DNA of 64,000 nt from Roseovarius sp. THAF27 (GTDB taxonomy: Bacteria; Pseudomonadota; Alphaproteobacteria; Rhodobacterales; Rhodobacteraceae), in NCBI RefSeq assembly GCF_009363655.1, contig NZ_CP045393.1, positions 4,131,116 through 4,195,115 on the forward strand, given 5' to 3'. Below the pieces are notes generated by a model. It had not been told where the DNA came from. It saw only the letters and a program-made list of their open reading frames with translations, and did no database searches. The position numbers and the translations under genes are program-made. Positions 1 through 64,000 of the stretch are shown in pieces. How positions within the stretch are numbered: the first letter of the stretch is position 1; the number at the start of each line of letters is the position of its first letter.

Positions 1-1285
1 GATCGTCGCCGACGCGGGCAAGCTGAACGCCGTGACCATCGCCACCAACATGGCAGGGCGCGGGACCGACATCAAGCTGGGCGGGAACCTCGATTTCAAG
101 ATCATGGAGGCGATTGCCGCCGATCCCGACGCCGATCCCGAGGAGCTGCGCAAGCGGCTGGAAGCCGGACACAAGGATGACGAGCAGGCGGTGATCGATG
201 CCGGTGGTCTGTTTGTTCTTGCCACGGAACGGCACGAAAGCCGCCGGATCGACAACCAGCTTCGCGGCCGGTCGGGCCGCCAGGGTGACCCGGGGCGGTC
301 GGCGTTCTTCCTGTCGCTGGACGATGACCTGATGCGCATTTTCGGCTCTGAACGGCTGGAAAAGGTGCTGTCGACGCTGGGGATGAAGGAAGGCGAGGCG
401 ATCATTCACCCGTGGGTGAACAAGAGCCTGGAACGCGCGCAGGCGAAGGTCGAGGGCCGCAACTTCGACATCCGCAAGCAGCTGCTGAAATTCGACGACG
501 TGATGAACGAGCAGCGGAAGGTGATCTTCCGCCAGCGGCTGGACATCATGGAAGCCACGGACCTGTCGGAGATCATCAAGGACATGCGCGGCGAAGTGAT
601 CGACGACCTGATCGATCAGTACATGCCGCCCAAGACCTATGCCGACCAATGGGACACGGAAGGGCTCTATGTCGCCGTGATCGAGCGGCTGAACCTGGAT
701 GTGCCGGTGATGGCCTGGGGCGAAGAGGAAGGCGTGGACGACGACGAGATCGCCGACCGCCTGGAAGAGGCCGCCGACAAGATGATGGCCGAGAAGGCAG
801 AGGCGTTCGGGCCCGAGCAGATGCGGATGATCGAGAAGCAGGTGCTGCTTCAGACCATCGACAGCAAATGGCGTGAACACCTTCTGACGCTGGAGCATCT
901 GCGCAGTGTCGTCGGCTTTCGCGGGTATGCGCAGCGCGACCCGCTGAACGAATACAAGAACGAGGCATTCGCGCTGTTCGAGTCGATGCTGAACAGCCTG
1001 CGTCAGGACGTGACGCAGCAGTTGGCCCGCATCCGTCCGGTGACGGACGAAGAACAGCAGCAAATGCTGCGCGACCTGCGGGCCAAGCAGGCCTCGATGG
1101 CGCCGAAACCGTCCGAGACGGAGGAACGCGAGCCCGGTGCCGAAAGCCTGAAGGATCCCACCGGCGCCGCCTTGCCCGGCTTTGACGAGAACGACCCGAC
1201 CACATGGGGCAACCCGGGCCGGAACGAGGCGTGCCCCTGCGGTTCGGGCAAGAAGTTCAAGCATTGTCACGGGCGGCTGGGCTGA
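1..1285 (+). CDS. secA: Protein translocase subunit SecA, C-terminal part (gene enters from the left edge)
   Basis: SecA is the ATPase motor that pushes unfolded precursors through the SecYEG channel at the inner membrane. The frame is already open at the first bases, so only about the last 427 residues are here. Visible are the motor motif [11 protein letters not shown], the segment [18 protein letters not shown] of the second nucleotide-binding fold, the helical scaffold and wing region ([13 protein letters not shown] is nearly complete as [13 protein letters not shown]), and a C-terminal SEC-C zinc motif of the form [13 protein letters not shown]. The zinc motif shows that the C-terminus is complete; it is the part that binds SecB and ribosomes. 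No terminator is obvious in the 107 bases that follow. Identification is near certain. Confidence 0.97.
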
Positions 1286-1392
1286 CAAGGGGGCGCCACA
1301 ACTCGGCCTCAATGACTCCCCTGACGTGCCTTCAAGGGGCCACTTTCGCGCAATAGCGTTCGCTCGACCTATGACAGGTTTGGGAGATCGTT

Positions 1393-2622
1393 ATGATCAA
1401 GCTGGGCAATCCGAAGCGTATCGTCATGGCCGGCGTGACCATGGGCTGTGCCCTTGGTATTGGCTACATCATGCAGTCCTCTGCGACCGACCGCACCGTG
1501 ACGCAGCCGCCCGCGCCCCAAGTCGAACCCGAGACCGCCGAGGCGTTCGCGCAGGCCTTCGTCGGCGGCACGCCCGCGCCGTCTGCCCCGGAGCCTGCGG
1601 CCCCGGCGCCGGCGGTTTCAGAGCCCGAAGCGGTCCCCGCCCCGGTGGACGACAAGCTGGGAGCCGTTGAAACGGCCGAAACCCAAAAGCCGCCCCTGCC
1701 GATGGCCGACCCCGCCGACAAGGCCATTTTCCGGACCGCCGCGATGACGGGCGGGCAGAGCTTTGATGTCGACGGGCTTCAGATCGAGAGAGTGGCGCTG
1801 ACGTCGGCCGAGCCGGTGCCGCCCGCGGCCGCTCCGCAGCCCAAGGCCTTGCCGGATACGCCGCTGGAACTGGCCGCGCTTCAGGATGCGCCCATTCGCA
1901 CCTTCCCGAAGGAAGAGACGGCGCCGGCCCTGACCTGCGACGGCGAGATCGAAATGACGGCAAGCCCCGCCGCCGCCGCGATGGTCCAGCTGGATCTGAC
2001 CGCGCCTTGCGGGGCCAACAAGCAGTTCACCCTGCACCATAACGGCATGATGTTCAGCGCGATCATCGACGATGTCGGCGCGTGGTCGATGCAGGTGCCG
2101 GCGCTGGCGGAAAACGCGGTGTTCATCGCCGCCTTCGAGAGCGGCGAGGGCGCGGTGGCAACCACGAATGTCGATACGCTGGACCGTTACGACCGCTATG
2201 TCGTGCAATGGCAGGGCCGGAGCGGCATGGAGCTTCACGCGATGGAATACGGTGCCGATTATGGCGAGGACGACCATGTCTGGCGCGATGCGGGGCGCGA
2301 TGCCACCAGCGCCGAGACCGGCCTGGGCGGGTTCCTGCTGCGACTTGGCGAAGGCGTCATCGATGAGACGACCCTGATGGCGGAGGTCTACACCTTTCCG
2401 ACGCGGACTGCGCAGCGTGACGGCGAGGTGCAGGTCAGTCTCGAAGCCGAGATCAACGCCATGAATTGTGGACGCGACGTTGAAGCGCAGGCCCTGATCA
2501 AACCGGGCATCGGTGAAATGACGGCGCGGGATCTGACCATGGCCATCCCCGAGTGCGATGCCGTCGGCGACTTTCTGGTGTTGAAAAACCTGTACGAAGA
2601 CCTGAAGATCGCACGCAACTGA
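1393..2622 (+). CDS. Membrane-anchored envelope protein of unknown function
   Basis: A 409-residue protein whose function I do not recognise. Residues about 10-29 form one hydrophobic segment without a clear cleavage site, so it is probably an inner-membrane anchor with a periplasmic body. Residues about 35-170 are rich in Pro, Ala and Glu and look like an extended linker. From about residue 185 the protein becomes a folded-looking domain with four cysteines (LTCDG, APCGAN, NCGRD, PECDA) that could form two disulfides. The start has a good ribosome site (GGGAG, 8 bases upstream). It lies 21 bases before a PBP-OmpA fusion gene, and the pair looks like an operon serving the cell envelope. I recall similar proteins downstream of secA in roseobacters, sometimes called 'translocase' without evidence. 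Confidence 0.85.
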   Translation: MIKLGNPKRIVMAGVTMGCALGIGYIMQSSATDRTVTQPPAPQVEPETAEAFAQAFVGGTPAPSAPEPAAPAPAVSEPEAVPAPVDDKLGAVETAETQKPPLPMADPADKAIFRTAAMTGGQSFDVDGLQIERVALTSAEPVPPAAAPQPKALPDTPLELAALQDAPIRTFPKEETAPALTCDGEIEMTASPAAAAMVQLDLTAPCGANKQFTLHHNGMMFSAIIDDVGAWSMQVPALAENAVFIAAFESGEGAVATTNVDTLDRYDRYVVQWQGRSGMELHAMEYGADYGEDDHVWRDAGRDATSAETGLGGFLLRLGEGVIDETTLMAEVYTFPTRTAQRDGEVQVSLEAEINAMNCGRDVEAQALIKPGIGEMTARDLTMAIPECDAVGDFLVLKNLYEDLKIARN

Positions 2623-2643
2623 CGCTGCGATCCGAGGGCATCC

Positions 2644-4203
2644 ATGAAAATGTACCGTGCGGCGGCCTTCGCCGCACTTTTCCTTTTTGCGGGCGTATTT
2701 CCGGCCCACGCGCAGGACGTGACGCTGACCTCACGCGATGGCGACGTGGAAATCACCGGCAACCTGCTGGGGTTCGATGGTGAATTCTACCGCGTCGACA
2801 CGATCTATGGCGAATTGACGGTCGACGGGTCCGGTGTGGATTGCGCCGGGCCGGGATGCCCCAACCTGGAGACCTACGTCGCCGAGATCGTGTTTTCGGG
2901 TGCGCCAACGATCGGGCGGCTGCTGATGCCCGCGTTGGTCGAGGCTTTCGCGATCCGTGAGGGCTATGAAATGGAGCGCGAGGTGCTGGAGGACGGCAAC
3001 CTTCTGTTGGCGATACATGATCCCGGCGAGGATCGCGTGGTCGGGGAATTCGTGTTCCGCCTGACCAATTCCGACGAGGGGTTTGCCGACCTTATCGCGG
3101 ATGTGGCGGACATCGCCATGTCGATGCGCGAGATCCGTCCCCAGGAAGTGTTCCTGGGCAAGGATGCCGCGCTGGGCGACATGTCGGCGCAGGGGCGCGG
3201 CCGGGTGATGGCGCTGGAGGCGCTGGTGCCGGTGGTGGCGCCCTCGAACCCGCTGCGGCAGGTGACCTTGTCGGAGCTGGCACGCGTGCTGTCGGGGCAG
3301 GTCGACAACTGGGCCGGGCTGGGGGGGCCGGATGCGCCCATCGCGCTGCATCTCTTCGAAGAGACCAGCGGCCTGGGCCAGGCCACCGAAGACCTTGTGA
3401 TGCGCCCCGCGGGCGTGACGTTGGCGGAGGCGATCACGCGGCATCGGGACGGGGCCACGCTGGCCGAGGCCGTGGCCGGGGACCCTTTCGCAATGGGTCT
3501 GACGGCGCGGGCCGAGATCGGGGATACGGCGGCGCTTGCGCTTAGCGGCGAGTGCGGATTTGCCCTGAGGGCGACGCGCCGGGCGGTGAAGACCGAGGAC
3601 TATCCGCTGACCGCGCCGATGTTCCTGTACCTGCCCGCACGGCGTCTGCCGAAGCTGGGGCGTGAGTTCCTGGCCTATCTGAAGGACCCCACGGCACAGC
3701 TGGTGATCCGGCGGGCGGGTTTCGTGGACCAGGCGCCCGAGGAGATTGGCATCGAAGAGCAGGGCGACCGCTTTGCCAATGCCATCGCGCAGGCGGGGGA
3801 GGAACTGGGGCTGGAGGAGCTGCAGCGGATGGTGGCGGCGCTGACGCCGCTGAAACGCCTGACGACGACCTTCCGGTTCGAGGCCGGATCGGCGCGGCTG
3901 GACGCGCAGTCGCGGTCGAACGTGGCGCAATTGGCGCGGGCGATGGAGGTCGGCAAGTACGACGCGCGGCGGCTGGTCTTCGTGGGGTTCAGCGACGGCG
4001 CCGGCCCGGCCGAGAACAACCGGCGGATCGCGCTGCGCCGCGCCGAAGCCGTGCGCAGTGCCGTGGTCGCGGCGGCGGAGACGGCGAACATGGACCGGAT
4101 CGGCATGGAGCTGGAAGCCTTTGGCGAGGCGATGCCGATGGCCTGTGACGGGACCGGATGGGGCCGCCAGATCAACCGGCGGGTCGAGGTCTGGGTGCGG
4201 TAG
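2644..4203 (+). CDS. Periplasmic PstS-like substrate-binding domain fused to OmpA peptidoglycan-binding domain
   Basis: A 519-residue secreted protein. Residues 1-23 are a signal peptide ending in AHA. Residues about 60-350 resemble a phosphate-type (PstS-like) solute-binding fold, with ALVPVVAPSNPLRQVTLSELA being the typical 'valuable phosphate' style segment. Residues about 395-519 form an OmpA/MotB-type peptidoglycan-binding domain (FRFEAGSARLD, then NNRRIALRRAEAVRSAV, ending NRRVEVWVR). The fusion suggests a cell-wall-tethered binding protein rather than a free transporter partner. No pst permease genes are nearby. It follows the membrane-anchored protein by 21 bases and probably shares its transcript. 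Its ligand is unknown. Confidence 0.85.
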   Translation: MKMYRAAAFAALFLFAGVFPAHAQDVTLTSRDGDVEITGNLLGFDGEFYRVDTIYGELTVDGSGVDCAGPGCPNLETYVAEIVFSGAPTIGRLLMPALVEAFAIREGYEMEREVLEDGNLLLAIHDPGEDRVVGEFVFRLTNSDEGFADLIADVADIAMSMREIRPQEVFLGKDAALGDMSAQGRGRVMALEALVPVVAPSNPLRQVTLSELARVLSGQVDNWAGLGGPDAPIALHLFEETSGLGQATEDLVMRPAGVTLAEAITRHRDGATLAEAVAGDPFAMGLTARAEIGDTAALALSGECGFALRATRRAVKTEDYPLTAPMFLYLPARRLPKLGREFLAYLKDPTAQLVIRRAGFVDQAPEEIGIEEQGDRFANAIAQAGEELGLEELQRMVAALTPLKRLTTTFRFEAGSARLDAQSRSNVAQLARAMEVGKYDARRLVFVGFSDGAGPAENNRRIALRRAEAVRSAVVAAAETANMDRIGMELEAFGEAMPMACDGTGWGRQINRRVEVWVR

Positions 4204-4207
4204 TGCC

Positions 4208-4969
4208 CTAAATCAGGCCCTGGGCGCGAAAGCTGGTTTCACAGGATTTCCCGATGATGATGTGATCGTGGAGCGTGATGCCAAGCGCGGTTGCTGCCGC
4301 TTCGATCTGTATGGTCATGTCGATATCGGATTGGGACGGCGTGGGATCGCCCGAGGGATGATTGTGCACGAGGATCAGCGCGCTGGCGTTGAGGTGCAGG
4401 GCGCGTTTGACCACCTCGCGCGGGTAGACGGGCACGTGATCGACGGTGCCGCGGGCCTGTTCCTCGTCGGCGATGAGCGTGTTGCGCCGATCGAGGTAGA
4501 AGACGCGGAACTGTTCGACATCCCGGTGCGCCATGGCGGTGTGGCAATAATCCAGCAGGGCATCCCAGCTGGAGACGATGGGGCGTTGGGCCACGCGCGA
4601 CCGCGCGAGGCGATGGGCGGCGGCCTCGACGATCTTGAGTTCGCAGATCACGGCCTCGCCCACGCCGGGCACTGCGCAAAGCTGGTCGAAAGGCGCGGAG
4701 ATGACGGCGTTGAAACTGGCGAACCGGTCCAGCAGGGCATGGGCCAGCGGCTTGACGTCGCGCCGGGGGATGGCACGAAAGAGCACGAGTTCGAGCATCT
4801 CGTAATCCGGCAGCGCGGCGGCCCCGCCGGACATGAAACGGTCGCGCAGGCGCTTGCGGTGGTCGCGGATGTAGGAGGGTTGCTTGCCCGGCGCGCTGGC
4901 GGCGACGGGAACCTCGTCGCTGTCGAAGAGCGGCAGGGGCAGTTCCTTGAAGGCGCGCGAGTCGGACAT
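4208..4969 (-). CDS. radC: RadC family JAB/MPN domain protein
   Basis: RadC-family protein of 253 residues. It has an N-terminal helix-hairpin-helix-like region (AVPGVGEAVICELKIVE, about residues 95-115) and a C-terminal JAMM metal motif HNHPSGDPTPSQSD (HxH then Asp) near residue 200. The original link of RadC to DNA repair in E. coli was later withdrawn, and the true substrate of the family is unknown; the JAMM fold suggests a metal-dependent hydrolase. It converges with the PBP-OmpA gene, the two stop codons being 4 bases apart. Upstream lies a CtrA-like motif and a palindromic repeat cluster. Confidence 0.93.
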   Translation of the reverse strand: MSDSRAFKELPLPLFDSDEVPVAASAPGKQPSYIRDHRKRLRDRFMSGGAAALPDYEMLELVLFRAIPRRDVKPLAHALLDRFASFNAVISAPFDQLCAVPGVGEAVICELKIVEAAAHRLARSRVAQRPIVSSWDALLDYCHTAMAHRDVEQFRVFYLDRRNTLIADEEQARGTVDHVPVYPREVVKRALHLNASALILVHNHPSGDPTPSQSDIDMTIQIEAAATALGITLHDHIIIGKSCETSFRAQGLI

Positions 4970-4993
4970 GGTCCCGATGGTGGCGCGGGAAGG

Positions 4994-5008
4994 TTAGTGA
5001 ACGGTTAA
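4994..5008 (-). promoter_or_regulatory. Candidate CtrA site upstream of radC
   Basis: On the minus strand the sequence reads TTAACCGTTCACTAA, which fits TTAA-N7-TTAA at 7 of 8 fixed positions. It lies 25 bases before the radC start, within promoter range. CtrA is the cell-cycle and motility response regulator of alphaproteobacteria. A single near-match can arise by chance. Confidence 0.3.
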
Positions 5009-5021
5009 TGGCTGAGAGGAG

Positions 5022-5163
5022 GCCCCGGGTCAGGCCCGGGGCGGGGCTTTGCGTTGCGCGACGCCATCCCGGACTTGATCCGGGATCTCCAGGTTCAAGA
5101 GATCCTCGGGTCGTGCCCGAGGATGACGTTGACTGTGGGAGATCCCGGGTCACGCCCGGGGAT
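5022..5163. repeat. Cluster of four GATCCCGGG-type palindromes
   Basis: Four hairpin units lie in 142 bases: 5022-5042 (GCCCCGGG / CCCGGGGC), 5066-5086 (ATCCCGG / CCGGGAT), 5102-5124 (ATCCTCGGG / CCCGAGGAT) and 5142-5163 (ATCCCGGG / CCCGGGGAT). Three of them are followed or joined by GATGAC or a similar base string. They have the same core but different stems with compensating changes, so they are separate members of a palindromic repeat family of the kind scattered through alphaproteobacterial genomes. They fill the gap between the start of radC and the end of dnaJ, and may end dnaJ transcription. Confidence 0.85.
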
Positions 5164-5175
5164 GACCTCTGTGCG

Positions 5176-6345
5176 TCAGCTTTTCATGGAGTCCCAGAAG
5201 CCCTTCACCGATTTGAAGAAGCTCTTGGTTTCCGGGTTGTTATCCTCTGACAGCGTGTCGAATTCCTTTAGGATCTCCTTTTGCCGCGAGGTCAGGTTGA
5301 CCGGCGTTTCAACTGCCAGTTCGATGAACATGTCGCCGTGGCCGCCGCCGCGCAGGGCGGGCATGCCCTTGCCGCGCAGGCGCATCTGGCGGCCCGATTG
5401 CGAGCCTTCGGGGATTTTCACGCGGCTGCGGCCGCCGTCGATCGTGGGCACCTCGATATCGCCGCCGAGCGCGGCCTTGGCCACGGACACGGGCACGCGG
5501 CAGAAGAGGTTGGTGTCCTCACGCTCGAAGATCTTGTGGGGCGCGACCTCGATGAAGATATAGAGATCTCCCGCGGGACCCCCGCGCATGCCGGCCTCAC
5601 CTTCACCGGCCAGGCGGATGCGGGTGCCGGTCTCGACGCCGGCGGGGATGTTCACCGACAGAGAGCGGTCCTTCTGGACGCGGCCCTGGCCACCACACAC
5701 GTTGCACGGATTCTTGATGATCTGGCCCAGGCCCGAGCAGGTGGGGCAGGTGCGTTCGACCGTGAAGAACCCCTGTTGCGCACGGACCTTGCCCATGCCC
5801 GAACAGGTCGGACAGGTGGTCGGCTCAGCGCCGCCTTCGGCCCCGGAGCCGTCGCAGGCGTCACAGGTCACAGAGGTGGGCACGTTGATGGTTTTCTGCA
5901 GGCCGCGATAGGCCTCGTCGAGGTTGACGCGCAGGTTGTAGCGCAGGTCGGCGCCACGCGCGGCGCGTTGACGTCCGCCGGCGCCGCCACGGGCGCCGCC
6001 GCCCATGAAATCGCCGAAGAGGTCGTCGAACACGTCGGAGAACGCGCTGGCGAAATCGCCCTGGCCGGGACCGGCCCCGCCGAACCCGCCGCCGGGGCGT
6101 GCACCCGCGCCGGTGCCGCCCTCGAAAGCCGCGTGGCCGAAGCGGTCATAGGCCGCTTTCTTCTCGGCGTCCTTCAGGATGTCATAGGCCTCGCCCGCTT
6201 CCTTGAATTGCTTCTCGGCGTCGGGGTTGTCCTTGTTGCGGTCCGGGTGAAGCTCTTTGGCCTTGGTGCGGTAGGCTTTCTTGATCTCGTCGGCGTTGGC
6301 ACCTTTCGAGACGCCAAGAACGTCGTAATAATCGCGTTTGGCCAT
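5176..6345 (-). CDS. dnaJ: Chaperone protein DnaJ
   Basis: DnaJ is the J-domain co-chaperone that delivers substrates to DnaK and stimulates its ATPase. The 389-residue protein has the J domain with HPD (LHPDRN, about residue 33), a Gly-rich linker, four CxxCxGxG zinc motifs ([32 protein letters not shown]) and the C-terminal substrate-binding domain. An upstream ATG in frame would add six residues, but I chose the ATG at 6345 because AGGAG precedes it at good spacing and the protein then begins [11 protein letters not shown], as in the family. It is 65 bases after dnaK, with a hairpin between them, and is probably co-transcribed from the dnaK heat-shock promoter. Confidence 0.97.
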
Positions 6346-6369
6346 CGGATGTCTCCTTTGCATCGGAGA

Positions 6370-6394
6370 GCAGGGAGCGCCGGTGCGCCCCCTG
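6370..6394 (-). promoter_or_regulatory. Hairpin between dnaK and dnaJ
   Basis: The 65-base dnaK-dnaJ gap contains a GC-rich stem of about 11 pairs with one wobble (GCAGGGGGCGC / GCGCTCCCTGC on the coding strand) and a very short loop. It has no T-tract, so it is more likely a partial attenuator or an mRNA-processing or stability element that sets the DnaK:DnaJ ratio than a full terminator. Confidence 0.5.
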
Positions 6395-6410
6395 CCTGTC
6401 CGTTTGACGC

Positions 6411-8327
6411 TTAAGCGCGTTTATCGTTGTCGAGGTCCTCGAAATCGGCGTCGACGATGTCTTCGTCGTCCTTGCCCATTTCATCGGCCGCCGCAGGCTC
6501 GTCGTCGCCGTCTTCCTGGCTGGCCTTGTAGATCGCCTCGCCCAGCTTCATGGCGGCCTCGGTCACGTTCTGGATGCCGGCCTTGATCTTGTCGGCGGTG
6601 GCATCCTCTTTCTCGAGGTCGTCCTTGAGGGCCGAGATGGCCAGTTCGATGGCCTCGATGGTGGACGGGTCGACCTTGTCCGAATGCTCTTCCATCGACT
6701 TCTCGGTCGAGTGGATGAGGCTTTCGGCCTGGTTGCGGGCCTCGACCAGGGCGCGACGCTCCTTGTCGGCGTCGGCGTTTTCCTCGGCGTCCTTGACCAT
6801 CTTGTCGATGTCTTCCTCGGACAGACCGCCCGACGCCTGGATCGTGATCTTCTGCTCCTTGTTCGTGCCCTTGTCCTTGGCCGACACGGAGACGATGCCG
6901 TTGGCGTCGATGTCGAAGGTCACCTCGATCTGGGGCATGCCGCGCGGGGCCGGCGGGATGTCCTCGAGGTTGAACTGACCCAGAAGCTTGTTGTCCGCGG
7001 CCATCTCACGCTCGCCCTGGAAGACGCGGATCGTCACGGCCGACTGGTTGTCCTCGGCGGTGGAGAAGATCTGCGACTTGTTTGTCGGGATCGTGGTGTT
7101 GCGGTCGATCAGGCGGGTGAAGACACCGCCCAGGGTTTCGATGCCGAGCGAGAGCGGCGTGACGTCCAGAAGGACGACATCCTTGACGTCGCCTTGCAGA
7201 ACGCCGGCCTGAATGGCGGCGCCCATGGCGACGACCTCGTCGGGGTTCACACCTTTGTGGGGTTCCTTGCCGAAGAACTTGGTCACTTCCTCGACCACCT
7301 TGGGCATACGGGTCATGCCGCCGACGAGAACGACCTCGTCGATGTCGCTGGCCGAGAGGCCCGCATCCTTGAGCGCGGCCTTGCAGGGCTTGAGCGAGTT
7401 TGTGATGAGGTCACCCACCAGGCTTTCCAGCTTGGCGCGGGTCAGCTTCATGACCATGTGCAGCGGCTGGCCGTTGGAGCCCATCGAGATGAACGGCTGG
7501 TTGATCTCGGTCTGGGAGGAGCTGGAAAGCTCGATCTTGGCTTTCTCGGCGGCCTCTTTCAGGCGTTGCAGCGCCATCTTGTCCTTGGTCAGGTCGACGC
7601 TGTGTTCCTTTTTGAACTCATCGGCAAGGTAGTTTACGATGCGCATGTCGAAGTCTTCACCGCCGAGGAACGTGTCGCCGTTGGTGGATTTGACCTCGAA
7701 CAGACCCTCGTCGATTTCGAGGATGGTCACGTCGAACGTACCGCCGCCAAGGTCGTAGACCGCGATGGTCTGGGTTTCTTCCTTGTCGAGGCCATAGGCC
7801 AGCGCGGCCGCGGTCGGCTCGTTGATGATGCGCAGCACTTCGAGACCGGCGATCTTGCCGGCGTCTTTCGTGGCCTGACGCTGGGCGTCGTTGAAATAGG
7901 CGGGCACGGTGATGACGGCTTGGGTCACTTCCTCGCCGAGATAGGATTCGGCGGTCTCTTTCATCTTGCCGAGGATGAAGGCCGAGATCTGGCTGGGCGA
8001 ATACTTGTCGCCCTTGGCGCGCACCCAGGCGTCGCCATTGCCACCGTCGATCACTTCGAACGGCATGTTCTTCTTGTCCTTGGCCAGATCGCTGTCGTCC
8101 TCGCGGCGACCGATCAGGCGCTTGACGCCGAAGATGGTGTTTTCGGGGTTGGTGACCGCTTGGCGTTTCGCCGGCTGGCCGACAAGGCGCTCTTCGTCGG
8201 TGAAGGCGACGATCGAGGGCGTCGTGCGGGCGCCTTCGGAGTTTTCGATGACGCGGGCTTGCGAACCATCCATGATGGCGACGCAGCTGTTGGTGGTTCC
8301 GAGGTCAATACCAATGACTTTGGACAT
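6411..8327 (-). CDS. dnaK: Chaperone protein DnaK (Hsp70)
   Basis: DnaK is the Hsp70 ATP-dependent protein-folding chaperone of the cytosol. The 638-residue protein starts [15 protein letters not shown] and carries the phosphate loops [12 protein letters not shown] and [13 protein letters not shown], the linker [17 protein letters not shown], and the substrate-binding domain. The acidic C-terminal tail ends near [17 protein letters not shown], close to the usual EEVK-type end but without an exact EEVD-like motif. Length is normal for the family. It heads the dnaK-dnaJ operon, and a sigma-32-like promoter lies 114 bases upstream. Confidence 0.98.
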
Positions 8328-8440
8328 GTTTTTCGATCCCTTCTCTTCTTAAGGCGATTGAGGGGCGACCGGACCCGTTAAAGGCATCTGGCCACCGTGT
8401 GAGTTACAGATCCCGAAAGCGGTCTCTGCGCTTCGGACGG

Positions 8441-8470
8441 TATATAGGCAGGGGAATATGGCCCTGCAAG
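8441..8470 (-). promoter_or_regulatory. Sigma-32 (RpoH) heat-shock promoter of dnaK
   Basis: The minus strand reads CTTGCA, 16 bases, then CCTATAT. Counted from CTTG this is CTTG-N18-CCTATAT, which matches the alphaproteobacterial RpoH consensus (CTTG, then CYTATNT). It lies 114 bases before the dnaK start codon, leaving a leader of about 100 bases. The promoter assignment is by motif and position only. Confidence 0.75.
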
Positions 8471-8538
8471 CGGTTGAAAAGCGGTGAATCGCAGGATTCG
8501 GGTTTTAATTTGGCGGATTCGATGGAATCCGGGGAGAC

Positions 8539-9147
8539 ATGACCGACGAGACGCTTCGGATACGCGGATTTCGCATTTTCAAGGGATATCTTGAAGCTGC
8601 GGAGCAGGCCGCGCTGGTGACGGCGCTGCGCGAGGTGGTGCGCGCGGCGCCGCTGTTTTCGCCGATGACGCCCTATGGCAAGCCGATGCGGGTCAGGATG
8701 ACCTCGGCGGGACGCTATGGCTGGGTGTCGGACCGGCGCGGATACCGCTACGAGGAGCGGCACCCCGAGGGCATGGCCTGGCCGCCGATCCCCGAGGAGG
8801 TTCTGTCGATCTGGCGGGACGTGGTGAGCGCCGAGAGGATGCCGGATTGCTGCCTGGTGAATTTCTACGATGCCGACGCGCGGATGGGGATGCACCAGGA
8901 CCGGGACGAGGCCGATTTCGGATGGCCGGTGCTGTCCGTGTCGCTGGGCGACGAGGGGCTGTTCCGCATCGGGAACGCGACGCGGGGCGGCAAGACCGAG
9001 TCGCACTGGTTGCAATCGGGGGACGTGGTGGTGATGGGCGGCGACGCGCGGCTGACCTATCACGGGATCGACCGGATCAGGCCGGGCACCTCGATGCTGC
9101 TGGAACATCCGGGGCGCATCAACCTGACGTGCCGGGTGGTGGACTGA
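8539..9147 (+). CDS. alkB: Alpha-ketoglutarate-dependent dioxygenase AlkB
   Basis: AlkB removes methyl groups from 1-methyladenine and 3-methylcytosine in DNA and RNA by oxidative demethylation, using Fe(II) and 2-oxoglutarate. The 202-residue protein shows the iron ligands HQD (His119, Asp121) and a distal His in TYHGIDR (about residue 175). The segment RINLTCR near the C-terminus carries the arginines that bind 2-oxoglutarate. Length matches the family. The start has a strong ribosome site (GGGGAG, 4 bases upstream). It is transcribed divergently from dnaK across 211 bases and stands alone. No ada gene or Ada box is visible. Confidence 0.93.
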   Translation: MTDETLRIRGFRIFKGYLEAAEQAALVTALREVVRAAPLFSPMTPYGKPMRVRMTSAGRYGWVSDRRGYRYEERHPEGMAWPPIPEEVLSIWRDVVSAERMPDCCLVNFYDADARMGMHQDRDEADFGWPVLSVSLGDEGLFRIGNATRGGKTESHWLQSGDVVVMGGDARLTYHGIDRIRPGTSMLLEHPGRINLTCRVVD

Positions 9148-9159
9148 CCACAGCCGCGC

Positions 9160-9774
9160 CTAGCGCGACAGGTTGCAGCAGCCGGTCAGGTAGGTGACGC
9201 CTGATTCCTCGGTCACGAAGAGGTCCACGCTCATGCCATAGTAGCGGTCGGACATGCCGTCGGTACAGGCATCGCGCTGGAACATGAAGGTGAAGACTTC
9301 TTGGGTCTGCGACTGGCCGAATATGGCGTAGCGGTCCGTCCGGTTCTCCGACGTGACCGGATTGAGCGTGGAAACCGAGACCGGGTCTTCGTCCATGCGG
9401 TCGAGAGTGGCGCTTGCGGTGCGCGCGACTTCGAGCGACCAGAACGGTTCGGTGCCGGTGCAGACAAGGGGGCGGGGCAGTTCATCGTCGGGCTGACCGG
9501 CGCGGCGCGTGAGGAAACGCGCGGCGACCCAGCCCGACTGTTCCTCGACATTGATGCGCGCCCACTCGCGGCTGTCGTCGAAACCCACGACCTCGATGTA
9601 GGTGGCGCCGGCGTCCAGCTTGGCGACGATGGAATTGCCGACGCCGGGCGCGGCGCGCACGTTCAGGACATCGTCAGGCGCCACGCCGGACACGTCGTAG
9701 AAGGCGGGCACGGCCTGCGCGTGGGCAAGGCTGGCCCAGAGCGACAGAAGACAGGCTGACAGGACTGCTTTCAT
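9160..9774 (-). CDS. Secreted SH3 domain protein
   Basis: A 204-residue exported protein. Residues 1-20 are a signal peptide ending in AHA. Residues about 25-92 form a bacterial SH3 (SH3b-type) domain, with DVLNVRAAPGVGNSIVAKL as the typical stretch. Residues about 100-204 are a second domain with PFWSLEV and several cysteines, seen in periplasmic proteins of unknown function. SH3b domains often bind peptidoglycan or surface glycans. Its start codon overlaps the stop of the ABC permease upstream (ATGA), so the two are translationally coupled. The longer open frame reaching into the permease gene is not used. Confidence 0.85.
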   Translation of the reverse strand: MKAVLSACLLSLWASLAHAQAVPAFYDVSGVAPDDVLNVRAAPGVGNSIVAKLDAGATYIEVVGFDDSREWARINVEEQSGWVAARFLTRRAGQPDDELPRPLVCTGTEPFWSLEVARTASATLDRMDEDPVSVSTLNPVTSENRTDRYAIFGQSQTQEVFTFMFQRDACTDGMSDRYYGMSVDLFVTEESGVTYLTGCCNLSR

Positions 9775-10592
9775 CGGCGGGCGTACCAGCTGCTGGAGGC
9801 GAACTGACGCGTGTAGAACTCTGCCAGCAGGCCGAGAACAAGCAGGACACAGCCGACGATCAGGGCATACTGGGCGTTGGTGTTGTGCGGGAAATAGTTG
9901 GCGAACACGTAACCGCGACACTGGTCGATGGCGTGAAACAGCGGATTCCAGTCGAACATGGCCAGCATGTAGCCGGGCAGCGTGTTGGCGACGAAAAGCT
10001 TGCCCGACGCAATCATGTTGGCGCGGGTGTAAACGACCTGGACCAGGTTCACGGCGGTCGGAAACCAGGGTTTCGCCGCCATGATCAGCAGGCCGACGCC
10101 GCAGCCTGTGAACCACGCCAGAAGAAGCATCCCCAGGGCGCCGATCGGATCGTCGATCTCGATCCGCTGAAAGGCGGTGTGATATACGAACAGGATCACC
10201 AAGGCGGACAGCACCTGGATATAAAGGGCACCCAGTGCGGCGGACGTGATGGAGATCACCGTGTTCATCGGCGCGTGCTGCATCATCGGCGACGATGGCC
10301 CGGCCGCCCCGGCGACCGCACCAAGCGATTTGATGTGGGTGAGATAAAGGAACACGCCGGACATCATGTAGAGCATGAAATCGCCGCGCAGCTTGGCGCC
10401 CCGCAGGCCCAGCACCGTGAACATGAAATAGAAGGCGAGGACGAAGATGATCGCCGTGCTGATATTGACGAACAGCGCCATGAAGGCGTTGCCATGCGTG
10501 CTGCGCACATCCCGGACGGTGGTGTGGTAGATCAGCTCGCAGATCGTCACGATGGACGACAGCAGGGATTTCTTGCGCGTGTTCTGAAACAT
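9771..10592 (-). CDS. ABC-2 type permease for capsule/polysaccharide export (KpsM-like)
   Basis: A 273-residue integral membrane protein with six likely membrane segments, of the ABC-2 permease family that exports capsular or O-antigen polysaccharide (KpsM/Wzm-like). The N-terminal soluble segment is followed by FMALFVNISTAIIFVLAFYF, and the conserved region near MFDWNPLFHAIDQCRGYVF is typical of polysaccharide exporters. An in-frame extension to 11498 would run antisense through cysQ and is rejected; the ATG at 10592 gives the family-like N-terminus. No partner ATPase (KpsT/Wzt) is adjacent. The gene is divergent from cysQ-kdsB and the glycan genes, which suggests a shared role in surface polysaccharide. 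Confidence 0.85.
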   Translation of the reverse strand: MFQNTRKKSLLSSIVTICELIYHTTVRDVRSTHGNAFMALFVNISTAIIFVLAFYFMFTVLGLRGAKLRGDFMLYMMSGVFLYLTHIKSLGAVAGAAGPSSPMMQHAPMNTVISITSAALGALYIQVLSALVILFVYHTAFQRIEIDDPIGALGMLLLAWFTGCGVGLLIMAAKPWFPTAVNLVQVVYTRANMIASGKLFVANTLPGYMLAMFDWNPLFHAIDQCRGYVFANYFPHNTNAQYALIVGCVLLVLGLLAEFYTRQFASSSWYARR

Positions 10593-10730
10593 GACCTGTC
10601 TGGACCGGCTGCCTTTTGCTGAAATCTCACACGGAATTCTTGCCGTTCCGTTAGTGACGCAGCATAAGGGGCGCGCAACATTCCCGCAACAAACGCCTTT
10701 GCGGACTGTGAAAAAGAATTGGAGCAGGGT

Positions 10731-11528
10731 TTGGATTACGACAAACTTGTCACGGTGATGCGCCGCCTGGCGCTGGAAGCCGGCGATCGGATCATGGAGA
10801 TCTACGACGCGGACGATTTCGATGTGAAGGTGAAGTCCGACGACAGCCCTGTCACGGCGGCTGACGAGGCGGCGGACAAGATCATCTCGGACGGGCTGCG
10901 CGCGGCGTTTCCCGATGTGACGCTGATCACCGAGGAACAGGCCGACACCCACGGGGCGCGGGCCGACACGTTCCTGATCGTCGATCCGCTGGACGGAACG
11001 AAGGAATTCATCCACCGCCGCGGCGACTTTACGGTCAACATCGCCTATGTCGAGAACGGCGTGCCCACGCGTGGCGTGGTCTATGCGCCGGCCAAGGGCC
11101 GGATGTTCTTTACCCGGGCCGATGGCACGTCGGTCGAGGAAACCGGGCCGTTTGCCCGCCACAGGTCGGGCGCGCTGACCGACATCGGCGTGTCGAATCC
11201 CGACAATGATGCGCTGATGGTGGTGGCCAGCAAGTCCCACCGGGATCAGGCCACGGACGATTACATCGGCAAGTATGCGGTGAAGGACATGACAAGCGCC
11301 GGGTCCTCGCTGAAATTCTGCTTGGTCGCGACCGGCGAGGCGGATATCTATCCGCGCCTGGGCCGGACGATGGAATGGGACACCGCCGCCGGGCACGCCG
11401 TGCTGGCGGGGGCCGGCGGTCGGGTCGTGCGGTACGATGACCAGACGCCGCTGACCTATGGCAAGGAGGACTTCGCCAACCCATTCTTCATCGGCCACGC
11501 GCCCGGCGTCGAGCTGAAGTCCGCCTGA
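10731..11528 (+). CDS. cysQ: 3'(2'),5'-bisphosphate nucleotidase CysQ
   Basis: CysQ hydrolyses 3'-phosphoadenosine 5'-phosphate (PAP) to AMP. PAP is left by PAPS reductase and by sulfotransferases, and is toxic if it accumulates. The 265-residue protein has the metal-binding inositol-monophosphatase-fold motifs DPLDGTKEF and WDTAAGHAVL, with EEQ upstream of the first. The start is a TTG at 10731, which has GGAG six bases upstream; another TTG at 10719 would add four residues. Its stop overlaps the kdsB start (TGATG). Its place at the head of a glycan locus that ends in a sulfotransferase fits removal of PAP from sulfation. Confidence 0.93.
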   Translation: MDYDKLVTVMRRLALEAGDRIMEIYDADDFDVKVKSDDSPVTAADEAADKIISDGLRAAFPDVTLITEEQADTHGARADTFLIVDPLDGTKEFIHRRGDFTVNIAYVENGVPTRGVVYAPAKGRMFFTRADGTSVEETGPFARHRSGALTDIGVSNPDNDALMVVASKSHRDQATDDYIGKYAVKDMTSAGSSLKFCLVATGEADIYPRLGRTMEWDTAAGHAVLAGAGGRVVRYDDQTPLTYGKEDFANPFFIGHAPGVELKSA

Positions 11529-12328
11529 TGAGTGTCCTGATTGTCATTCCGGCGCGATATGCCTCGAGCCGTTTTCCGGGCAAGCCGCTTGCGATGCTGC
11601 GCGGCGCCGACGGGACCTCGAAAAGCCTGATCGAGCGCAGTTGGCGTGCCGCGCAGAGCGTGGCCGGCGTCGCGCGGGTGGTCGTGGCCACGGATGACGC
11701 CCGGATCGAGGACGCGGCGCACGCCTTTGGCGCGGAGGTGGTGATGACGTCGCCGGACTGCGCCAACGGAACCGAGCGCTGCGCAGAGGCGCTGCGCAGC
11801 GTCGGGGAGGATTACGAGATCGTGGTGAACCTGCAGGGCGATGCGCCGCTGACGCCGCACTGGTTCGTCGAGGATCTTGTCGCCGGGATGCACAGCGACC
11901 CGCAGGCCGACGTGGCCACCCCGGTGCTGCGCTGCGACGGTCGTGCGCTCAACGGGTTTCTGCAGGACCGGGCGAATGGGCGTGTCGGCGGGACGACGGC
12001 CGTTTTCAGCCGATCTCGACATGCGCTCTACTTCTCCAAGGAAGTCATTCCCTATACTTCGGACGTATATGACGACGGGGGGGATACCCCGGTCTTTCAC
12101 CATGTGGGGGTCTATGCCTACAGACCCGAGGCGCTGCACGCCTACGGCGGCTGGTCGGCAGGTCCTCTGGAACAGCTGGAAGGCCTGGAACAGCTTCGGT
12201 TTCTCGAGAACGGGCGCGCTATCCTGTGCGTCGAGGTCGAGGCGCGCGGACGGCAATTCTGGGAACTCAACAACCCGGAAGATATTGAGAGAATAGAAGG
12301 CATGATGCGCGAGATGCACATGTCATGA
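11528..12328 (+). CDS. kdsB: 3-deoxy-manno-octulosonate cytidylyltransferase
   Basis: KdsB activates Kdo as CMP-Kdo for lipopolysaccharide or capsule assembly. The 266-residue protein begins with the nucleotide-binding signature IPARYASSRFPGKPL. Two motifs differ from common KdsB: NGTERCAEAL where SGTDRIAEA is usual, and LQGDAP where QGDEP is usual. It may therefore be a divergent CMP-sugar synthetase acting on Kdo or a related acid sugar. It overlaps cysQ by one base and shares its transcript. No kdsA is nearby. Family assignment is firm; exact substrate is less certain. Confidence 0.85.
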   Translation: MSVLIVIPARYASSRFPGKPLAMLRGADGTSKSLIERSWRAAQSVAGVARVVVATDDARIEDAAHAFGAEVVMTSPDCANGTERCAEALRSVGEDYEIVVNLQGDAPLTPHWFVEDLVAGMHSDPQADVATPVLRCDGRALNGFLQDRANGRVGGTTAVFSRSRHALYFSKEVIPYTSDVYDDGGDTPVFHHVGVYAYRPEALHAYGGWSAGPLEQLEGLEQLRFLENGRAILCVEVEARGRQFWELNNPEDIERIEGMMREMHMS

Positions 12329-12447
12329 GCAATACGAGATGAAGGCACGAGGTTTCATCGGCCTGCCATGCATGACCCGTTGTGTTCCGGTCGGCGGCGT
12401 GAGCCAAGTTATTTCGTAATGCAGTGATCGCGGTTAAGGAGCTTCTG

Positions 12448-13347
12448 ATGCGCAAGAAACTGACAAAGGCTATCTTTCCCGTCGCAGGGCTTGGCACGCG
12501 CTTTCTGCCGGCGACCAAGTCGGTGCCGAAGGAGATCATGACCCTGGTCGACCGTCCGCTGGTGCAATACGCCATCGACGAGGCGCGCGAGGCCGGGATC
12601 AAGGAGTTCATCTTTATCACCTCGCGCGGGAAGGGCGCGCTGGAGGATTACTTCGACAACGCGCCGCAGCTTGAGCAGGAATTGCGCAAGAAGGGCAAGG
12701 ACGAGTTGCTGGAGATCCTGAAGTCGACCAACATGGACAGCGGCGAGATCGCCTATACGCGCCAGAACAAGGCGCTGGGCCTGGGCCACGCGGTGTGGTG
12801 CGCGCGGCGCCTGATCGGCAACGAGCCATTCGCGGTGATCCTGCCCGACGACGTGATCGCGGCGGAAAAATCGTGCCTGGCGCAGATGGCCGAGGCGTTC
12901 AAGGAAACCGATGGCGAGAACAACATGGTGGCCGCCATGGAAGTGCCCCCGGACAAGGCCTCGGCCTATGGTGTGCTGGACGTCAAGGAGGACATGGGCC
13001 GGATGGTCTCGACCAAGGGCATGGTCGAAAAGCCTGCCCCGGGCGAGGCGCCGTCGAACCTTGCGGTGATCGGGCGATATATCCTGACGCCGACCGTTCT
13101 GCAGAAGCTGAACAAGAAGCAGACCGGCGCGGGCGGAGAAATCCAACTGACCGATGCGATCGATTCGGCCCGGGACGAGGGCGAGGAGGTCTTCGGCTTC
13201 CGCTTCGAGGGCGAGCGGTTCGACTGCGGCTCGAAGTCCGGGTTCCTGCAGGCCACGGTGGCCTTCGCGCTGAACCGGCCAGAGTTGCGCGACGACCTGA
13301 TGAAGTACCTGACGGACGTGGTTCAGCCGGCCAAGGCCGCGCAGTAA
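12448..13347 (+). CDS. galU: UTP-glucose-1-phosphate uridylyltransferase GalU
   Basis: GalU makes UDP-glucose from glucose-1-phosphate and UTP, the precursor for UDP-galactose, UDP-glucuronate and many surface glycans. The 299-residue protein has GLGTRFLPATKSVPKE at the N-terminus and LVDRPLVQYAIDEA following. A GTG at 12424 is in frame but would add residues with no family support. I chose the ATG at 12448, which has AAGGA seven bases upstream. It is followed by galE after 16 bases, and the pair supplies UDP-Glc and UDP-Gal to the glycosyltransferases downstream. Confidence 0.96.
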   Translation: MRKKLTKAIFPVAGLGTRFLPATKSVPKEIMTLVDRPLVQYAIDEAREAGIKEFIFITSRGKGALEDYFDNAPQLEQELRKKGKDELLEILKSTNMDSGEIAYTRQNKALGLGHAVWCARRLIGNEPFAVILPDDVIAAEKSCLAQMAEAFKETDGENNMVAAMEVPPDKASAYGVLDVKEDMGRMVSTKGMVEKPAPGEAPSNLAVIGRYILTPTVLQKLNKKQTGAGGEIQLTDAIDSARDEGEEVFGFRFEGERFDCGSKSGFLQATVAFALNRPELRDDLMKYLTDVVQPAKAAQ

Positions 13348-13363
13348 GGAAGGAGCCCGTCCC

Positions 13364-14347
13364 GTGGCCAATATTCTTGTCACCGGAGGGGCCGGGTATA
13401 TCGGTTCGCACGCCTGCAAGGCGCTGGCGGCCGCCGGGTATACGCCGATAACCTATGACAACCTGAGCACCGGATGGGCCGAGGCGGTCCGGTTCGGCCC
13501 GTTCGAGCAGGGGGACCTGCGCGATCGGGCGCGGCTCGATTCCGTGTTCGCGGCCTATCAGCCGACCGCCGTGCTGCATTTCGGCGCGCTGAGCCAGGTG
13601 GGTGAGAGCATGCGCGAGCCGGGCCGGTACTGGGACAACAATGTCACGGGGTCGCTGGTGCTGATGGAAGCGGCGGTGGCGGCCGGATGCCTGAACCTGG
13701 TGTTTTCATCGACATGCGCGACCTATGGCGACCAGGACAACGTGGTGCTGGACGAGTCCAGCCCCCAGGCGCCGATCAACGCCTACGGCGCGTCGAAGCG
13801 CGCGATCGAGGAAATGCTGCGCGATTTCGAGGCGGCGCACGGGCTGCGGCACGTGATCTTCCGCTATTTCAACGTGGCGGGTGCGGACCCGGAGGCGGAG
13901 GTGGGCGAGTTTCACCAGCCGGAGACGCATCTTGTGCCGCTGATCCTGGATGCGGTGGATGGCAAGCGCGATGCGCTGACCATTTTCGGGACGGATTACG
14001 ACACGCCCGACGGGACCTGCATCCGCGACTACGTGCATGTTTGCGATCTTGTCGATGCGCATGTTCTTGGGCTGAAATGGCTGGAAAACGACAAGCAAAG
14101 CCGTGTCTTCAACCTGGGCACCGGCGACGGTTTCTCGGTGCGCGAGGTGATCGACCACGCGCGCAGCATCACCAAAAAGGACGTGCCCGTCGTCGAGGGG
14201 CTGCGGCGGCCCGGCGATTGTACCAAGCTGGTGTCGGGGTCCGAACGCGCGGTGTCCGAGCTGGGCTGGACACCGTCAAGGTCGACGCTGGACGAGATGA
14301 TCCGCGATGCGTGGCGGTGGCATCAAACTGGACATTACGAGAAATAA
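13364..14347 (+). CDS. galE: UDP-glucose 4-epimerase GalE
   Basis: GalE interconverts UDP-glucose and UDP-galactose. The 327-residue SDR-type protein has the NAD-binding loop GGAGYIGSHA, the catalytic YGASK (Tyr-x3-Lys) near residue 143, and FSSTCATYGD with the catalytic Ser/Thr before it. It begins at a GTG with GGAG upstream. It follows galU closely and is followed 39 bases later by the first glycosyltransferase, so the four to six genes probably form one operon. Length is normal. Confidence 0.96.
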   Translation: MANILVTGGAGYIGSHACKALAAAGYTPITYDNLSTGWAEAVRFGPFEQGDLRDRARLDSVFAAYQPTAVLHFGALSQVGESMREPGRYWDNNVTGSLVLMEAAVAAGCLNLVFSSTCATYGDQDNVVLDESSPQAPINAYGASKRAIEEMLRDFEAAHGLRHVIFRYFNVAGADPEAEVGEFHQPETHLVPLILDAVDGKRDALTIFGTDYDTPDGTCIRDYVHVCDLVDAHVLGLKWLENDKQSRVFNLGTGDGFSVREVIDHARSITKKDVPVVEGLRRPGDCTKLVSGSERAVSELGWTPSRSTLDEMIRDAWRWHQTGHYEK

Positions 14348-14386
14348 CGCCGACCCTGAGGTCGAAGGAATGGTCAGGCAGGACGG

Positions 14387-15409
14387 ATGAGCGTGCTTTC
14401 GGAGGCGTGGCTGGCGTACAAGCTTCGGTGGAAGCGCCGGCGCCTGTTGTTCCGTGCGCTGCGCAAGCGACGCCAGCTGCGTCCGGTGGTGGACCGCACC
14501 GACCGGATCGCGCCGGGGGACATCCTGTGCTTTTCGACCGTCCGCAACGAGGCGGTGCGCCTGCCGTTTTTCCTGGCGCATCATCGCGCGCTGGGCGTGC
14601 GGCATTTCCTGTTCGTGGACAATGACAGCGACGACGGCACGCGCGACTACCTGCAGGCGCAAGACGACGTTTCCCTTTGGCGGACGAAGGCCAGTTACAA
14701 GCTGTCGCGCTTCGGGGTCGACTGGCTGACATGGTTGCAGATGCAGCACGGGCACGGGCACTGGTGCCTGACGCTGGATGCCGACGAGATCCTGATCTAT
14801 CCGCATCACGAGACCCGCCCCCTGCCCGCGCTGGTCGAACGGCTGGAGCAATCGGGCCGCCGGTCTTTCGGCACGCTGATGCTGGACATGTATCCCAAGG
14901 GCCCGCTGGCGGCGCATCCCTACGCGGCGGGCGACGATCCGTTCGAGCGGCTGTGCTGGTTCGATGGCGGCAACTACATGATCCAGAAGAAACCGGACCT
15001 GCACAACCTGTGGATCCAGGGCGGGGTGCGGGCGCGCAGGTTCTTTGCCGAACGGCCAGAGCGGGCGCCGACGATGGGCAAGATGCCCCTGGTGAAGTGG
15101 AACCGCCGCTACGCCTATGTCAGCAGCGCGCATTCCCTGTTGCCCCGGCGCCTGAACCGGGTCTACGACGAGCAGGGTGGAGAGCTTCTGTCCGGGATTC
15201 TGCTGCACACGAAGTTCCTGAACACGATCGTCGACCGCTCGGCCGAAGAGAAGACGCGGGCCGAGCATTTCGCCAACAGCACGCTTTACGACAGCTATTA
15301 CGACGCGCTGACCGAAAACCCGGACCTGTGGTGCGAGCAGTCCATGCGGCTGATCGGGTGGCGGCAGCTGGAGGCGATGGGCCTGATGTCGAAAGGTAAC
15401 TGGATTTGA
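14387..15409 (+). CDS. Glycosyltransferase, family-2-like, first of two tandem paralogues
   Basis: A 340-residue cytosolic protein of the GT2-like group (Glyco_tranf_2_4 type). The N-terminal 35 residues are basic. The catalytic core starts near residue 45 with GDILCFSTVRNEAVRLPFFL, followed by FLFVDNDSDDGT and the metal-binding DxD region LTLDADEILIYP. The C-terminal half has conserved LWIQGG and LMSKGNW segments. No signal or clear membrane segment is seen. The neighbouring gene is a paralogue with the same architecture and many identical stretches. The acceptor is unknown; context suggests a surface polysaccharide. Confidence 0.88.
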   Translation: MSVLSEAWLAYKLRWKRRRLLFRALRKRRQLRPVVDRTDRIAPGDILCFSTVRNEAVRLPFFLAHHRALGVRHFLFVDNDSDDGTRDYLQAQDDVSLWRTKASYKLSRFGVDWLTWLQMQHGHGHWCLTLDADEILIYPHHETRPLPALVERLEQSGRRSFGTLMLDMYPKGPLAAHPYAAGDDPFERLCWFDGGNYMIQKKPDLHNLWIQGGVRARRFFAERPERAPTMGKMPLVKWNRRYAYVSSAHSLLPRRLNRVYDEQGGELLSGILLHTKFLNTIVDRSAEEKTRAEHFANSTLYDSYYDALTENPDLWCEQSMRLIGWRQLEAMGLMSKGNWI

Positions 15410-15569
15410 TGAGTTCGGAATTGTTTGCGTTTTGTAAACAGTCGCTTATACCGGAGCGAGGGGAACGGAGCCGGTGTTTTCATCGGTGTACCATTTTGGA
15501 AAAGAATGCTTTAACGCAGTCCGGGTATGGTGGCGGCTGGTCTGGCCGGCGGCCAAAGGGATATGAGTA

Positions 15570-16580
15570 GTGAGTATCTTGCAGTCATACGCGATGCGGC
15601 TGCGGCGGAAGCGGCATCGCATCCGTGCGTTTCGCAAGCATTTCTCGCTCAAGCCCGTGGTGGACCGCACGCGCAAGATCCGGCCCGGGGACATCCTGCT
15701 GTTCTCGACCATGCGCGACGAGTTCGTGCGCCTTCCCTTCTTTCTGCAATATTACCGCAACCTCGGGGTTTCGCATTTCCTGATCGTCGACAATGACAGC
15801 ACCGATGGCGGGCGCGAGTTCATGGCCGACCAGGAGGATGTGTCGATCTGGACCACCAAGGCCAGCTACAAGGGCTCGAAGTTCGGGGTCGATTGGCTGA
15901 ACTGGCTGCAGCGCAAATATGGCCATGGGCACTGGACGCTGGTGGTCGATCCGGACGAGCTGTTCATCTACCCGTTCTGCGACACGCGGCCCATTCGGGC
16001 GCTGACCGACTGGCTGGACACCAGCCAGGTCAAATCCTTCGGCGCGATGCTGCTGGACATGTACCCGAAGGGCCGGATCGACTCGGTGTCGTACCTGCCG
16101 GGGCAGGACCCGCTGGAAATTGCCGGCTGGTTCGATCCGGGCAACTACGTGATCGAGAAGAACCGCAAATACGGCAACCTGTGGATCCAGGGCGGGCCGC
16201 GCAGCCGGGTGTTCTTTGCCGACAGGCCCAAGAAGTCACCGGCGCTGAACAAGACACCGCTGGTGAAGTGGGACAAGCGGTACACCTATATCAGCTCGAC
16301 GCACACGCTTTTGCCGCGGGGTCTGAACCTGACCTATGACGAGTGGGGCGGAGAGAAGGCCAGTGGCATCCTGCTGCACGCGAAGTTCCTCAACACCTTC
16401 ACCGCCAAGGCCGAGGAAGAGTTGCAGCGTGGACAGCACTATGCCGGAAGTGTCGAATACAGATCATATGCCGAGAAATTTCAGGACAGTCCCGACCTTT
16501 GGTGCAAATGGTCGGAGAAATATATAAACTGGCGACAATTGGAAATTCTTGGGCTGATGTCCAAGGGCAACTGGGCATGA
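15570..16580 (+). CDS. Glycosyltransferase, family-2-like, second of two tandem paralogues
   Basis: A 336-residue paralogue of the preceding glycosyltransferase. Shared positions include GDILLFSTMRDEFVRLPFF, FLIVDNDSTDGG, the DxD-equivalent LVVDPDELFIYP, YGNLWIQGGPRSRVFF and the C-terminal LGLMSKGNW. It begins at a GTG (15570); no in-frame ATG lies close upstream, and the ribosome site is weak. A 160-base AT-richer gap separates it from its paralogue, so it may have its own promoter. The pair probably adds two related sugars, or the same sugar to two acceptors. Confidence 0.87.
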   Translation: MSILQSYAMRLRRKRHRIRAFRKHFSLKPVVDRTRKIRPGDILLFSTMRDEFVRLPFFLQYYRNLGVSHFLIVDNDSTDGGREFMADQEDVSIWTTKASYKGSKFGVDWLNWLQRKYGHGHWTLVVDPDELFIYPFCDTRPIRALTDWLDTSQVKSFGAMLLDMYPKGRIDSVSYLPGQDPLEIAGWFDPGNYVIEKNRKYGNLWIQGGPRSRVFFADRPKKSPALNKTPLVKWDKRYTYISSTHTLLPRGLNLTYDEWGGEKASGILLHAKFLNTFTAKAEEELQRGQHYAGSVEYRSYAEKFQDSPDLWCKWSEKYINWRQLEILGLMSKGNWA

Positions 16581-16593
16581 GGATGGGCAGAGG

Positions 16594-18294
16594 GTGAGCG
16601 TCGGCATCATAATGCTGGTCCACACGGCATTCGACCGGGCCGAGCAAGTGGCGCGCCATTGGGCCGCGGTGGGCTGTCCGCTGGTCATTCATGCAGACCG
16701 CAACGTGCCCAGCGAGACGTACAGGAATTTCGTCGCGGCGCTGTCCGACCTCGAGCAGGTGAAATTCGCCAGGCGGCATCGGTGCGAGTGGGGCACCTGG
16801 GGGCTGGTGGCGGCGACGCAGGCGGCGTCGGAGATCATGCTCAAGAGCTTTCCCGACGTGCGGCATGTTTACCTGGCGTCCGGCTCGTGCCTGCCGCTGC
16901 GGCCGGTGCAGGAACTGATCGACTACCTGGAGGATCGGCCGCAGACCGATTTCATCGAAAGCGCCACGACGGCGGATGTGCCCTGGACCATCGGAGGCCT
17001 GGATCACGAGAGGTTCACCCTGCGGTTCCCGTTTTCGTGGCGGCGGCACCGCAAGCTGTTCGACGCCTATGTTCGCCTGCAACGTAAGATCGGCTACAAG
17101 CGGCGCATTCCCAACGGGATCGTGCCGCATATGGGCAGCCAATGGTGGTGCCTGACGCGCCAGACCCTGTCGGCGATCCTGACGGACCCCGAGCGGGCGA
17201 CCTATGACAGCTATTTCAAGCGGGTGTGGATCCCGGACGAAAGCTATTTCCAGACGCTTGCAAGGCTCTATTCCAGGCAAATCGAGAGCCGGTCGCTGAC
17301 CCTGTCGAAGTTCGATTACCAGGGCAAGCCGCACATCTTCTACGACGATCACCTGCAGCTTTTGCGGCGGTCGGACTGTTTCGTGGCGCGCAAGATCTGG
17401 CCCTTTGCCAACCGGCTTTACAATGCGTTCCTGACCGATGCGGCGGGCGCGATGAAGCGGACCGAGCCCAACCCCGGCAAGATCGACCGGATCTTTGCCA
17501 AGGCGGTGGAACGTCGGACGCGCGGGCGGCCCGGCCTGCTGATGCAGAGCCGGTTTCCGGTGGAGGGGCGCGAAAACGGGCTGACCTGCGCGCAATACTC
17601 GGTGTTCGAGGGGTTCAGCGACCTTTTCGAGAATTTCGAGCCCTGGCTGGCCAAGGTCACGGGCACGCGGGTGCACGGGCATCTCTTTGCCCCTGAGCGG
17701 GCCGAGTTTTCCGATGGCCAGACGGTGATGAACGGCGCGCTGAGCGACAGTGCGAAGCTGCGCGATTACAATCCGCAGGCGTTCCTGGCGAGCCTGATCT
17801 GGAACACGCGGGGCGAGCGGCAGTGTTTCCAGGTCGGTCCGCGCGACCACATCAAGAAGATCGAGTGGCCGCTGGCCAAGGACCAGAACGCGCAGATCTC
17901 TGTCATTTCGGGCGCGTGGGCGGTGCCGCTGTTCAAGTCGAACATGAACTTCGCCGACATCCGGCAGGAGGCCGCGTTGCTGCAACAGATCGAAAGCAAG
18001 CACCTGGATGTGCTGCGCTCGCAATGGGGCAAGGCGCGGGTGCGGATCTGGACCATGGCGGAGTTCATCGAGGCGCCGATGGAGCCCTTGCAGACGATCA
18101 TCGACGAGATTGGCAAGCAAAGCGTGCATGGCCTGGCCGAGGTGCCGAAGATGGCCGACCTGACCGGGTTCGGGCAGTTTTTGCAGAACCTCAAGAACCA
18201 GGGGATGCATCCCTACCTGATGGGCGATTTCCCGGTCGAGCACCGCCTGCGCGAGCCGCAGGCGCAACAACGCAAACCCTATCTGGTGCGATAG
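16594..18294 (+). CDS. Core-2/I-branching type glycosyltransferase (GT14-like) with long C-terminal domain
   Basis: A 566-residue protein. Residues about 1-260 resemble the beta-1,6-N-acetylglucosaminyltransferase 'Branch' fold (GT14): MLVHTAFDRAEQVARHW, the loop VYLASGSCLPLRPVQELIDYL, then HMGSQWWCLTRQTL and IPDESYFQTL. Residues about 260-566 are a second domain that I recall only as a domain of unknown function found with this enzyme in Rhodobacterales. The start is GTG at 16594, 14 bases after the second paralogue. Its stop abuts the sulfotransferase ATG with no gap, so the two are surely co-translated. It may build a branch that the next protein sulfates, which is inference. Confidence 0.85.
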   Translation: MSVGIIMLVHTAFDRAEQVARHWAAVGCPLVIHADRNVPSETYRNFVAALSDLEQVKFARRHRCEWGTWGLVAATQAASEIMLKSFPDVRHVYLASGSCLPLRPVQELIDYLEDRPQTDFIESATTADVPWTIGGLDHERFTLRFPFSWRRHRKLFDAYVRLQRKIGYKRRIPNGIVPHMGSQWWCLTRQTLSAILTDPERATYDSYFKRVWIPDESYFQTLARLYSRQIESRSLTLSKFDYQGKPHIFYDDHLQLLRRSDCFVARKIWPFANRLYNAFLTDAAGAMKRTEPNPGKIDRIFAKAVERRTRGRPGLLMQSRFPVEGRENGLTCAQYSVFEGFSDLFENFEPWLAKVTGTRVHGHLFAPERAEFSDGQTVMNGALSDSAKLRDYNPQAFLASLIWNTRGERQCFQVGPRDHIKKIEWPLAKDQNAQISVISGAWAVPLFKSNMNFADIRQEAALLQQIESKHLDVLRSQWGKARVRIWTMAEFIEAPMEPLQTIIDEIGKQSVHGLAEVPKMADLTGFGQFLQNLKNQGMHPYLMGDFPVEHRLREPQAQQRKPYLVR

Positions 18295-19725
18295 ATGGCA
18301 GGTCAATTCGACTATTTCGCGGTGTTTGCCGAGATGCGCACCGGGTCCAACTTTCTCGAGGCGAACCTGAACGCGTTCGAAAGCTTCGAGTGTTTCGGCG
18401 AGGCGTTCAACCCGCATTTCATCGGCTATCCCAACCGCGACGAGATCGCCGGCGTGGCGCAGCATACGCGCGATGCCGACCCGATGCAGTTGATCAAGGC
18501 GGTGCGGGACGTGCCGGGCAAGATGGGCGGTTTCCGGTACTTTCACGATCATGACCCGCGCATCCTTGACGTGATGCTGGACGATCCGCGCTGCGCCAAG
18601 ATCATCCTGACGCGCAACCCGCTGGACAGCTATGTCAGCTGGAAGATCGCCCAGGCCACGGGCCAGTGGAAGCTGACCAACGTGAAGCGGCGCAAGGACA
18701 GCCAGGTTCGCTTCGACAAGGCCGAGTTCGAGACGCATGTGACCAAGCTGCAGGAATTTCAGGTGTTCCTGCTGAACCGGCTGCAGGCGTCGGGACAGGC
18801 GGCGTTCTACATCGCCTACGAGGATCTGCAGAACCTAGACGTGCTGAACGGTCTGGCGAAGTTCCTGGGCAGCGATGAGCGGCTGGAGGCGCTGGACGCG
18901 TCGCTGAAAAAGCAGAATCCCAGCGGACTTGAAGACAAGGTGTCCAACTTCAGGGACATGGAACAGGCCTTTGCCGGGCTCGATCCGTTCAACCTGACCC
19001 GGACGCCCAATTTCGAGCCGCGCCGGGGGCCGGCGGTGCCGGGCTTCGTGACCGGAGCCCATGCGGCGCTGCTGTACATGCCGATCCGGTCGGGACCCGA
19101 GGCGGCGGTGTGCGACTGGCTGGCGGGGCTGGATAGCGTGGCGGCGGACGACCTGCCGACCAAGCTGAACCAGAAGGACCTGCGCCAGTGGAAGCGGCGT
19201 CATCCGGGGCATCGCGGCTTTACCGTGGTGCGGCATCCCGTGGCGCGGGCCCATGCGGCGTTCTGCGACAAGATCCTGCAAACCGGGCCGGGATGTCTTG
19301 CGGACATCCGAAAGACTTTGCGCAATTTCCACAAGCTGCCGCTGCCGGGGAAGATGCCGGACGAGGGCTATGACCGCGAGGCGCACAAGCAGGCCTTTGC
19401 GGCGTTCCTGGAGTTTCTGAAGGCGAACCTTGCCGGACAGACGAATATCCGTGTGGACGCGCACTGGGCCACGCAATCGGCGATCATGCAGGGCATGGCG
19501 CAGTTCAGCCTGCCGGATCTCGTGCTGCGCGAGGAGGAACTGGCCGAGGCGCTTCCGCGGCTGGCGGCATCGGTGGGCTATGACGCGGCCGCGCGCCCGG
19601 CCACATCCGTGCCCGATCAGCCCTTTTCGATCGACGAAATTTACGACGAAGAGATCGAGACGCTGGTCAGTGACATCTACCAGCGCGACTACATGATGTT
19701 CGGGTTTCGGGCTTACGCCGCCTGA
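18295..19725 (+). CDS. Sulfotransferase with two sulfotransferase-like halves
   Basis: A 476-residue cytosolic protein. The N-terminal half (about 1-245) has the PAPS 5'-phosphosulfate loop FAEMRTGSNFLEANL and the 3'-phosphate motif ILTRNPLDSYVSWK, as in NodH/LPS-type sulfotransferases. The C-terminal half (about 255-476) repeats the plan: LYMPIRSGPEAAVCDWL as a degenerate loop and FTVVRHPVARAHAAFC as a second 3'-phosphate motif. The first half looks active; the second may be active on another position or be structural. PAPS use would release PAP, the substrate of CysQ encoded at the head of the locus. The 3' end overlaps convergent ptsN by 13 bases. Confidence 0.85.
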   Translation: MAGQFDYFAVFAEMRTGSNFLEANLNAFESFECFGEAFNPHFIGYPNRDEIAGVAQHTRDADPMQLIKAVRDVPGKMGGFRYFHDHDPRILDVMLDDPRCAKIILTRNPLDSYVSWKIAQATGQWKLTNVKRRKDSQVRFDKAEFETHVTKLQEFQVFLLNRLQASGQAAFYIAYEDLQNLDVLNGLAKFLGSDERLEALDASLKKQNPSGLEDKVSNFRDMEQAFAGLDPFNLTRTPNFEPRRGPAVPGFVTGAHAALLYMPIRSGPEAAVCDWLAGLDSVAADDLPTKLNQKDLRQWKRRHPGHRGFTVVRHPVARAHAAFCDKILQTGPGCLADIRKTLRNFHKLPLPGKMPDEGYDREAHKQAFAAFLEFLKANLAGQTNIRVDAHWATQSAIMQGMAQFSLPDLVLREEELAEALPRLAASVGYDAAARPATSVPDQPFSIDEIYDEEIETLVSDIYQRDYMMFGFRAYAA

Positions 19726-20177
19726 ACCGACTGTGCCTCGGTGATAATCGTGTGCAGCGTCGCGGGATCGTCATTGGCCCGCAGCTTGGCGCAGATCGCC
19801 GGATCGCGCAGGGTGCGCGAGACAAGCGCCAGCGCCTTGAGATGTTCCACGCCGGCATCTTCGGGCGCGAACAGGGCAAAGGCCAGGTCGACCGGCTGGC
19901 GGTCGACCGAGTTGAAGTCAATCGGCGTGTCCAGCAGCACCAGCGCACCCACGACCGAGTCGATGCCCGCCAGACGCGCATGGGGCAAGGCCACGCCATG
20001 CCCCACGCCTGTGGGTCCGAGGTTTTCGCGCTCGATCAGGGCGTCCACCACTTTTTGCGGATCGAGGCCGTAGACGGACTCGGCAATGCTGCCAAGCTCG
20101 TGCAGAAGGCGCTTTTTGCTGGACACGGAGGAATAGACCCGGACCGCGTCAGGCCGCAAAATCTGAGTGAACTGCAT
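19713..20177 (-). CDS. ptsN: Nitrogen phosphotransferase EIIA (PtsN)
   Basis: PtsN is the EIIA-Ntr protein of the nitrogen-related phosphotransfer chain and regulates potassium transport, kinases and carbon/nitrogen balance by its phosphorylation state. The 154-residue protein has the phospho-His motif GVGHGVALPHARLAG (His in LPHAR) and the typical LLHELGSIAE start. Length is normal. It follows hpf by 48 bases on the minus strand, an arrangement common in proteobacteria, though rpoN is absent here. The end overlaps the convergent sulfotransferase by 13 bases. Confidence 0.95.
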   Translation of the reverse strand: MQFTQILRPDAVRVYSSVSSKKRLLHELGSIAESVYGLDPQKVVDALIERENLGPTGVGHGVALPHARLAGIDSVVGALVLLDTPIDFNSVDRQPVDLAFALFAPEDAGVEHLKALALVSRTLRDPAICAKLRANDDPATLHTIITEAQSVQAA

Positions 20178-20225
20178 TCAGTTATGCTCCATCGGCGGCC
20201 GGTTCCGCCTTGCTAGCTCGATTGT

Positions 20226-20789
20226 TTACGGGTCGATCCATCCGATATTGCCGTCATCGCGGCGATAAACGACGTTGACCCCTTCTTTTCCTTCATTCCG
20301 GAACACGAGCACCGGGGCGCCGGCAAGTTCCATCTGCATGACTGCCTCGCCGACCGACAGAGAGGGAATATGATGCTCCATCTCTGCAACGATAACCGGC
20401 TGCAGGCTTTCGGGTTCCGATTCTCCCCCATCGGCTTCGGAGGCGAGGATATAGGCGGAAGCCTGAGAAAGTTCAATAGGTTCCGCCCGGTCGCGATGAT
20501 GGTCCTTCAAACGGCGCTTGTAGCGGCGCAACTGCTTTTCCAGTTTCTCGCTGCAATCGTCGAACGCGGCGTAGATCTCATGCGCGTGGGCCTTGGCCTG
20601 GGCGGTCAGCCCGGTGGACAGGTGGACCGTTGCCTCGCAGACGAATTCGCTCGCGCTCTTGGAAAAGATCACGTGCGCGTCCGTCGGCCGTTCGGCGTAT
20701 TTTTCCACAATGGAGTTCAACTCGTTCTCGACATGAGTCTGCAAAGCCTGGCCGACATCGATTTGTTTTCCACTGATTTGATAGCGCAT
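20226..20789 (-). CDS. hpf: Ribosome hibernation promoting factor, long form
   Basis: HPF binds the decoding centre of idle ribosomes and, in its long form, joins them as 100S dimers. The 187-residue protein has the N-terminal S30AE domain (MRYQISGKQIDVG start, about residues 1-105) and the C-terminal dimerisation domain ending VVYRRDDGNIGWIDP. Length fits the long form of alphaproteobacteria. The start has GGAGG upstream. An FNR-like motif lies 52 bases before the start. It probably shares a transcript with ptsN. Confidence 0.96.
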   Translation of the reverse strand: MRYQISGKQIDVGQALQTHVENELNSIVEKYAERPTDAHVIFSKSASEFVCEATVHLSTGLTAQAKAHAHEIYAAFDDCSEKLEKQLRRYKRRLKDHHRDRAEPIELSQASAYILASEADGGESEPESLQPVIVAEMEHHIPSLSVGEAVMQMELAGAPVLVFRNEGKEGVNVVYRRDDGNIGWIDP

Positions 20790-20840
20790 TCAGAACCTCC
20801 AACATGCGGACAGAAATGGCCTGTGGCGCGATGAGACGCG

Positions 20841-20854
20841 CTGATCCAGGTCAA
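20841..20854 (-). promoter_or_regulatory. Candidate FNR/Dnr-type box upstream of hpf
   Basis: The minus strand reads TTGACCTGGATCAG, matching TTGAT-N4-ATCAA at 8 of 10 fixed positions. It is 52 bases before the hpf start, a suitable place for activation by an oxygen- or nitric-oxide-responsive Crp/FNR regulator. The rest of the 228-base gap between hpf and lptB shows no gene. Confidence 0.4.
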
Positions 20855-21017
20855 ATCCGTGAGGGATGTAATGACGTTTTCTGTGTGCCCGGGCCCGGCC
20901 CAAAGGATGGGTCGCACGGCTCGAACAGTGCAAAAACCGAAAGCGTCATACCTCATTTGATCCGCGATATGGGCATCTTGTCAATGGAGATTGCGTGAGG
21001 GCCCGGCGCAAGATCGC

Positions 21018-21776
21018 TCAGGATATACGAAAATTTTCGCCGAGGTAGACGCGGCGGACGTTTTCGTTCGACACGACCTCGGACGGGGTGCCCGACATCA
21101 GGACCTTGCCGTCATGCAGGATATAGGCACGGTCCACGATTTCGAGCGTTTCGCGCACGTTGTGGTCGGTGATCAGTACGCCGATGCCGCGCTTCTTGAG
21201 GTCGGCGACCAGGTGGCGGATATCGCCGACCGAGATCGGATCGACCCCGGCAAAGGGTTCGTCCAGCAGCAGGTACTTGGGCTGGGCGGCAAGGCAGCGG
21301 GCAATCTCCACCCGGCGCCGCTCACCGCCCGACAGGGCCAGCGCGGGGGCGCGGCGCAGGTGCTCGATGGAAAATTCCGACAGCAATTCCTCGAGCCGCT
21401 CGCGGCGCTTGTGGCGGCTGTCCTTCGAGATATCGAGGATCGCCATGATGTTGTCCTCGACCGACATGCCGCGAAAGATCGACATTTCCTGCGGCAGGTA
21501 GCCGACGCCCAGCTTGGCGCGGCGATACATCGGCAGGTTGGTCACGTCGCGCCCGTCGATCCGCACATGCCCGCCCTCGGGATGGATCAGCCCGGCGATG
21601 GCGTAGAAGGTCGTCGTCTTGCCCGACCCGTTCGGGCCGAGAAGCGCCACGACCTCGCCCTGGCGCAGGGAGAGGGTGACATCGCGGATGACGACGCGCT
21701 TCTTGTAGCTCTTGCGCAGGTTCTCGACCGACAGGCCGGTGCTTTCGTGGGCGATATGCAACTCGGGCCGGGCCAT
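21018..21776 (-). CDS. lptB: LPS export ABC transporter ATPase LptB
   Basis: LptB powers extraction of lipopolysaccharide from the inner membrane as part of LptB2FGC. The 252-residue protein has Walker A GPNGSGKTTT, the Q-loop region GYLPQEMSIFRG, signature LSGGERRRVEIAR, Walker B YLLLDEPFAGVDP and switch His TDHNVRE. The start could be GTG at 21779 or ATG at 21776; I took the ATG, which overlaps the lptA stop as TGATG. It is the last of the rnd-lptC-lptA-lptB group. lptF/lptG are not in this window. Confidence 0.97.
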   Translation of the reverse strand: MARPELHIAHESTGLSVENLRKSYKKRVVIRDVTLSLRQGEVVALLGPNGSGKTTTFYAIAGLIHPEGGHVRIDGRDVTNLPMYRRAKLGVGYLPQEMSIFRGMSVEDNIMAILDISKDSRHKRRERLEELLSEFSIEHLRRAPALALSGGERRRVEIARCLAAQPKYLLLDEPFAGVDPISVGDIRHLVADLKKRGIGVLITDHNVRETLEIVDRAYILHDGKVLMSGTPSEVVSNENVRRVYLGENFRIS

Positions 21777-22273
21777 CACTCGTTCCCGTCCTCGGGTTGC
21801 AGGATCGTCTTGACGCGGCCCGTGACACGGGCGGTCCCGGCCCGCGTGTCGACGAACATCTTGTCACCGCTCAGCGCGTTGATACCCTGAACGAGGAGCA
21901 CGTCGCCCTCCATCTCGATCAGGCCGGTGTCGACGTTGTAATCGGCGCGCGACGCCTCGGCCGCATCCTCGCCGCTGACAAGGGTGACGCCGCCGGTCGC
22001 CTGAAGCTCTTCGATGCCGCTTTGATCGCTCTTGTAGACCACCAGAACGCGGGGCGCGGACAGGCGCATCTCGCCCTGTCCGATCAGAACGTTGCCGGTA
22101 AAGACCGCGGTGCCGTCCTGCTGGTTCACGTCCAGATTGTCGGCGGTGACCTCGACCGGAAGGCTGCTGTCCTGCGCGGTGTTGCCGAAGGCGACCTGCG
22201 CGCCCTGGGCGGCGGCGCCAAGTGGCTGGCACAACAAAATGACTGCAATCAAAATGCGAAACGAATGGGTCAC
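21776..22273 (-). CDS. lptA: LPS transport periplasmic protein LptA
   Basis: LptA forms the periplasmic bridge that carries lipopolysaccharide from LptC to LptD. The 165-residue protein has a signal peptide (about residues 1-22, ending GAAAQ) and an OstA-like beta-jellyroll with LPVEVTADNLDVNQQDGTAVF and repeated GNV/GDV segments. The start is a GTG that overlaps the lptC stop (GTGA). A longer open frame exists upstream but runs through lptC and rnd out of frame and has no family support. Gene order lptC-lptA-lptB is conserved in proteobacteria. Confidence 0.93.
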   Translation of the reverse strand: MTHSFRILIAVILLCQPLGAAAQGAQVAFGNTAQDSSLPVEVTADNLDVNQQDGTAVFTGNVLIGQGEMRLSAPRVLVVYKSDQSGIEELQATGGVTLVSGEDAAEASRADYNVDTGLIEMEGDVLLVQGINALSGDKMFVDTRAGTARVTGRVKTILQPEDGNE

Positions 22274-22893
22274 TGATCTGGGTCCTCGGACGGCTGCGGA
22301 GTATATACCAGCTTCACCCCTTCGGTGAAAACCAAATGTGCCTCGCCGGTTTCGTCGTCCTCGGACAAGACCATGCGCCCCGCGGTCAGGTCTCCGGCGG
22401 GGCCGGTGCCCGACACGGGGCCGGGCGTTTCGGCGTAAAGCACGTCCAGCTTTGCGTTCAGCCGCTCGGTGGTCATCTCGTAGCCGGTGGTCGTGTCGAT
22501 ATGGACGTTGCCCATCAGCGAGGCGTTCAGATCGGATTGGTGCATGTCGCCGCGATCGGACCTGACGGTCACCATGCCGCCGGAAAACAACCGCATCTCG
22601 GCGGTGACATCCTCGGCGTTGATCAGGCGGGGATCGTCCGTTGCCGGGCGGGCGGTTTCGGCGGTGATCGTCACCTCGTCCCCGCCGCTGGTCACGCCGG
22701 CAAAGGCCGCGTTCGTCGCGCCCTGGTCGCGCGCGCGCTGCTCCAGGTCGATATTGGCGATGGGGATGGATTTGGTCGGGTCGATATGGCGCGAAATCAG
22801 GAAGATCGTGGACAACAGGCCAAGCGCGGCCAACGGCAGGATGATCTTCATCCAGGCCACCAGGCGCGAGTAGAAGTTGTCGGTCGTTGCCAT
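22270..22893 (-). CDS. lptC: LPS export ABC transporter periplasmic protein LptC
   Basis: LptC is the membrane-anchored partner that receives lipopolysaccharide from LptB2FG and hands it to LptA. The 207-residue protein has one N-terminal membrane segment (about residues 15-34, MKIILPLAALGLLSTIFLIS) and a periplasmic body with a jellyroll-like repeat pattern. Its stop overlaps the lptA GTG by four bases, and it begins two bases after the rnd stop. Sequence conservation in LptC is low, so the assignment leans on size, topology and position. Confidence 0.9.
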   Translation of the reverse strand: MATTDNFYSRLVAWMKIILPLAALGLLSTIFLISRHIDPTKSIPIANIDLEQRARDQGATNAAFAGVTSGGDEVTITAETARPATDDPRLINAEDVTAEMRLFSGGMVTVRSDRGDMHQSDLNASLMGNVHIDTTTGYEMTTERLNAKLDVLYAETPGPVSGTGPAGDLTAGRMVLSEDDETGEAHLVFTEGVKLVYTPQPSEDPDQ

Positions 22894-22895
22894 GG

Positions 22896-23507
22896 TCAGT
22901 GCGCAAAGATATCCGTTTCGGGCCAGCCGGCCAGGTCCAGCCGGGCCCGCGTCGGCAGAAAGTCGAAACAGCTTTGGGCCAGCTCGGTGCGGCCCTCGCG
23001 GGCCAGCCTGGCGTCCAGTTCCGAGCGCAGCCGATGCAGGTAAAGAACGTCAGAGGCGGCATAGTCCAGCTGCGCGTCGCTCAGTTCGGGCGCGCCCCAG
23101 TCCGACGATTGCTGTTGCTTGGAAATATCGACGCCCAGCAGTTCCTGAAGCAGGTATTTCAGCCCGTGCCGGTCGGTATAGGTGCGGATAAGCTTGCTGG
23201 CGATCTTGGTGCAGTAGACAGGCGCGGCCAGCGCGCCGAAGGCGTTGAACATCGCGGCAATATCGAAGCGACCGAAATGGAACAGCTTCAGGACGCAGGG
23301 ATCGGTCAGAAGACGTTCGAGGTTGGGCGCGCTGGTCTGGCCCTGCATCACCTGAACGATATGCGCGTCGCCGTCGCCGCCCGACAGCTGCACGACGCAA
23401 AGCCTGTCCCGATGGGGGTTGAGCCCCATCGTTTCACAATCGATGGCGACGACGGACCCAAGATCGAGGTCGTCCGGAAGGTCCGATTTGTAGAAGTGAT
23501 TGGCCAT
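22896..23507 (-). CDS. rnd: Ribonuclease D-like 3'-5' exonuclease
   Basis: A DEDD-family 3'-5' exonuclease acting on RNA 3' ends (tRNA maturation in E. coli). The 203-residue form has the Exo I motif VAIDCETMGL (Asp and Glu), Exo II near LFHFGRFDIAAM and Exo III DYAASDVLYLHRL (Tyr-x3-Asp). It lacks the HRDC domains of E. coli RNase D; this short form is usual in Rhodobacterales. An in-frame start at 23534 adds nine residues; I prefer the ATG at 23507, which gives MANHFYKSDLP. It leads the lptCAB operon, an arrangement common in alphaproteobacteria. Confidence 0.9.
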   Translation of the reverse strand: MANHFYKSDLPDDLDLGSVVAIDCETMGLNPHRDRLCVVQLSGGDGDAHIVQVMQGQTSAPNLERLLTDPCVLKLFHFGRFDIAAMFNAFGALAAPVYCTKIASKLIRTYTDRHGLKYLLQELLGVDISKQQQSSDWGAPELSDAQLDYAASDVLYLHRLRSELDARLAREGRTELAQSCFDFLPTRARLDLAGWPETDIFAH

Positions 23508-23810
23508 GATCCGCCCGCTTGTTTTCGAACTCATATAGGGCGCTGCCGCGCGATGTGCGCCTGCTTAAGCGAAAAGATGCGGACGCTCAACGAAAAGCAA
23601 TCGCGTGGCCCGTCTTTGGACCGATCACGACATACGTGGTAGTGTGGTCTTGCACCGTCAAGCCGTGGCGTTGCCCTGGCGTGAGTCACCTGCAGTCCGT
23701 TGCCTTTGGTCCGATGTGACAGTCGCCGGAATTACAAGTTTTCGACATGTGTATTTGTAACGATGAACCGGGGCGTTTTCTGCCCGCAATTCATTCAGGC
23801 GAGGTTCACG

Positions 23811-25790
23811 ATGAAAGATATCATCACACTGCTGATGGCCCTGACGGCGCCCGAGCCGGACGGGAGGTATTTCGAGACCCTGTTGGCTCGGGGCGAAGGC
23901 GCCCCCGTCGAGATCGTGTCTTGTCGCGACCCGATGGCGATGTCGGAAATCGTCGGCGAGACGATCCTTTGCGGAACGGTCACCGTGCCGGAGGATCACG
24001 ACGCGCCGCAGAACGGGCAAAGTGTCGACCTCGCTTTTGCGATCCTGCGATCCGAGACGACCTATCCGGCCCCGGACCCGCTGGTTTACCTGCATGGCGG
24101 GCCGGGGATCGGTAACCTGAACAGCGGTCTGAGCTTCATGGCGGACGCCTTTGCGCCGTTTCGTGCCAATCGCGACGTGATCATCTTCGATCAGCGGGCC
24201 GCGGGCATCTCTTCGGGCAGCGTGGTCTGCAACGAGCAGATTGCGCAGAATGTCAGCCAGGTCATGACCGAGGAGACCGGCGCGCTGGAAGCGGACCCGG
24301 AGGGAAACCCCGTGGTCAGCCAGTTCCTGAAGGATTGCCTGTCCGAGATCGAAGCGGACGGCACGGATCTTTCGAAATACAACACGCGGCAGAACGCGCT
24401 GGACGTGCCGATGATCCTGACCGCGCTGGGCTACGAGGAATGGAACCTTTACGGCATTTCCTACGGTACCAAGCTGACGCTGGAGGTGTTGCGCACTGCG
24501 CCCGAGGGTGTCCGGTCAGCCGTGATCGACGGCGTCGCGCCCCCGTGGGTCAGGCTTTATGACACGCTGACCCTGCCACTGGCGGAATCGATGCAGCGGC
24601 TGGTCGAGGATTGCGCCGCGGACACGGCCTGTGACACCGCCTATCCTGATCTGGGCGGGGTGCTGCGCGACGTCATCGCGCGGTCGACGGCGGGGGACCT
24701 GGTGGTCGACGGCGCGACCATTCCGCCGCAACTGGTGCTCAGCTTCTTCTCGCAGCGCAACGATCGGTTCAACCTCGGCTCGCTCACGCCGTATATCCCC
24801 GCGATGGTGTACGAGTTGCACCGGGGAGAGGACACGCCGACCATCGAGATGGTCGTGAAGGACTGGAATTTCTCGGTGCCGCAGCCGGATGCGGAGGCGG
24901 TTCTTGCGGCACGGCGGGACGATCTGACCGAGCAGCAGGTGCACCTGCTGCAGATGGCGCTGGGAGATGCCGAGATCATCGAGGATGCCACAGCGGCGCT
25001 CGGGATCGCCGTGGCTGACCTGCGCCGTCAGTTGCGCCGTGACCGCGTGCTGGGCCCGATGCCGGGATTGTTCGATGCCGAAATGTCGGCCGCCGTGCCC
25101 GACACGATCGTCACCTCGGATGCCGCCCGCGCGACACTGGAAGGATACTCGGCGCTGCAGTTGGGCGAACCCACGCGCGCCAGGTTGTCGGAGTTTGTCG
25201 AAACGCATTTCGAGGGGCCACATCTTGCGCGCCTGCTGGCCATCGTGGAGGCGATGACCGACGAAGAAGTCGCCGCCGTCTATGCCGACGCTGCGCAATC
25301 GGTGCAGTCTCACACGTTGGAGTTTCAGCAGAACTCCATCGACCTGATGCTCTACGCATGCCAGGAGGATGTGCCGTACAACACGATGGAAGGTTACCGG
25401 CAGACGGTCGCGGAACAGCCCTTTGACGTGACGGCTTTTTTCGATGGCCCGGCCATGGGCGTCTACACGGCTTGCAAGGCGTTCACGCCGGCGCCGCGCG
25501 ACAATTGGCACGAGGTGGTGGAAAGCGATATTCCCACGGTTTCAATCGGGTCGGGATGGGACACGCAGACTGCTGCAAGCTGGGCAAAGGAGGCCACGCG
25601 CGGGCTGAGCAACGCGCAGCACTTCTTCATTGCCGAGGCCGGTCACGGCGCGCTGGCTTATGTCGATTGCGTCGGGGACATGACCGTGGCCTTCGTCAAT
25701 GATCCCTCACGCAGGCTCGACAATTCCTGCGTCGAGGCGACGGCGGTTCCAGCGTTCCATATCGCACCTTGGGTCGAGACGGCACAGTAA
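23811..25790 (+). CDS. Alpha/beta hydrolase of the proline iminopeptidase/TAP-like family
   Basis: A 659-residue serine hydrolase, probably a peptidase. Visible are the oxyanion segment LVYLHGGPGIGN, the nucleophile elbow GISYGTKLT (Ser), an Asp candidate in SIGSGWDTQTA and the His in AEAGHGALAY near the C-terminus. The long insert between elbow and acid is usual in secreted tripeptidyl aminopeptidases (TAP). The N-terminus MKDIITLLMALTAPEP is weakly hydrophobic, so export is possible but not clear. The ATG at 23811 has GAGG six bases upstream; earlier starts at 23700 and 23763 are less likely. It sits between core genes and the left edge of the accessory block. Substrate unknown. Confidence 0.83.
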   Translation: MKDIITLLMALTAPEPDGRYFETLLARGEGAPVEIVSCRDPMAMSEIVGETILCGTVTVPEDHDAPQNGQSVDLAFAILRSETTYPAPDPLVYLHGGPGIGNLNSGLSFMADAFAPFRANRDVIIFDQRAAGISSGSVVCNEQIAQNVSQVMTEETGALEADPEGNPVVSQFLKDCLSEIEADGTDLSKYNTRQNALDVPMILTALGYEEWNLYGISYGTKLTLEVLRTAPEGVRSAVIDGVAPPWVRLYDTLTLPLAESMQRLVEDCAADTACDTAYPDLGGVLRDVIARSTAGDLVVDGATIPPQLVLSFFSQRNDRFNLGSLTPYIPAMVYELHRGEDTPTIEMVVKDWNFSVPQPDAEAVLAARRDDLTEQQVHLLQMALGDAEIIEDATAALGIAVADLRRQLRRDRVLGPMPGLFDAEMSAAVPDTIVTSDAARATLEGYSALQLGEPTRARLSEFVETHFEGPHLARLLAIVEAMTDEEVAAVYADAAQSVQSHTLEFQQNSIDLMLYACQEDVPYNTMEGYRQTVAEQPFDVTAFFDGPAMGVYTACKAFTPAPRDNWHEVVESDIPTVSIGSGWDTQTAASWAKEATRGLSNAQHFFIAEAGHGALAYVDCVGDMTVAFVNDPSRRLDNSCVEATAVPAFHIAPWVETAQ

Positions 25791-25841
25791 ACCCCGAAGG
25801 CGACGAACCCTTGTAGAGAGGACTGAGATGTATCCAGGAAA

Positions 25842-25863
25842 GTGGTGCCACTGAAGGGCATCG
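25842..25863 (+). repeat. Imperfect copy of the tRNA-Thr 3' end (candidate attL)
   Basis: The 22 bases beginning GTGGTGCCACTGAAGGG match the complement of the tRNA-Thr 3' end at 43343-43364 at 19 of 22 positions, in the same orientation. The first 17 bases differ at only one position. A direct repeat of the tRNA 3' end at the far side of an integrase-bearing block is what tRNA-targeted integration leaves behind. Confidence 0.55.
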
Positions 25864-26304
25864 CCTTCATGCTCACGCGTGTCTCTCTGTGACCGATGGG
25901 AGTGCTTACCTCATTGTAATTATGAAATTAAATGCCCGGATAAGTCGTCCTTTGCCTCGGCGTATCCTCTAACCTTGGGTGGATATGATTTGCGTGCCAG
26001 GGACAGACTTTCATCAACCTTCGTCAAAAATGCGCCAGTTGCGATTGGCCCGTTGTCGTTGCCATAGGCAAACTCGAGTAAATTCGAGAATCCGGTTTCG
26101 ATAACTGCTTCGCCGCACTGTCCGAAGGTGTAGACGTCAGCCAAGGACCGCCTGCGCAGCACGGTCCTTTCATTCAAGTCGCCACCGCTTAGAATATTGC
26201 CAAGGCGTTTATGAACGTGGCGCCGAAGTGTCGAACCTTGTAACTCGAAACCCTGCTGCTTTGGACGACACCGCGATCCGGATTGATCCTTGTCCAAGGA
26301 TCGC
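25864..26304. other. Non-coding or decayed stretch at the left end of the accessory block
   Basis: No gene is convincing here. A 125-codon open frame runs on the minus strand from 26297 to 25920, but it has no ribosome site I can support and no recognisable family. Its middle (about residues 45-105) looks protein-like, so it could be a gene remnant. Base composition is less GC-rich than the neighbours. Confidence 0.4.
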
Positions 26305-27915
26305 TCATGCCAATTGTCGATCCCATGTCGTGCCGGGCACGGCCGCCAGAAGGCTGCGCGTATAGTCCTCTTTGGGATCGAGAAACACCTCGGCCACCGG
26401 CCCGATCTCCACCAGCTTGCCCTTTTGCATCACGGCCACCCGATCGCAAAGTTGAGCCGCCACGCGCATGTCGTGAGTGATGAACATGAGCGAAAGATTC
26501 AGTCGGCTTTGCAGGTCTCGCAAAAGGTCCAGCACTTGGGCCTGGATAGATACGTCAAGCGCCGAAACCGCCTCGTCCGCAATGATAAGGTCTGGATCCA
26601 TCGCCAAGGCCCGGGCAATCCCGATGCGCTGTCGCTGTCCGCCGGAAAACTCGTGTGGAAAGCGATCGGCGGCGCCTGCATCCAACTCGACGATTTCCAG
26701 CAGTTCACGTGCGCGGGCATGGGCTTTCTCTTTGGACACGCCTTGCACGATGGGGCCTTCGGAGAGCGCATGGAGGATCTTCTTGCGCGGATTAAGTGAC
26801 GCGTAAGGATCCTGAAAAATCATTTGAACCCGGCAGCGGGCGTGGCGTAGCTCCTGAGCCGTGAGGCTGTTCATGTCTTGGCCGTCAAGGATGACTTCGC
26901 CGCTGTCGGGCTCCACCAGCCGGACGATTGCACGGCCCACGGTGGACTTGCCCGAGCCGGATTCTCCGACGATCCCCAAGACCTCGCCGCGTGCGATGGT
27001 GAAAGAGACATCGTCGATTGCGGTCACGCTGCGGGAGGCTTTGAATAGCCCGCCCGAGGTGACAAAGGTCTTGCACAGGTTGCGGACCTCTAGCACCGGC
27101 TGCGCGCGTACAGGCTCCGGCGTCGGGACGTGATCGGACGGGATCGCCTCTAGCAGGGCCTTGGTATAGGCGTGTTGCGGATTGGCCAGAACCTCGCGCG
27201 CCGCGCCTTGCTCGACGATCTCGCCATAGCGCATCACGATCACCCGGTCGGCGATTTCCGCGACCACACCAAAATCATGGGTGATGAACATCACCGCCAT
27301 GCCGTGCCGGGACTGGATGGTCTTGATAAGGTCGAGGATCTTGGCCTGCGTGGTGACGTCCAGAGCGGTTGTCGGTTCGTCGGCAATCAGGATCGCCGGA
27401 TCAAGAGCCAACGCCATGGCGATCATCGCACGTTGCCGTTGCCCACCCGACAACTGGAACGGATAGGCGCGGATGATCTTTTCGGGGTCGGGCAGACCAA
27501 CCTCGCGGACCAGGTCCAGCGCCTTGGCGCGCCGTTCGGGCGGGCTGTGGCGGTTATGCGCCTCGAAGACCTCGGTGATCTGGTCGCCGATGCGCATCAA
27601 CGGGTTGAGTGCCGTCATCGGCTCCTGGAAGATCATGCCGATCCGGTCGCCGCGCAGTTTGCGCCTTTCATGGTCCGGGATTGCCATCAGGTCGCGCCCT
27701 TCGAATTCGGCAGAGCCTTGGGCGATCTCAACCTGATCGGGCAGCAGGCCCATGAGTGCGTTGGCGGTCATGGACTTGCCCGACCCGGATTCGCCGACCA
27801 CACAGAGGATTTCGCTGGACTTCAGGTCGAAGTCCACGTTCTGAACTGCATAGTCCCGGTCCGCGCCGGGCGGCAGGGATATCGCCAGATCGCGGATCGA
27901 CAGCACGGTTTCCAT
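26305..27915 (-). CDS. Peptide-type ABC transporter ATPase, two nucleotide-binding domains fused
   Basis: A 536-residue ATPase with two complete ABC domains, equivalent to DppD plus DppF in one chain (GsiA-like). Domain 1 has Walker A GESGSGKSMTANAL (about residue 39), signature LSGGQRQRAMIA and Walker B AILIADEPTTALD. Domain 2 has Walker A GESGSGKSTVGRAI (about residue 320), signature FSGGQRQRIGIARA and Walker B LIIADEAVSALD. Between them is the C-terminal oligopeptide-transporter segment of domain 1. It begins one base after the preceding permease stop. It energises import of a peptide or similar solute with the two permeases and binding protein upstream. Confidence 0.95.
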   Translation of the reverse strand: METVLSIRDLAISLPPGADRDYAVQNVDFDLKSSEILCVVGESGSGKSMTANALMGLLPDQVEIAQGSAEFEGRDLMAIPDHERRKLRGDRIGMIFQEPMTALNPLMRIGDQITEVFEAHNRHSPPERRAKALDLVREVGLPDPEKIIRAYPFQLSGGQRQRAMIAMALALDPAILIADEPTTALDVTTQAKILDLIKTIQSRHGMAVMFITHDFGVVAEIADRVIVMRYGEIVEQGAAREVLANPQHAYTKALLEAIPSDHVPTPEPVRAQPVLEVRNLCKTFVTSGGLFKASRSVTAIDDVSFTIARGEVLGIVGESGSGKSTVGRAIVRLVEPDSGEVILDGQDMNSLTAQELRHARCRVQMIFQDPYASLNPRKKILHALSEGPIVQGVSKEKAHARARELLEIVELDAGAADRFPHEFSGGQRQRIGIARALAMDPDLIIADEAVSALDVSIQAQVLDLLRDLQSRLNLSLMFITHDMRVAAQLCDRVAVMQKGKLVEIGPVAEVFLDPKEDYTRSLLAAVPGTTWDRQLA

Positions 27916-27916
27916 C

Positions 27917-28756
27917 CTAGCGCCCCTTTCTTGCCAGCCGGGGGTTCAGGGCGTCGTTCAACCCCTCGCCAATGAGGTTCAGGGCCAGAACCGTCAGCAG
28001 GATCGCCACGCCCGGAATGAAGCTTAGCCACCAGGCCGTGCGGATCACCGTGCGCGCCGCGCCGATCATGTAGCCCCAGCTCATGATATTGGGATCCCCC
28101 AAGCCGAGGAAGGACAACGAGCTTTCCAGCAGGATCGCCGTTGCCACCATCAAAGAGGCCATGACGATGATCGGTGACATCGCGTTGGGCAGGATATGTC
28201 CGAAAAGAATACGGGCGTTTGATAGCCCAGCAAGCCGTGCGGCATCGACGAACTCACGCTTGCGCAGCGACAGTACCTCGGCCCGCACGAGGCGGGCGAC
28301 GGGCGGCCAGCTGACGATGGCGATGGCCAGCGTTATCGTCGGCAGCGTCGGTTCCAGGATCGCGACCAGGACGATGGCAAGCGCGAAGTTCGGGATGGTC
28401 TGGAAAAACTCGGTAAAACGCATGGCGCCGTCATCCACCAGCCCTCCGTAGAAGCCCGCGAATGCCCCGAGCGGCACGCCGATCAACAGCGCCACCAGGG
28501 TCGACACCAGCCCCACGATCAGCGACACGCGCGCGCCATGCACCAACCCCGCCGCCACGTCGCGGCCCAACGTATCGGTGCCTAGAGGAAAGCCCTCGGT
28601 GCTGAACGGTTCGAGGAAGGGCCGCTGCACCATCTTCCACGGGCTTTCTGGGTAAATCAGAGGCGCGAAGATGGCCAAGAGAACAACGCAAGTCAGGATC
28701 ACCGCGCCGATCACCGCGCCCCGGTTGCGGGAGAATCTTTTGAGGAAATCGATCAT
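27917..28756 (-). CDS. Peptide-type ABC transporter permease (DppC-like)
   Basis: A 279-residue inner-membrane permease with about six membrane segments. It starts MIDFLKRFSRNRGAVIGAVIL, then has PLIYPESPW and LGTDTLGRDVAAGLVHGARVSL, both hallmarks of the DppC/OppC family, and the EAA loop around VRAEVLSLRKREFVDAARLAGLSN. I placed the start at 28756, which has GAGGAG at good spacing; nine more in-frame codons upstream are unlikely. It forms the channel together with the DppB-like protein encoded 10 bases before it. Confidence 0.94.
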   Translation of the reverse strand: MIDFLKRFSRNRGAVIGAVILTCVVLLAIFAPLIYPESPWKMVQRPFLEPFSTEGFPLGTDTLGRDVAAGLVHGARVSLIVGLVSTLVALLIGVPLGAFAGFYGGLVDDGAMRFTEFFQTIPNFALAIVLVAILEPTLPTITLAIAIVSWPPVARLVRAEVLSLRKREFVDAARLAGLSNARILFGHILPNAMSPIIVMASLMVATAILLESSLSFLGLGDPNIMSWGYMIGAARTVIRTAWWLSFIPGVAILLTVLALNLIGEGLNDALNPRLARKGR

Positions 28757-28766
28757 GGGTGTCTCC

Positions 28767-29732
28767 TCAAATCCGCGGATCAATCAGCCGATACACAATA
28801 TCGGTGATGATGTTGAAGGCGATCACCATGGCGGCCGAGACAAGGAACACACCGAGGAGCGTGTTATAGTCACGCGCGGTCAAGCTCTCGAACATAAGGC
28901 GACCGATACCGGGCCATGCGAACACGGTTTCGGTCAGAACGGCACCGCCCACCAGCTGCCCTGCCTGAAGACCGGCCAGTGTGACGACGGGCAACAGGGC
29001 ATTGCGCAGTATGTGACGACGCCGTATGGTTCCCTCGCGCAGACCCTTGGCGCGGGCCGTCTTGACGAAATCCATCTGGCTGACTTCGAGAACCGAGGAC
29101 CGTGTCATCCGCAGGTACACTGCCATGAAGAAAAGCCCAAGCGTCAGCGCCGGCAGGAACAGGTGTTTCAGCCGGTCCAGCACAGCGGTTATGCCGGTGT
29201 ATTCAGCGCCAACGGTTTCGTATCCGAAGGCCGGGAACCAGCCCAGATGCACCGAGAACAGCACGACGGCCATCAGCGCAACCCAGAAAAGCGGTGTGGC
29301 ATAAAACAGCAATGCCATGGTGGTGATCGCGGTATCGCTCCATTTGCCCTGCCGTGCGGCGGCGGCAAGGCCGAACACGATCCCCAGAAGCAGGGACATG
29401 CCAAAGGCGGTCATCGTCAGTAACAGCGTAGCGGGCAATCGGTCCAGGATCAGGTCCAGCACGGGCATCTGTTGACGATAGGAGTAGCCAAGATCTAGTT
29501 GCACGACGCCCGAGACGTAATTCCAGAACTGTACGTAAAGCGGCTGATCCAGCCCGAACTGCTGGCGCAATTGCTGGATGAATTGTTCGTCCGCTGCGCC
29601 TGCTTCGCCTGCCATGACCATCGCCGGGTCGCCGGGGGCTGCATGGATCAGGAAGAAATTCAGCACGACGACCAGCAAAAGCGTGATGATGGCTTTGGCG
29701 GTACGGCCAAATATGGCGGCGGCAAGGTTCAT
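28767..29732 (-). CDS. Peptide-type ABC transporter permease (DppB-like)
   Basis: A 321-residue inner-membrane permease with six membrane segments. The N-terminus VVLNFFLIHAAPGDPAMVMAG and the segment QQFGLDQPLYVQFWNYVSGV are typical of DppB/OppB/GsiC, as is the EAA loop near DFVKTARAKGLREGTIRRRHILRNA. It follows the substrate-binding protein gene across a 92-base gap that carries a strong hairpin. Solute specificity cannot be read from the sequence. Confidence 0.94.
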   Translation of the reverse strand: MNLAAAIFGRTAKAIITLLLVVVLNFFLIHAAPGDPAMVMAGEAGAADEQFIQQLRQQFGLDQPLYVQFWNYVSGVVQLDLGYSYRQQMPVLDLILDRLPATLLLTMTAFGMSLLLGIVFGLAAAARQGKWSDTAITTMALLFYATPLFWVALMAVVLFSVHLGWFPAFGYETVGAEYTGITAVLDRLKHLFLPALTLGLFFMAVYLRMTRSSVLEVSQMDFVKTARAKGLREGTIRRRHILRNALLPVVTLAGLQAGQLVGGAVLTETVFAWPGIGRLMFESLTARDYNTLLGVFLVSAAMVIAFNIITDIVYRLIDPRI

Positions 29733-29779
29733 TGTCTGGGCCTGCTCGGTTCGCGGTGGTCGTCAGGGACCGAATAGAG

Positions 29780-29805
29780 GCTGGCCCGGGTCATTCCGGG
29801 CCAGC
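29780..29805 (-). terminator. Intercistronic hairpin after the binding-protein gene
   Basis: A perfect 10-base stem (GCTGGCCCGG / CCGGGCCAGC) with a 6-base loop lies 20 bases after the stop of the substrate-binding protein and before the permease genes. There is no T-tract. Such elements protect the upstream mRNA and reduce read-through, so the binding protein is made in excess over the membrane parts. Confidence 0.65.
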
Positions 29806-29824
29806 TTTGCATCCTCACTTGGAT

Positions 29825-31369
29825 CTATTGCTCGACCCACGCGTCGCGCAGCCCGTCATTCACACCGATGGCGGTGGTCACGAGATCCTTCACGTCGCAG
29901 CGATAGATCGTTGGAAACTCGATCTCCAGAAGCCAGGCGACCGGCACGTCGTCGACCAGTTGTTTCTGGACTTGCGTGTAAATCTCCTGACGCTCTTCCG
30001 GGGTGGCGGCGATGGCGGCTTCGGCGAACATCTCGTCCACCTCAGGGTTTTCATAACCGGCGACGTTGTTCCACGGGCTGCCCTTGGCGATGTTGGACGA
30101 AAGATAGCTGCGTGCGACACCCAAGGCCGGATCACCGTACTGGTAGAGGTAGGTGAAGGCGATATCGAAATCCCACTCGGCCTGTTTCTGGTTCCAGCCG
30201 GCGACGTCGGTCGCCACCACTTCGACGTTGACGCCCACTTCTTCGAGGTTCTGCTTCATCGCCTCGGCCCAGCGTTGCCATGTCTCGCCGTAGGGCAAAG
30301 GCAGAATGCGCACGGTTTCCCCGTCATAGCCTGCGGCCTCCAGGTGCTCGCGTGCCTTGTCGGGGTTATGATCGTACATGATGGTGTCGTCGGTGTAGAA
30401 ATTCGTCTTGGACGATACCGGGCTGGTGGCGACCGTGCCGAACCCGTTCCAGATCACATCCTTCACGAATTCGCGGTCCATCGCGTGCATCACAGCTTTG
30501 CGGAAATCCTTGTTTGCCGTGGCCCCTTCGCGGGTGTTCATCCACGCCATCGCATGGGGCGCGAAGTACTCCCAACCCTTGCCGGTGGAACAGACACCGT
30601 CCATCTCGGTCAGGCGTTTCACGTCCCAGTTCTCGACAGAGCCACCGGGCAGCACGTCGACCTCGCCATTTTCGAACGCCACCGCGCGCGAGGCGGCATC
30701 GGGAATGACGCGATAATAGACCTCATCCAGATAGGGCTGTCCCTCCAGATAATAATCCTCGTTCTTCACCAGGTGGATGTAGCTGCCTTTCTCCCACTCA
30801 TTGAACTTGTACGGGCCGGTGCCGATCGGCGCGTTGTTCGCTTCGTTGTTGGCGAAATCCGTCCCCTCGTAGATATGCTTGGGGATCATCGGCATGGTTC
30901 CGGCCTCGAAGACGCCGATGAATGGGCCAAAAGGGTTCTTCAGCTTGAAAACGACGGTGTGATCGTCTGGCGCGGTCACGGATTCAACGTGTTCCAAACT
31001 GACCCGAAGTCGCGCATGGGTTTCGCGCAGGAACGTATCGACCGAAAACACCACGTCCTCGGCGGTGAAGGGCTCGCCATCATGCCAGGTGACCCCGTCC
31101 TGAAGCGTAAAGGTATAGGTCAGCGCATCGTCTGAAATCTCCCACGACTTGGCCAGCGACGGCATCGGGTTCAGGTCGGTGTCATAGCGCAAAAGGCTTT
31201 CGTAAATGTCGCCCGCAACCAGCTGCGTCGGTCCGTTTTGTACGAGACCCAACATCAGGCTGGGCGGTTCGGGTTGCACCACGATGTCAAGCCGGCCGCC
31301 GGTGTCCTGTGCCAATATCGGCAGCGCAAGCCCGAGGTACAGAATTGAGGCTGTCAGTGTCTTTTTCAT
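29825..31369 (-). CDS. ABC transporter substrate-binding protein, family 5 (peptide/opine/nickel type)
   Basis: A 514-residue periplasmic binding protein (SBP_bac_5 type) that captures the solute for the permease/ATPase genes downstream. Residues 1-20 are a signal peptide. The family segments VAGDIYESLLRYDTDLNPMP, LAKSWEISDDALTYTFTLQDGVTWHDGEPFTAEDV (in two parts) and NNAPIGTGPYKF are present. Cysteines are few. The start has AGGGAG seven bases upstream. It heads the operon; its promoter should lie in the gap from 31370 upward. Ligand unknown: peptides are most common, but opines, sugars and other small molecules occur in this family. Confidence 0.94.
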   Translation of the reverse strand: MKKTLTASILYLGLALPILAQDTGGRLDIVVQPEPPSLMLGLVQNGPTQLVAGDIYESLLRYDTDLNPMPSLAKSWEISDDALTYTFTLQDGVTWHDGEPFTAEDVVFSVDTFLRETHARLRVSLEHVESVTAPDDHTVVFKLKNPFGPFIGVFEAGTMPMIPKHIYEGTDFANNEANNAPIGTGPYKFNEWEKGSYIHLVKNEDYYLEGQPYLDEVYYRVIPDAASRAVAFENGEVDVLPGGSVENWDVKRLTEMDGVCSTGKGWEYFAPHAMAWMNTREGATANKDFRKAVMHAMDREFVKDVIWNGFGTVATSPVSSKTNFYTDDTIMYDHNPDKAREHLEAAGYDGETVRILPLPYGETWQRWAEAMKQNLEEVGVNVEVVATDVAGWNQKQAEWDFDIAFTYLYQYGDPALGVARSYLSSNIAKGSPWNNVAGYENPEVDEMFAEAAIAATPEERQEIYTQVQKQLVDDVPVAWLLEIEFPTIYRCDVKDLVTTAIGVNDGLRDAWVEQ

Positions 31370-32100
31370 TTAAATCTCCCTGTTGATGTTCGCGATGGTC
31401 ACTTTTCCGGGATTTCAAAAACCGCCCGGTTGTGCTGATAGCTCGCGAATTTTCCGTTACACGCCGCGTGCCGGTTACCGGTCTCTCGGAGTGTTCGGCG
31501 TTTGTGATTGCCTCCGTTGTGTAGGTGTCTGGCATACCCGAGGTTCATAGGCGGGTCGGTCGGGAGTCAAGGCGGTTTGTCAGCTGATGAAAATCTGAAT
31601 TGCAAAATCAAGGCTTTAGCACAAGCACGAAGCAGCTTTTTGGGCCGTTCTGGCGTGATGCCAACACGGATCAAGACGTTGATGAAGTTCTGAGCTCGAT
31701 TAGAGGCGGCAGGGTCTATTGGAAAAAGAACGCGCATACGGCAATCCGCGATGAGCGGGGACTTGGTCATATAGGTATTGATTTAAGCGGGCGGTCGAAC
31801 ACGTCTCCAAATCTACCGTGTGGTTCGATGAGTTGCCAACTTGGTATCAAAAACTGGGTCTAGCCAGTGAAGCATGCTGGCATCACTGAGGTCAGCTTTG
31901 AGTATTCTGCCGCGCAGCGGCACCGCTAAAAACCAAGGGCGGCTTTGGGCTGTTCGCTGTCTGGATGCCATTGGTCAATTGGAGTGGGAGTTTCTATTGC
32001 TTTTCCAGAACCGACTGGTGGCTTCCCCCGGGGAGAGACGGGGGAAGCTTGGCAGGCGAGGCCCGAACTGGCGCGTTCTGCGTCAGATCGGTGCTGTTCG
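31370..32100. other. Gene-free stretch of about 730 bases
   Basis: No gene is supported. Short open frames exist on both strands (for example 31600-31863 on the plus strand) but have no ribosome site or family signature. The left part should carry the promoter of the ABC transporter operon. The right part contains the hairpin at 32021-32048. The stretch GGGCGGCTTTGGGCTGTTCGCTG at 31930-31952 belongs to a style of intergenic text I have seen repeated in roseobacter genomes. It may be remains of a decayed gene. Confidence 0.5.
32021..32048 (-). terminator. Hairpin downstream of the exported alpha/beta hydrolase
   Basis: A perfect 9-base stem (GCTTCCCCC / GGGGGAAGC) with a 10-base loop lies 52 bases after the stop of the hydrolase gene on the minus strand. 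No T-tract follows, so termination is plausible but not certain. Confidence 0.5.
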
Positions 32101-33078
32101 TCAACTGGACTGCAGATAGCCCAAGATGTCCGCGTTGATCGCTTCAGCCATCGTCGCCGCCATGCCATGAGAGGCGCCGTCATAGACCTTGAGCGTCGCG
32201 TTCGGCATGATCTCGACCGTCCTTGAGGCAGAGGACTTTATGGGCACGACCTGATCGTCGCTGCCATGCATCACCAGCGTCGGCAGTTGGATCGCCTTGA
32301 GGTCCTCGGTAAAGTCGGTTTCCGAGAACGCCTCGATGCAGTCGTAGTGCGCCTTGGCGCTGCCCTGCATCCCCTGCCGCCACCAATTGCGGATAAGGCC
32401 TTCGCTGACCTCCGCGTCCGGGCGGTTGAAGCCATAGAACGGGCCCGATGCCACGTCGAGGTAGAATTGCGGCCGGTTCGCCAAAAGCGCCTGGCGGAAG
32501 CCGTCGAATACGTCCAGCGGCGTGCCGTCGGGGTTGCTGTCCTTCTTCACCATGACCGGCGGCACGGCACCGATCAGCACCAGCTTCGAGACGCGCCCGG
32601 GCTTGGCGCGGGCGGCGTAGTGCACGACCTCGCCACCGCCGGTGGAATGGCCCACATGCACGGCTGCCTTGAGGTCCAGCGCGTCGGCCAGGGCGATGAC
32701 ATCGGAGGCATAGGTGTCCATTTCGTTGCCGGTTTCCGTCTGGTCCGAGCGCCCGTGTCCGCGCCGGTCGAAGGCGATGACGCGAAAGCCCTTGCCGAGG
32801 AAATAGAGCATCTGGGCATCCCACTCGTCGGCCGTCAGGGGCCAGCCGTGGTGGAACACGATGGGCTGCGCGTCGCGCGGGCCCCAGTCGCGGTAGAAGA
32901 TCTGCGTGCCGTCTTCGGCGGAAATGTAGGTCATGGTCTGAGTTCCTTTGATGGAGGGAGATGTTTCGGCCCGCAGGCCGGGAGCGGTCAGCAGCGGTGT
33001 GGTCGCTGCAATCAGCAGGCCCGTGCCACCGGCAATCGCGCAGCGGCGGGTGAGCGGGATTGATTCAGGTCCGGACAT
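32101..33078 (-). CDS. Alpha/beta hydrolase (chloroperoxidase/arylesterase-like) with a Tat-like leader
   Basis: A 325-residue hydrolase. The body (from about residue 49) is a cofactor-free haloperoxidase/esterase-type fold: HHGWPLTADEW, nucleophile elbow VGHSTGGGEV (Ser), acid in MHGSDDQVVP and His in YDGASHGMAAT. The first 48 residues look like a Tat-type leader with LTRRCAIAGGTGLLIAATTP and a cleavage site near LRA-ET. A second ATG at 32934 (MTYISAEDG) has its own ribosome site AAGGAA and would give the usual cytosolic form of 277 residues. The start overlaps the end of a small membrane protein gene by 14 bases. Substrate unknown. Confidence 0.85.
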   Translation of the reverse strand: MSGPESIPLTRRCAIAGGTGLLIAATTPLLTAPGLRAETSPSIKGTQTMTYISAEDGTQIFYRDWGPRDAQPIVFHHGWPLTADEWDAQMLYFLGKGFRVIAFDRRGHGRSDQTETGNEMDTYASDVIALADALDLKAAVHVGHSTGGGEVVHYAARAKPGRVSKLVLIGAVPPVMVKKDSNPDGTPLDVFDGFRQALLANRPQFYLDVASGPFYGFNRPDAEVSEGLIRNWWRQGMQGSAKAHYDCIEAFSETDFTEDLKAIQLPTLVMHGSDDQVVPIKSSASRTVEIMPNATLKVYDGASHGMAATMAEAINADILGYLQSS

Positions 33079-33268
33079 GGCGTTTTCCCGATATGATCAA
33101 CTGACACGGGTCGGATTTCGGCAGCTTGCAGGTACGGTTCGCCTGAACGTGACCACCGATGAAACTGTCTACATTGACGATCCAGGAGGCGACGGCGACG
33201 GCCGCGACCGAGATGAGGAACAGGATCGCGCTCCAGGAGAGTATAGATTTCACTTTCAGATGGGACAT
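33065..33268 (-). CDS. Small single-pass membrane protein
   Basis: A 67-residue protein that I do not recognise. Residues about 8-30 (ILSWSAILFLISVAAVAVASW) are one hydrophobic segment, preceded by Lys residues, so the N-terminus should face the cytosol and the rest, with two cysteines, the periplasm. The ATG has GGAG seven bases upstream. It overlaps the start of the exported hydrolase by 14 bases, which suggests coupled translation. It lies between two hydrolase genes on the same strand. Confidence 0.5.
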   Translation of the reverse strand: MSHLKVKSILSWSAILFLISVAAVAVASWIVNVDSFIGGHVQANRTCKLPKSDPCQLIISGKRHVRT

Positions 33269-33371
33269 GGTGTGGCTCCATTGCCGGGGTGATTTCCCCA
33301 AGTGAGATTTCTGGTTGAGCAGATTGCGGGTTCATGCGGCGAGGCGGGCCCCGCCGCACGCGCTTGATAAT

Positions 33372-34154
33372 TCAGCTTCCGCCAGAGGCGCGGGCGGCCT
33401 CATCGATCACGTCGGCGACTTCATCCGGCTTGGTCAGAAAGACGACATGGCTGCCGGGCACGTCGACCGACACGGCGCCAATCCGGTCGGCGGTTTGGCG
33501 CAGCAGTTTCGGGTCGATGGCCTTGTCCTCGGTCGCGATTACGGCCCAGCTCGGCTTTTCCTTCCAGGCGGCGTGTTTCACCGGCGTTCCGAAGATATCC
33601 ATATTGATAGGCACCTGGCTGTCCCGAAGGAAAGCCGCGTCCGCATCGGCGGTGTCGCCGGCAAAGCCGGTCTTGAACTCTTCGAGGTTGACGAAGCCGA
33701 ACCCGTCATCGCCGGTCTCGATGATGAATTCCGGCGGAGCGGGGATGTCGGCGAACTGGTCGCCCGTGGTCTCGCCCACGTCTGGGGCCAGCGCGGAGAC
33801 GTAGACGAGGCCTGCAACCTTGGGGTTGATGCCCGCCTCGGTGATGACCGTTCCGCCGTAGGAATGCCCTACGAGGATCGCCGGACCGTCCTGACGGTCG
33901 AGGATGCGGTCGGTGGCGGCCACGTCATCTGCAAGAGAGGTCAGCGGGTTCTGCACGATGCTGACACGGTAGCCGCGGGCGGTGAGGATGTCGTACACGC
34001 CGCGCCAGCCCGACCCGTCGGCAAAGGCGCCGTGAACGAGGACGACGGATTTGACCGGCTGTTCGGACGGGATCGTATCTTGCGCGTTTGCGCTGGTCGT
34101 GATGGTCGCGGCGGCGGCAGCGGCGGCGACAGCAGTTCTGAGTTTCTTGGACAT
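33372..34154 (-). CDS. Exported alpha/beta hydrolase
   Basis: A 260-residue hydrolase with a signal peptide (about residues 1-24, ending SANAQ). The body has VVLVHGAFADGSGWRGVYDIL near the start, the elbow ILVGHSYGGTVITEAG (Ser), and a C-terminal His in VPGSHVVFLTKPDEV. This short form resembles esterases of the EstC/pyrethroid-hydrolase group and the salicylate-esterase-like fold. Start at 34154 is supported by AAGGAA upstream. It is divergent from a LysR regulator across 380 bases that contain a dyad, and is probably controlled by it. Substrate unknown. Confidence 0.87.
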   Translation of the reverse strand: MSKKLRTAVAAAAAAATITTSANAQDTIPSEQPVKSVVLVHGAFADGSGWRGVYDILTARGYRVSIVQNPLTSLADDVAATDRILDRQDGPAILVGHSYGGTVITEAGINPKVAGLVYVSALAPDVGETTGDQFADIPAPPEFIIETGDDGFGFVNLEEFKTGFAGDTADADAAFLRDSQVPINMDIFGTPVKHAAWKEKPSWAVIATEDKAIDPKLLRQTADRIGAVSVDVPGSHVVFLTKPDEVADVIDEAARASGGS

Positions 34155-34443
34155 TTGAATGTTCCTTTGGTTGATATTGGCAGAGGTCCATAAAGGCCGT
34201 GGGAGGGCGGCTTTCCGGTCTTTTTTACTGGATGGCATCCCTGTCGCAGGCGTCGGCATCGTAGCGTTTTGACGCTGATGGGTGCTTGCAACTTTGGCGT
34301 ATGGTTTGCTGGATACGCTGCAGCATGATTGAAAATCGGCGTTTTTTCGGCCAAGGCTTACCCAAGTTTTGAAAGAATATTTCATGTCCGGCTCGTTCGA
34401 ATCAGCGCCGGTCCGGGTAAGCTTTTGTGCTGTCTGCTCCTTT

Positions 34444-34464
34444 CGGTCAGTTGATGCGTGACCG
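34444..34464. promoter_or_regulatory. Dyad operator candidate between hydrolase and LysR gene
   Basis: A perfect inverted repeat CGGTCA-N9-TGACCG lies 71 bases before the LysR start and about 290 bases before the divergent hydrolase. Divergent LysR genes usually have such a site with a T-N11-A core. The remaining part of the 380-base gap (34155-34534) holds no gene. Confidence 0.4.
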
Positions 34465-34534
34465 TAAATTATGCTTTTGACGGCGTTTTGATAATTAGGA
34501 TAAAGTGAGATGTTGAATTACGGAAATCAGGACA

Positions 34535-35443
34535 ATGAAAAACTACAAGCTGACCGACTTCGATGCCGTGCTCGCGATCAGCCGCAGAGGATCGTTCCGG
34601 GCTGCGGCACTCGATATGGGCATGTCGACGAGCGCGCTCAGCAATGCGATTTCCAAGCTGGAAGGACAACTGGGCGTGCGCCTGTTCAATCGCACGACGC
34701 GCAGTGTCTCGCTGACCGAGGCAGGGCACAGGTTTGTCGATCAGGTCAGCCCGGCGGTGCGGGATATCCATCAGGCTCTGGACACTGTCCGATCGCAGCA
34801 GGAGACGCCTTCCGGCACCGTGCGTATCAACACCTTCGTCACCGCTGCGCAGGAGATTCTTGAACCACTGATCCTGGAGTTCCTGAAGCGGTTTCCCCAG
34901 GTTCAGGTCGATCTCGTGACCGAGGGGAGCCTTGTGGACATCGTGGCGGACGGGTTCGATTTCGGGGTGCGCAGCAAAACCCTCGTTCCGTCGGACATGA
35001 TCGCGATTCCGCTGGGGCCAGCGCGGCGCCATGCCGTAGTGGCCGCGCCGTCCTATTTTGCGAACCGGGATGTCCCGCGGGTTCCAGCCGACCTGAAGGC
35101 GCATACCTGTATTCGCGTCCGCCTGCCGAACGGCGCGCTGTTTCGCTGGCAGTTCGAATCCGAGGGCCAGCCGGTGCATGTCGACGTGGACGGGCCACTG
35201 ACCCTGGATGAGGCCAGCCTGGCGCGCACCGCGGTCCTCGATGGCGTGGGCATCGGCTATTTCATGGAGTCGAACGTGCGCGCGGATATCGCGGCGGGCC
35301 GACTGGTGCGGATTCTCGACGATTGGACCCCGCCGGTTGCGCCGCTGTGCCTGTATTACCCCAGCCGGCGCAACCCGCCTGCTGCGTTCAAGGTATTCGT
35401 CGATCTTGCGCGCGAGCTGGCGCGCTCGGCCCGGGCGGTGTGA
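34535..35443 (+). CDS. LysR family transcriptional regulator
   Basis: A 302-residue LysR-type regulator. The N-terminal winged helix has [23 protein letters not shown] followed by [20 protein letters not shown], and the rest is the periplasmic-binding-like effector domain ([20 protein letters not shown]). It belongs to the AaeR/CrgA-like branch. Regulators of this branch usually control the neighbouring divergent gene, here the exported hydrolase. It converges with a second LysR gene, the stops being 12 bases apart. Confidence 0.95.
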
Positions 35444-35455
35444 AGATTGGCCGGG

Positions 35456-36373
35456 CTATCGCCGGAATGGGGCGATGGCGAAGGCGCGTGCAAGGTGGTC
35501 TATGAAGGCGCGAAGCGCCGAGGCCCTTGCGGTGTCGCGTGAGAACACAGCGTAGATCGTGCCCTCGACCGTCGAGATGTCGGGCAAGACTCGCATCAGC
35601 TGGCCGCCTGCAATATCCGGCATACAGGAATGTTCGGGCAGCAGGACGACGCCCAGCCCCCTGATTGCAGCGTGCCGCAGGGTGGCGATGTCGCTCGTGA
35701 CCAGCCGCGGGGTGACGTCGATGGTATGGGGTTTGCCATCCCGGTTAAAAAGCTCCCATACACGGCTGTCGCCGGGCAGGCACAGGGTCGGGATGGCCTG
35801 CAAATCCCGAGGCGTCAGCATATGGCTCGTACCGGCAAGGGACGGCGCGGCAACAAGGATGCCACGCGACACCCCAAGCCGCCGCACGACATGCGAGGCG
35901 CCGGCCTCGACCTGTGACCGCGCGCGGATCGTGATATCCACATCGTCCCTGACGAGGTCGAGCGGGCCCGCCATCGCGACCAGTTCGATCCGGACCCTGG
36001 GAAAGTCGGTGAGAAATTCGGCGATGACATCATCCAGCAGATCATTCAACAGGCCCGGCGGACACCCGACACGGATGCGGCCCGACGGCCCGTCGGTGTC
36101 GCTGGCCGCGCGCCGGGCCGCATCGAAGGCGTCGACCATCGTCTTGCCGTGATCCGCCACGATCCGCCCGGTTTCGGTCGGCCGCATGTTGCGCGTCGTC
36201 CGCTCAAGCAGGCGTACGCCCAGATCCTGCTCCAGCCGTGCGATGGCCTTGCTGAGGGTGCTTTTGGGAATGCCGAGATCCCGGGCGGCGGCTGCGAAAG
36301 AGCCTTTGTCGACGACTTTTCTGAAGCGGGCGAGGTCATCGAGGCTGGGCGTCTTAGACATGTGATTGTCCAT
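35456..36373 (-). CDS. LysR family transcriptional regulator
   Basis: A LysR-type regulator of 305 residues if started at 36373, or 301 from the ATG at 36361. The DNA-binding domain has KGSFAAAARDLGIPKSTLSKAI and LEQDLGVRLLERTTRNMRPT. The effector domain follows (GRIRVGCPPGLLNDLLDDVI). Neither start has a strong ribosome site, so the exact N-terminus is open. It is divergent from a WrbA-like quinone reductase across less than 100 bases and probably controls it, perhaps in response to quinones or electrophiles as in related systems. Confidence 0.92.
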   Translation of the reverse strand: MDNHMSKTPSLDDLARFRKVVDKGSFAAAARDLGIPKSTLSKAIARLEQDLGVRLLERTTRNMRPTETGRIVADHGKTMVDAFDAARRAASDTDGPSGRIRVGCPPGLLNDLLDDVIAEFLTDFPRVRIELVAMAGPLDLVRDDVDITIRARSQVEAGASHVVRRLGVSRGILVAAPSLAGTSHMLTPRDLQAIPTLCLPGDSRVWELFNRDGKPHTIDVTPRLVTSDIATLRHAAIRGLGVVLLPEHSCMPDIAGGQLMRVLPDISTVEGTIYAVFSRDTARASALRAFIDHLARAFAIAPFRR

Positions 36374-36395
36374 ATGGGCAGACAGTGAAACGAAA

Positions 36396-36414
36396 TCTGA
36401 CGCCGTAGTGCAGA
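36396..36414. promoter_or_regulatory. Dyad TCTG-N11-CAGA between LysR and WrbA-like genes
   Basis: The short divergent spacer contains TCTG, eleven bases, then CAGA. The size fits a LysR-type site that would govern both promoters. The motif is short and could be chance. Confidence 0.3.
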
Positions 36415-36461
36415 CGGGTGCGCGCACATAGCTTTCCATGCGTCAAACAAAGGAAAGCGAC

Positions 36462-37085
36462 ATGACAGATCAACATCCCGTCCGGCTGGCAATCGTCTAT
36501 TACAGCAGCACCGGCAACACATTCACGATAGCACAGGAAATCGCCGCCGGCGCCGAAAAGAACGGCGCCGCGGTCAGGATACGGCGGGTCGCGGAGCTGG
36601 CGCCCGACGCGGCAATAGATGCCAACCCGGCATGGAGGAAACACCTTGAGGCAACGCGTGAAGTACCCGTTGCCACCCACTCGGATTTGGAATGGGCGGA
36701 TGGTTTCGTTTTCGGCACGCCGACGCGTTTCGGGCTGCCGGCGGCGCAGTTGAAGCAGTTCCTGGACAGCTGCGGCGGTCTGTGGATGAACGGGAAGCTG
36801 ACCGACAAGGCCGTGAGTGCCTTCACAGGGGCCGGGAACGTTCATGGTGGGCAGGAATCCACCCTGCTGGCCTTGCACAACGTGTTCTATCACTGGGGCG
36901 CGATCATGGTGCCGCCCGGGTATACCGATCCTGCAATTCATGCCGCCGGGGGAAACCCGTACGGCACCAGCTTTACGGACGGACAAGGTGCGCCTCTTCC
37001 CGAGGCGACGTTGCGTGCGGCAAGGCACCAGGGGGCGCGGATGGCCACATGGGCGCACATGGTCCGACAGGTCAGGGCGGCGTGA
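36462..37085 (+). CDS. WrbA/flavodoxin-like NAD(P)H:quinone oxidoreductase
   Basis: A 207-residue flavoprotein that likely reduces quinones by two electrons using FMN. The FMN phosphate loop is YYSSTGNTFTIAQEI, the second site FVFGTPTRFGLPAAQLKQFLD, and the third FTGAGNVHGGQESTLLALHNVF, where WrbA has the GGQETT motif. Length matches WrbA. Start at 36462 has AAAGGA upstream; an in-frame ATG at 36438 adds eight residues. It is divergent from a LysR gene that may be its regulator and converges with an Lrp/AsnC gene. Confidence 0.92.
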   Translation: MTDQHPVRLAIVYYSSTGNTFTIAQEIAAGAEKNGAAVRIRRVAELAPDAAIDANPAWRKHLEATREVPVATHSDLEWADGFVFGTPTRFGLPAAQLKQFLDSCGGLWMNGKLTDKAVSAFTGAGNVHGGQESTLLALHNVFYHWGAIMVPPGYTDPAIHAAGGNPYGTSFTDGQGAPLPEATLRAARHQGARMATWAHMVRQVRAA

Positions 37086-37136
37086 CGGTGCGCGTGCGAT
37101 CCGATGGCCGCCGGGTCGCCAGCGGTGCATACAACA

Positions 37137-37156
37137 GGGGCGGGTCATGCCGCCCC
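37137..37156. terminator. Hairpin between convergent WrbA-like and Lrp genes
   Basis: A perfect 7-base stem (GGGGCGG / CCGCCCC) with a 6-base loop lies in the 118 bases between the two convergent stops. It may serve as a two-way terminator. Confidence 0.5.
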
Positions 37157-37203
37157 TTGACAGCGACCGCAGAGGTCGGGGACGCCGGTTTGAGGTGAAT
37201 CCG

Positions 37204-37683
37204 TCAGAATGCCAGAGGCGCGTTGTCCTTGACCTCTTTCAGCACGAAGAAAGTGCGGATCTGGCGAACGCCCGGCAGGGTGATGAGTTTGCGGCCGTGC
37301 AACAGGTTGAACCCTTCCATGTCCCGTGTCCTGATCTTCAGCAGATAGTCGAAATCCCCGGCGACGAGGTTGCAGTCGAGGACCTCTTTCATACCTGCGA
37401 CGGTCTCTTCGAACTCGGAAAAGCTTTCGGGTGTGGACCGGTCCAGCACAACGCCGACCATCACGAGCGTCCCCAGCCCCACGCTGGCCGGCGCGATCTG
37501 CGCTCGGACGGATGTGATGTATTTCTGTTCGATCAGACGCTGGGTGCGGCGGTGGCATGTCGCGGCGCTGACGTTCACCAGCCGAGCCAGGTCGGAATTG
37601 GCCATCCGGGCATCTTTCTGAAGCGCACGCATAATGTTTCGATCGATCCGATCGAGGTCCGGGCTGAAAGGATCTTCCGGCAT
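37204..37683 (-). CDS. Lrp/AsnC family transcriptional regulator
   Basis: A 159-residue feast/famine regulator. The N-terminal helix-turn-helix is DRNIMRALQKDARMANSDLARLVNVSAATCHRR, cut here by structure into the usual LVNVS turn, and the C-terminal RAM ligand domain holds VAGDFDYLLKIRTRDM. Starts at 37734 and 37683 are both open; MPEDPFSPDLDRID is the more family-like N-terminus. Such proteins sense amino acids or related molecules. It is followed by the GMC oxidoreductase gene on the same strand, 227 bases away from it on the far side, but its target is not evident. Confidence 0.93.
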   Translation of the reverse strand: MPEDPFSPDLDRIDRNIMRALQKDARMANSDLARLVNVSAATCHRRTQRLIEQKYITSVRAQIAPASVGLGTLVMVGVVLDRSTPESFSEFEETVAGMKEVLDCNLVAGDFDYLLKIRTRDMEGFNLLHGRKLITLPGVRQIRTFFVLKEVKDNAPLAF

Positions 37684-37910
37684 TGTTCGGGTTTCCGCAG
37701 GTCTCGGGTGTTCTGATGCGCCTTGCTGCATCATCTAAGGCACAGTTCCGGATTCGAAGAAAGCGGGTTGTCGGTGCGTGGCCATGCGGCATGGAAGGCG
37801 ATGTAGGCTGGCACGGTCCGGCCTCGGTCGGTGTCATTGTCCGTTTGATCTGGACGCGCCGGAACATGCGGACCGGGGGATGTCGTGCCCCCGATCCGCG
37901 TCGATTTTGT

Positions 37911-39554
37911 TCATGCCCTGGCTGCGAGGGGCTGTTCGGCGCGCGTCAGACCGTGTTGCTGGCGGATCATGTCGGCGGCACGCTCTCCGATCACCACGCA
38001 GGCGGCCATCGTGTTGCCGGTGGTGATGCGGGGCATGATCGAGGCATCAGCGATGCGCAGGTTGTCGATGCCATAGACCTTGAGCCGATGGTCGACGACC
38101 GACATCTCGTCCCGTCCCATCTTGGCGGTGCAGGACTGGTGCCAATAGGTGACCGCCGAGTTGCGAATGAAATCGACCATCGCCTTGCGATTCCGGCTGC
38201 CAGGCGCGACCTCCTGCCGGACGAGGGGCGTGAATGCCGCGTGGTTGCCGATCTCGCGGCACATCTCGACGGCGGTAAGGGCGGTCTCCAGATCCTCGGG
38301 TTCGCTGAGCGCGTTCGGCTCGATCAGGAGCGGATCGTCGGGATTCGGCCCTGACAGCCGCAGGCGGCCCCGGCTTTTCGGCTGGGCCAGGCCCGCGAAC
38401 ATGGTCCAGCCATGGGGCGGCGTGCCGATGCCCGCTTCCTCTGGGGCGGGCACCGGGAATTCGAGCTGGCATTGCAGGATATCGGGCTGTTTGAGGCGCG
38501 CAGAGCTTTGCCAATAGAGCGTCGCCTCGCATCCGCCGCCGCCGACACCCTCCGGCTTTTGATAGGCCCAGGTGCAGCCGAAGGCGAGGTGATCCTGGTG
38601 ATTCTGGCCGACGCCGGGAAGGTCGCGCACGGTCCGGATGCCATGTGCGGCAAGCTCGTGCTGGGGTCCGATACCCGATTGCATCAGGACTTTCGGGGTC
38701 TGGATGGCGCCAAGCGACAGAATGGTCTCGCAGCGTGCGCGGAACTGCCGGAGCTTGCCGTCGAGCAGGACTTCGACTCCTATGGCCGACGAGCCATCCA
38801 GCAGGACGCGGGAGACGAGGGCGCCGGTCAGAACGGTCAGGTTGGGCTGGTGCATGATGCGGTGGGTGTAGGAGCGGAACACTGACTGGCGCCGGCCGTC
38901 GCGGATGCGGAGATCCGCGATAGCGGCCCCGCCGGGGCCTTCCATCATCGCCCCGTTCGGGCTGTCGAAGACCGGGATGCCCATGTGCCCGGCAGCCTCG
39001 AGCATCGCGCGGGCGACGGGCTGGGGCGCTGCAGGTTGTTCGACGTGGACAGGGCCGCCCATGCCGCGCCGTTCGGCGTCGGGTGTGCCATGCCAATCCT
39101 CAATGCGGCGGTAATAGCCAAGGATGGACTGGTACCCCCAGGCAGGATCGCCGGATTCGGCGGCGAAGTGGTTCCAGTCTTCTTTGTGACCCCGGGCCCA
39201 GACCATGACGTTGATGCTCGATCCACCGCCGAGGCCTTTGCCCATGCTGAGCGGAAGCCTGCGACCGCCGAGGGTCGGGCTGGGTTCGCCGGAGAACCCC
39301 CAGTCGCGCTCGCTGTCGAGGTTCAGGGGCCACAGGGCCGGGTTGGTGACCGTGTCTGCCGTGTCGTCGCCGCCGGCCTCGAGCAGTAGAACGCTGACGT
39401 CCGGCTGTTCGGCCAGCCGGGCCGCGACGACCGAGCCGCTGGACCCGGCGCCACAGACGATGAAGTCGTAATCGGATCGAAGCGCTTGGCGCAGGGCTTT
39501 CTGGTTGTCCAAGACGGCGAGGTCGTGCCGCGTCAGGGTCGGATCGGTGTCCAT
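37911..39554 (-). CDS. GMC family FAD-dependent oxidoreductase (choline/alcohol dehydrogenase-like)
   Basis: A 547-residue flavoenzyme that oxidises an alcohol group. The FAD-binding fold is DFIVCGAGSSGSVVAARLAE, followed by LLLEAGGDD and the GMC signature GKGLGGGSSINVMVWARGH. The C-terminal active-site region has YWHQSCTAKMG and the end motif ADASIMPRITTGNTMAACVVIGE. Start at 39554 has GGAG at good spacing; a longer frame to 39665 is unsupported. It lies downstream of an SDR gene on the same strand, across a 194-base gap with a small hairpin (ACCACC/GGTGGT, 39639-39653). Substrate unknown. Confidence 0.93.
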   Translation of the reverse strand: MDTDPTLTRHDLAVLDNQKALRQALRSDYDFIVCGAGSSGSVVAARLAEQPDVSVLLLEAGGDDTADTVTNPALWPLNLDSERDWGFSGEPSPTLGGRRLPLSMGKGLGGGSSINVMVWARGHKEDWNHFAAESGDPAWGYQSILGYYRRIEDWHGTPDAERRGMGGPVHVEQPAAPQPVARAMLEAAGHMGIPVFDSPNGAMMEGPGGAAIADLRIRDGRRQSVFRSYTHRIMHQPNLTVLTGALVSRVLLDGSSAIGVEVLLDGKLRQFRARCETILSLGAIQTPKVLMQSGIGPQHELAAHGIRTVRDLPGVGQNHQDHLAFGCTWAYQKPEGVGGGGCEATLYWQSSARLKQPDILQCQLEFPVPAPEEAGIGTPPHGWTMFAGLAQPKSRGRLRLSGPNPDDPLLIEPNALSEPEDLETALTAVEMCREIGNHAAFTPLVRQEVAPGSRNRKAMVDFIRNSAVTYWHQSCTAKMGRDEMSVVDHRLKVYGIDNLRIADASIMPRITTGNTMAACVVIGERAADMIRQQHGLTRAEQPLAARA

Positions 39555-39748
39555 GCAGGATTCTCCGTGGGATGGCTGTGTTGATGTCGAAAACGGTTTG
39601 GTCGAGATGACGTGGTTGCTGCGGCACACCGCAAACAGACCACCGTTGGTGGTTTCACCGTTCACCGGAATGGACGATGCAACGCCGCAAGTTGGCCATG
39701 CGGCCCGGCGCCGGGGTTATGGGGTCCGACGCGCAAAGGGGCGGGCGC

Positions 39749-40528
39749 TCAGACGGTCGGAACGGTTCCGCCATCGATGGTGTACTCGGTGCCCGTTATC
39801 GTGGCCGCGCGGTCCGACGCCAAGAAGGCGATCAGGCTGGCGATCTCTTGGGGTTTTGTCGGGCGGCCTATCGGGATACCACCCAAAGACTGCATGATGA
39901 GTTGCTTGCCGCCTTCGTAGTCGGTCCCTTGCTCCTCTGCGAGGCGCTGGGCGAGACGCACCGATGCCTCGGTCTCGATCCAGCCGGGAGAGACTCGCAG
40001 GACCCGGACGCCTTTCGGAGAGACTTCCTTGGACAGACTCTTGCTGTAGGCCGAAAGAGCGGCTTTGGCTGCGGCATAGGCTGTTGTGGCCTCCGGCAGG
40101 GGCAGGACGCGCTGGATCGAGGTGACGTGGATGACGACACCGTGGCCCTGGGCCACCATCTCGGGCACCAGCAACCGGTCGAGCCGGACCGAAGGAAAGA
40201 GGTTCAGATCGAGCTCCATTTGCCATTGATCGTCATCGAGTGCCGCGTGGCCGCCGCTCGGCGCGGATGACCCGCCGACCATGTGGACAACGATGTCGAT
40301 GCCGCCCAGTTCTTCCCGGACCGCATCGGTCACCGCCTTGCAGCCTGCGGGTGTCGTCAGGTCTGCGGCGACGAATACGTCTGCATTCATCTGCTCCGGG
40401 CGCGAGCGCGCGGTCGTCAGGACCGTTGCGCCGAGCGTTCGCAGCAGTTCGACAGTCGCGGCTCCGGCACCTTGGGTGCCCCCGGTCACGAGTGCGCGCT
40501 TACCAGTCAGGTTGAGAAAATCGGTCAT
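39749..40528 (-). CDS. Short-chain dehydrogenase/reductase
   Basis: A 259-residue SDR that uses NAD(P)H. The cofactor loop is [16 protein letters not shown], the active-site Ser lies in HVTSIQ and the catalytic YAAAK (Tyr-x3-Lys) is in [18 protein letters not shown]. The mid motif is VVHMVGGSS where NNAG is usual, a known variant. It begins at an ATG with GGAG upstream. It is divergent from a SnoaL-like gene, and the shared promoter region carries a perfect 13-base inverted repeat. Substrate unknown. Confidence 0.93.
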
Positions 40529-40627
40529 GATCTGAGCTCCGGATTTATTGCTGAATGTTGCTTTCTGGAAAATTAAGGGACGTCGTGTGTTTAGAAAATA
40601 TGGATTAAATGACATGCGCTATCTTGA

Positions 40628-40676
40628 AATCCGGGATAATTTTCGGGAGGTTTCGGCAGACTGATTATCCCGGATT
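40628..40676. promoter_or_regulatory. Perfect 13-base inverted repeat in the SDR/SnoaL promoter region
   Basis: AATCCGGGATAAT at 40628-40640 and its exact complement ATTATCCCGGATT at 40664-40676 are 36 bases apart, centre to centre. Each arm is itself nearly palindromic (ATCC-G-GGAT). A weaker third copy, ATTCTGGGATTCGG, overlaps the right arm. The spacer includes AT-rich promoter-like text. This looks like a pair of operator sites for a dimeric regulator controlling both divergent genes. The rest of the 264-base gap holds no gene. Confidence 0.65.
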
Positions 40677-40792
40677 CTGGGATTCGGCGTGTTGTTTTAT
40701 CCCTATTATCGAATTTTCATCCTCACTTAGATTACCTGTTGGCGCGGCGGTCAGAGGGTTGTCGCGCCTTGGACCGCAACAGGAGAATGATG

Positions 40793-41122
40793 ATGAAACT
40801 TGAACTACCGGCAGTGATCGCCCAGTATTTCTCGGCCGACAAAAAGGGCAACGCGAAGGCGATAGCGGAATGCTTTACCGATGACGCGATCGTTGTCGAT
40901 GAAGGCAATACGTACAAGGGTCGGGAGGCGATCCGGCAGTGGATGGCCAACGCCTCAACGCAATACACCTATACCGTGGAACCATTCTCGCTGACCGAGG
41001 AGGGTGGTCGCACTATCGTAACCAGCCATCTCGTCGGCAATTTTCCGGGGAGCCCGGTCGATCTGCGGTATCTGTTCCGTCTGGAAGGAAACAAAGTAGC
41101 CGAGTTGGAAATAATTCCCTGA
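40793..41122 (+). CDS. SnoaL-like / NTF2-fold protein
   Basis: A 109-residue protein of the NTF2-like SnoaL superfamily, often small isomerases, cyclases or hydrolases, or ligand-binding proteins. The motifs are YFSADKKGNAKAIAECFTDDAIVVDEG (helix pair then the first strand, here in shortened form) and YKGREAIRQWM. Three ATG codons occur in a row (40787, 40790, 40793); AGGAG ends at 40785, favouring the last. It is divergent from the SDR and probably belongs to the same pathway. Exact activity cannot be read. Confidence 0.85.
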   Translation: MKLELPAVIAQYFSADKKGNAKAIAECFTDDAIVVDEGNTYKGREAIRQWMANASTQYTYTVEPFSLTEEGGRTIVTSHLVGNFPGSPVDLRYLFRLEGNKVAELEIIP

Positions 41123-41241
41123 CGCGACTTGTTGCCCGGAGCGGTACCACCGAACGCCGTGGAATTGGGGGTCGGGTCGTGATGCCTGCACTGGATCGGA
41201 GCTGACCGGACCTCGCAAGATATACCATGAAGGACCGCTCT

Positions 41242-41265
41242 GGGCCGGCCGTGACCAACCGGCCC
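41242..41265 (-). terminator. Hairpin just after the integrase remnant
   Basis: A perfect 7-base stem (GGGCCGG / CCGGCCC) with a 10-base loop lies eight bases beyond the end of the integrase pseudogene on the minus strand. It could be its terminator. Confidence 0.45.
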
Positions 41266-41272
41266 GTATCGT

Positions 41273-41905
41273 TCAGATTTCCACTGCCTCCGCGATTGCG
41301 AGCGCATCTTCAAGCTCAACCCCGAGATAGCGGACGGTGCTGTCCATCTTGGTGTGACCGAGCAGGCGCTGCACGGCACGCAGGGTCCCGGTTTTCTTGC
41401 AGATTTGTGCAACCTTGGTCCGGCGCATCGAGTGCGTGCCGTGGGACGTAGCTTCCAATCAAATGGAGCTCACCCAGTCCCGCACGAGGCGGGCGTATTG
41501 TCGCATCGATATGTGGAGGCGCTCATGAAACGGCCCCGGCCACAGAAATTCTGAGCCAACCATTAGCGGTTCATCCATCCATCGCGCGAGCGACTTGCGT
41601 GTGCCCTCTGTGACCTCGAAACGCACCGACCTCTGCGTCTTGCTTTGGATGACCGAAGCGCGCTCCTTCACTTGGCCGGAGGCATAGACGTCGGTCACCT
41701 TGAGTTTTACCAGATCACACCCTCGCAGTTTGCTGTCGATGGCGAGGTTGAAGCGAGCCAGCTCCCGATGGCTCTCGGCGATCTCAGGACCAACGCGAAT
41801 GGCCCAGACGTGCTTGGGCAGCAAGGGTCGCTTCTGGCCGATTACACGGCCTTTGTTCCAGGCGGGTCTGCAGGCTCGAATGGCAGGGAAGTTCGCAATT
41901 GTCAT
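41273..41905 (-). pseudogene. Tyrosine recombinase/integrase, broken by one in-frame stop codon
   Basis: The minus strand encodes a small integrase of the kind frequent in Rhodobacterales (about 210 codons). The first part shows the catalytic Arg in SKLRGCDLVKLKV; the second part shows HSMRRTKVAQICKKTG, the box-II histidine in RLLGHTKMDSTVRYLG and the final Tyr. A TGA at 41459-41461 separates them in the same frame (WVSSI-stop-LEATSHGTHS). A Gly codon GGA is expected there, so one base change explains it. Both halves otherwise look intact, so inactivation seems recent. It lies 1.4 kb from tRNA-Thr and may have moved the island. A sequencing error is the other explanation. Confidence 0.85.
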
Positions 41906-42081
41906 GGCGGTTACTCCGGTTTGCCGCTCCCTGCCTCAACGCCAACCCGACGTTGGAAATAGAGCATATCACCGAAAGTAGCTCCTGCAGAGAAGGTCTG
42001 CAGCGAGCCCATTTTGACTGATGTTGCGTATTGAACCAATGTCCGATTCAGTGCTCCTAAAACGCAATGCTTGGACAATAA

Positions 42082-42789
42082 ATGGTCGAAAAACTATCCG
42101 AAGAGGAAACCGCTCTACTTCAGGCCGTTGCGTTCTGGTTGCGTGAAGAAATGCTATCGCACCTTGTTGATATGTCACCCGCGCCTGATCTTTTACACGA
42201 CTTGGCTCAAAGCAATTACGAGATTAGCTGTAGTGCCTTAGAGAGAGTGGGTCTGCTTGCGTCTGAAGGCCACTATTGGCGAGTATTAGAGCCAAACAAC
42301 GACCAACCCACCTTGGCTATCTGACACAAGCGTAGCGACCTTGACCACCTTCTTGACGGGCTGGCCTGCCACTCTGATTACGTCAACGATCTGTATCGAC
42401 ACTATGAGGCTGTTGTCCCAACAAAACACTCTTTGAACAGGGTTTGCTTTGCCATGGCCGAGTGCGGATACATGGAGACTATATCTAACAAAGCGTTTAA
42501 ATGGACCGACGATTTTGGTCCTTGGTTGGTGCGTCATGGCGCGTGGGATTTGGACGAGTTTGAGACAGCACCGCAAGAAGAGGTTGTCAAAGCCTTGGAA
42601 GCCATCCCTGACAAGCGGAAAGACTGGTTGTCAGGGTCGTTATGCCGTCACAAACCAGACTTTGTTCGATGTTTCTTTGCGCAATGGATAAATGGCAAAT
42701 GGGAAGAGGAAGAATGGCGGTATGCGCCTAGCGATGACTGGGACCTCAATCTCGCAGCTGGGCTATACACAAAATTGCATAGCCAATGA
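42082..42789 (+). pseudogene. Unknown gene of about 235 codons broken by one stop codon
   Basis: Two open stretches, 42082-42324 and 42325-42789, are in the same frame and are separated only by the TGA at 42322-42324. The codons after the stop read coherent helical protein (SDLDHLLDGLACHSDYVNDL) before the next possible start, so they are best seen as one gene. The first part begins MVEKLSEEETALLQAVAFWL; the last part is rich in Trp (FKWTDDFGPWLVRHGAWDLD). I recognise no family. GC is clearly lower than in the rest of the window, which suggests foreign origin. Confidence 0.6.
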
Positions 42790-43342
42790 TTGCAGACACT
42801 GGCGCAGTTGCAGCAAAAGTTGACTTCGTCCCGCTCTGCCGTCATTCGGCGAGAGAAATGCTGCGCTGGGCTTGAATGGCCACTTCGACGAGCCGCACCA
42901 CAGCATTGGACTGGGTCGACCAGTGTCCGCTCTGGGCCGAGACCGCAGTCAATCTGGCGATAACGCTAACCCCGTCTAGCAACCCAGTATAGGCACCTAG
43001 GGTTGATTGGGGTATGATCCGTTTTGGGTCTTAGTCGAATGTCGATAAATGATGACGTCAATATGGATGATGAAGCTGAAATTTCGCGTTACGAAAGGCT
43101 TGTAGCCGAGCTTCGCAAACATTCTCCGGGACGATACTATCCAATTCGTGCGCCTTTCAGGACGTGTCCTTTTCCAGCAGAAAAACACCGCGCTCAGCCA
43201 CATGATACCAATTGAGACGAATTCTCCTCGGCCAGCGCGCTTAACAGGTCGCGCCAGCGAAAATGAAAGAGTGGATATTTAAGGGGATAAAGACAAGCAT
43301 CCAGCAGAGAAACCGAATTTTTCAGTGGTCTACTGGGCGATT
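42790..43342. other. Gene-free, low-GC stretch before tRNA-Thr
   Basis: No gene is supported. A frame at 43039-43215 reads MSINDDVNMDDEAEISRY and looks protein-like at first but has no ribosome site and no family. The 13-mer CCGCTCTGGGCCG at 42927-42939 also occurs at 41235-41247. The stretch looks like debris next to an integration site. Confidence 0.45.
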
Positions 43343-43364
43343 GTGGTGCCGCTGAAGGGACTCG
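43343..43364 (+). repeat. tRNA-Thr 3' end as candidate attR
   Basis: These 22 bases cover the CCA, acceptor stem and part of the T stem of the tRNA and recur at 25842-25863 with 19/22 identity in direct orientation. In tRNA-targeted integration the intact tRNA stays at one end of the island and a partial copy at the other, as seen here. Confidence 0.55.
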
Positions 43365-43419
43365 AACCCCCGACCCCATCATTACGAATGACGTGCTCTA
43401 CCAGCTGAGCTACAGCGGC
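43344..43419 (-). tRNA. tRNA-Thr (anticodon CGT)
   Basis: The minus strand folds as a full tRNA: acceptor GCCGCTG/CAGCGGC, D arm with AGCTGGTAGA, anticodon loop TTCGTAA with anticodon CGT, T loop TTCGAGT, discriminator A and encoded CCA. Two G-T pairs occur in the T stem. It reads ACG codons. Its 3' end faces the accessory block, as expected for an integration target. Confidence 0.95.
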
Positions 43420-43464
43420 CCCGTGGGGGGCGGCTATAGCACCACAAATCCCATCCGAAAAGGA

Positions 43465-44952
43465 CTATTTTTCCGTCTCTGCCGGCTTCGGTTCCTCGAC
43501 GATTTCGGCGTCGTCGATTTCCGCGTCGGTCGTATCATCCTCGTCGATGGTCTCATCGGGCGTGGTGTGATCCTCGACCGAGCCGATGATGAGCGGCAGC
43601 ATCTCGATGCCCGTGGACGAGGCGACCGAAGATGCCGGCGGCGCGCGCCAGCTGAGCGTGTCGAACGCGTGGCAGTTGCTGCAGGACGGCGCCCATTCGG
43701 GGTGGATGTGGTGACAGTTCTCGCACACCCATTGCGGCCCGCGCGGGGCCGACAGCGCCCGTGCCAGCCAGCCTTTGACCACGCTGTCCGACGCGCCTTC
43801 GCCACGCTCGATGGCGGCCATGATGGTCAGCGCACGCGCATCGGGATCTACCTCGGCCAGATCCCCCAGCGCACGGCGGGCTGCGGGGAAATCCTCGGCC
43901 GCAAGGTGCAGTTCGGCGTCGATCAGGCGGGTTTCGCGGTGATCGGGATGAGTCTTTAGCAGTCTGGCGAACCGCTTGATGCGGGCCTGCGGCGTCTCGT
44001 CGGGCTCGATTTCCGCGAAGGCGGCGGCAAGGTCCGGGTGCGGCTGGGCATCCCATGCCTTCTTGATCACGCGGGTGGCGTTGCGCTTGTTGCCCTGCTC
44101 CATATAGCCGCGGGCGGTCAGCACGGCGGCCGGTACGAGATCGGGCGAGAGCTTGTTCGCCTGGATCGCCGCCTCGCGCGCCTCGATGCTCTTGCCTTCG
44201 TCGAGGATGTCGCGCGCCTCGGAGAGCGCCAGCACCGCGTCGCGGCGGCGATGCACGTCGCGCGGCAGGTTCCCGGATTTCAGCTTGGCACTGAGGGTTT
44301 CGCGCGCGCCTTTCCAGTCGCCGGTCTGCGCCTGCAGTTTCAGCAGGGTGTCCTGCACTTCCTCGTGCTTGGGCTTCAGCGTGAAGGCGGTCTTGGCCAG
44401 CTTCAGCGCGGTGTCGGTTTCGCCGTCGGCCAGCTTTTGACGCAGGATGCCGCGCACACCCACGAAACGGGTCTTCTCGTTGGTCAGAAGGCGCTTATAG
44501 GTCTCCTCGGCCTTGCGGCGGTTGCCGGACATCTCTGCGGCTTGCGCGGTGATCAAGTTGGTCAGCGCGGGCTTGTTGAGATAGCGCTCGGCCTTGCCGG
44601 CCTTGGCCATGGCCAGCTCGCCCTCGCCAGAGGCCAGCGCCATCATCCCCTCGGACAGGGCCTGATAGCCTTTCTCCTGCCGATTGCGCTGGAAATAGCG
44701 CGACAGCGCGGTGTCGTCCCCGTTGATGAAATGCAGCACAGCGACCAGCAGCGATACGATCTTCAGCAGCAGCCAGACGGCGATGACAAGCAGGGCAAGC
44801 GCGATCACGGCCATCAGCGGGGTCAGGTTGAATTCCTGTCCGGCCATGACGATGCGCACGCCGCCGTCGAGTTCGAGCAGGTAGATCGCGCTCCAACTGG
44901 CCGCGGCGACGAGGCCGATGAAGAGAACGATCTTGATGACGGACCACAGCAT
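43465..44952 (-). CDS. hemY: HemY-like membrane TPR protein
   Basis: A 495-residue inner-membrane protein of the HemY type found in the haem synthesis cluster; its role is not well defined. Two N-terminal membrane segments (about residues 5-27 and 42-64) are followed by the HemY_N signature region and tetratricopeptide-like helices up to about residue 400. A C-terminal zinc-ribbon-like motif has WVCENC and CSNCHAF, and the tail is very acidic. The start at 44952 gives the usual N-terminus; an upstream frame extension is rejected. It follows the hemX-like gene by 20 bases and tRNA-Thr lies just after it. Confidence 0.88.
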   Translation of the reverse strand: MLWSVIKIVLFIGLVAAASWSAIYLLELDGGVRIVMAGQEFNLTPLMAVIALALLVIAVWLLLKIVSLLVAVLHFINGDDTALSRYFQRNRQEKGYQALSEGMMALASGEGELAMAKAGKAERYLNKPALTNLITAQAAEMSGNRRKAEETYKRLLTNEKTRFVGVRGILRQKLADGETDTALKLAKTAFTLKPKHEEVQDTLLKLQAQTGDWKGARETLSAKLKSGNLPRDVHRRRDAVLALSEARDILDEGKSIEAREAAIQANKLSPDLVPAAVLTARGYMEQGNKRNATRVIKKAWDAQPHPDLAAAFAEIEPDETPQARIKRFARLLKTHPDHRETRLIDAELHLAAEDFPAARRALGDLAEVDPDARALTIMAAIERGEGASDSVVKGWLARALSAPRGPQWVCENCHHIHPEWAPSCSNCHAFDTLSWRAPPASSVASSTGIEMLPLIIGSVEDHTTPDETIDEDDTTDAEIDDAEIVEEPKPAETEK

Positions 44953-44972
44953 TCTTTGAATTCCCCCCGGCC

Positions 44973-46391
44973 TTAGTTCAATGTCTCGCTCAGCGACTGG
45001 GCCGCGCCCACCGCTTCGAGCCGTTCTGCCGCCCGGCCGGCCCAATCGGACAGCTCGGCGCGGCCTTCTTCGGGCAGCGTCTCGATCTCCGCCAGTGCAT
45101 CCTGCAGCCGGCCGTCGCGCACGGCGGCCTCGGCCCGGGACAGCACCGCGTCGGGATCGTCCCCTTCGCGGGGTTCCAGCGACCGCACGCCAAGCTGGCT
45201 CTTCAGAAAGCCCTTGAGTCCGGTGCCTTCGCCGGTGACCTCGCGCGACGCATCCAGCGCGGCCCGGGCGGCGTCGGGAAAGCTTTCCTGCAGGCTGGGC
45301 AGGGTTGCGACCCCCTCTTCGGCGACGGAGGTCAGGGTACCCGGCACCTCGACATCGGTGTCCTGCAACTCGGCCACCGCGCCGGCAAACCCGGTGCCGT
45401 TGTCGAGCGCGGCCTGAACGCGGCTGATCGCGGCGCGTTTCATCGCGGCGACCGCGGCCTCGTCGGCGACGGTTTCGGTCTGCATGGCCTGGGCGATCAA
45501 GTCCTCGAGTTCGGCGCGCTGCGCGGCGAATTCCTCGCGCGCGGCATTCAGTTCGTTCTCGTAGGCGGCGATGGCGGCGGCGTCGGCGCTTTCGGAAACC
45601 GGGCGCTGCTCGACATCGCCCAGCCGCGCGGCGAGGTCCTCGATCCGTTGTTCTGTCTCTGCCACGCGGTCGGACAATGTTCCGAGCGCTTCGACCTGCG
45701 CCTGAAGCGCGCTGTCATCGGTATTGGTGATGCCGCCCACCTTCTCGGTCAGGGCGTCGATCGTGTCGGCCTGCTCCTCGACCCTTTGGTTGAGGGCGCC
45801 GACATCCCCGATCAGAACCTCGTCGCGCGGGATGACTTGCTGCGCCACGCCGAAATAGGCGGCGGCAAAGCCGATGGCGCCCGCAACGACGCCGCCCAGG
45901 ATCATGCTTCCGGCGCCGGCCCCCTTTGCGGGCTGCGGTGCCGTGGCGGGCAGGCTGGTGGCGGGTTCGGTCGCGGTGGGGCTGCTGCCGGACCCTGCCG
46001 CGTCCGAGGTCTCGCCGTCGGAAGTCTCGTCAGTGTCAGCGCCCATATTCGTGGCGGTTTCCGACGTCACGTCGTGCGCGGGCGTATCGGTGCCGGATGT
46101 CTCGGCGGCAGGCTCTTCGGTGTCGCCGTCGCCCTTGGTCATCGCGTCGTGCGCAGGCGTTTCGGACTGCCCCGATGCAGGTTCTTCGATGCCGGAGTGG
46201 CTGCCCGCCGGTTTCGTGTCCGGGGTCGCATCGGTGGTCGCGCCGGACGCCTCGACCGTGTCGTCGCCTGTGGGCGCGACGGTATCGTTGTCGGTGGCTT
46301 TAACGGTGTCTTCCGGCTGCGCGGTCTCGTCTTCCTTCGATGCGTCCATGTCGAGCGGTGTCTTTGCCCCGGACGATGGTTTCTTTGCCAC
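44973..46391 (-). CDS. HemX/mitofilin-like membrane protein
   Basis: A 472-residue protein between hemD and hemY. Residues about 1-145 are a disordered stretch rich in Asp, Glu, Thr and Ala. A single membrane segment follows (AGSMILGGVVAGAIGFAAAYFG is about residues 140-162). After it come a coiled-coil region (about 190-310, LNQRVEEQADTIDALTEKV) and a C-terminal helical domain like bacterial mitofilin/HemX proteins. The start is a GTG with AGAGG seven bases upstream; an ATG nine codons earlier is less likely. It may shape membranes or support haem enzymes; function is not proven for this family. Confidence 0.85.
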   Translation of the reverse strand: MAKKPSSGAKTPLDMDASKEDETAQPEDTVKATDNDTVAPTGDDTVEASGATTDATPDTKPAGSHSGIEEPASGQSETPAHDAMTKGDGDTEEPAAETSGTDTPAHDVTSETATNMGADTDETSDGETSDAAGSGSSPTATEPATSLPATAPQPAKGAGAGSMILGGVVAGAIGFAAAYFGVAQQVIPRDEVLIGDVGALNQRVEEQADTIDALTEKVGGITNTDDSALQAQVEALGTLSDRVAETEQRIEDLAARLGDVEQRPVSESADAAAIAAYENELNAAREEFAAQRAELEDLIAQAMQTETVADEAAVAAMKRAAISRVQAALDNGTGFAGAVAELQDTDVEVPGTLTSVAEEGVATLPSLQESFPDAARAALDASREVTGEGTGLKGFLKSQLGVRSLEPREGDDPDAVLSRAEAAVRDGRLQDALAEIETLPEEGRAELSDWAGRAAERLEAVGAAQSLSETLN

Positions 46392-46436
46392 GTGAAAACC
46401 TCTTTCGAATCTTGCCATTGCAGCCTGCCAGAAAGC

Positions 46437-47168
46437 TTACTGTGCGGTGCTTCCGCTCTCAAGCCGATTGGCATCAGACCAAAGTTGCGCGACGCAGGAC
46501 AGCATCGCGGGTCTGTCGGGCCGCGCCGCCACACTGATCCTTGCCGCTCTGTTCCGGGGAAAGATCCCCGCCACGGCCTCGCTGATCGCCGCGACATGCA
46601 AGTTAGCGCCTTTCGGCAGCGCATCTAGCAAAAGCTGGGCACTTCGCGGCGAAAAAACCGGCGCAACCACGATACCGTGCCTTTTCACGCGGTCCAGCGC
46701 CTTTTTCGAAAGGGCGCAGGGCAGCTGGCGATAGACGATGGCCTCGTGCGTCTCGGTTCCGGCGGAATTCAGGTATTGGGCGAGGTCGAACGCGATGGGG
46801 TCTCCACGCAGGTAGAGGCACGGAGTGGCGGCAGAGGCGTTGCGGATATCCTGCGCCAGTTCCTTGCCCGTGCCGGGCCCCACGACCGGATCAAAGCCGT
46901 GTTGTGCTGCGACCTTGCCGGTGCCGGTGCCGACGACGTAGCAGGCGAAATCCCGGCACCGGGTGGCCGTGGCAAAGCTTTCGACCGCGTGAGCGGAGGT
47001 GAATATGAGCGTCCTGTAGGGTGCGAGGTCGGGCAAGTCCGTCGACATCTCGATCCGCAGAAGCGGCGCAATGCATACGTCCGCGTCCCGGCCCAGCTTA
47101 TCCTCCAGGTCGGCTGCGAAGGCGTCTGCCGCGTCCCGGGGGCGTGTGATGAGGATCAGGGGCGACAT
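46437..47168 (-). CDS. hemD: Uroporphyrinogen-III synthase HemD
   Basis: HemD closes hydroxymethylbilane to uroporphyrinogen III in the haem and chlorophyll pathway. The 243-residue protein starts [21 protein letters not shown] and has the family pieces [13 protein letters not shown] and [18 protein letters not shown]. Sequence identity in this family is low, but position before hemX-hemY and divergent from tsaD agrees. It is divergent from tsaD across 71 bases, which must hold both promoters. hemC is not in this window. Confidence 0.9.
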
Positions 47169-47239
47169 GGACGCTCCGGAGTTGTTTGCGCTCCCTTGCG
47201 GTGTTACCTGCCACAAGGGCTTGGCGCAACGGGCGTGAA

Positions 47240-48334
47240 ATGACGGACAACCTGACGATCCTCGGGCTGGAGAGCAGCTGCGACGACACCGCGGCGGCGG
47301 TCGTGCGGATGCGCGAGCACGGTGCGGAGATCCTGTCGTCGGTCGTTCTGGGGCAGGACGACCTGCACGGCTCCTTTGGCGGCATCGTCCCGGAAATCGC
47401 CGCACGCGCACATGCCGAAAAGCTGGATATCGCGGTCAATGAGGCTCTGAACCACGCTGAAACGTCCTTGGATCGCATTCAGCTCGTGGCCGCGACGGCG
47501 GGGCCGGGGCTGATCGGGGGCGTGCTGTCAGGCGTGATGACGGGCAAGGCCATCGCCGCCGCGCGGGGTCTGCCGCTCGTGGGCGTCAACCACCTTGCGG
47601 GGCACGCTTTGACGCCAAGGCTGACGGATGGTCTGGCATATCCTTACGTGATGCTTCTGGTTTCGGGTGGTCATTGTCAGTTTCTGCTGGTCGAGGGAAG
47701 CGACCGTTTCACGCGGCTGGGCGGCACCATCGACGACGCACCTGGAGAGGCGTTCGACAAGTCCGCGCGCTTGCTGGGCTTGCCCCAGCCCGGCGGCCCG
47801 AAGATCGAGCGCGAGGCCCGGGCGGGCGATGCGGAGCGGTTCCGTTTCCCGCGGCCCCTGCTGGACAGGCCAGGCTGCGACATGTCGTTTTCCGGGTTGA
47901 AAACCGCGCTGCTGCGCGCCCGGGACGAGGTGATCGCCGAGAAGGGCGGGCTGACACGGCGGGACCGGGCCGATCTTTGCGCCGGGTTCCAGGGTGCGGT
48001 CGCAGACGTGCTGCAGGAAAAGACGCGGCGTGCCCTGACCGAGGCCGGCAGAATCCTGTCCGCGCCGCCGGCGCTGGCCGTTGCCGGTGGCGTGGCCGCG
48101 AACCAGTTCGTTCGCAGTGGGTTAGAGACTGTTTCAAGCGAATTCGGCGTGGCTTTCGTTGCACCCCCGCTGGCGCTCTGCACGGATAACGCGGCGATGA
48201 TCGCCTATGCCGGCGGGGAACTCTTCCGCGCGGGGCGGATTGACGACATGACCCTGGCCGCGCGTCCGCGCTGGCCCTTGGACCAACGCAGCCCGTCCCT
48301 TCTGGGCGGGGGAAAGAAAGGGGCGAAGGCATGA
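47240..48334 (+). CDS. tsaD: tRNA threonylcarbamoyladenosine synthase subunit TsaD
   Basis: TsaD transfers the threonylcarbamoyl group to adenosine 37 of ANN-reading tRNAs, with TsaB and TsaE. The 364-residue protein begins [16 protein letters not shown], has the metal-binding HxxxH in [14 protein letters not shown] and further ASKHA-fold motifs [15 protein letters not shown] and [14 protein letters not shown]. The ATG at 47240 fits the family start; an upstream frame to 47186 is not needed. Its stop overlaps the gpsA start (ATGA). This gene order is common in Rhodobacterales. Confidence 0.97.
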
Positions 48335-49290
48335 TCGCGGTGATCGGCGCCGGTGCATTCGGAACAGCGCTGGCCGTTTCCCTGGCCCGAAACGGCCCGA
48401 TGACCCTGTGGGCGCGCGATGCCGAGCAGGTGCGCGAAATCCACGCGTCGAGGCAGAATGCGCGACGTCTGCCCGGCGTCGACCTGCCGGGCAATATCGC
48501 GGTTTCAGCCGATATAGAGACTATATTGCAGGCCGAAATCGTGCTGCTGTCCGTTCCGGCGCAAAAGCTGAGACGCTTTCTGGAGACTTGCGGCGAAACC
48601 CTGGCGGGCAAACACGTGGTCGCCTGTTGCAAGGGGATGGAGCGCGGCACCGGGTTGAGGCCGACGCAGATCGTCGCCGAGCATGTGCCCGACGCCATTC
48701 CCGCCACCTTGACCGGCCCGTCCTTTGCCCATGATATCGCCCGCGGCCTGCCGACCGCGCTGACCCTGGCATGCGCAGATGAAAGCGCCGGCGAACGCCT
48801 GCAGATGCGACTGACGACGCCGAACATCAGGCTCTATCGCACCACGGATGTCATCGGCGCAGAGCTTGGTGGCGCGCTGAAGAATGTCATCGCCATCGCG
48901 TGCGGCGTGGCAATCGGTGCCGGGCTGGGGGAGAGTGCGCGGGCGGCGCTGATGACGCGCGGTTTCGCCGAGCTTGTGAAGGTGGCGGAAAAATATGGCG
49001 CAAAGGCCGAGACCCTGGCCGGGCTTTCGGGATTTGGCGATCTGGTGCTGACCTGCACGTCAGAGCAGTCGCGCAATTATCGCTTTGGTCAAAGCATCGG
49101 CGCGGGCGATGCGTTTGACAGCGGTGTGACGGTCGAGGGCGCGGCGACGGCCCAGGCGCTGGCGGAGATGGCGCAGGAGACCGGCCTGGACCTGCCGATC
49201 ACCCGCGTCGTGACCGGGCTGGTCAGTGGTGAATTGAACGTGCGCGACGCGGTCGATATGCTGTTGCAACGTCCATTGAAGGAAGAATGA
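48331..49290 (+). CDS. gpsA: Glycerol-3-phosphate dehydrogenase [NAD(P)+]
   Basis: GpsA reduces dihydroxyacetone phosphate to sn-glycerol-3-phosphate for phospholipid synthesis. The 319-residue protein has the cofactor loop [36 protein letters not shown], the catalytic Lys in [20 protein letters not shown] and the substrate motif [19 protein letters not shown]. Length is normal. It overlaps tsaD by four bases, and the next gene starts one base after its stop, so the four genes form one operon. Confidence 0.97.
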
Positions 49291-49560
49291 ATGCTGATCG
49301 CCCTGATTGCCCGGGACAAGCCCGGCGCCCTGCAAACCCGTCTCGACAACCGTGACAAGCACGTGGCCTATCTGAAGGACAGCGGCATCGTCAGCCAGGC
49401 CGGCCCGCTCCTGGATGCCGAGGGGGGCATGATCGGGTCGCTGGTGATTCTGGAGGTGGAAGACATGGCCGCCGCCGAGGCATGGGCGGCGAAAGATCCC
49501 TACAAGGCGGCCGACCTTTTTCAGAGTGTCGAGCTGATTCCCTGGAACAAGGTGATCTGA
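49291..49560 (+). CDS. YciI family protein
   Basis: An 89-residue YciI-like protein with a ferredoxin-like fold. The conserved His-Asp pair is in RDKHVAYLKDSG, and the late motif DPYKAADLFQSVELIPW is typical. The family is thought to include small catalytic or ligand-binding proteins; no function is established for this type. It starts directly after the gpsA stop and is translationally coupled to it. Confidence 0.92.
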   Translation: MLIALIARDKPGALQTRLDNRDKHVAYLKDSGIVSQAGPLLDAEGGMIGSLVILEVEDMAAAEAWAAKDPYKAADLFQSVELIPWNKVI

Positions 49561-49563
49561 GCC

Positions 49564-49983
49564 ATGCGCTATTGGCTGTTCAAATCCGAGCCGTCGACCT
49601 GGAGCTGGGACCAGCAGGTGGCGAAGGCCGATGCCGGCGAGGAATGGGACGGCGTGCGCAACTATCAGGCGCGCAATTTCATGCGTGACATGGCCGTGGG
49701 TGACCGCGGGTTCTTCTATCACAGTCAAACGGAAAAGGCGGTGGTCGGCACGGTCGAAGTCATCGCCGAAGCGCATCCCGACAGCACGACCGAGGATGAC
49801 CGCTGGGAGTGCGTGGACATCAAGGCGCTGGAGGCCGCGAAGACGCCGGTCACCCTGGACATGGTCAAGGACGACCCGCGCTTGTCCGACATGGTGTTGG
49901 TGCGCAACTCTCGCCTGTCGGTGCAACCCGTGACCGAGGACGAATGGACCATCATTTGCGGGATGGCGGGCCTGACGCCCTAG
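49564..49983 (+). CDS. EVE domain protein
   Basis: A 139-residue single-domain EVE protein (MRYWLFKSEPSTWSWD, then GVRNYQARNFMRDM and GFFYHS). EVE domains bind modified bases in DNA or RNA through an aromatic pocket, related to the YTH/PUA fold. Stand-alone forms next to YciI and gpsA are usual in alphaproteobacteria; here it is probably a housekeeping RNA- or nucleotide-related protein rather than a defence module. It ends the tsaD operon, and a strong hairpin lies 38 bases after it. Confidence 0.93.
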   Translation: MRYWLFKSEPSTWSWDQQVAKADAGEEWDGVRNYQARNFMRDMAVGDRGFFYHSQTEKAVVGTVEVIAEAHPDSTTEDDRWECVDIKALEAAKTPVTLDMVKDDPRLSDMVLVRNSRLSVQPVTEDEWTIICGMAGLTP

Positions 49984-50020
49984 GATGCAGACCTCTCGCA
50001 GGTTCGCATGGAAAAATCGT

Positions 50021-50057
50021 ACGGAGGGTATCGCGCGTATCTGCCGATACCCTCCGT
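50021..50057 (+). terminator. Strong hairpin after the tsaD-gpsA-YciI-EVE operon
   Basis: A perfect 13-base stem (ACGGAGGGTATCG / CGATACCCTCCGT) with an 11-base loop follows the EVE stop by 38 bases. No T-tract follows, but stem length makes transcription termination or mRNA protection likely. Confidence 0.7.
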
Positions 50058-50241
50058 TGCCCCACGTGCTCCCTACGCACCACACGTGTCACTGGAATTG
50101 GTTTCGGCCATACTGGCGCGATCTATCCCTTGATACCATTTCCGCGAGGGAATCTCAAAAGCCAAGTGCAGGGCATTTGCTTCAAATGCTCTGGTCTCCC
50201 CGCGGGGATCCGCCGCCGCGTAACGCGGAAAAATTGATCTG

Positions 50242-50279
50242 TTAACAATCGAGTAAGCCGCGGTCTGCTAACGATTGTT
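50242..50279 (+). promoter_or_regulatory. CtrA-like site and inverted repeat upstream of the motB remnant
   Basis: TTAACAATCGAGTAA (50242-50256) fits TTAA-N7-TTAA at 7 of 8 positions. It is interlocked with a perfect inverted repeat AACAATCG (50244-50251) / CGATTGTT (50272-50279). The remnant of motB begins 25 bases further on, so this was probably its control region; CtrA drives motility genes in Rhodobacterales. The flanking gene-free bases from 50058 to 50241 show nothing else. Confidence 0.4.
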
Positions 50280-50303
50280 TCGGGTGAGTAAATAGGTGGT
50301 GAG

Positions 50304-50480
50304 ATGAGTGCGTCTGGTGACAACGCCGCGCCGGTCATCATCAAACGGAAAAAGGTCACGGGCGGTGACGGGCACCATGGCGGTGCCTGGAAGGTCGCGA
50401 TAGCATATTCCTTTACTTGCGGCGCTTTGCGCCGGTCCAATTGCACCGCTGTCACGCGGTTGCCTCGAAAGTCGTTCTGA
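50304..50480 (+). pseudogene. motB: 5' remnant of flagellar motor gene motB
   Basis: The ATG at 50304 opens a 58-codon frame whose first 34 codons read as a MotB N-terminus: a short polar lead, APVIIKRKKV, a Gly/His-rich turn (GGDGHHGGAWKVA). Intact MotB continues YADFVTAMMAFFLLMWLL, the proton-channel membrane segment, but here the text changes abruptly to IAYSFTCGALRRSN and stops at 50478. The plug, membrane segment and peptidoglycan-binding domain are absent. This is best read as the broken edge of a deletion or rearrangement beside flagellar genes. The 144 bases after it carry no gene. Confidence 0.7.
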
Positions 50481-50624
50481 CGTGTGCGATGCATCTGATT
50501 GGCATCGCGCCATCCGTTTCCGGACGCAGGCCGAGAAATGCCGTTGAACTGCTAAGAGACCCTTAACACCGGCCGCTCGCTTGATGGGCATTTGAGACAA
50601 ATGACTGCCAAACGGCTTCGAGCC

Positions 50625-50984
50625 TCACGCCCGCTTCTCCAGTTGGCGGGCGACTCGTGCGTCGATGGTCTTCTTCTGTCCGTCCTCGCCGTAGGTTTCG
50701 AGGGTCCGGCGCACCTTTCTCACCGCGGCGAGTCGCGCCGACGCGCGCCGGATGCCTTGCAGCGCGCCGTCAAGCAATGTCTGGTTGCGCGTGAGCTTGT
50801 CCTGGATCTCGGACATCGGGGCGGCATGGGACGCATCGAGATCGCTCAGCGCGTCGATCAGGCATTCCTTTTTCCTGATGATGCCCGACATTTCCTGAAG
50901 GTTGCCGTCCAGGACGGCTTGGCGCTCGAAATCGAGCAGCCGGTCCAGTTCATCGATCAGGGTTTGGGCGGAAGTCTCACTCAC
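50625..50984 (-). CDS. FlgN-like flagellar export chaperone
   Basis: A 119-residue helical protein. Residues about 5-75 form long amphipathic helices (LIDELDRLLDFERQAVLDG, then IIRKKECLIDALSDL), and near residue 98 is the short TLETYGEDGQK segment, which resembles the FlgN family tail. FlgN keeps the hook-filament junction proteins FlgK and FlgL ready for export. The start is a GTG that overlaps the end of the rod-binding gene by eight bases. Sequence similarity is weak, so the call rests also on its flagellar context. Confidence 0.7.
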   Translation of the reverse strand: MSETSAQTLIDELDRLLDFERQAVLDGNLQEMSGIIRKKECLIDALSDLDASHAAPMSEIQDKLTRNQTLLDGALQGIRRASARLAAVRKVRRTLETYGEDGQKKTIDARVARQLEKRA

Positions 50985-51282
50985 CTTGTCTCTCCATGAT
51001 TGACCTCAGAAAATGTTCGGACAGACCAATGCCCCCTGCTTGCGCAATCCTGTCGGCAAGGGCCTGCCGGTGGAACGAGGCGAACTGGTCCTCGCCCGCG
51101 CCGCCGGAAAACGAACTGGCCTGCTCACCAAGGCCGGCGGCCTTGAGCATCTCCGCGAGGAAAGTCGCCTCGAGCTTCTGGGCGGCCTGCATCGCGGCGG
51201 CGTGACGACGCGCGTCCGCCGGTGTCGCAGGCTGCGTTGTTTGTGGGTCGAGTTTCGGCCCGATGGGTAAAAAAACCGTCAC
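50977..51282 (-). CDS. Flagellar rod-binding protein (FlgJ N-terminal domain type)
   Basis: A 101-residue protein equal to the rod-binding domain of FlgJ without the muramidase half, the usual form in Rhodobacterales. The signature is AQKLEATFLAEMLKAAGLG and later FASFHRQALADRIAQAGGIGLSE. The start is a GTG at 51282 with GGAGGA upstream; a longer frame to 51405 would overlap fliK. It caps or scaffolds the flagellar rod in the periplasm. It is divergent from fliK across 114 bases and is coupled to the FlgN-like gene. Confidence 0.88.
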   Translation of the reverse strand: MTVFLPIGPKLDPQTTQPATPADARRHAAAMQAAQKLEATFLAEMLKAAGLGEQASSFSGGAGEDQFASFHRQALADRIAQAGGIGLSEHFLRSIMERQGE

Positions 51283-51396
51283 CAGAATTCCTCCAATGCA
51301 GTGAACTCTCCGCCATTTGACATCAAAGCGGTAAAGAACTGGTAATTCCGATCTGCGAAGTTTTCCGGGCTGAGGAAGAAATCCCGGAGCTATTCG

Positions 51397-53418
51397 ATGT
51401 TTCACTTACCGACCGGCGACGCCACGACCGCCCATTCCCGCGCTGGCCCTCCCAGGCAGGGGAACGATCCGATTCAGGCGGGCAACACGTCCGGAGGGGC
51501 CGACCGGCGCAGTTTTGCGACCGTTTTCACGGACATGCGCGCCCGCGATCAGGCGGGTGCGGTAAACGATACCGCAGGGTCCGTCGTGCCTGCGCACCCT
51601 GACACGAAAGACGATGCGGCAGCGCAAGATCAAGAAGTGTCGGAAGTGTCGGTTGATGATCCGGCTACTAATCGCGGCAAGGATTCGTCGCTCTTTCCGC
51701 CCGCCTTTGCGGAAGCGGCCGGCAGTCCTGACGACCTTCCCGCCGATCTACCTGCGGCGACTGAACAAGGCACGGGGCGCGGCGGACCGCCGAACGAGGA
51801 TCCGGCCACCTCCGGTCCTCATGCAGGCTTTGCAACAGGTCGTCCCGACACCCCCGTTGCAGAACGCCCAGACGCACAGGCATCCGCAGAAGCCGCGCAC
51901 CTATCGCGGCAAGACGGGGCCGCATCGTCGCATGCGGCTGGCCCCGACGCGGCTCGCGACCCGGCAACCGTCTTTGGCGGACCGGGCGGACAAGCGGATC
52001 AGGCGGAGGATTCATCCGAGGACGTCGGGCCGGCCCGCATAGTGCCCGGCGCGATTGCGGGTGATCGTCCCGCGTCCTCGAACGCTGAACTGCTTGCAAA
52101 GATGCCGTCACCAGCAATGCGGCGACAGGGCGCGGAGCGTGCGGCCTTGGAAATGGGGCAGGCGGCTTCCAGCAGCGTCGACCCTGACATAACCGCGTCC
52201 ATCGCGAACAATGCCAAGGTGTCCTTGTCGAAGGTGGCAGAGGATGGCCCGGGCGTGCCGTCACTGACACCGGGTGAGCCGCCTCAATCGTCCGTGAACA
52301 CAGCGGCCTCTCGCGTCGACCTGGCGGATGGCCCGGTCACCGTTGCCCGGGCCGCCGAAGGTGGACCCGCGCCAAACGCGGCCCGTCCGACATTGGACAC
52401 GCAGGCGGCCAACGCCTCAAATGATGCAGCGCCGCGACTCGCGCGAGCCGGCAGCTTGGACGTCCCTGCCGGCCAAACGCGCCCGAACCCTTCAAATGAC
52501 ACCCAAGCCGAGCCTGCGGCGACGGTGCGCGACACCGGGGGTGAAACCCGCGATGCGGGGTCTGCAAACCGCCCGTATTCACGCGGCGAGCAACCCGCGC
52601 CGTTCCATCCGGGCCCTCAGAGTCGGCCGGAGCAGGGTCTGACACGGGCCAAGGCGCCAGCGCGCGCCCCGGCGGGAACAATCGATCGCATTGCGCCCGC
52701 GGCGATGGTTCGACCCGAACAGGCCTTGGAGAATGTAGCGCGGCCGACGCCAGGAACAGTCGAGCCCGCAGAAAAGCTGGAGCGGGCCCCGTCCGCGCCG
52801 TCTCCGTCGGTCGTGGCCGCTCCTGCGGCCCCCGTCGCACCCACCCCCCCGGTTTTTGCAGCTCGCAACCCGGTTCTGCCCGCAGAGGAGCGCGTCGGCG
52901 ACACGCTGGATGAAACGGGCCGCACCAGCCCAAGCTCCGCCCACACGAGCCAGGTCGAGACCAGCGCGCCCTTGCGCCAAAGCTCCCTTGCGGCGGCGAC
53001 GCGCGGTCCTGACCTGCCGCGCCACGTGATCGAACAGCTGACCACGGGGTTCCGCGGCGCGGGCGACAAATCCGCCGAGATTCACCTGAATCCGGCCGAA
53101 CTTGGGCGCGTGCGGATCAGCCTTCAGACCGGCGATGCCGGGGTTCTTGTCAGCGTGATGGCCGACCGCCCCGAAACACTCGACCTCCTGCGCCGGCATG
53201 CAGACATGCTTGCGCAGGATTTTCGCGATATCGGCTACGGCGCGGCCCAGTTCTCGTTCGGCCAAAGCGGACATCCGCGCTCCGGTCAGGGCCGTGGGCC
53301 CGAGGGCGATGCCATCGGGCCGGTGGACGCGGCGCTGACCGAAGATCAGGCACCGGCCACGCACCCGCAGGTCGGGCACGCATCCATTGCGCTCGATCGC
53401 GTCGATATTCGGCTTTGA
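51397..53418 (+). CDS. fliK: Flagellar hook-length control protein FliK
   Basis: FliK measures hook length and switches the export gate to filament substrates. The 673-residue protein has a very long, low-complexity Ala/Pro/Asp-rich N-terminal region (about 1-530), as expected for the ruler part. The conserved C-terminal Flg_hook domain (about 540-640) includes SAEIHLNPAELGRVRISL and VLVSVMADRPETLDLLRRH. The start at 51397 has GGAG upstream. It is followed by flgD after 17 bases. The identity is read from the C-terminal domain and the neighbour. Confidence 0.9.
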   Translation: MFHLPTGDATTAHSRAGPPRQGNDPIQAGNTSGGADRRSFATVFTDMRARDQAGAVNDTAGSVVPAHPDTKDDAAAQDQEVSEVSVDDPATNRGKDSSLFPPAFAEAAGSPDDLPADLPAATEQGTGRGGPPNEDPATSGPHAGFATGRPDTPVAERPDAQASAEAAHLSRQDGAASSHAAGPDAARDPATVFGGPGGQADQAEDSSEDVGPARIVPGAIAGDRPASSNAELLAKMPSPAMRRQGAERAALEMGQAASSSVDPDITASIANNAKVSLSKVAEDGPGVPSLTPGEPPQSSVNTAASRVDLADGPVTVARAAEGGPAPNAARPTLDTQAANASNDAAPRLARAGSLDVPAGQTRPNPSNDTQAEPAATVRDTGGETRDAGSANRPYSRGEQPAPFHPGPQSRPEQGLTRAKAPARAPAGTIDRIAPAAMVRPEQALENVARPTPGTVEPAEKLERAPSAPSPSVVAAPAAPVAPTPPVFAARNPVLPAEERVGDTLDETGRTSPSSAHTSQVETSAPLRQSSLAAATRGPDLPRHVIEQLTTGFRGAGDKSAEIHLNPAELGRVRISLQTGDAGVLVSVMADRPETLDLLRRHADMLAQDFRDIGYGAAQFSFGQSGHPRSGQGRGPEGDAIGPVDAALTEDQAPATHPQVGHASIALDRVDIRL

Positions 53419-53435
53419 CCCTCTGAAAGGACAAA

Positions 53436-54062
53436 ATGATGGACGTTGCTCCCACCACCTCTGCGACCGGCGCGGCTGCGGCACAGGCGTCGCGCTCCGC
53501 TTCGACCGTTCTCAGTTCCGACTTCGAGACCTTCATAAAAATGCTCACCGTCCAGATGGAGAACCAGGACCCGTTGAACCCGATGGAGTCGACCGAGTTC
53601 GCGACACAGCTGGCGACATTCTCGGGCGTTGAACAACAGGTCAAGAGCAACGACCTGCTTTCGGCGCTCAGTGCCCAGATGAGCCTCATGGGCGTGTCGC
53701 AACTGTCCGGCTGGATCGGCATGGAAGGGCGGGCGGTCGCGCCCGTGGTCTTCGAGGGCGCACCCGTGAGGTTGACGATTGCGGGCGACAGCCTCCAGCG
53801 CCTCGCCGTGTCCGGAGACCGAGAGGAAATCGCGTGGCTGGGCACGGACGCTTCGGGCACCGTGCTGGCGCCCGGCACCTATGACGTGACGGTCGAATCG
53901 TTCTCGGGTGCCGAGGTCGTCGCGTCGACGCCGGTCGAGGTGCACGGACGAATCATCGAGGCGCGCATCGACGCAGGCCAGACGGTCTTGGTCATGGAAA
54001 ACGGCCAGGAGGTCGGTGCCGCGTCGCTGCTGGGCCTCCGTCTGCCGCGACCGGATCAATAA
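53436..54062 (+). CDS. flgD: Flagellar hook assembly protein FlgD
   Basis: FlgD caps the growing hook and guides addition of FlgE. The 208-residue protein has the conserved N-terminal region LSSDFETFIKMLTVQMENQD followed by PLNPMESTEFATQLATFSGVEQQ, and a C-terminal beta-rich part (LTIAGDSLQRLAV, PGTYDVTVESFSG) with FlgD Ig-like and tudor-like folds. Start at 53436 (or the next ATG, 53439) with AAAGGA upstream. It probably shares the fliK transcript. flgE is not in this window. Confidence 0.95.
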   Translation: MMDVAPTTSATGAAAAQASRSASTVLSSDFETFIKMLTVQMENQDPLNPMESTEFATQLATFSGVEQQVKSNDLLSALSAQMSLMGVSQLSGWIGMEGRAVAPVVFEGAPVRLTIAGDSLQRLAVSGDREEIAWLGTDASGTVLAPGTYDVTVESFSGAEVVASTPVEVHGRIIEARIDAGQTVLVMENGQEVGAASLLGLRLPRPDQ

Positions 54063-54208
54063 ATTGGCGTATTGGTCACAGCGCCAAAATAATCCGCGAA
54101 TTTGCCCGCTGGCGTACAGATAAGGTTTTAATTCCGACCCGGATATGAGATACAGGGCGTGAAATGTGGTGCTTCGGCATCGTGCAACCCTATCACTTGG
54201 AGACTGTC

Positions 54209-54445
54209 ATGAAGAAACTTTCGACACTCATCGCTGCCTCTGCTGTTGTCGCAGCCTCGGTTGCGCCGGCCGCCGCTCAGGACGCACCCGCAACGAACGA
54301 TCCGTTCGTGTCGACCCAGGCCCAGCAAGGCTCGCTGCTGTCAATCGGCGGCGTGACCTACGTTGTCGTCGGCGTTGTCGCCGCTGGCCTGATCGTCGCC
54401 CTCGCCGACTCGTCGTCCTCCACGACGAGCCTTGTGGCGAACTGA
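54209..54445 (+). CDS. Small exported protein, possibly YjbE-like
   Basis: A 78-residue protein with a signal peptide (residues 1-23, ending AAAQ), a polar part, a Gly/Val-rich hydrophobic stretch (IGGVTYVVVGVVAAGLIVALAD) and a Ser/Thr tail (SSSSTTSLVAN). Size and the Ser/Thr tail recall YjbE of the yjbEFGH exopolysaccharide operon, and yjbF/yjbH homologues are adjacent but convergent. Homology is not shown. The ATG has GGAG six bases upstream, and a good terminator follows. The gene stands alone. Confidence 0.75.
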   Translation: MKKLSTLIAASAVVAASVAPAAAQDAPATNDPFVSTQAQQGSLLSIGGVTYVVVGVVAAGLIVALADSSSSTTSLVAN

Positions 54446-54477
54446 TAAAACCGCATTTGCGGTACATTCCGATTTAA

Positions 54478-54509
54478 AGGCGGGCTTTCGGGCCCGCTTT
54501 TCTTTTGCT
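54478..54509 (+). terminator. Rho-independent terminator of the small exported protein gene
   Basis: Stem GCGGGC / GCCCGC with loop TTTCGG is followed by TTTTCTTTT. It lies 35 bases after the stop. The remaining bases to 54672 include a loose stem (GCGCTTCGCC / GGCGAAACGC around 54622-54664) that may end yjbF transcription from the other side. Confidence 0.85.
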
Positions 54510-54672
54510 TTCCCATCTTTCGCTGACCCGGGCAGCACTCCGGCACGGCACTAAAGCGTTTCGCGATAAACCCGGATCACAGCTTACCCGCGAAACCCAG
54601 CACAACAGCCAATCGTTGCACGCGCTTCGCCATTCGCCGATGGTTCAGGGAAAAGGCGAAACGCTTTGGATC

Positions 54673-55368
54673 TCAGCGCAGATGGCTCAAGGTGAAGTAT
54701 CCCAACCCCTCGCCCAGCCAGGTGCGCGACTTGACGATCCGGCCGTTCTGGCTGACCAGGTAATAATTGCTGAACGTTCCGTTGTCGGACTTGCAATAGA
54801 CGTCGACCCGCGTTGCCTGCAGCCGCAGCGCGCCCGCGGCATAGTCCTGACGTGGGCCCGGCGTGAAGGCGCAATAGGCCAGCGTTTCCTCGATCTGGTT
54901 TTCGCCGTCCAGATGTCTGAGAATCTGGCTTTCGATCCCGTCCTGCCGGCGCGACAGCATGGTCAGCAGCCCTTTGATACTGGACGACATCAGGTCGGTG
55001 CCCAGCCCGCGGGTCGATGTGATGACCCCGCCGCGTGTCGACACGCTGCGGCGTTCGCTGGTGCCCCAGGCGGCCCAGGTGGAATGCGGGCCATTGGTCT
55101 CGATCACGCGCAGCACCGCGACGCTGCCCGTTCCCTCGATCTGCATGAGGGCAAGCGGACCGTCGGTCGATTGCAGGGCGCGGCCTATCTCGCGCTGGAC
55201 GATGCTGTCGTTGACCTTGGGCCTGGCGCCAGGTTGGGCGCGGCGGGAGTCTATCAAGGATTTGCCGACGGACAGGATCGATGATTCCTGGCGCGTGTTG
55301 GTGCACGCCGTCAGGCCAAGCACCGCGATCAGACCGGCGGCGAGCAGATGCTTCGATATACGCGTCAT
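54673..55368 (-). CDS. yjbF: YjbF/GfcB family lipoprotein
   Basis: A 231-residue lipoprotein of the YjbF (GfcB) family tied to exopolysaccharide or group-4 capsule secretion. The signal peptide ends in the lipobox LTAC (Cys about residue 22). Later features are WAAWGTSERRSVSTRGGVITSTRGLGTD, cut by the fold into the family Arg-Gly-Gly turn, and a C-terminal GLGYFTLSHLR. Its ATG overlaps the yjbH stop (ATGA), so it is translated together with yjbH. It probably acts at the inner face of the outer membrane. Confidence 0.88.
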   Translation of the reverse strand: MTRISKHLLAAGLIAVLGLTACTNTRQESSILSVGKSLIDSRRAQPGARPKVNDSIVQREIGRALQSTDGPLALMQIEGTGSVAVLRVIETNGPHSTWAAWGTSERRSVSTRGGVITSTRGLGTDLMSSSIKGLLTMLSRRQDGIESQILRHLDGENQIEETLAYCAFTPGPRQDYAAGALRLQATRVDVYCKSDNGTFSNYYLVSQNGRIVKSRTWLGEGLGYFTLSHLR

Positions 55369-57485
55369 CTCCAGTATTTCCCCCAGCTCTTTGCGACTTC
55401 GGGGCGATGCGATCCGCGAATGGTCTCGTAAAGCCGCCCGTCCACTTCAAGCCGCTGACCGCCGTCCCGGGTCAGGGGGCGGATGACGCCGCTGGCCTTT
55501 TGCTTGGTGGGCTGGCCCAGCAGCCACGAAAGCGGAACGGTAAAGCGGATTCCCTTGTCGAACGACCCTTCGCCGAATTGCGAAGACGACACGTCAGTGA
55601 ACGTGGCAAACGCGCCGATCTTCCAGCCGTTGGCGAACTCGCGGTCGAGCGTGATCGTGCTCCCCCAGTCGCCGGCCAGGTAGCGCCCGGCGTCCAGCTG
55701 GCCGTGAAAGCCGTTGCCGAAATCGTAATAGGCCGAGACATGGCCATTGAACTCGGGGATGGTGCCGCCCGGCGTGACCCGCGACCGAAGTCCGAACTGC
55801 TGATCGAAATCGCGCGGATGGGTGTAGTTCAGCTCCGCCCCGAGCGCCAACCGGCTGTTCACCGGCTTCCACAGAACCTCGCCCGAAACACCGGCATACA
55901 TGCGTTCCAGATAGCCGGCGGTGACACGGCTGTAGAAATCCGGCGCAAGCCGGCCGTACTTGGCGACTGTCAGGTGCTCCAGGAACGGTTCGTCCGTCTG
56001 GTTGTAAAGCGCCGTGTCGGACCGCACCCGCGGCAACTGGGAGTTGTTGGGTTGCGCCGCCTCGTCCAGGTTGCCGACCACCTTCTGACCGACAGACCCC
56101 GACAGGACCCACCCGGACCCCAGGTGATACTTGCCCTTCGCCCGCACGCCAAGATCGACGCGCAGCGGATCGTTCGGATCGAACAGAGAGGTTCGAAGAT
56201 ACGGAGCGATTGACCATTCGAAGCGCGGATAGACCTCGGGGAACGGGTCGGGATAGTCGCCGAAGCGCAGCGTATCGCTGAACTGCGCGGCGGCGAGCGC
56301 CTCGCGCGCCGGCCTGTGTTCCAGCCGTTCCAGGTCGGTGCGGCTGAAGCTCATCGTGCTGGCCGGGATGCCGTTCTCAATCAGCGTCACATGCAGCATT
56401 TCGACAGAAGCCGGCAATTCGCGGCTCATGACGCGCAATGTCCGGCCCAGCGCCTGCGACGTGGCATCGTATTTCTCGTTGCGGATGCGGACATGTGCGC
56501 TGCGAGCGTTCAGCGTCACGCCCTCGAGGTCCAGTTCGGATTGCTGAAGGCTGTTCTCCAGCGACGCGGTGATCGCCTTCTCGCGGCCCGGTTGGGTGGT
56601 CCAGCCAAGGTCTTCGGCGCTGCGCGGCCCACGGACGGCGACCGGCAGGGGCGCCAGCTCGGTGCCGCCCTTGACCGACGGAGTCTTGGGATTGAGGCTG
56701 AAGGTCAGCGCGGCGCCGAACTCTTCGCCATGCAGGGCAAACGCCCGCAAGGCCGTGCCATCGTTGATCTGATAGGACAGCGCAAAGTTCCAGGGGGTCG
56801 ACCGTTTCAGAACCCCTGCCGCTTGCGCGGTGTCGTAATTGTCCGAGGAATACTCAGCGCTCAGCAACAGTTTGTCCGTCGCCTGATAGCTGACACCGCC
56901 GAAGAACGCGTAGTCGCCCTGGAACCAGTCGTCGACGTTGAACTGGCCACCCGTGCCGGCCTGGGCAAAACTGAATGGTGCCCGCGAGCCGATGCTGCCG
57001 TCACTTGCGTAGCTGCCAAGCCGCCCGAACCCGAGGCCGCCGGTCACGCGCAGGCGGTCCCCGATCGACTTGGTGGCGACGACATACTCGCTGGAAAGCA
57101 GCCCGGTGCCGACGAAGTCGCGCAGGCCGACCGAGACGGCGGGTGTCCAATCCGTCTCGTCGAACACGCGAAACCGCAGGTCGAAGCTGCGGTCGTAATA
57201 GGTCGAAAAGGTCGGCGAGATGCCTTCCGTCCCCGCGTAGCGAAAGCTGCCTGTCAGGCGGTCGGTGATCTGAAAGCTCAGGGTCGCGCGGTAAAACCCG
57301 TCGAAATACGTGACGTTGGTCGACAACTGACCGTCCGGCGCGGATTCGGCGGTCGGCATGTCGATCAGGCCGCCGGGCACGCCGTAATTGTTGGTCGTCA
57401 GCGTTTTCAGATTGTCGGCCAGCGCGAGGCCGGGGAGGCCAAGCAATCCGAGCGTGATCAGAACGCGTGTCGATGTACGGATCAC
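55365..57485 (-). CDS. yjbH: YjbH family outer-membrane beta-barrel protein
   Basis: A 706-residue exported protein of the YjbH (GfcD) type. A signal peptide (about residues 1-22, ending LALAD) is followed by NYGVPGGLIDMPTAESAPDG, a family hallmark, and by many alternating strands with aromatic ends, as in large outer-membrane barrels. GfcD-type proteins are thought to release polysaccharide through the outer membrane. The start is a GTG at 57485 with AAGGAAGG upstream; an extension to 57545 would precede the signal peptide. It forms a two-gene unit with yjbF. Confidence 0.87.
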   Translation of the reverse strand: MIRTSTRVLITLGLLGLPGLALADNLKTLTTNNYGVPGGLIDMPTAESAPDGQLSTNVTYFDGFYRATLSFQITDRLTGSFRYAGTEGISPTFSTYYDRSFDLRFRVFDETDWTPAVSVGLRDFVGTGLLSSEYVVATKSIGDRLRVTGGLGFGRLGSYASDGSIGSRAPFSFAQAGTGGQFNVDDWFQGDYAFFGGVSYQATDKLLLSAEYSSDNYDTAQAAGVLKRSTPWNFALSYQINDGTALRAFALHGEEFGAALTFSLNPKTPSVKGGTELAPLPVAVRGPRSAEDLGWTTQPGREKAITASLENSLQQSELDLEGVTLNARSAHVRIRNEKYDATSQALGRTLRVMSRELPASVEMLHVTLIENGIPASTMSFSRTDLERLEHRPAREALAAAQFSDTLRFGDYPDPFPEVYPRFEWSIAPYLRTSLFDPNDPLRVDLGVRAKGKYHLGSGWVLSGSVGQKVVGNLDEAAQPNNSQLPRVRSDTALYNQTDEPFLEHLTVAKYGRLAPDFYSRVTAGYLERMYAGVSGEVLWKPVNSRLALGAELNYTHPRDFDQQFGLRSRVTPGGTIPEFNGHVSAYYDFGNGFHGQLDAGRYLAGDWGSTITLDREFANGWKIGAFATFTDVSSSQFGEGSFDKGIRFTVPLSWLLGQPTKQKASGVIRPLTRDGGQRLEVDGRLYETIRGSHRPEVAKSWGKYWR

Positions 57486-57600
57486 TGCGCGTTTCCTTCC
57501 TTTGACGTCCCCTGCAGGATAGCGAGGCAACCTTGATTCCGACACCCTTGGCGGTGGATTGCAACTTGATACACGGGCGGAGTCACATCAAAGCCACGTC

Positions 57601-59133
57601 TCAGAAAAGGGTCGTCGCCAGCAGCGTCGCCATCGTGCCGAACGCGACGCCGAGCCCCAGCCATAGCACGGATTTCCAGCGCAGGCCCTGCCTTGGTTCC
57701 GGCGCAGGCCTGGATTGGCGGATCAACGCGCTTTCCACGATCTGCGGCAGGCGCGGGCCATAGCGCGACACGACCATCAGCGTGCGGCGCAAGTCGCGCA
57801 CGGCGGCGCCGGGTCCGATGTTCTTGCGGATGTAATCCTCGACCACGGGCTTGGCGACCTGCCAGATGTTGGTCTGCGGGTTCAGGCTGCGGGCGACGCC
57901 CTCGACCACCACCATCGTGCGTTGCAGCAGGATCAGCTCGGTCCGGGTTTCCATCCCGAATCTCTCTGTCACTTCAAAGAGATAGCTTAGCAGCCCCCCC
58001 ATCGAGATTTTCGAGGCATCCATGCCGAAGATCGGCTCGCCCACGGCGCGGAGCGCCCGCGCGAATTCATCGACGTCGCGGTCGGCGGGCACGTATCCGG
58101 CTTCGAAATGCACTTCGGCGACCCGGCGGTAGTCACGCTTGATGAACCCGTACAGGATCTCGGCATAGACCCGGCGCGTGTACTCGTCGATATGTCCCAT
58201 GATGCCGAAATCATAGGCGATGATATCTCCGTTCGGCGCGACCTTCAGGTTGCCCTGGTGCATGTCGGCGTGAAAGAACCCGTCGCGCAGCGCATGTTTC
58301 AGGAAAAGCTGCAGCACCCGTTCGCCCAGTTCCGCGCGGTCGTGACCGGCGGCATCAATGGCGGCGTTGTCGCCCATCGGCGCGCCGTCGGCCCATTCCA
58401 TCACCATCACCCGCCGCCCGGACATATCCCAGTTGACGGCCGGCAGGCTGAAACCTTCATCCTCGGCGGTGTTGGCGGTGAATTCGCTGGCCGAGGCCGC
58501 TTCGAGCCGAAGGTCGAGCTCTCCGTTAACCACGCCTTCGAAATGGGCGATCACATCGCGGGGTTTCAGTCGGCGGGCGGACGGGGACAGCACCTCAATC
58601 ATGCGCGCCGCGAAATAGAACGCGTCGATATCCCTGCGAAAGGCCCGCTCGATCCCCGGGCGCAGCACCTTGACCGCCACGTCCTGGCCGGTATCGCGCA
58701 GCCGCGCCTTGTGGACCTGCGCAATCGACGCGGCGGCAATCGGTGCGCTGAACTCGGAGAATATCGCGTCGACAGGTTGCCCCAGCGAACTGGCCACGCT
58801 GGCCTTGGCGACGCTGGCGTCGAAGGGCGGCAGCTTGTCCTGCAACACCCGCAGTTCCTGCGCCAGGGCATCGCCGACGATATCGGGCCGGGTCGAAAAG
58901 ACCTGCCCGAACTTGATATAGGCCGGGCCCAGCGCGGTCAGCGCGCGCAGGGCGGGCGGCATGCTGGTGTCGCCCTTGTAGCCCAGCCATTGAAACGGCC
59001 AGGCCAGGAACCGCATGGTCCCGCGCACCAAGGGCGGTGCATCCATCGCATCCATGATCAGGCCCATGGCGCCGGTGCGCTCCAGCGTGGCGCCCGTGCG
59101 GATCAGGCGCAGGATATTGTGCGGCCCGCGCAT
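57601..59133 (-). CDS. ubiB: Ubiquinone biosynthesis regulatory kinase-like protein UbiB
   Basis: UbiB is an ABC1/ADCK-type atypical kinase or ATPase needed for ubiquinone synthesis. The 510-residue protein has the KxGQ motif in YIKFGQVFSTRPD, the Ala-rich loop in PIAAASIAQVHKARL, FHADMHQGNL and the metal-binding DFGIMG, and ends in a C-terminal membrane segment (VLWLGLGVAFGTMATLLATT). It starts three bases after the ubiE stop. The older name '2-polyprenylphenol 6-hydroxylase' reflects a misassignment of function. Confidence 0.96.
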   Translation of the reverse strand: MRGPHNILRLIRTGATLERTGAMGLIMDAMDAPPLVRGTMRFLAWPFQWLGYKGDTSMPPALRALTALGPAYIKFGQVFSTRPDIVGDALAQELRVLQDKLPPFDASVAKASVASSLGQPVDAIFSEFSAPIAAASIAQVHKARLRDTGQDVAVKVLRPGIERAFRRDIDAFYFAARMIEVLSPSARRLKPRDVIAHFEGVVNGELDLRLEAASASEFTANTAEDEGFSLPAVNWDMSGRRVMVMEWADGAPMGDNAAIDAAGHDRAELGERVLQLFLKHALRDGFFHADMHQGNLKVAPNGDIIAYDFGIMGHIDEYTRRVYAEILYGFIKRDYRRVAEVHFEAGYVPADRDVDEFARALRAVGEPIFGMDASKISMGGLLSYLFEVTERFGMETRTELILLQRTMVVVEGVARSLNPQTNIWQVAKPVVEDYIRKNIGPGAAVRDLRRTLMVVSRYGPRLPQIVESALIRQSRPAPEPRQGLRWKSVLWLGLGVAFGTMATLLATTLF

Positions 59134-59136
59134 GGC

Positions 59137-59880
59137 TCAGATCTTCCAGCCGGAATGCAGACAGGCGATTCCCATGCTGAGATTGCGGTACTTGGCCTGC
59201 TCGAACCCGGCGTCGCGCACCATGCCCAGGAAAGTCTCCTGGTCCGGGAACTTGCGGATCGATTCTACCAGGTACTGATAGCTGTCGCGGTCCCCGGCGA
59301 TGGCCCGCCCCATCTGCGGAATGATGTTGAAGGAGTAGAGGTCATAGACCTTCTGCATCAGGTCATTGGGGATCTGGCTGAACTCCGTCACCATCAATCG
59401 CCCGCCGGGTTTCAGCACGCGAAAGGCCTCGTTCAGGGCCTCCTGCGGGCGGGTGACGTTCCGAATGCCGAAGCTGATTGTGTAAACGTCGAAACTGTTG
59501 TCGGCAAAGGGCAGCGCCATCGCGTCGCCCACCACCCAGTCCAGGTTCGCGGCCATCTGCTCCGCCTCGGCGCGCTTGCGGCCCTCGACCAGCATCGGCT
59601 CGGTCAGGTCCAGCACGGTGGCATGGCCCGAACCGGCGCGTTTGAGAAACCGAAAGGCGATGTCGCCGGTGCCGCCCGCCACGTCCAGCAGGCGCTGCCC
59701 CGCACGCGGCGCCAGCCAGTCCATCATCGCGTCCTTCCAGATGCGGTGGATGCCAAAGGACATGGCGTCGTTCATCACGTCGTATTTCGACGCGACCGAC
59801 CCGAACACACCGCGCACGCGGCCCGCCTTTTCCTCCTCGGGGATGTCCTCGTATCCGAAATGCGTTGTTTTCCCGGTCAT
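59137..59880 (-). CDS. ubiE: Ubiquinone/menaquinone C-methyltransferase UbiE
   Basis: UbiE methylates the quinone ring with S-adenosylmethionine. The 247-residue protein starts [13 protein letters not shown], then has [18 protein letters not shown], the SAM loop [16 protein letters not shown], and the later motifs [16 protein letters not shown] and [16 protein letters not shown]. Length is normal. It is divergent from mutM across 95 bases and leads the ubiE-ubiB pair, an order conserved in Rhodobacterales. Confidence 0.97.
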
Positions 59881-59975
59881 TTATCCCCGCGGCCTTGCCG
59901 TTTGATCCTCGAGTCCTTCTTATAGGTCGCCGGGGGCGGGTTACAATGCGCCCGTTTGGTCGCAGAGGGGACGGA

Positions 59976-60827
59976 ATGCCGGAATTGCCAGAGGTCGAGA
60001 CAGTGCGCCGCGGGCTGGAACCCGCGATGACCGGCGCGGTGATCGCCACCGCGCGCGTCAACCGCCCCGATCTGCGCTGGCCTTTCCCGCCGGGCATGGC
60101 CGAGCGTCTGGCTGGCCAGCGCGTCCTGACCCTGCGGCGGCGGTCGAAATACATCCTTGCCGACCTGTCCTCGGGCGAGACGCTGCTGATCCACCTCGGC
60201 ATGTCCGGCCGCATCCTGATCTCGGGCGATCCCTTGGGGCAGTTCGTGCACGACCATCCCGCGGTGGAAAAGCACGACCACGTGGTGCTCGACATGGCCA
60301 ACGGTGCCCGCATCACCTTCAACGATCCGCGCCGCTTCGGCGCGATGGACCTGATGGCCACCGACACCGCGGAGGCGCATCCCCTGCTGGCCAAGCTGGG
60401 CCCCGAGCCCCTGGGCAACCAGTTCGACGAGCCCTACCTGGTCGCCGCGCTGGCGGGAAAGAACACGCCGGTCAAGTCGGCCCTCCTGGATCAGCGAATC
60501 GTCGCGGGGCTGGGCAATATCTACGTCTGCGAGGCGCTTTTCCGGGCCGGTATCTCGCCCCTGCGCCGCGCCGGTCGCGTCTCGGCCAGCCGGGTCGCGG
60601 CGCTGGTGCCGATCATCCGCGCCGTGCTGAACGACGCGATTCTCGCTGGCGGCTCCTCCTTGCGCGACTTCCGCCAAGCCGATGGAGAGCTTGGATATTT
60701 TCAGCACAGCTTCGACGTCTACGACCGCGAGAGCGCGCCGTGCCGTCGCGCCGGATGCACCGGAATTGTGCGCCGCGTCGTGCAATCGGGCCGTTCGAGC
60801 TTCTATTGTGCGACCTGTCAAAGATAA
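59976..60827 (+). CDS. mutM: Formamidopyrimidine-DNA glycosylase MutM (Fpg)
   Basis: MutM removes 8-oxoguanine and ring-opened purines from DNA and cuts the strand at the abasic site. The 283-residue protein starts [15 protein letters not shown] with the catalytic Pro2 and Glu3, has [21 protein letters not shown], cut by the family Lys57 region, and ends in a zinc finger CRRAGCTG...FYCATCQR. The ATG at 59976 is certain because Pro must follow Met directly; an extended frame upstream is rejected. Followed by an enoyl-CoA hydratase gene after 65 bases. Confidence 0.97.
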
Positions 60828-60892
60828 CCTTGATCCGACTGTCTCAAATGGTAATGACTCAGACCTGACAGAAACAAGCGAAAGCAAATTTC

Positions 60893-61669
60893 ATGGCCTA
60901 TGAGACGATCATCGTCGAAGTAGAAGACCACGTCGCCAAGATTACCCTCAACCGCCCCGATGCCCTCAACGCCCTCAACGACCAGCTGCTGGGCGAGCTT
61001 GTCGATGCGTTGCAGGATGCCGAAGGCAACGACAAGGTGCGCTGCATCGTCATCACCGGCTCGGAAAAGGCTTTCGCGGCCGGGGCGGACATCAAGATGA
61101 TGTCGGAAAAGTCCTTCGTGGACGTCTTCGCAGGCAACCTCTTCGGCCCCGAGGCGGACGCCATCGTGCGCATCCGCAAACCGATCATTGCCGCCGTTTC
61201 GGGCTATGCGCTGGGCGGCGGGTGCGAATTGGCCATGATGTGCGACTTCATCATCGCCGCGGACAACGCCAAGTTCGGCCAGCCCGAAATCAACCTCGGC
61301 GTCATGGCCGGGATGGGCGGCAGCCAGCGCCTGACGCGGTTCATCGGCAAATCCAAATCCATGGACATGAACCTGACGGGCCGTTTCATGGATGCCGAAG
61401 AGGCCGACCGCTCGGGCCTCGTCAGCCGCGTCGTTCCGGCCAAGAAGCTGATGGAGGAAACGATGGCGGCGGCAGGCAAGATCGCCGAGAAATCCATGAT
61501 CACCGTCATGGCGGTCAAGGAAGCGGTCAACCGCTCCTACGAGGTGCCGCTGGCCGAGGGCCTGCTGTTCGAGCGCCGCGTCTTCCACTCGCTCTTCGCG
61601 ACCGAGGACCAGAAGGAAGGCATGGCCGCCTTCGCCGAGAAACGCGAAGCCCAGTTCCGCGACAAGTAA
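60893..61669 (+). CDS. Enoyl-CoA hydratase
   Basis: A 258-residue crotonase that adds water to trans-2-enoyl-CoA in beta-oxidation. Oxyanion and catalytic regions are visible: [25 protein letters not shown] (first Glu) and [15 protein letters not shown] (second Glu). Length matches short-chain enoyl-CoA hydratase (FadB1-like). It lies between mutM and rpsT as in many Rhodobacterales. No acyl-CoA dehydrogenase is near, so it acts with enzymes encoded elsewhere. Confidence 0.94.
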
Positions 61670-61675
61670 GGCGCA

Positions 61676-61691
61676 GGGGCCTGTAGGCCCC
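61676..61691. terminator. Short hairpin between enoyl-CoA hydratase and SHMT-like genes
   Basis: GGGGCC-TGTA-GGCCCC lies in the 30 bases between two convergent stop codons. It may terminate both; the stem is only six bases and no T-tract is present. Confidence 0.55.
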
Positions 61692-61699
61692 CGCCCGTT

Positions 61700-63013
61700 T
61701 CAGATCACGTAATGTAGCGCATCGAACCGACTGCGCATCTCCTGAGTTCGCGGCGCGACTGCTTGTGGATCGCCGGTGAGGCCGGCGTGGATCAGCTCCG
61801 CTAGCGCCGGCGCGTCCTCTGCCGTGACGCCCCAGCGAACCAGCTCGGGCGTTCCGATGCGCAGACCGTTCATGTCGCCCGGTACCTCCGCGATGGGCAG
61901 GCCGATTCCGCAGGCCAGGAACCCGGCCTTGCGCAAGGTCTTCGAGGCCGCCTGTCCGCTCCCGAACTGCGCCGCCTCGACGGCGAACTGGTGCGAGGTG
62001 GTATATCCCTTGGGCGTCTCGAAGACCGGAATGCCCAGTACCGCCAACGCCTCTGCCAGCGCCTGAGACAGCTCGATCATCGCCTGTGCATAGGCCGTCC
62101 CGTGCTCGCGCCAGTCCAGCATCGACACCGCCAGGGCCGCCGACTTGGCGGCATCGAAATTGGCGGTCATGCCCGGAAAGGCGATGGCGTCCAGCCGTTC
62201 CGCCATCTCGGGCTCGTTGGTGACGATCACGCCGCCCGCCGGACCGCCGAGGCTCTTGTAGGTGCTCATCGTCATCAGATGCGCGCCTTCCGCCAGGGGG
62301 TTCTTCCACGCCCGCCCGGCAATGATCCCGCATTGGTGGGCGGCGTCGAACATGACCTTCGCGCCCACGCTGTCGGCAATGGCGCGCACCTCGGCCACGG
62401 GATGCTCGAACAGGTTCAACGAGCCGCCAACGGTGATCAGCTTTGGTTTCTCTTGCCGGACGATTTCCCGGAGCGCATCCAGGTCAATCGTGTACCCATC
62501 CGCGTTGACCGGCGCCGGTACGGTGCGCAGACCGAACAGGCCGGCACATCCATCGGCATGGTGCGTGACATGCCCGCCGATCGTGGCCGGGGGCGCGATG
62601 ATCGTATCGCCCGGTTTGCAGATCGCCATGAACGCGTAAAGATTCGCCAGCGCCCCGGACGGCACGCGGATCTCGGCGAATTTCGCCTGAAAGACATCGG
62701 CGACCAGCTCGGCGGCGATGACCTCTATCTCCTCGATGGCCTCAAGGCCCATTTCGTACTTGTCGCCGGGATAGCCCAGCGATGGCCGCGATCCGATCCC
62801 CGAGGACAGCAGTGCTTCGGCGCGCGGATTCATCACGTTCGTGGCCGGGTTCAGGTTGAAACAGTCGCGCTCGTGGATCTTGCGGTTTTCCTCGGCCAGG
62901 GCCTCGATCCTTGTGGCAATCGCGGCACTGGTTTCCGAGCCCGTTCGGGTCGCGATGGTCTGAACCAGGGTCTCGCTTCGTGCGGGCACCCAGTTCCGGT
63001 GGGCAAGGGTCAT
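61700..63013 (-). CDS. SHMT-like PLP-dependent enzyme
   Basis: A 437-residue fold-type I PLP enzyme related to serine hydroxymethyltransferase. The PLP lysine is in [14 protein letters not shown], where GlyA has [22 protein letters not shown] corresponds to the GlyA DMAHIAG aspartate, and [15 protein letters not shown] ([12 protein letters not shown] here) to the usual PHSGSQAN. These changes suggest a substrate other than plain serine, for example a 2-methylserine-type aldol reaction or a threonine-aldolase-like one. No folate genes are nearby. It is inserted between two normally adjacent core genes, on the opposite strand. Confidence 0.87.
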
Positions 63014-63242
63014 CTTGGTTTCTCCGGTTGCGTCGGTCGGATCATGCCGGGCGCGCGAGGCGGGCGAAAGCGGTTTTCATCGATTCCCGCTTTGCTTTCG
63101 CGAAGTTTGCCGCTATACGCCTGCGCCATACATGCGCGTGCGGCCCGCTCTGGCCAGAATCATTCCGGCCCATTGGCCTGCCGGAACGGGTTGTCGTCGT
63201 GCACACTTGAAACGAAATGACAGACCCGAAAAGGTTCACACC

Positions 63243-63506
63243 ATGGCCAACACTCTTCAATCCAAAAAACGTGCGCGCCAGAACGCGCGCCGTCTCAGCG
63301 TCAACAAGGCGCGCCGCTCGCGGATTCGCACATTCCTGCGCAAGGTCGAGGAAGCAATCGCGTCCGGCGACAAGGAAGCTGCACAAAACGCACTGCGTAC
63401 CGCGCAGCCCGAACTGATGCGCGGCGTGTCCAAGGGAGTGTTTCATAAAAACACCGCTTCGCGGAAAATGTCGCGGCTTGCTTCGCGGATCAAATCGATC
63501 GGCTGA
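63243..63506 (+). CDS. rpsT: 30S ribosomal protein S20
   Basis: S20 binds 16S rRNA and helps assemble the small subunit. The 87-residue basic protein starts [17 protein letters not shown] and ends [12 protein letters not shown], typical of alphaproteobacteria. A longer in-frame start upstream is ruled out by the family N-terminus. A strong terminator follows 25 bases after the stop. In Rhodobacterales dnaA usually follows rpsT. Confidence 0.98.
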
Positions 63507-63530
63507 GCGACGACACTAAGCTATTGAAGG

Positions 63531-63563
63531 AAAAGGTGCCGAATCGTCCGGCACCTTTTTTTT
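63531..63563 (+). terminator. Rho-independent terminator of rpsT
   Basis: Stem AAAAGGTGCCG / CGGCACCTTTT with a 7-base loop, followed by a run of T. This is the strongest classical terminator in the window. Confidence 0.93.
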
Positions 63564-64000
63564 ATGGTTGAGAACGACTCGGGACCATTGATCTTTTTTC
63601 GCGGAAAGCTCGTGTCAAGCGCTAAGAACAGTTGCTGTTGCGCTGACTCAATTGCTAATTTCACCAGGCGATTCACGCTTGGGGGGACAGGAACCCGCAC
63701 CGGATGACGCGACCGACTGCTCTGGTCGCGCCGGTGCAAACGACGGATGTCGGGGTACCGTATTGTCCAACGCAATTCGCGCGATCATTGCGGCGGCCGC
63801 CCTTGGCTTGTGGGGACGAGTTGGGACACGCCCTTGATTGCGCCCGGACAAATGCCATCAAGGCTTGTCGGCGGCACACCGTGCCGCCGGGCCGGCGATG
63901 CTTTGTCTGCTGCCGACCGAACTGCGATCGCAACTATTGAGGGGCGCGCCAGTCGAGGGCGCGTCGAGGCGAAACGAGTTGACCGCGGAACGGGGCAAAC
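63564..64000. other. Gene-free stretch at the right edge, possibly next to dnaA/oriC
   Basis: No gene is supported in these 437 bases. Two perfect hairpins are present: CGCGACC/GGTCGCG at 63708-63730 and CGGCGGCAC/GTGCCGCCG at 63869-63889. I found no clear DnaA box (TTATCCACA or close). Synteny suggests dnaA lies beyond the edge, but the sequence itself does not show an origin. Confidence 0.4.

Follow-up and report, generated by a model that had tools for sequence, protein, structure and literature searches.

How did a 17.5-kb block of accessory genes come to lie beside the tRNA-Thr(CGT) gene of Roseovarius sp. THAF27, and which enzyme placed it there? An earlier note on the 64,000-nt stretch analysed here (the window) had read the block as an island at this tRNA, with attachment copies at both ends. 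That reading holds: a relative, G012, breaks from the window at both of the named places, and intact elements occupy the same tRNA gene in G012, G051, G055 and G093 (handles beginning with G stand for genomes of the genus, those with L for loci). We consider it likely that the block is the relic of an element with a P4-type integrase, integrated in the last 16 nt of tRNA-Thr(CGT). We call the island a relic because it contains no intact integrase gene, holding instead a stub of about 18 codons and an unrelated short recombinase interrupted by one in-frame stop.

The repeat that bounds the block is specific to these two sites. The 22 nt at 43343-43364 recur at the far end with 19 of 22 positions identical and a single mismatch in the first 17, exactly as claimed. 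Chance had been called an improbable source, and the control agrees: two matches with at most three mismatches appeared in 0 of 100 dinucleotide shuffles of the window. Across 4.46 Mb on six contigs, the 22-mer occurs at the same tolerance at only these two places, and a reversed control gave none. The orientation of the repeat is consistent with an island downstream of the tRNA 3' end. With a tRNA T-arm consensus, the only match was the tRNA itself. G006 holds a 16/17 copy of the tRNA end (L041:16955) without CA after it.

Table 1. Features of the block and of its edges, with positions counted in the window.
Feature	Position	Strand	Remark
Alpha/beta hydrolase	23700-25790	+	Pfam: Abhydrolase_1, TAP-like C-terminus; accessory gene just left of the block
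Far attachment copy	25842-25863	+	16-nt core at 25843-25858, 15/16 to the tRNA end, then CA (25859-25860)
Arm-like site GGGTGGAT	25977-25984	+	Offset 134 from the core
N-terminal stub of P4-type integrase	25990-26043 (about)	+	About 18 codons; rest of the gene missing
Module A, peptide/nickel-type ABC transporter	26196-31786	-	
Module A ATPase	26305-27915	-	
Module A permeases	27917-28783, 28767-29732	-	
Module A binding protein	29825-31369	-	
Module B	32021-41247		
Module B alpha/beta hydrolases	32101-33078, 33372-34385	-	
Module B LysR regulators	34535-35443, 35456-36439	+, -	
Module B WrbA-like oxidoreductase	36438-37085	+	
Module B Lrp-type regulator	37204-37734	-	
Module B GMC oxidoreductase	37911-39665	-	
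Module B SDR	39749-40615	-	
Module B SnoaL-like protein	40739-41122	+	
Short tyrosine recombinase	41273-41905	-	One in-frame stop; intact relatives have the catalytic domain only
Two ORFs in one frame	42082-42324, 42433-42789	+	No Pfam match; beside the short recombinase; perhaps pieces of one broken gene
DNA next to the tRNA	42929-43342		Matched by G069 at 88-90% and, in its last 100 bp, by G047; element end or native flank
Arm-like pair	43270-43291	+	20/22 to the integrase-side arm pair of G080
tRNA-Thr(CGT)	43344-43419	-	ARAGORN; last 16 nt (43344-43359) form the near attachment core

The tRNA-Thr(CGT) region is an integration hot spot. On its right, the neighbouring gene encodes a HemY_N-domain protein, and this flank matches well past the tRNA in 22 of 23 other genus genomes compared. 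Conserved DNA on the left, which encodes a 3'-5' exonuclease and an LptD_N-domain protein and is present in 14/14 other genus genomes compared, ends at about 23598. The earlier placement of core genes outside the block on both sides is therefore correct for the right and wrong for the immediate left, where the accessory hydrolase stands; this gene has a full-length match in one of 83 other genus genomes, G012. Both conserved flanks are present in five genomes: that of the window, G012, G006, G047 and G069. G012 follows the window up to exactly 25863, carries 14 kb of unrelated DNA and matches again from exactly 43343, while in G006 the match ends at 23598 and returns at 43343, with 10.9 kb in between; the distance between the conserved flanks is 4.1 kb in G047 and 13.5 kb in G069. 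The break near 23598 is common to four of the fillings. The block is replaced between the same flanks, at both ends in G012 and at the tRNA end in G006, as expected of an island in a tRNA gene. The note had predicted an empty site in which the hydrolase end meets tRNA-Thr and hemY directly; none was found through the left flank in the 84 genus genomes or in close relatives.

Block ORFs were compared with the DNA beside the left operon (nine genus genomes), beside the tRNA (two genomes) and at ten tRNA-flank loci (L044-L053); the tRNA itself was matched, as were two stretches weakly and in part, and nothing else exceeded 45% identity. In G003, 48 bp from the 3' part of tRNA-Thr recur without mismatch (L044:13593-13640) 12 kb from its tRNA-Thr, and G075 and G001 carry copies of the tRNA end of 47 and 51 bp (100% and 98%) on other contigs. 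These longer copies in G003, G001 and G075 probably mark a second type of element that uses this tRNA with a longer core.

The intact integrase in G012 belongs to a family with a regular attachment architecture. The foreign DNA of G012 opens, about 160 nt from the far core, with a 395-aa integrase composed of Arm-DNA-bind_3, Phage_int_M and Phage_integrase domains, a set that we take to denote P4-type integrase elements. Matches at E <=1e-40 occur in 48 of 84 genus genomes, its own included. Among 16 family integrases sampled (at least 61% identity), a TGGTGC core precedes the integrase start by 149-165 nt in all 16, CA directly follows the 16 nt at 14 of the 16 integrase-side ends, and an arm-like site lies 134-136 nt from the core in 14/16. 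The exact 16 nt recur at a tRNA 3' end in eight of the 16 within the DNA fetched, and for the other eight the second core was absent from that DNA. These eight targets comprise tRNA-Thr(CGT) in G012, G051, G055 and G093, tRNA-Leu(CAG) in G023 and G080, tRNA-Leu(TAA) in G083 and tRNA-Phe(GAA) in G014. The G023 and G080 elements span 6.6-7 kb (L282, L287-L290).

Mismatches in the attachment repeat are largely a property of this family. In 8/8 relatives with both ends available, identity spans exactly the final 16 nt of the target tRNA and no more; the integrase end continues with CA in seven and with CG in G014, and the tRNA side with AC in six, AG in one and AA in one. The three mismatches of the window's repeat had been attributed to age or imperfect integration, an explanation that fails for two of them, which are the CA-for-AC difference also present in intact relatives. 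The remaining mismatch is a substitution inside the 16-nt core of the far copy.

Cores vary across the family. Ten different cores occur among the 16 integrases. Three of these represent tRNA-Thr(CGT) as it varies between hosts, so a difference in core is not always a change of target. The deepest forks of the integrase tree are weak; the tRNA-Leu(CAG) pair G023 and G080 forms one supported clade (100/100). G082 and G055, which are sisters (100/98), differ in their cores. In G082, G021 and G040, tRNA-Thr does not match the far core of the integrase, and these integrases therefore sit elsewhere or on pieces that were not fetched.

The far end of the window bears a relic of this same architecture. 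Its core (15/16) is followed by CA as in the G012 family, and an arm-like site lies at the expected offset (Table 1), an arrangement found at one of 54 other TGGTGC occurrences in the window; the second site of the arm-like pair was not seen at this end. A profile built from the 16 relatives, with the window left out, gave one significant hit in 64 kb, at 25843-25985 (E 6.7e-6), and its next-best hit was the tRNA end alone (E 1.5). The spacer past the core resembles those of G023 (score 21) and G080 (18), with no score above 15 among 500 shuffles for each; the remaining 14 relatives gave shuffle fractions of at least 0.010. A tblastn search with 15 integrase sequences, one of them (L273) a wrong ORF, aligned residues 4-26 of the G023 integrase (L282) with 25975-26043 at 52% of 23 positions (E 9.2e-5), after which the match breaks off. 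That match is short, and its first residues overlap the arm-like site, so the two signals are not fully independent. From this sequence evidence, the integrase that fits the site appears to have lain at the far end, leaving the arm-like site and the stub.

The outer DNA of the far copy also resembles a native tRNA flank. Of the 12 nt on the left side of the far core, nine agree with an uninterrupted flank of tRNA-Thr (p 0.010; best of 26); left of the tRNA, the count is five of 12 (p 0.92). Among intact elements, the far ends of G055 and G093 fit at 10/12, G012 reaches 8/12 at both ends and G051 shows no fit.

The DNA next to the tRNA admits another reading of the right boundary. Were it native, the right boundary of the present block would lie no further right than about 42929, the far copy would mark where an older element ended, and homologous or illegitimate recombination would have exchanged the interior. 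G069 shares the whole of this DNA and G047 its last 100 bp (z 9.0, 1000 shuffles), the far copy was detected in neither genome, and a profile made from seven right-hand ends gives no hit at that of the window. Yet, the tRNA aside, these two are the only matches among 83 other genus genomes (E <=1e-12), and of the two 12-nt stretches compared, the one beside the far core looks native and the one beside the tRNA does not. Arm-like octamers moreover stand at like distances from tRNA-Thr: 11 of the 25 found in 28 flanks lie at -76, -75, -64 or -63. Because of this clustering, we favour ends of related elements over native flank for the DNA shared with G069 and G047, and we regard the native-flank account as rather unlikely. 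The window's own pair stands altered at -73/-61 (about 75 and 63 nt in the family), where the profile gives no hit; its 20/22 match to G080 arose in 0 of 100 shuffles, for a pattern chosen after looking. Against the tRNA-side flanks of G023 and G080, the right flank scores above most shuffles (p 0.003 and 0.007). This shared DNA is the main weakness of the P4-type relic reading and the reason why we hold that reading to be likely rather than near certain. G069 contains about 0.7 kb of extra DNA at window position 43131 (L196:18823-19945), with a small protein bearing the motif HGGLSTGP, a family that is presumably phage-associated.

Two further accounts dispense with the P4-type integrase altogether. 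The short recombinase is the integrase remnant near the tRNA that the earlier note had described; it exists, but its role as the island's own integrase is not supported: it is of a kind seldom found at tRNA genes, and the relic of a fitting integrase lies at the far end instead. It does sit inside the block 1.4 kb from the tRNA, its intact relative belongs to the Phage_integrase family, and one of the ten genus relatives examined lies about 0.5 kb from a tRNA. A scan of genome contigs found at least 566 relatives, and among the 80 kept, a tRNA was present in the stretch examined for 12 and within about 1.1 kb for three; three of the ten genus loci have one. With an integrase of a different type marking the far attachment site, the short recombinase is an unlikely integrase for the tRNA-Thr site, and that it moved this block into the tRNA is very improbable. 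The other account takes the repeat as chance and the block as a patchwork assembled without site-specific integration. The region does vary in any case, with mostly unrelated fillings in the five genomes that share both flanks; the shuffle and genome-wide counts of the repeat, the exact G012 breakpoints and the profile hit beside the far copy leave that account with almost no credit. As a separate observation, the short recombinase forms a compact unit (41227-42046; DNA similarity to relatives begins at about 41220-41270 and runs to about 41910-42046) that directly abuts module B and is widespread in Rhodobacterales.

The cargo has a history of its own. Modules A and B occur elsewhere in G006 (94-95%), G012 (84-89%) and G016 (75-82%), and module A also in G021 (81%). 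The note had named the same genes without the tRNA junction in relatives as grounds for rejecting an island; such copies exist in these four genomes, in part of the form foreseen, and they show mobile or shifting modules rather than the lack of an island. The likeness to the G006 cargo exceeds the 87% of the left flank, which suggests recent exchange. In G006, by eye, the contig with module A begins (L043:1-141) with the apparent end of an IS transposase gene just before the module. Among plasmid records, 106 match the cargo and none covers more than 80% of it. Family names point to a putative catabolic role. Minus-strand ORFs at 34469-35179, 36354-37148 and 37145-37867 have no Pfam match and overlap genes with Pfam matches, and were rejected as genes.

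A course of events can be proposed from features read directly in the DNA: the repeats, the G012 breakpoints, the family architecture and the left-end relic. A P4-type tyrosine integrase element would have entered the last 16 nt of tRNA-Thr(CGT), which the hydrolase end then adjoined, with strand exchange presumably falling within those 16 nt and the arm-like sites presumably functioning as arm sites. The right end would have kept an intact tRNA, and the left end would have gained the 16-nt copy and, after it, the CA that belongs to the element; the integrase gene would have begun about 150 nt inside that end and read towards the tRNA. Later, in the order of events that we infer, nearly the whole integrase would have been lost, and the transport module and a catabolic-looking module would have filled the interior. 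Since the block has no matching integrase, it probably cannot leave by itself and is probably immobile. The genome encodes three other integrases of broad P4 type (35-41% identity), which might or might not act on it.

Islands integrated in tRNA genes are already well known as a class, and the window holds another of them. It shares a direct repeat, a downstream island, an intact tRNA and a hot spot with the tRNA 3'-end islands of tyrosine integrases of the Islander/TIGER kind (PMC12884075, PMC11476347), and its 16 bp fall within the 12-98 bp reported for repeats in Sinorhizobium meliloti (PMC11476347). Unlike typical tRNA islands, the window has an integrase that is a stub and lay away from the tRNA, and a far copy that is imperfect. 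Compared with a P4-type element, the G012 integrase beside the same site has all three domains and the window keeps about 18 codons. No title or abstract opening was found that describes the G012-integrase element family, nor any publication that joins tRNA-Thr, DUF4102 and genomic island.

The relic bears on how islands are called and on how tRNA integrases choose their targets. Mismatches between attachment repeats can be an element's signature instead of decay, and the integrase closest to a tRNA is not necessarily the enzyme that did the work; both points matter for island calling, and searches that require identical repeats and an integrase could overlook such a relic or assign it wrongly. 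The family's fixed 16-nt core is a more interesting by-product than the island itself. We see about an even chance that Roseovarius holds a family of integrative elements whose attachment cassette is rigid: exactly 16 nt from the end of a tRNA, then CA, a regularly spaced arm site and, at the far end, an integrase gene that reads in the direction of the tRNA. On that view, related integrases target tRNA-Thr, two tRNA-Leu and tRNA-Phe with the other cassette parts unchanged, a change of target may need little beyond a new 16-nt tail, and the window would be a relic, its cassette having outlasted its integrase. If the 16-nt core is indeed fixed across several tRNAs, target switching by tRNA integrases would become directly testable.
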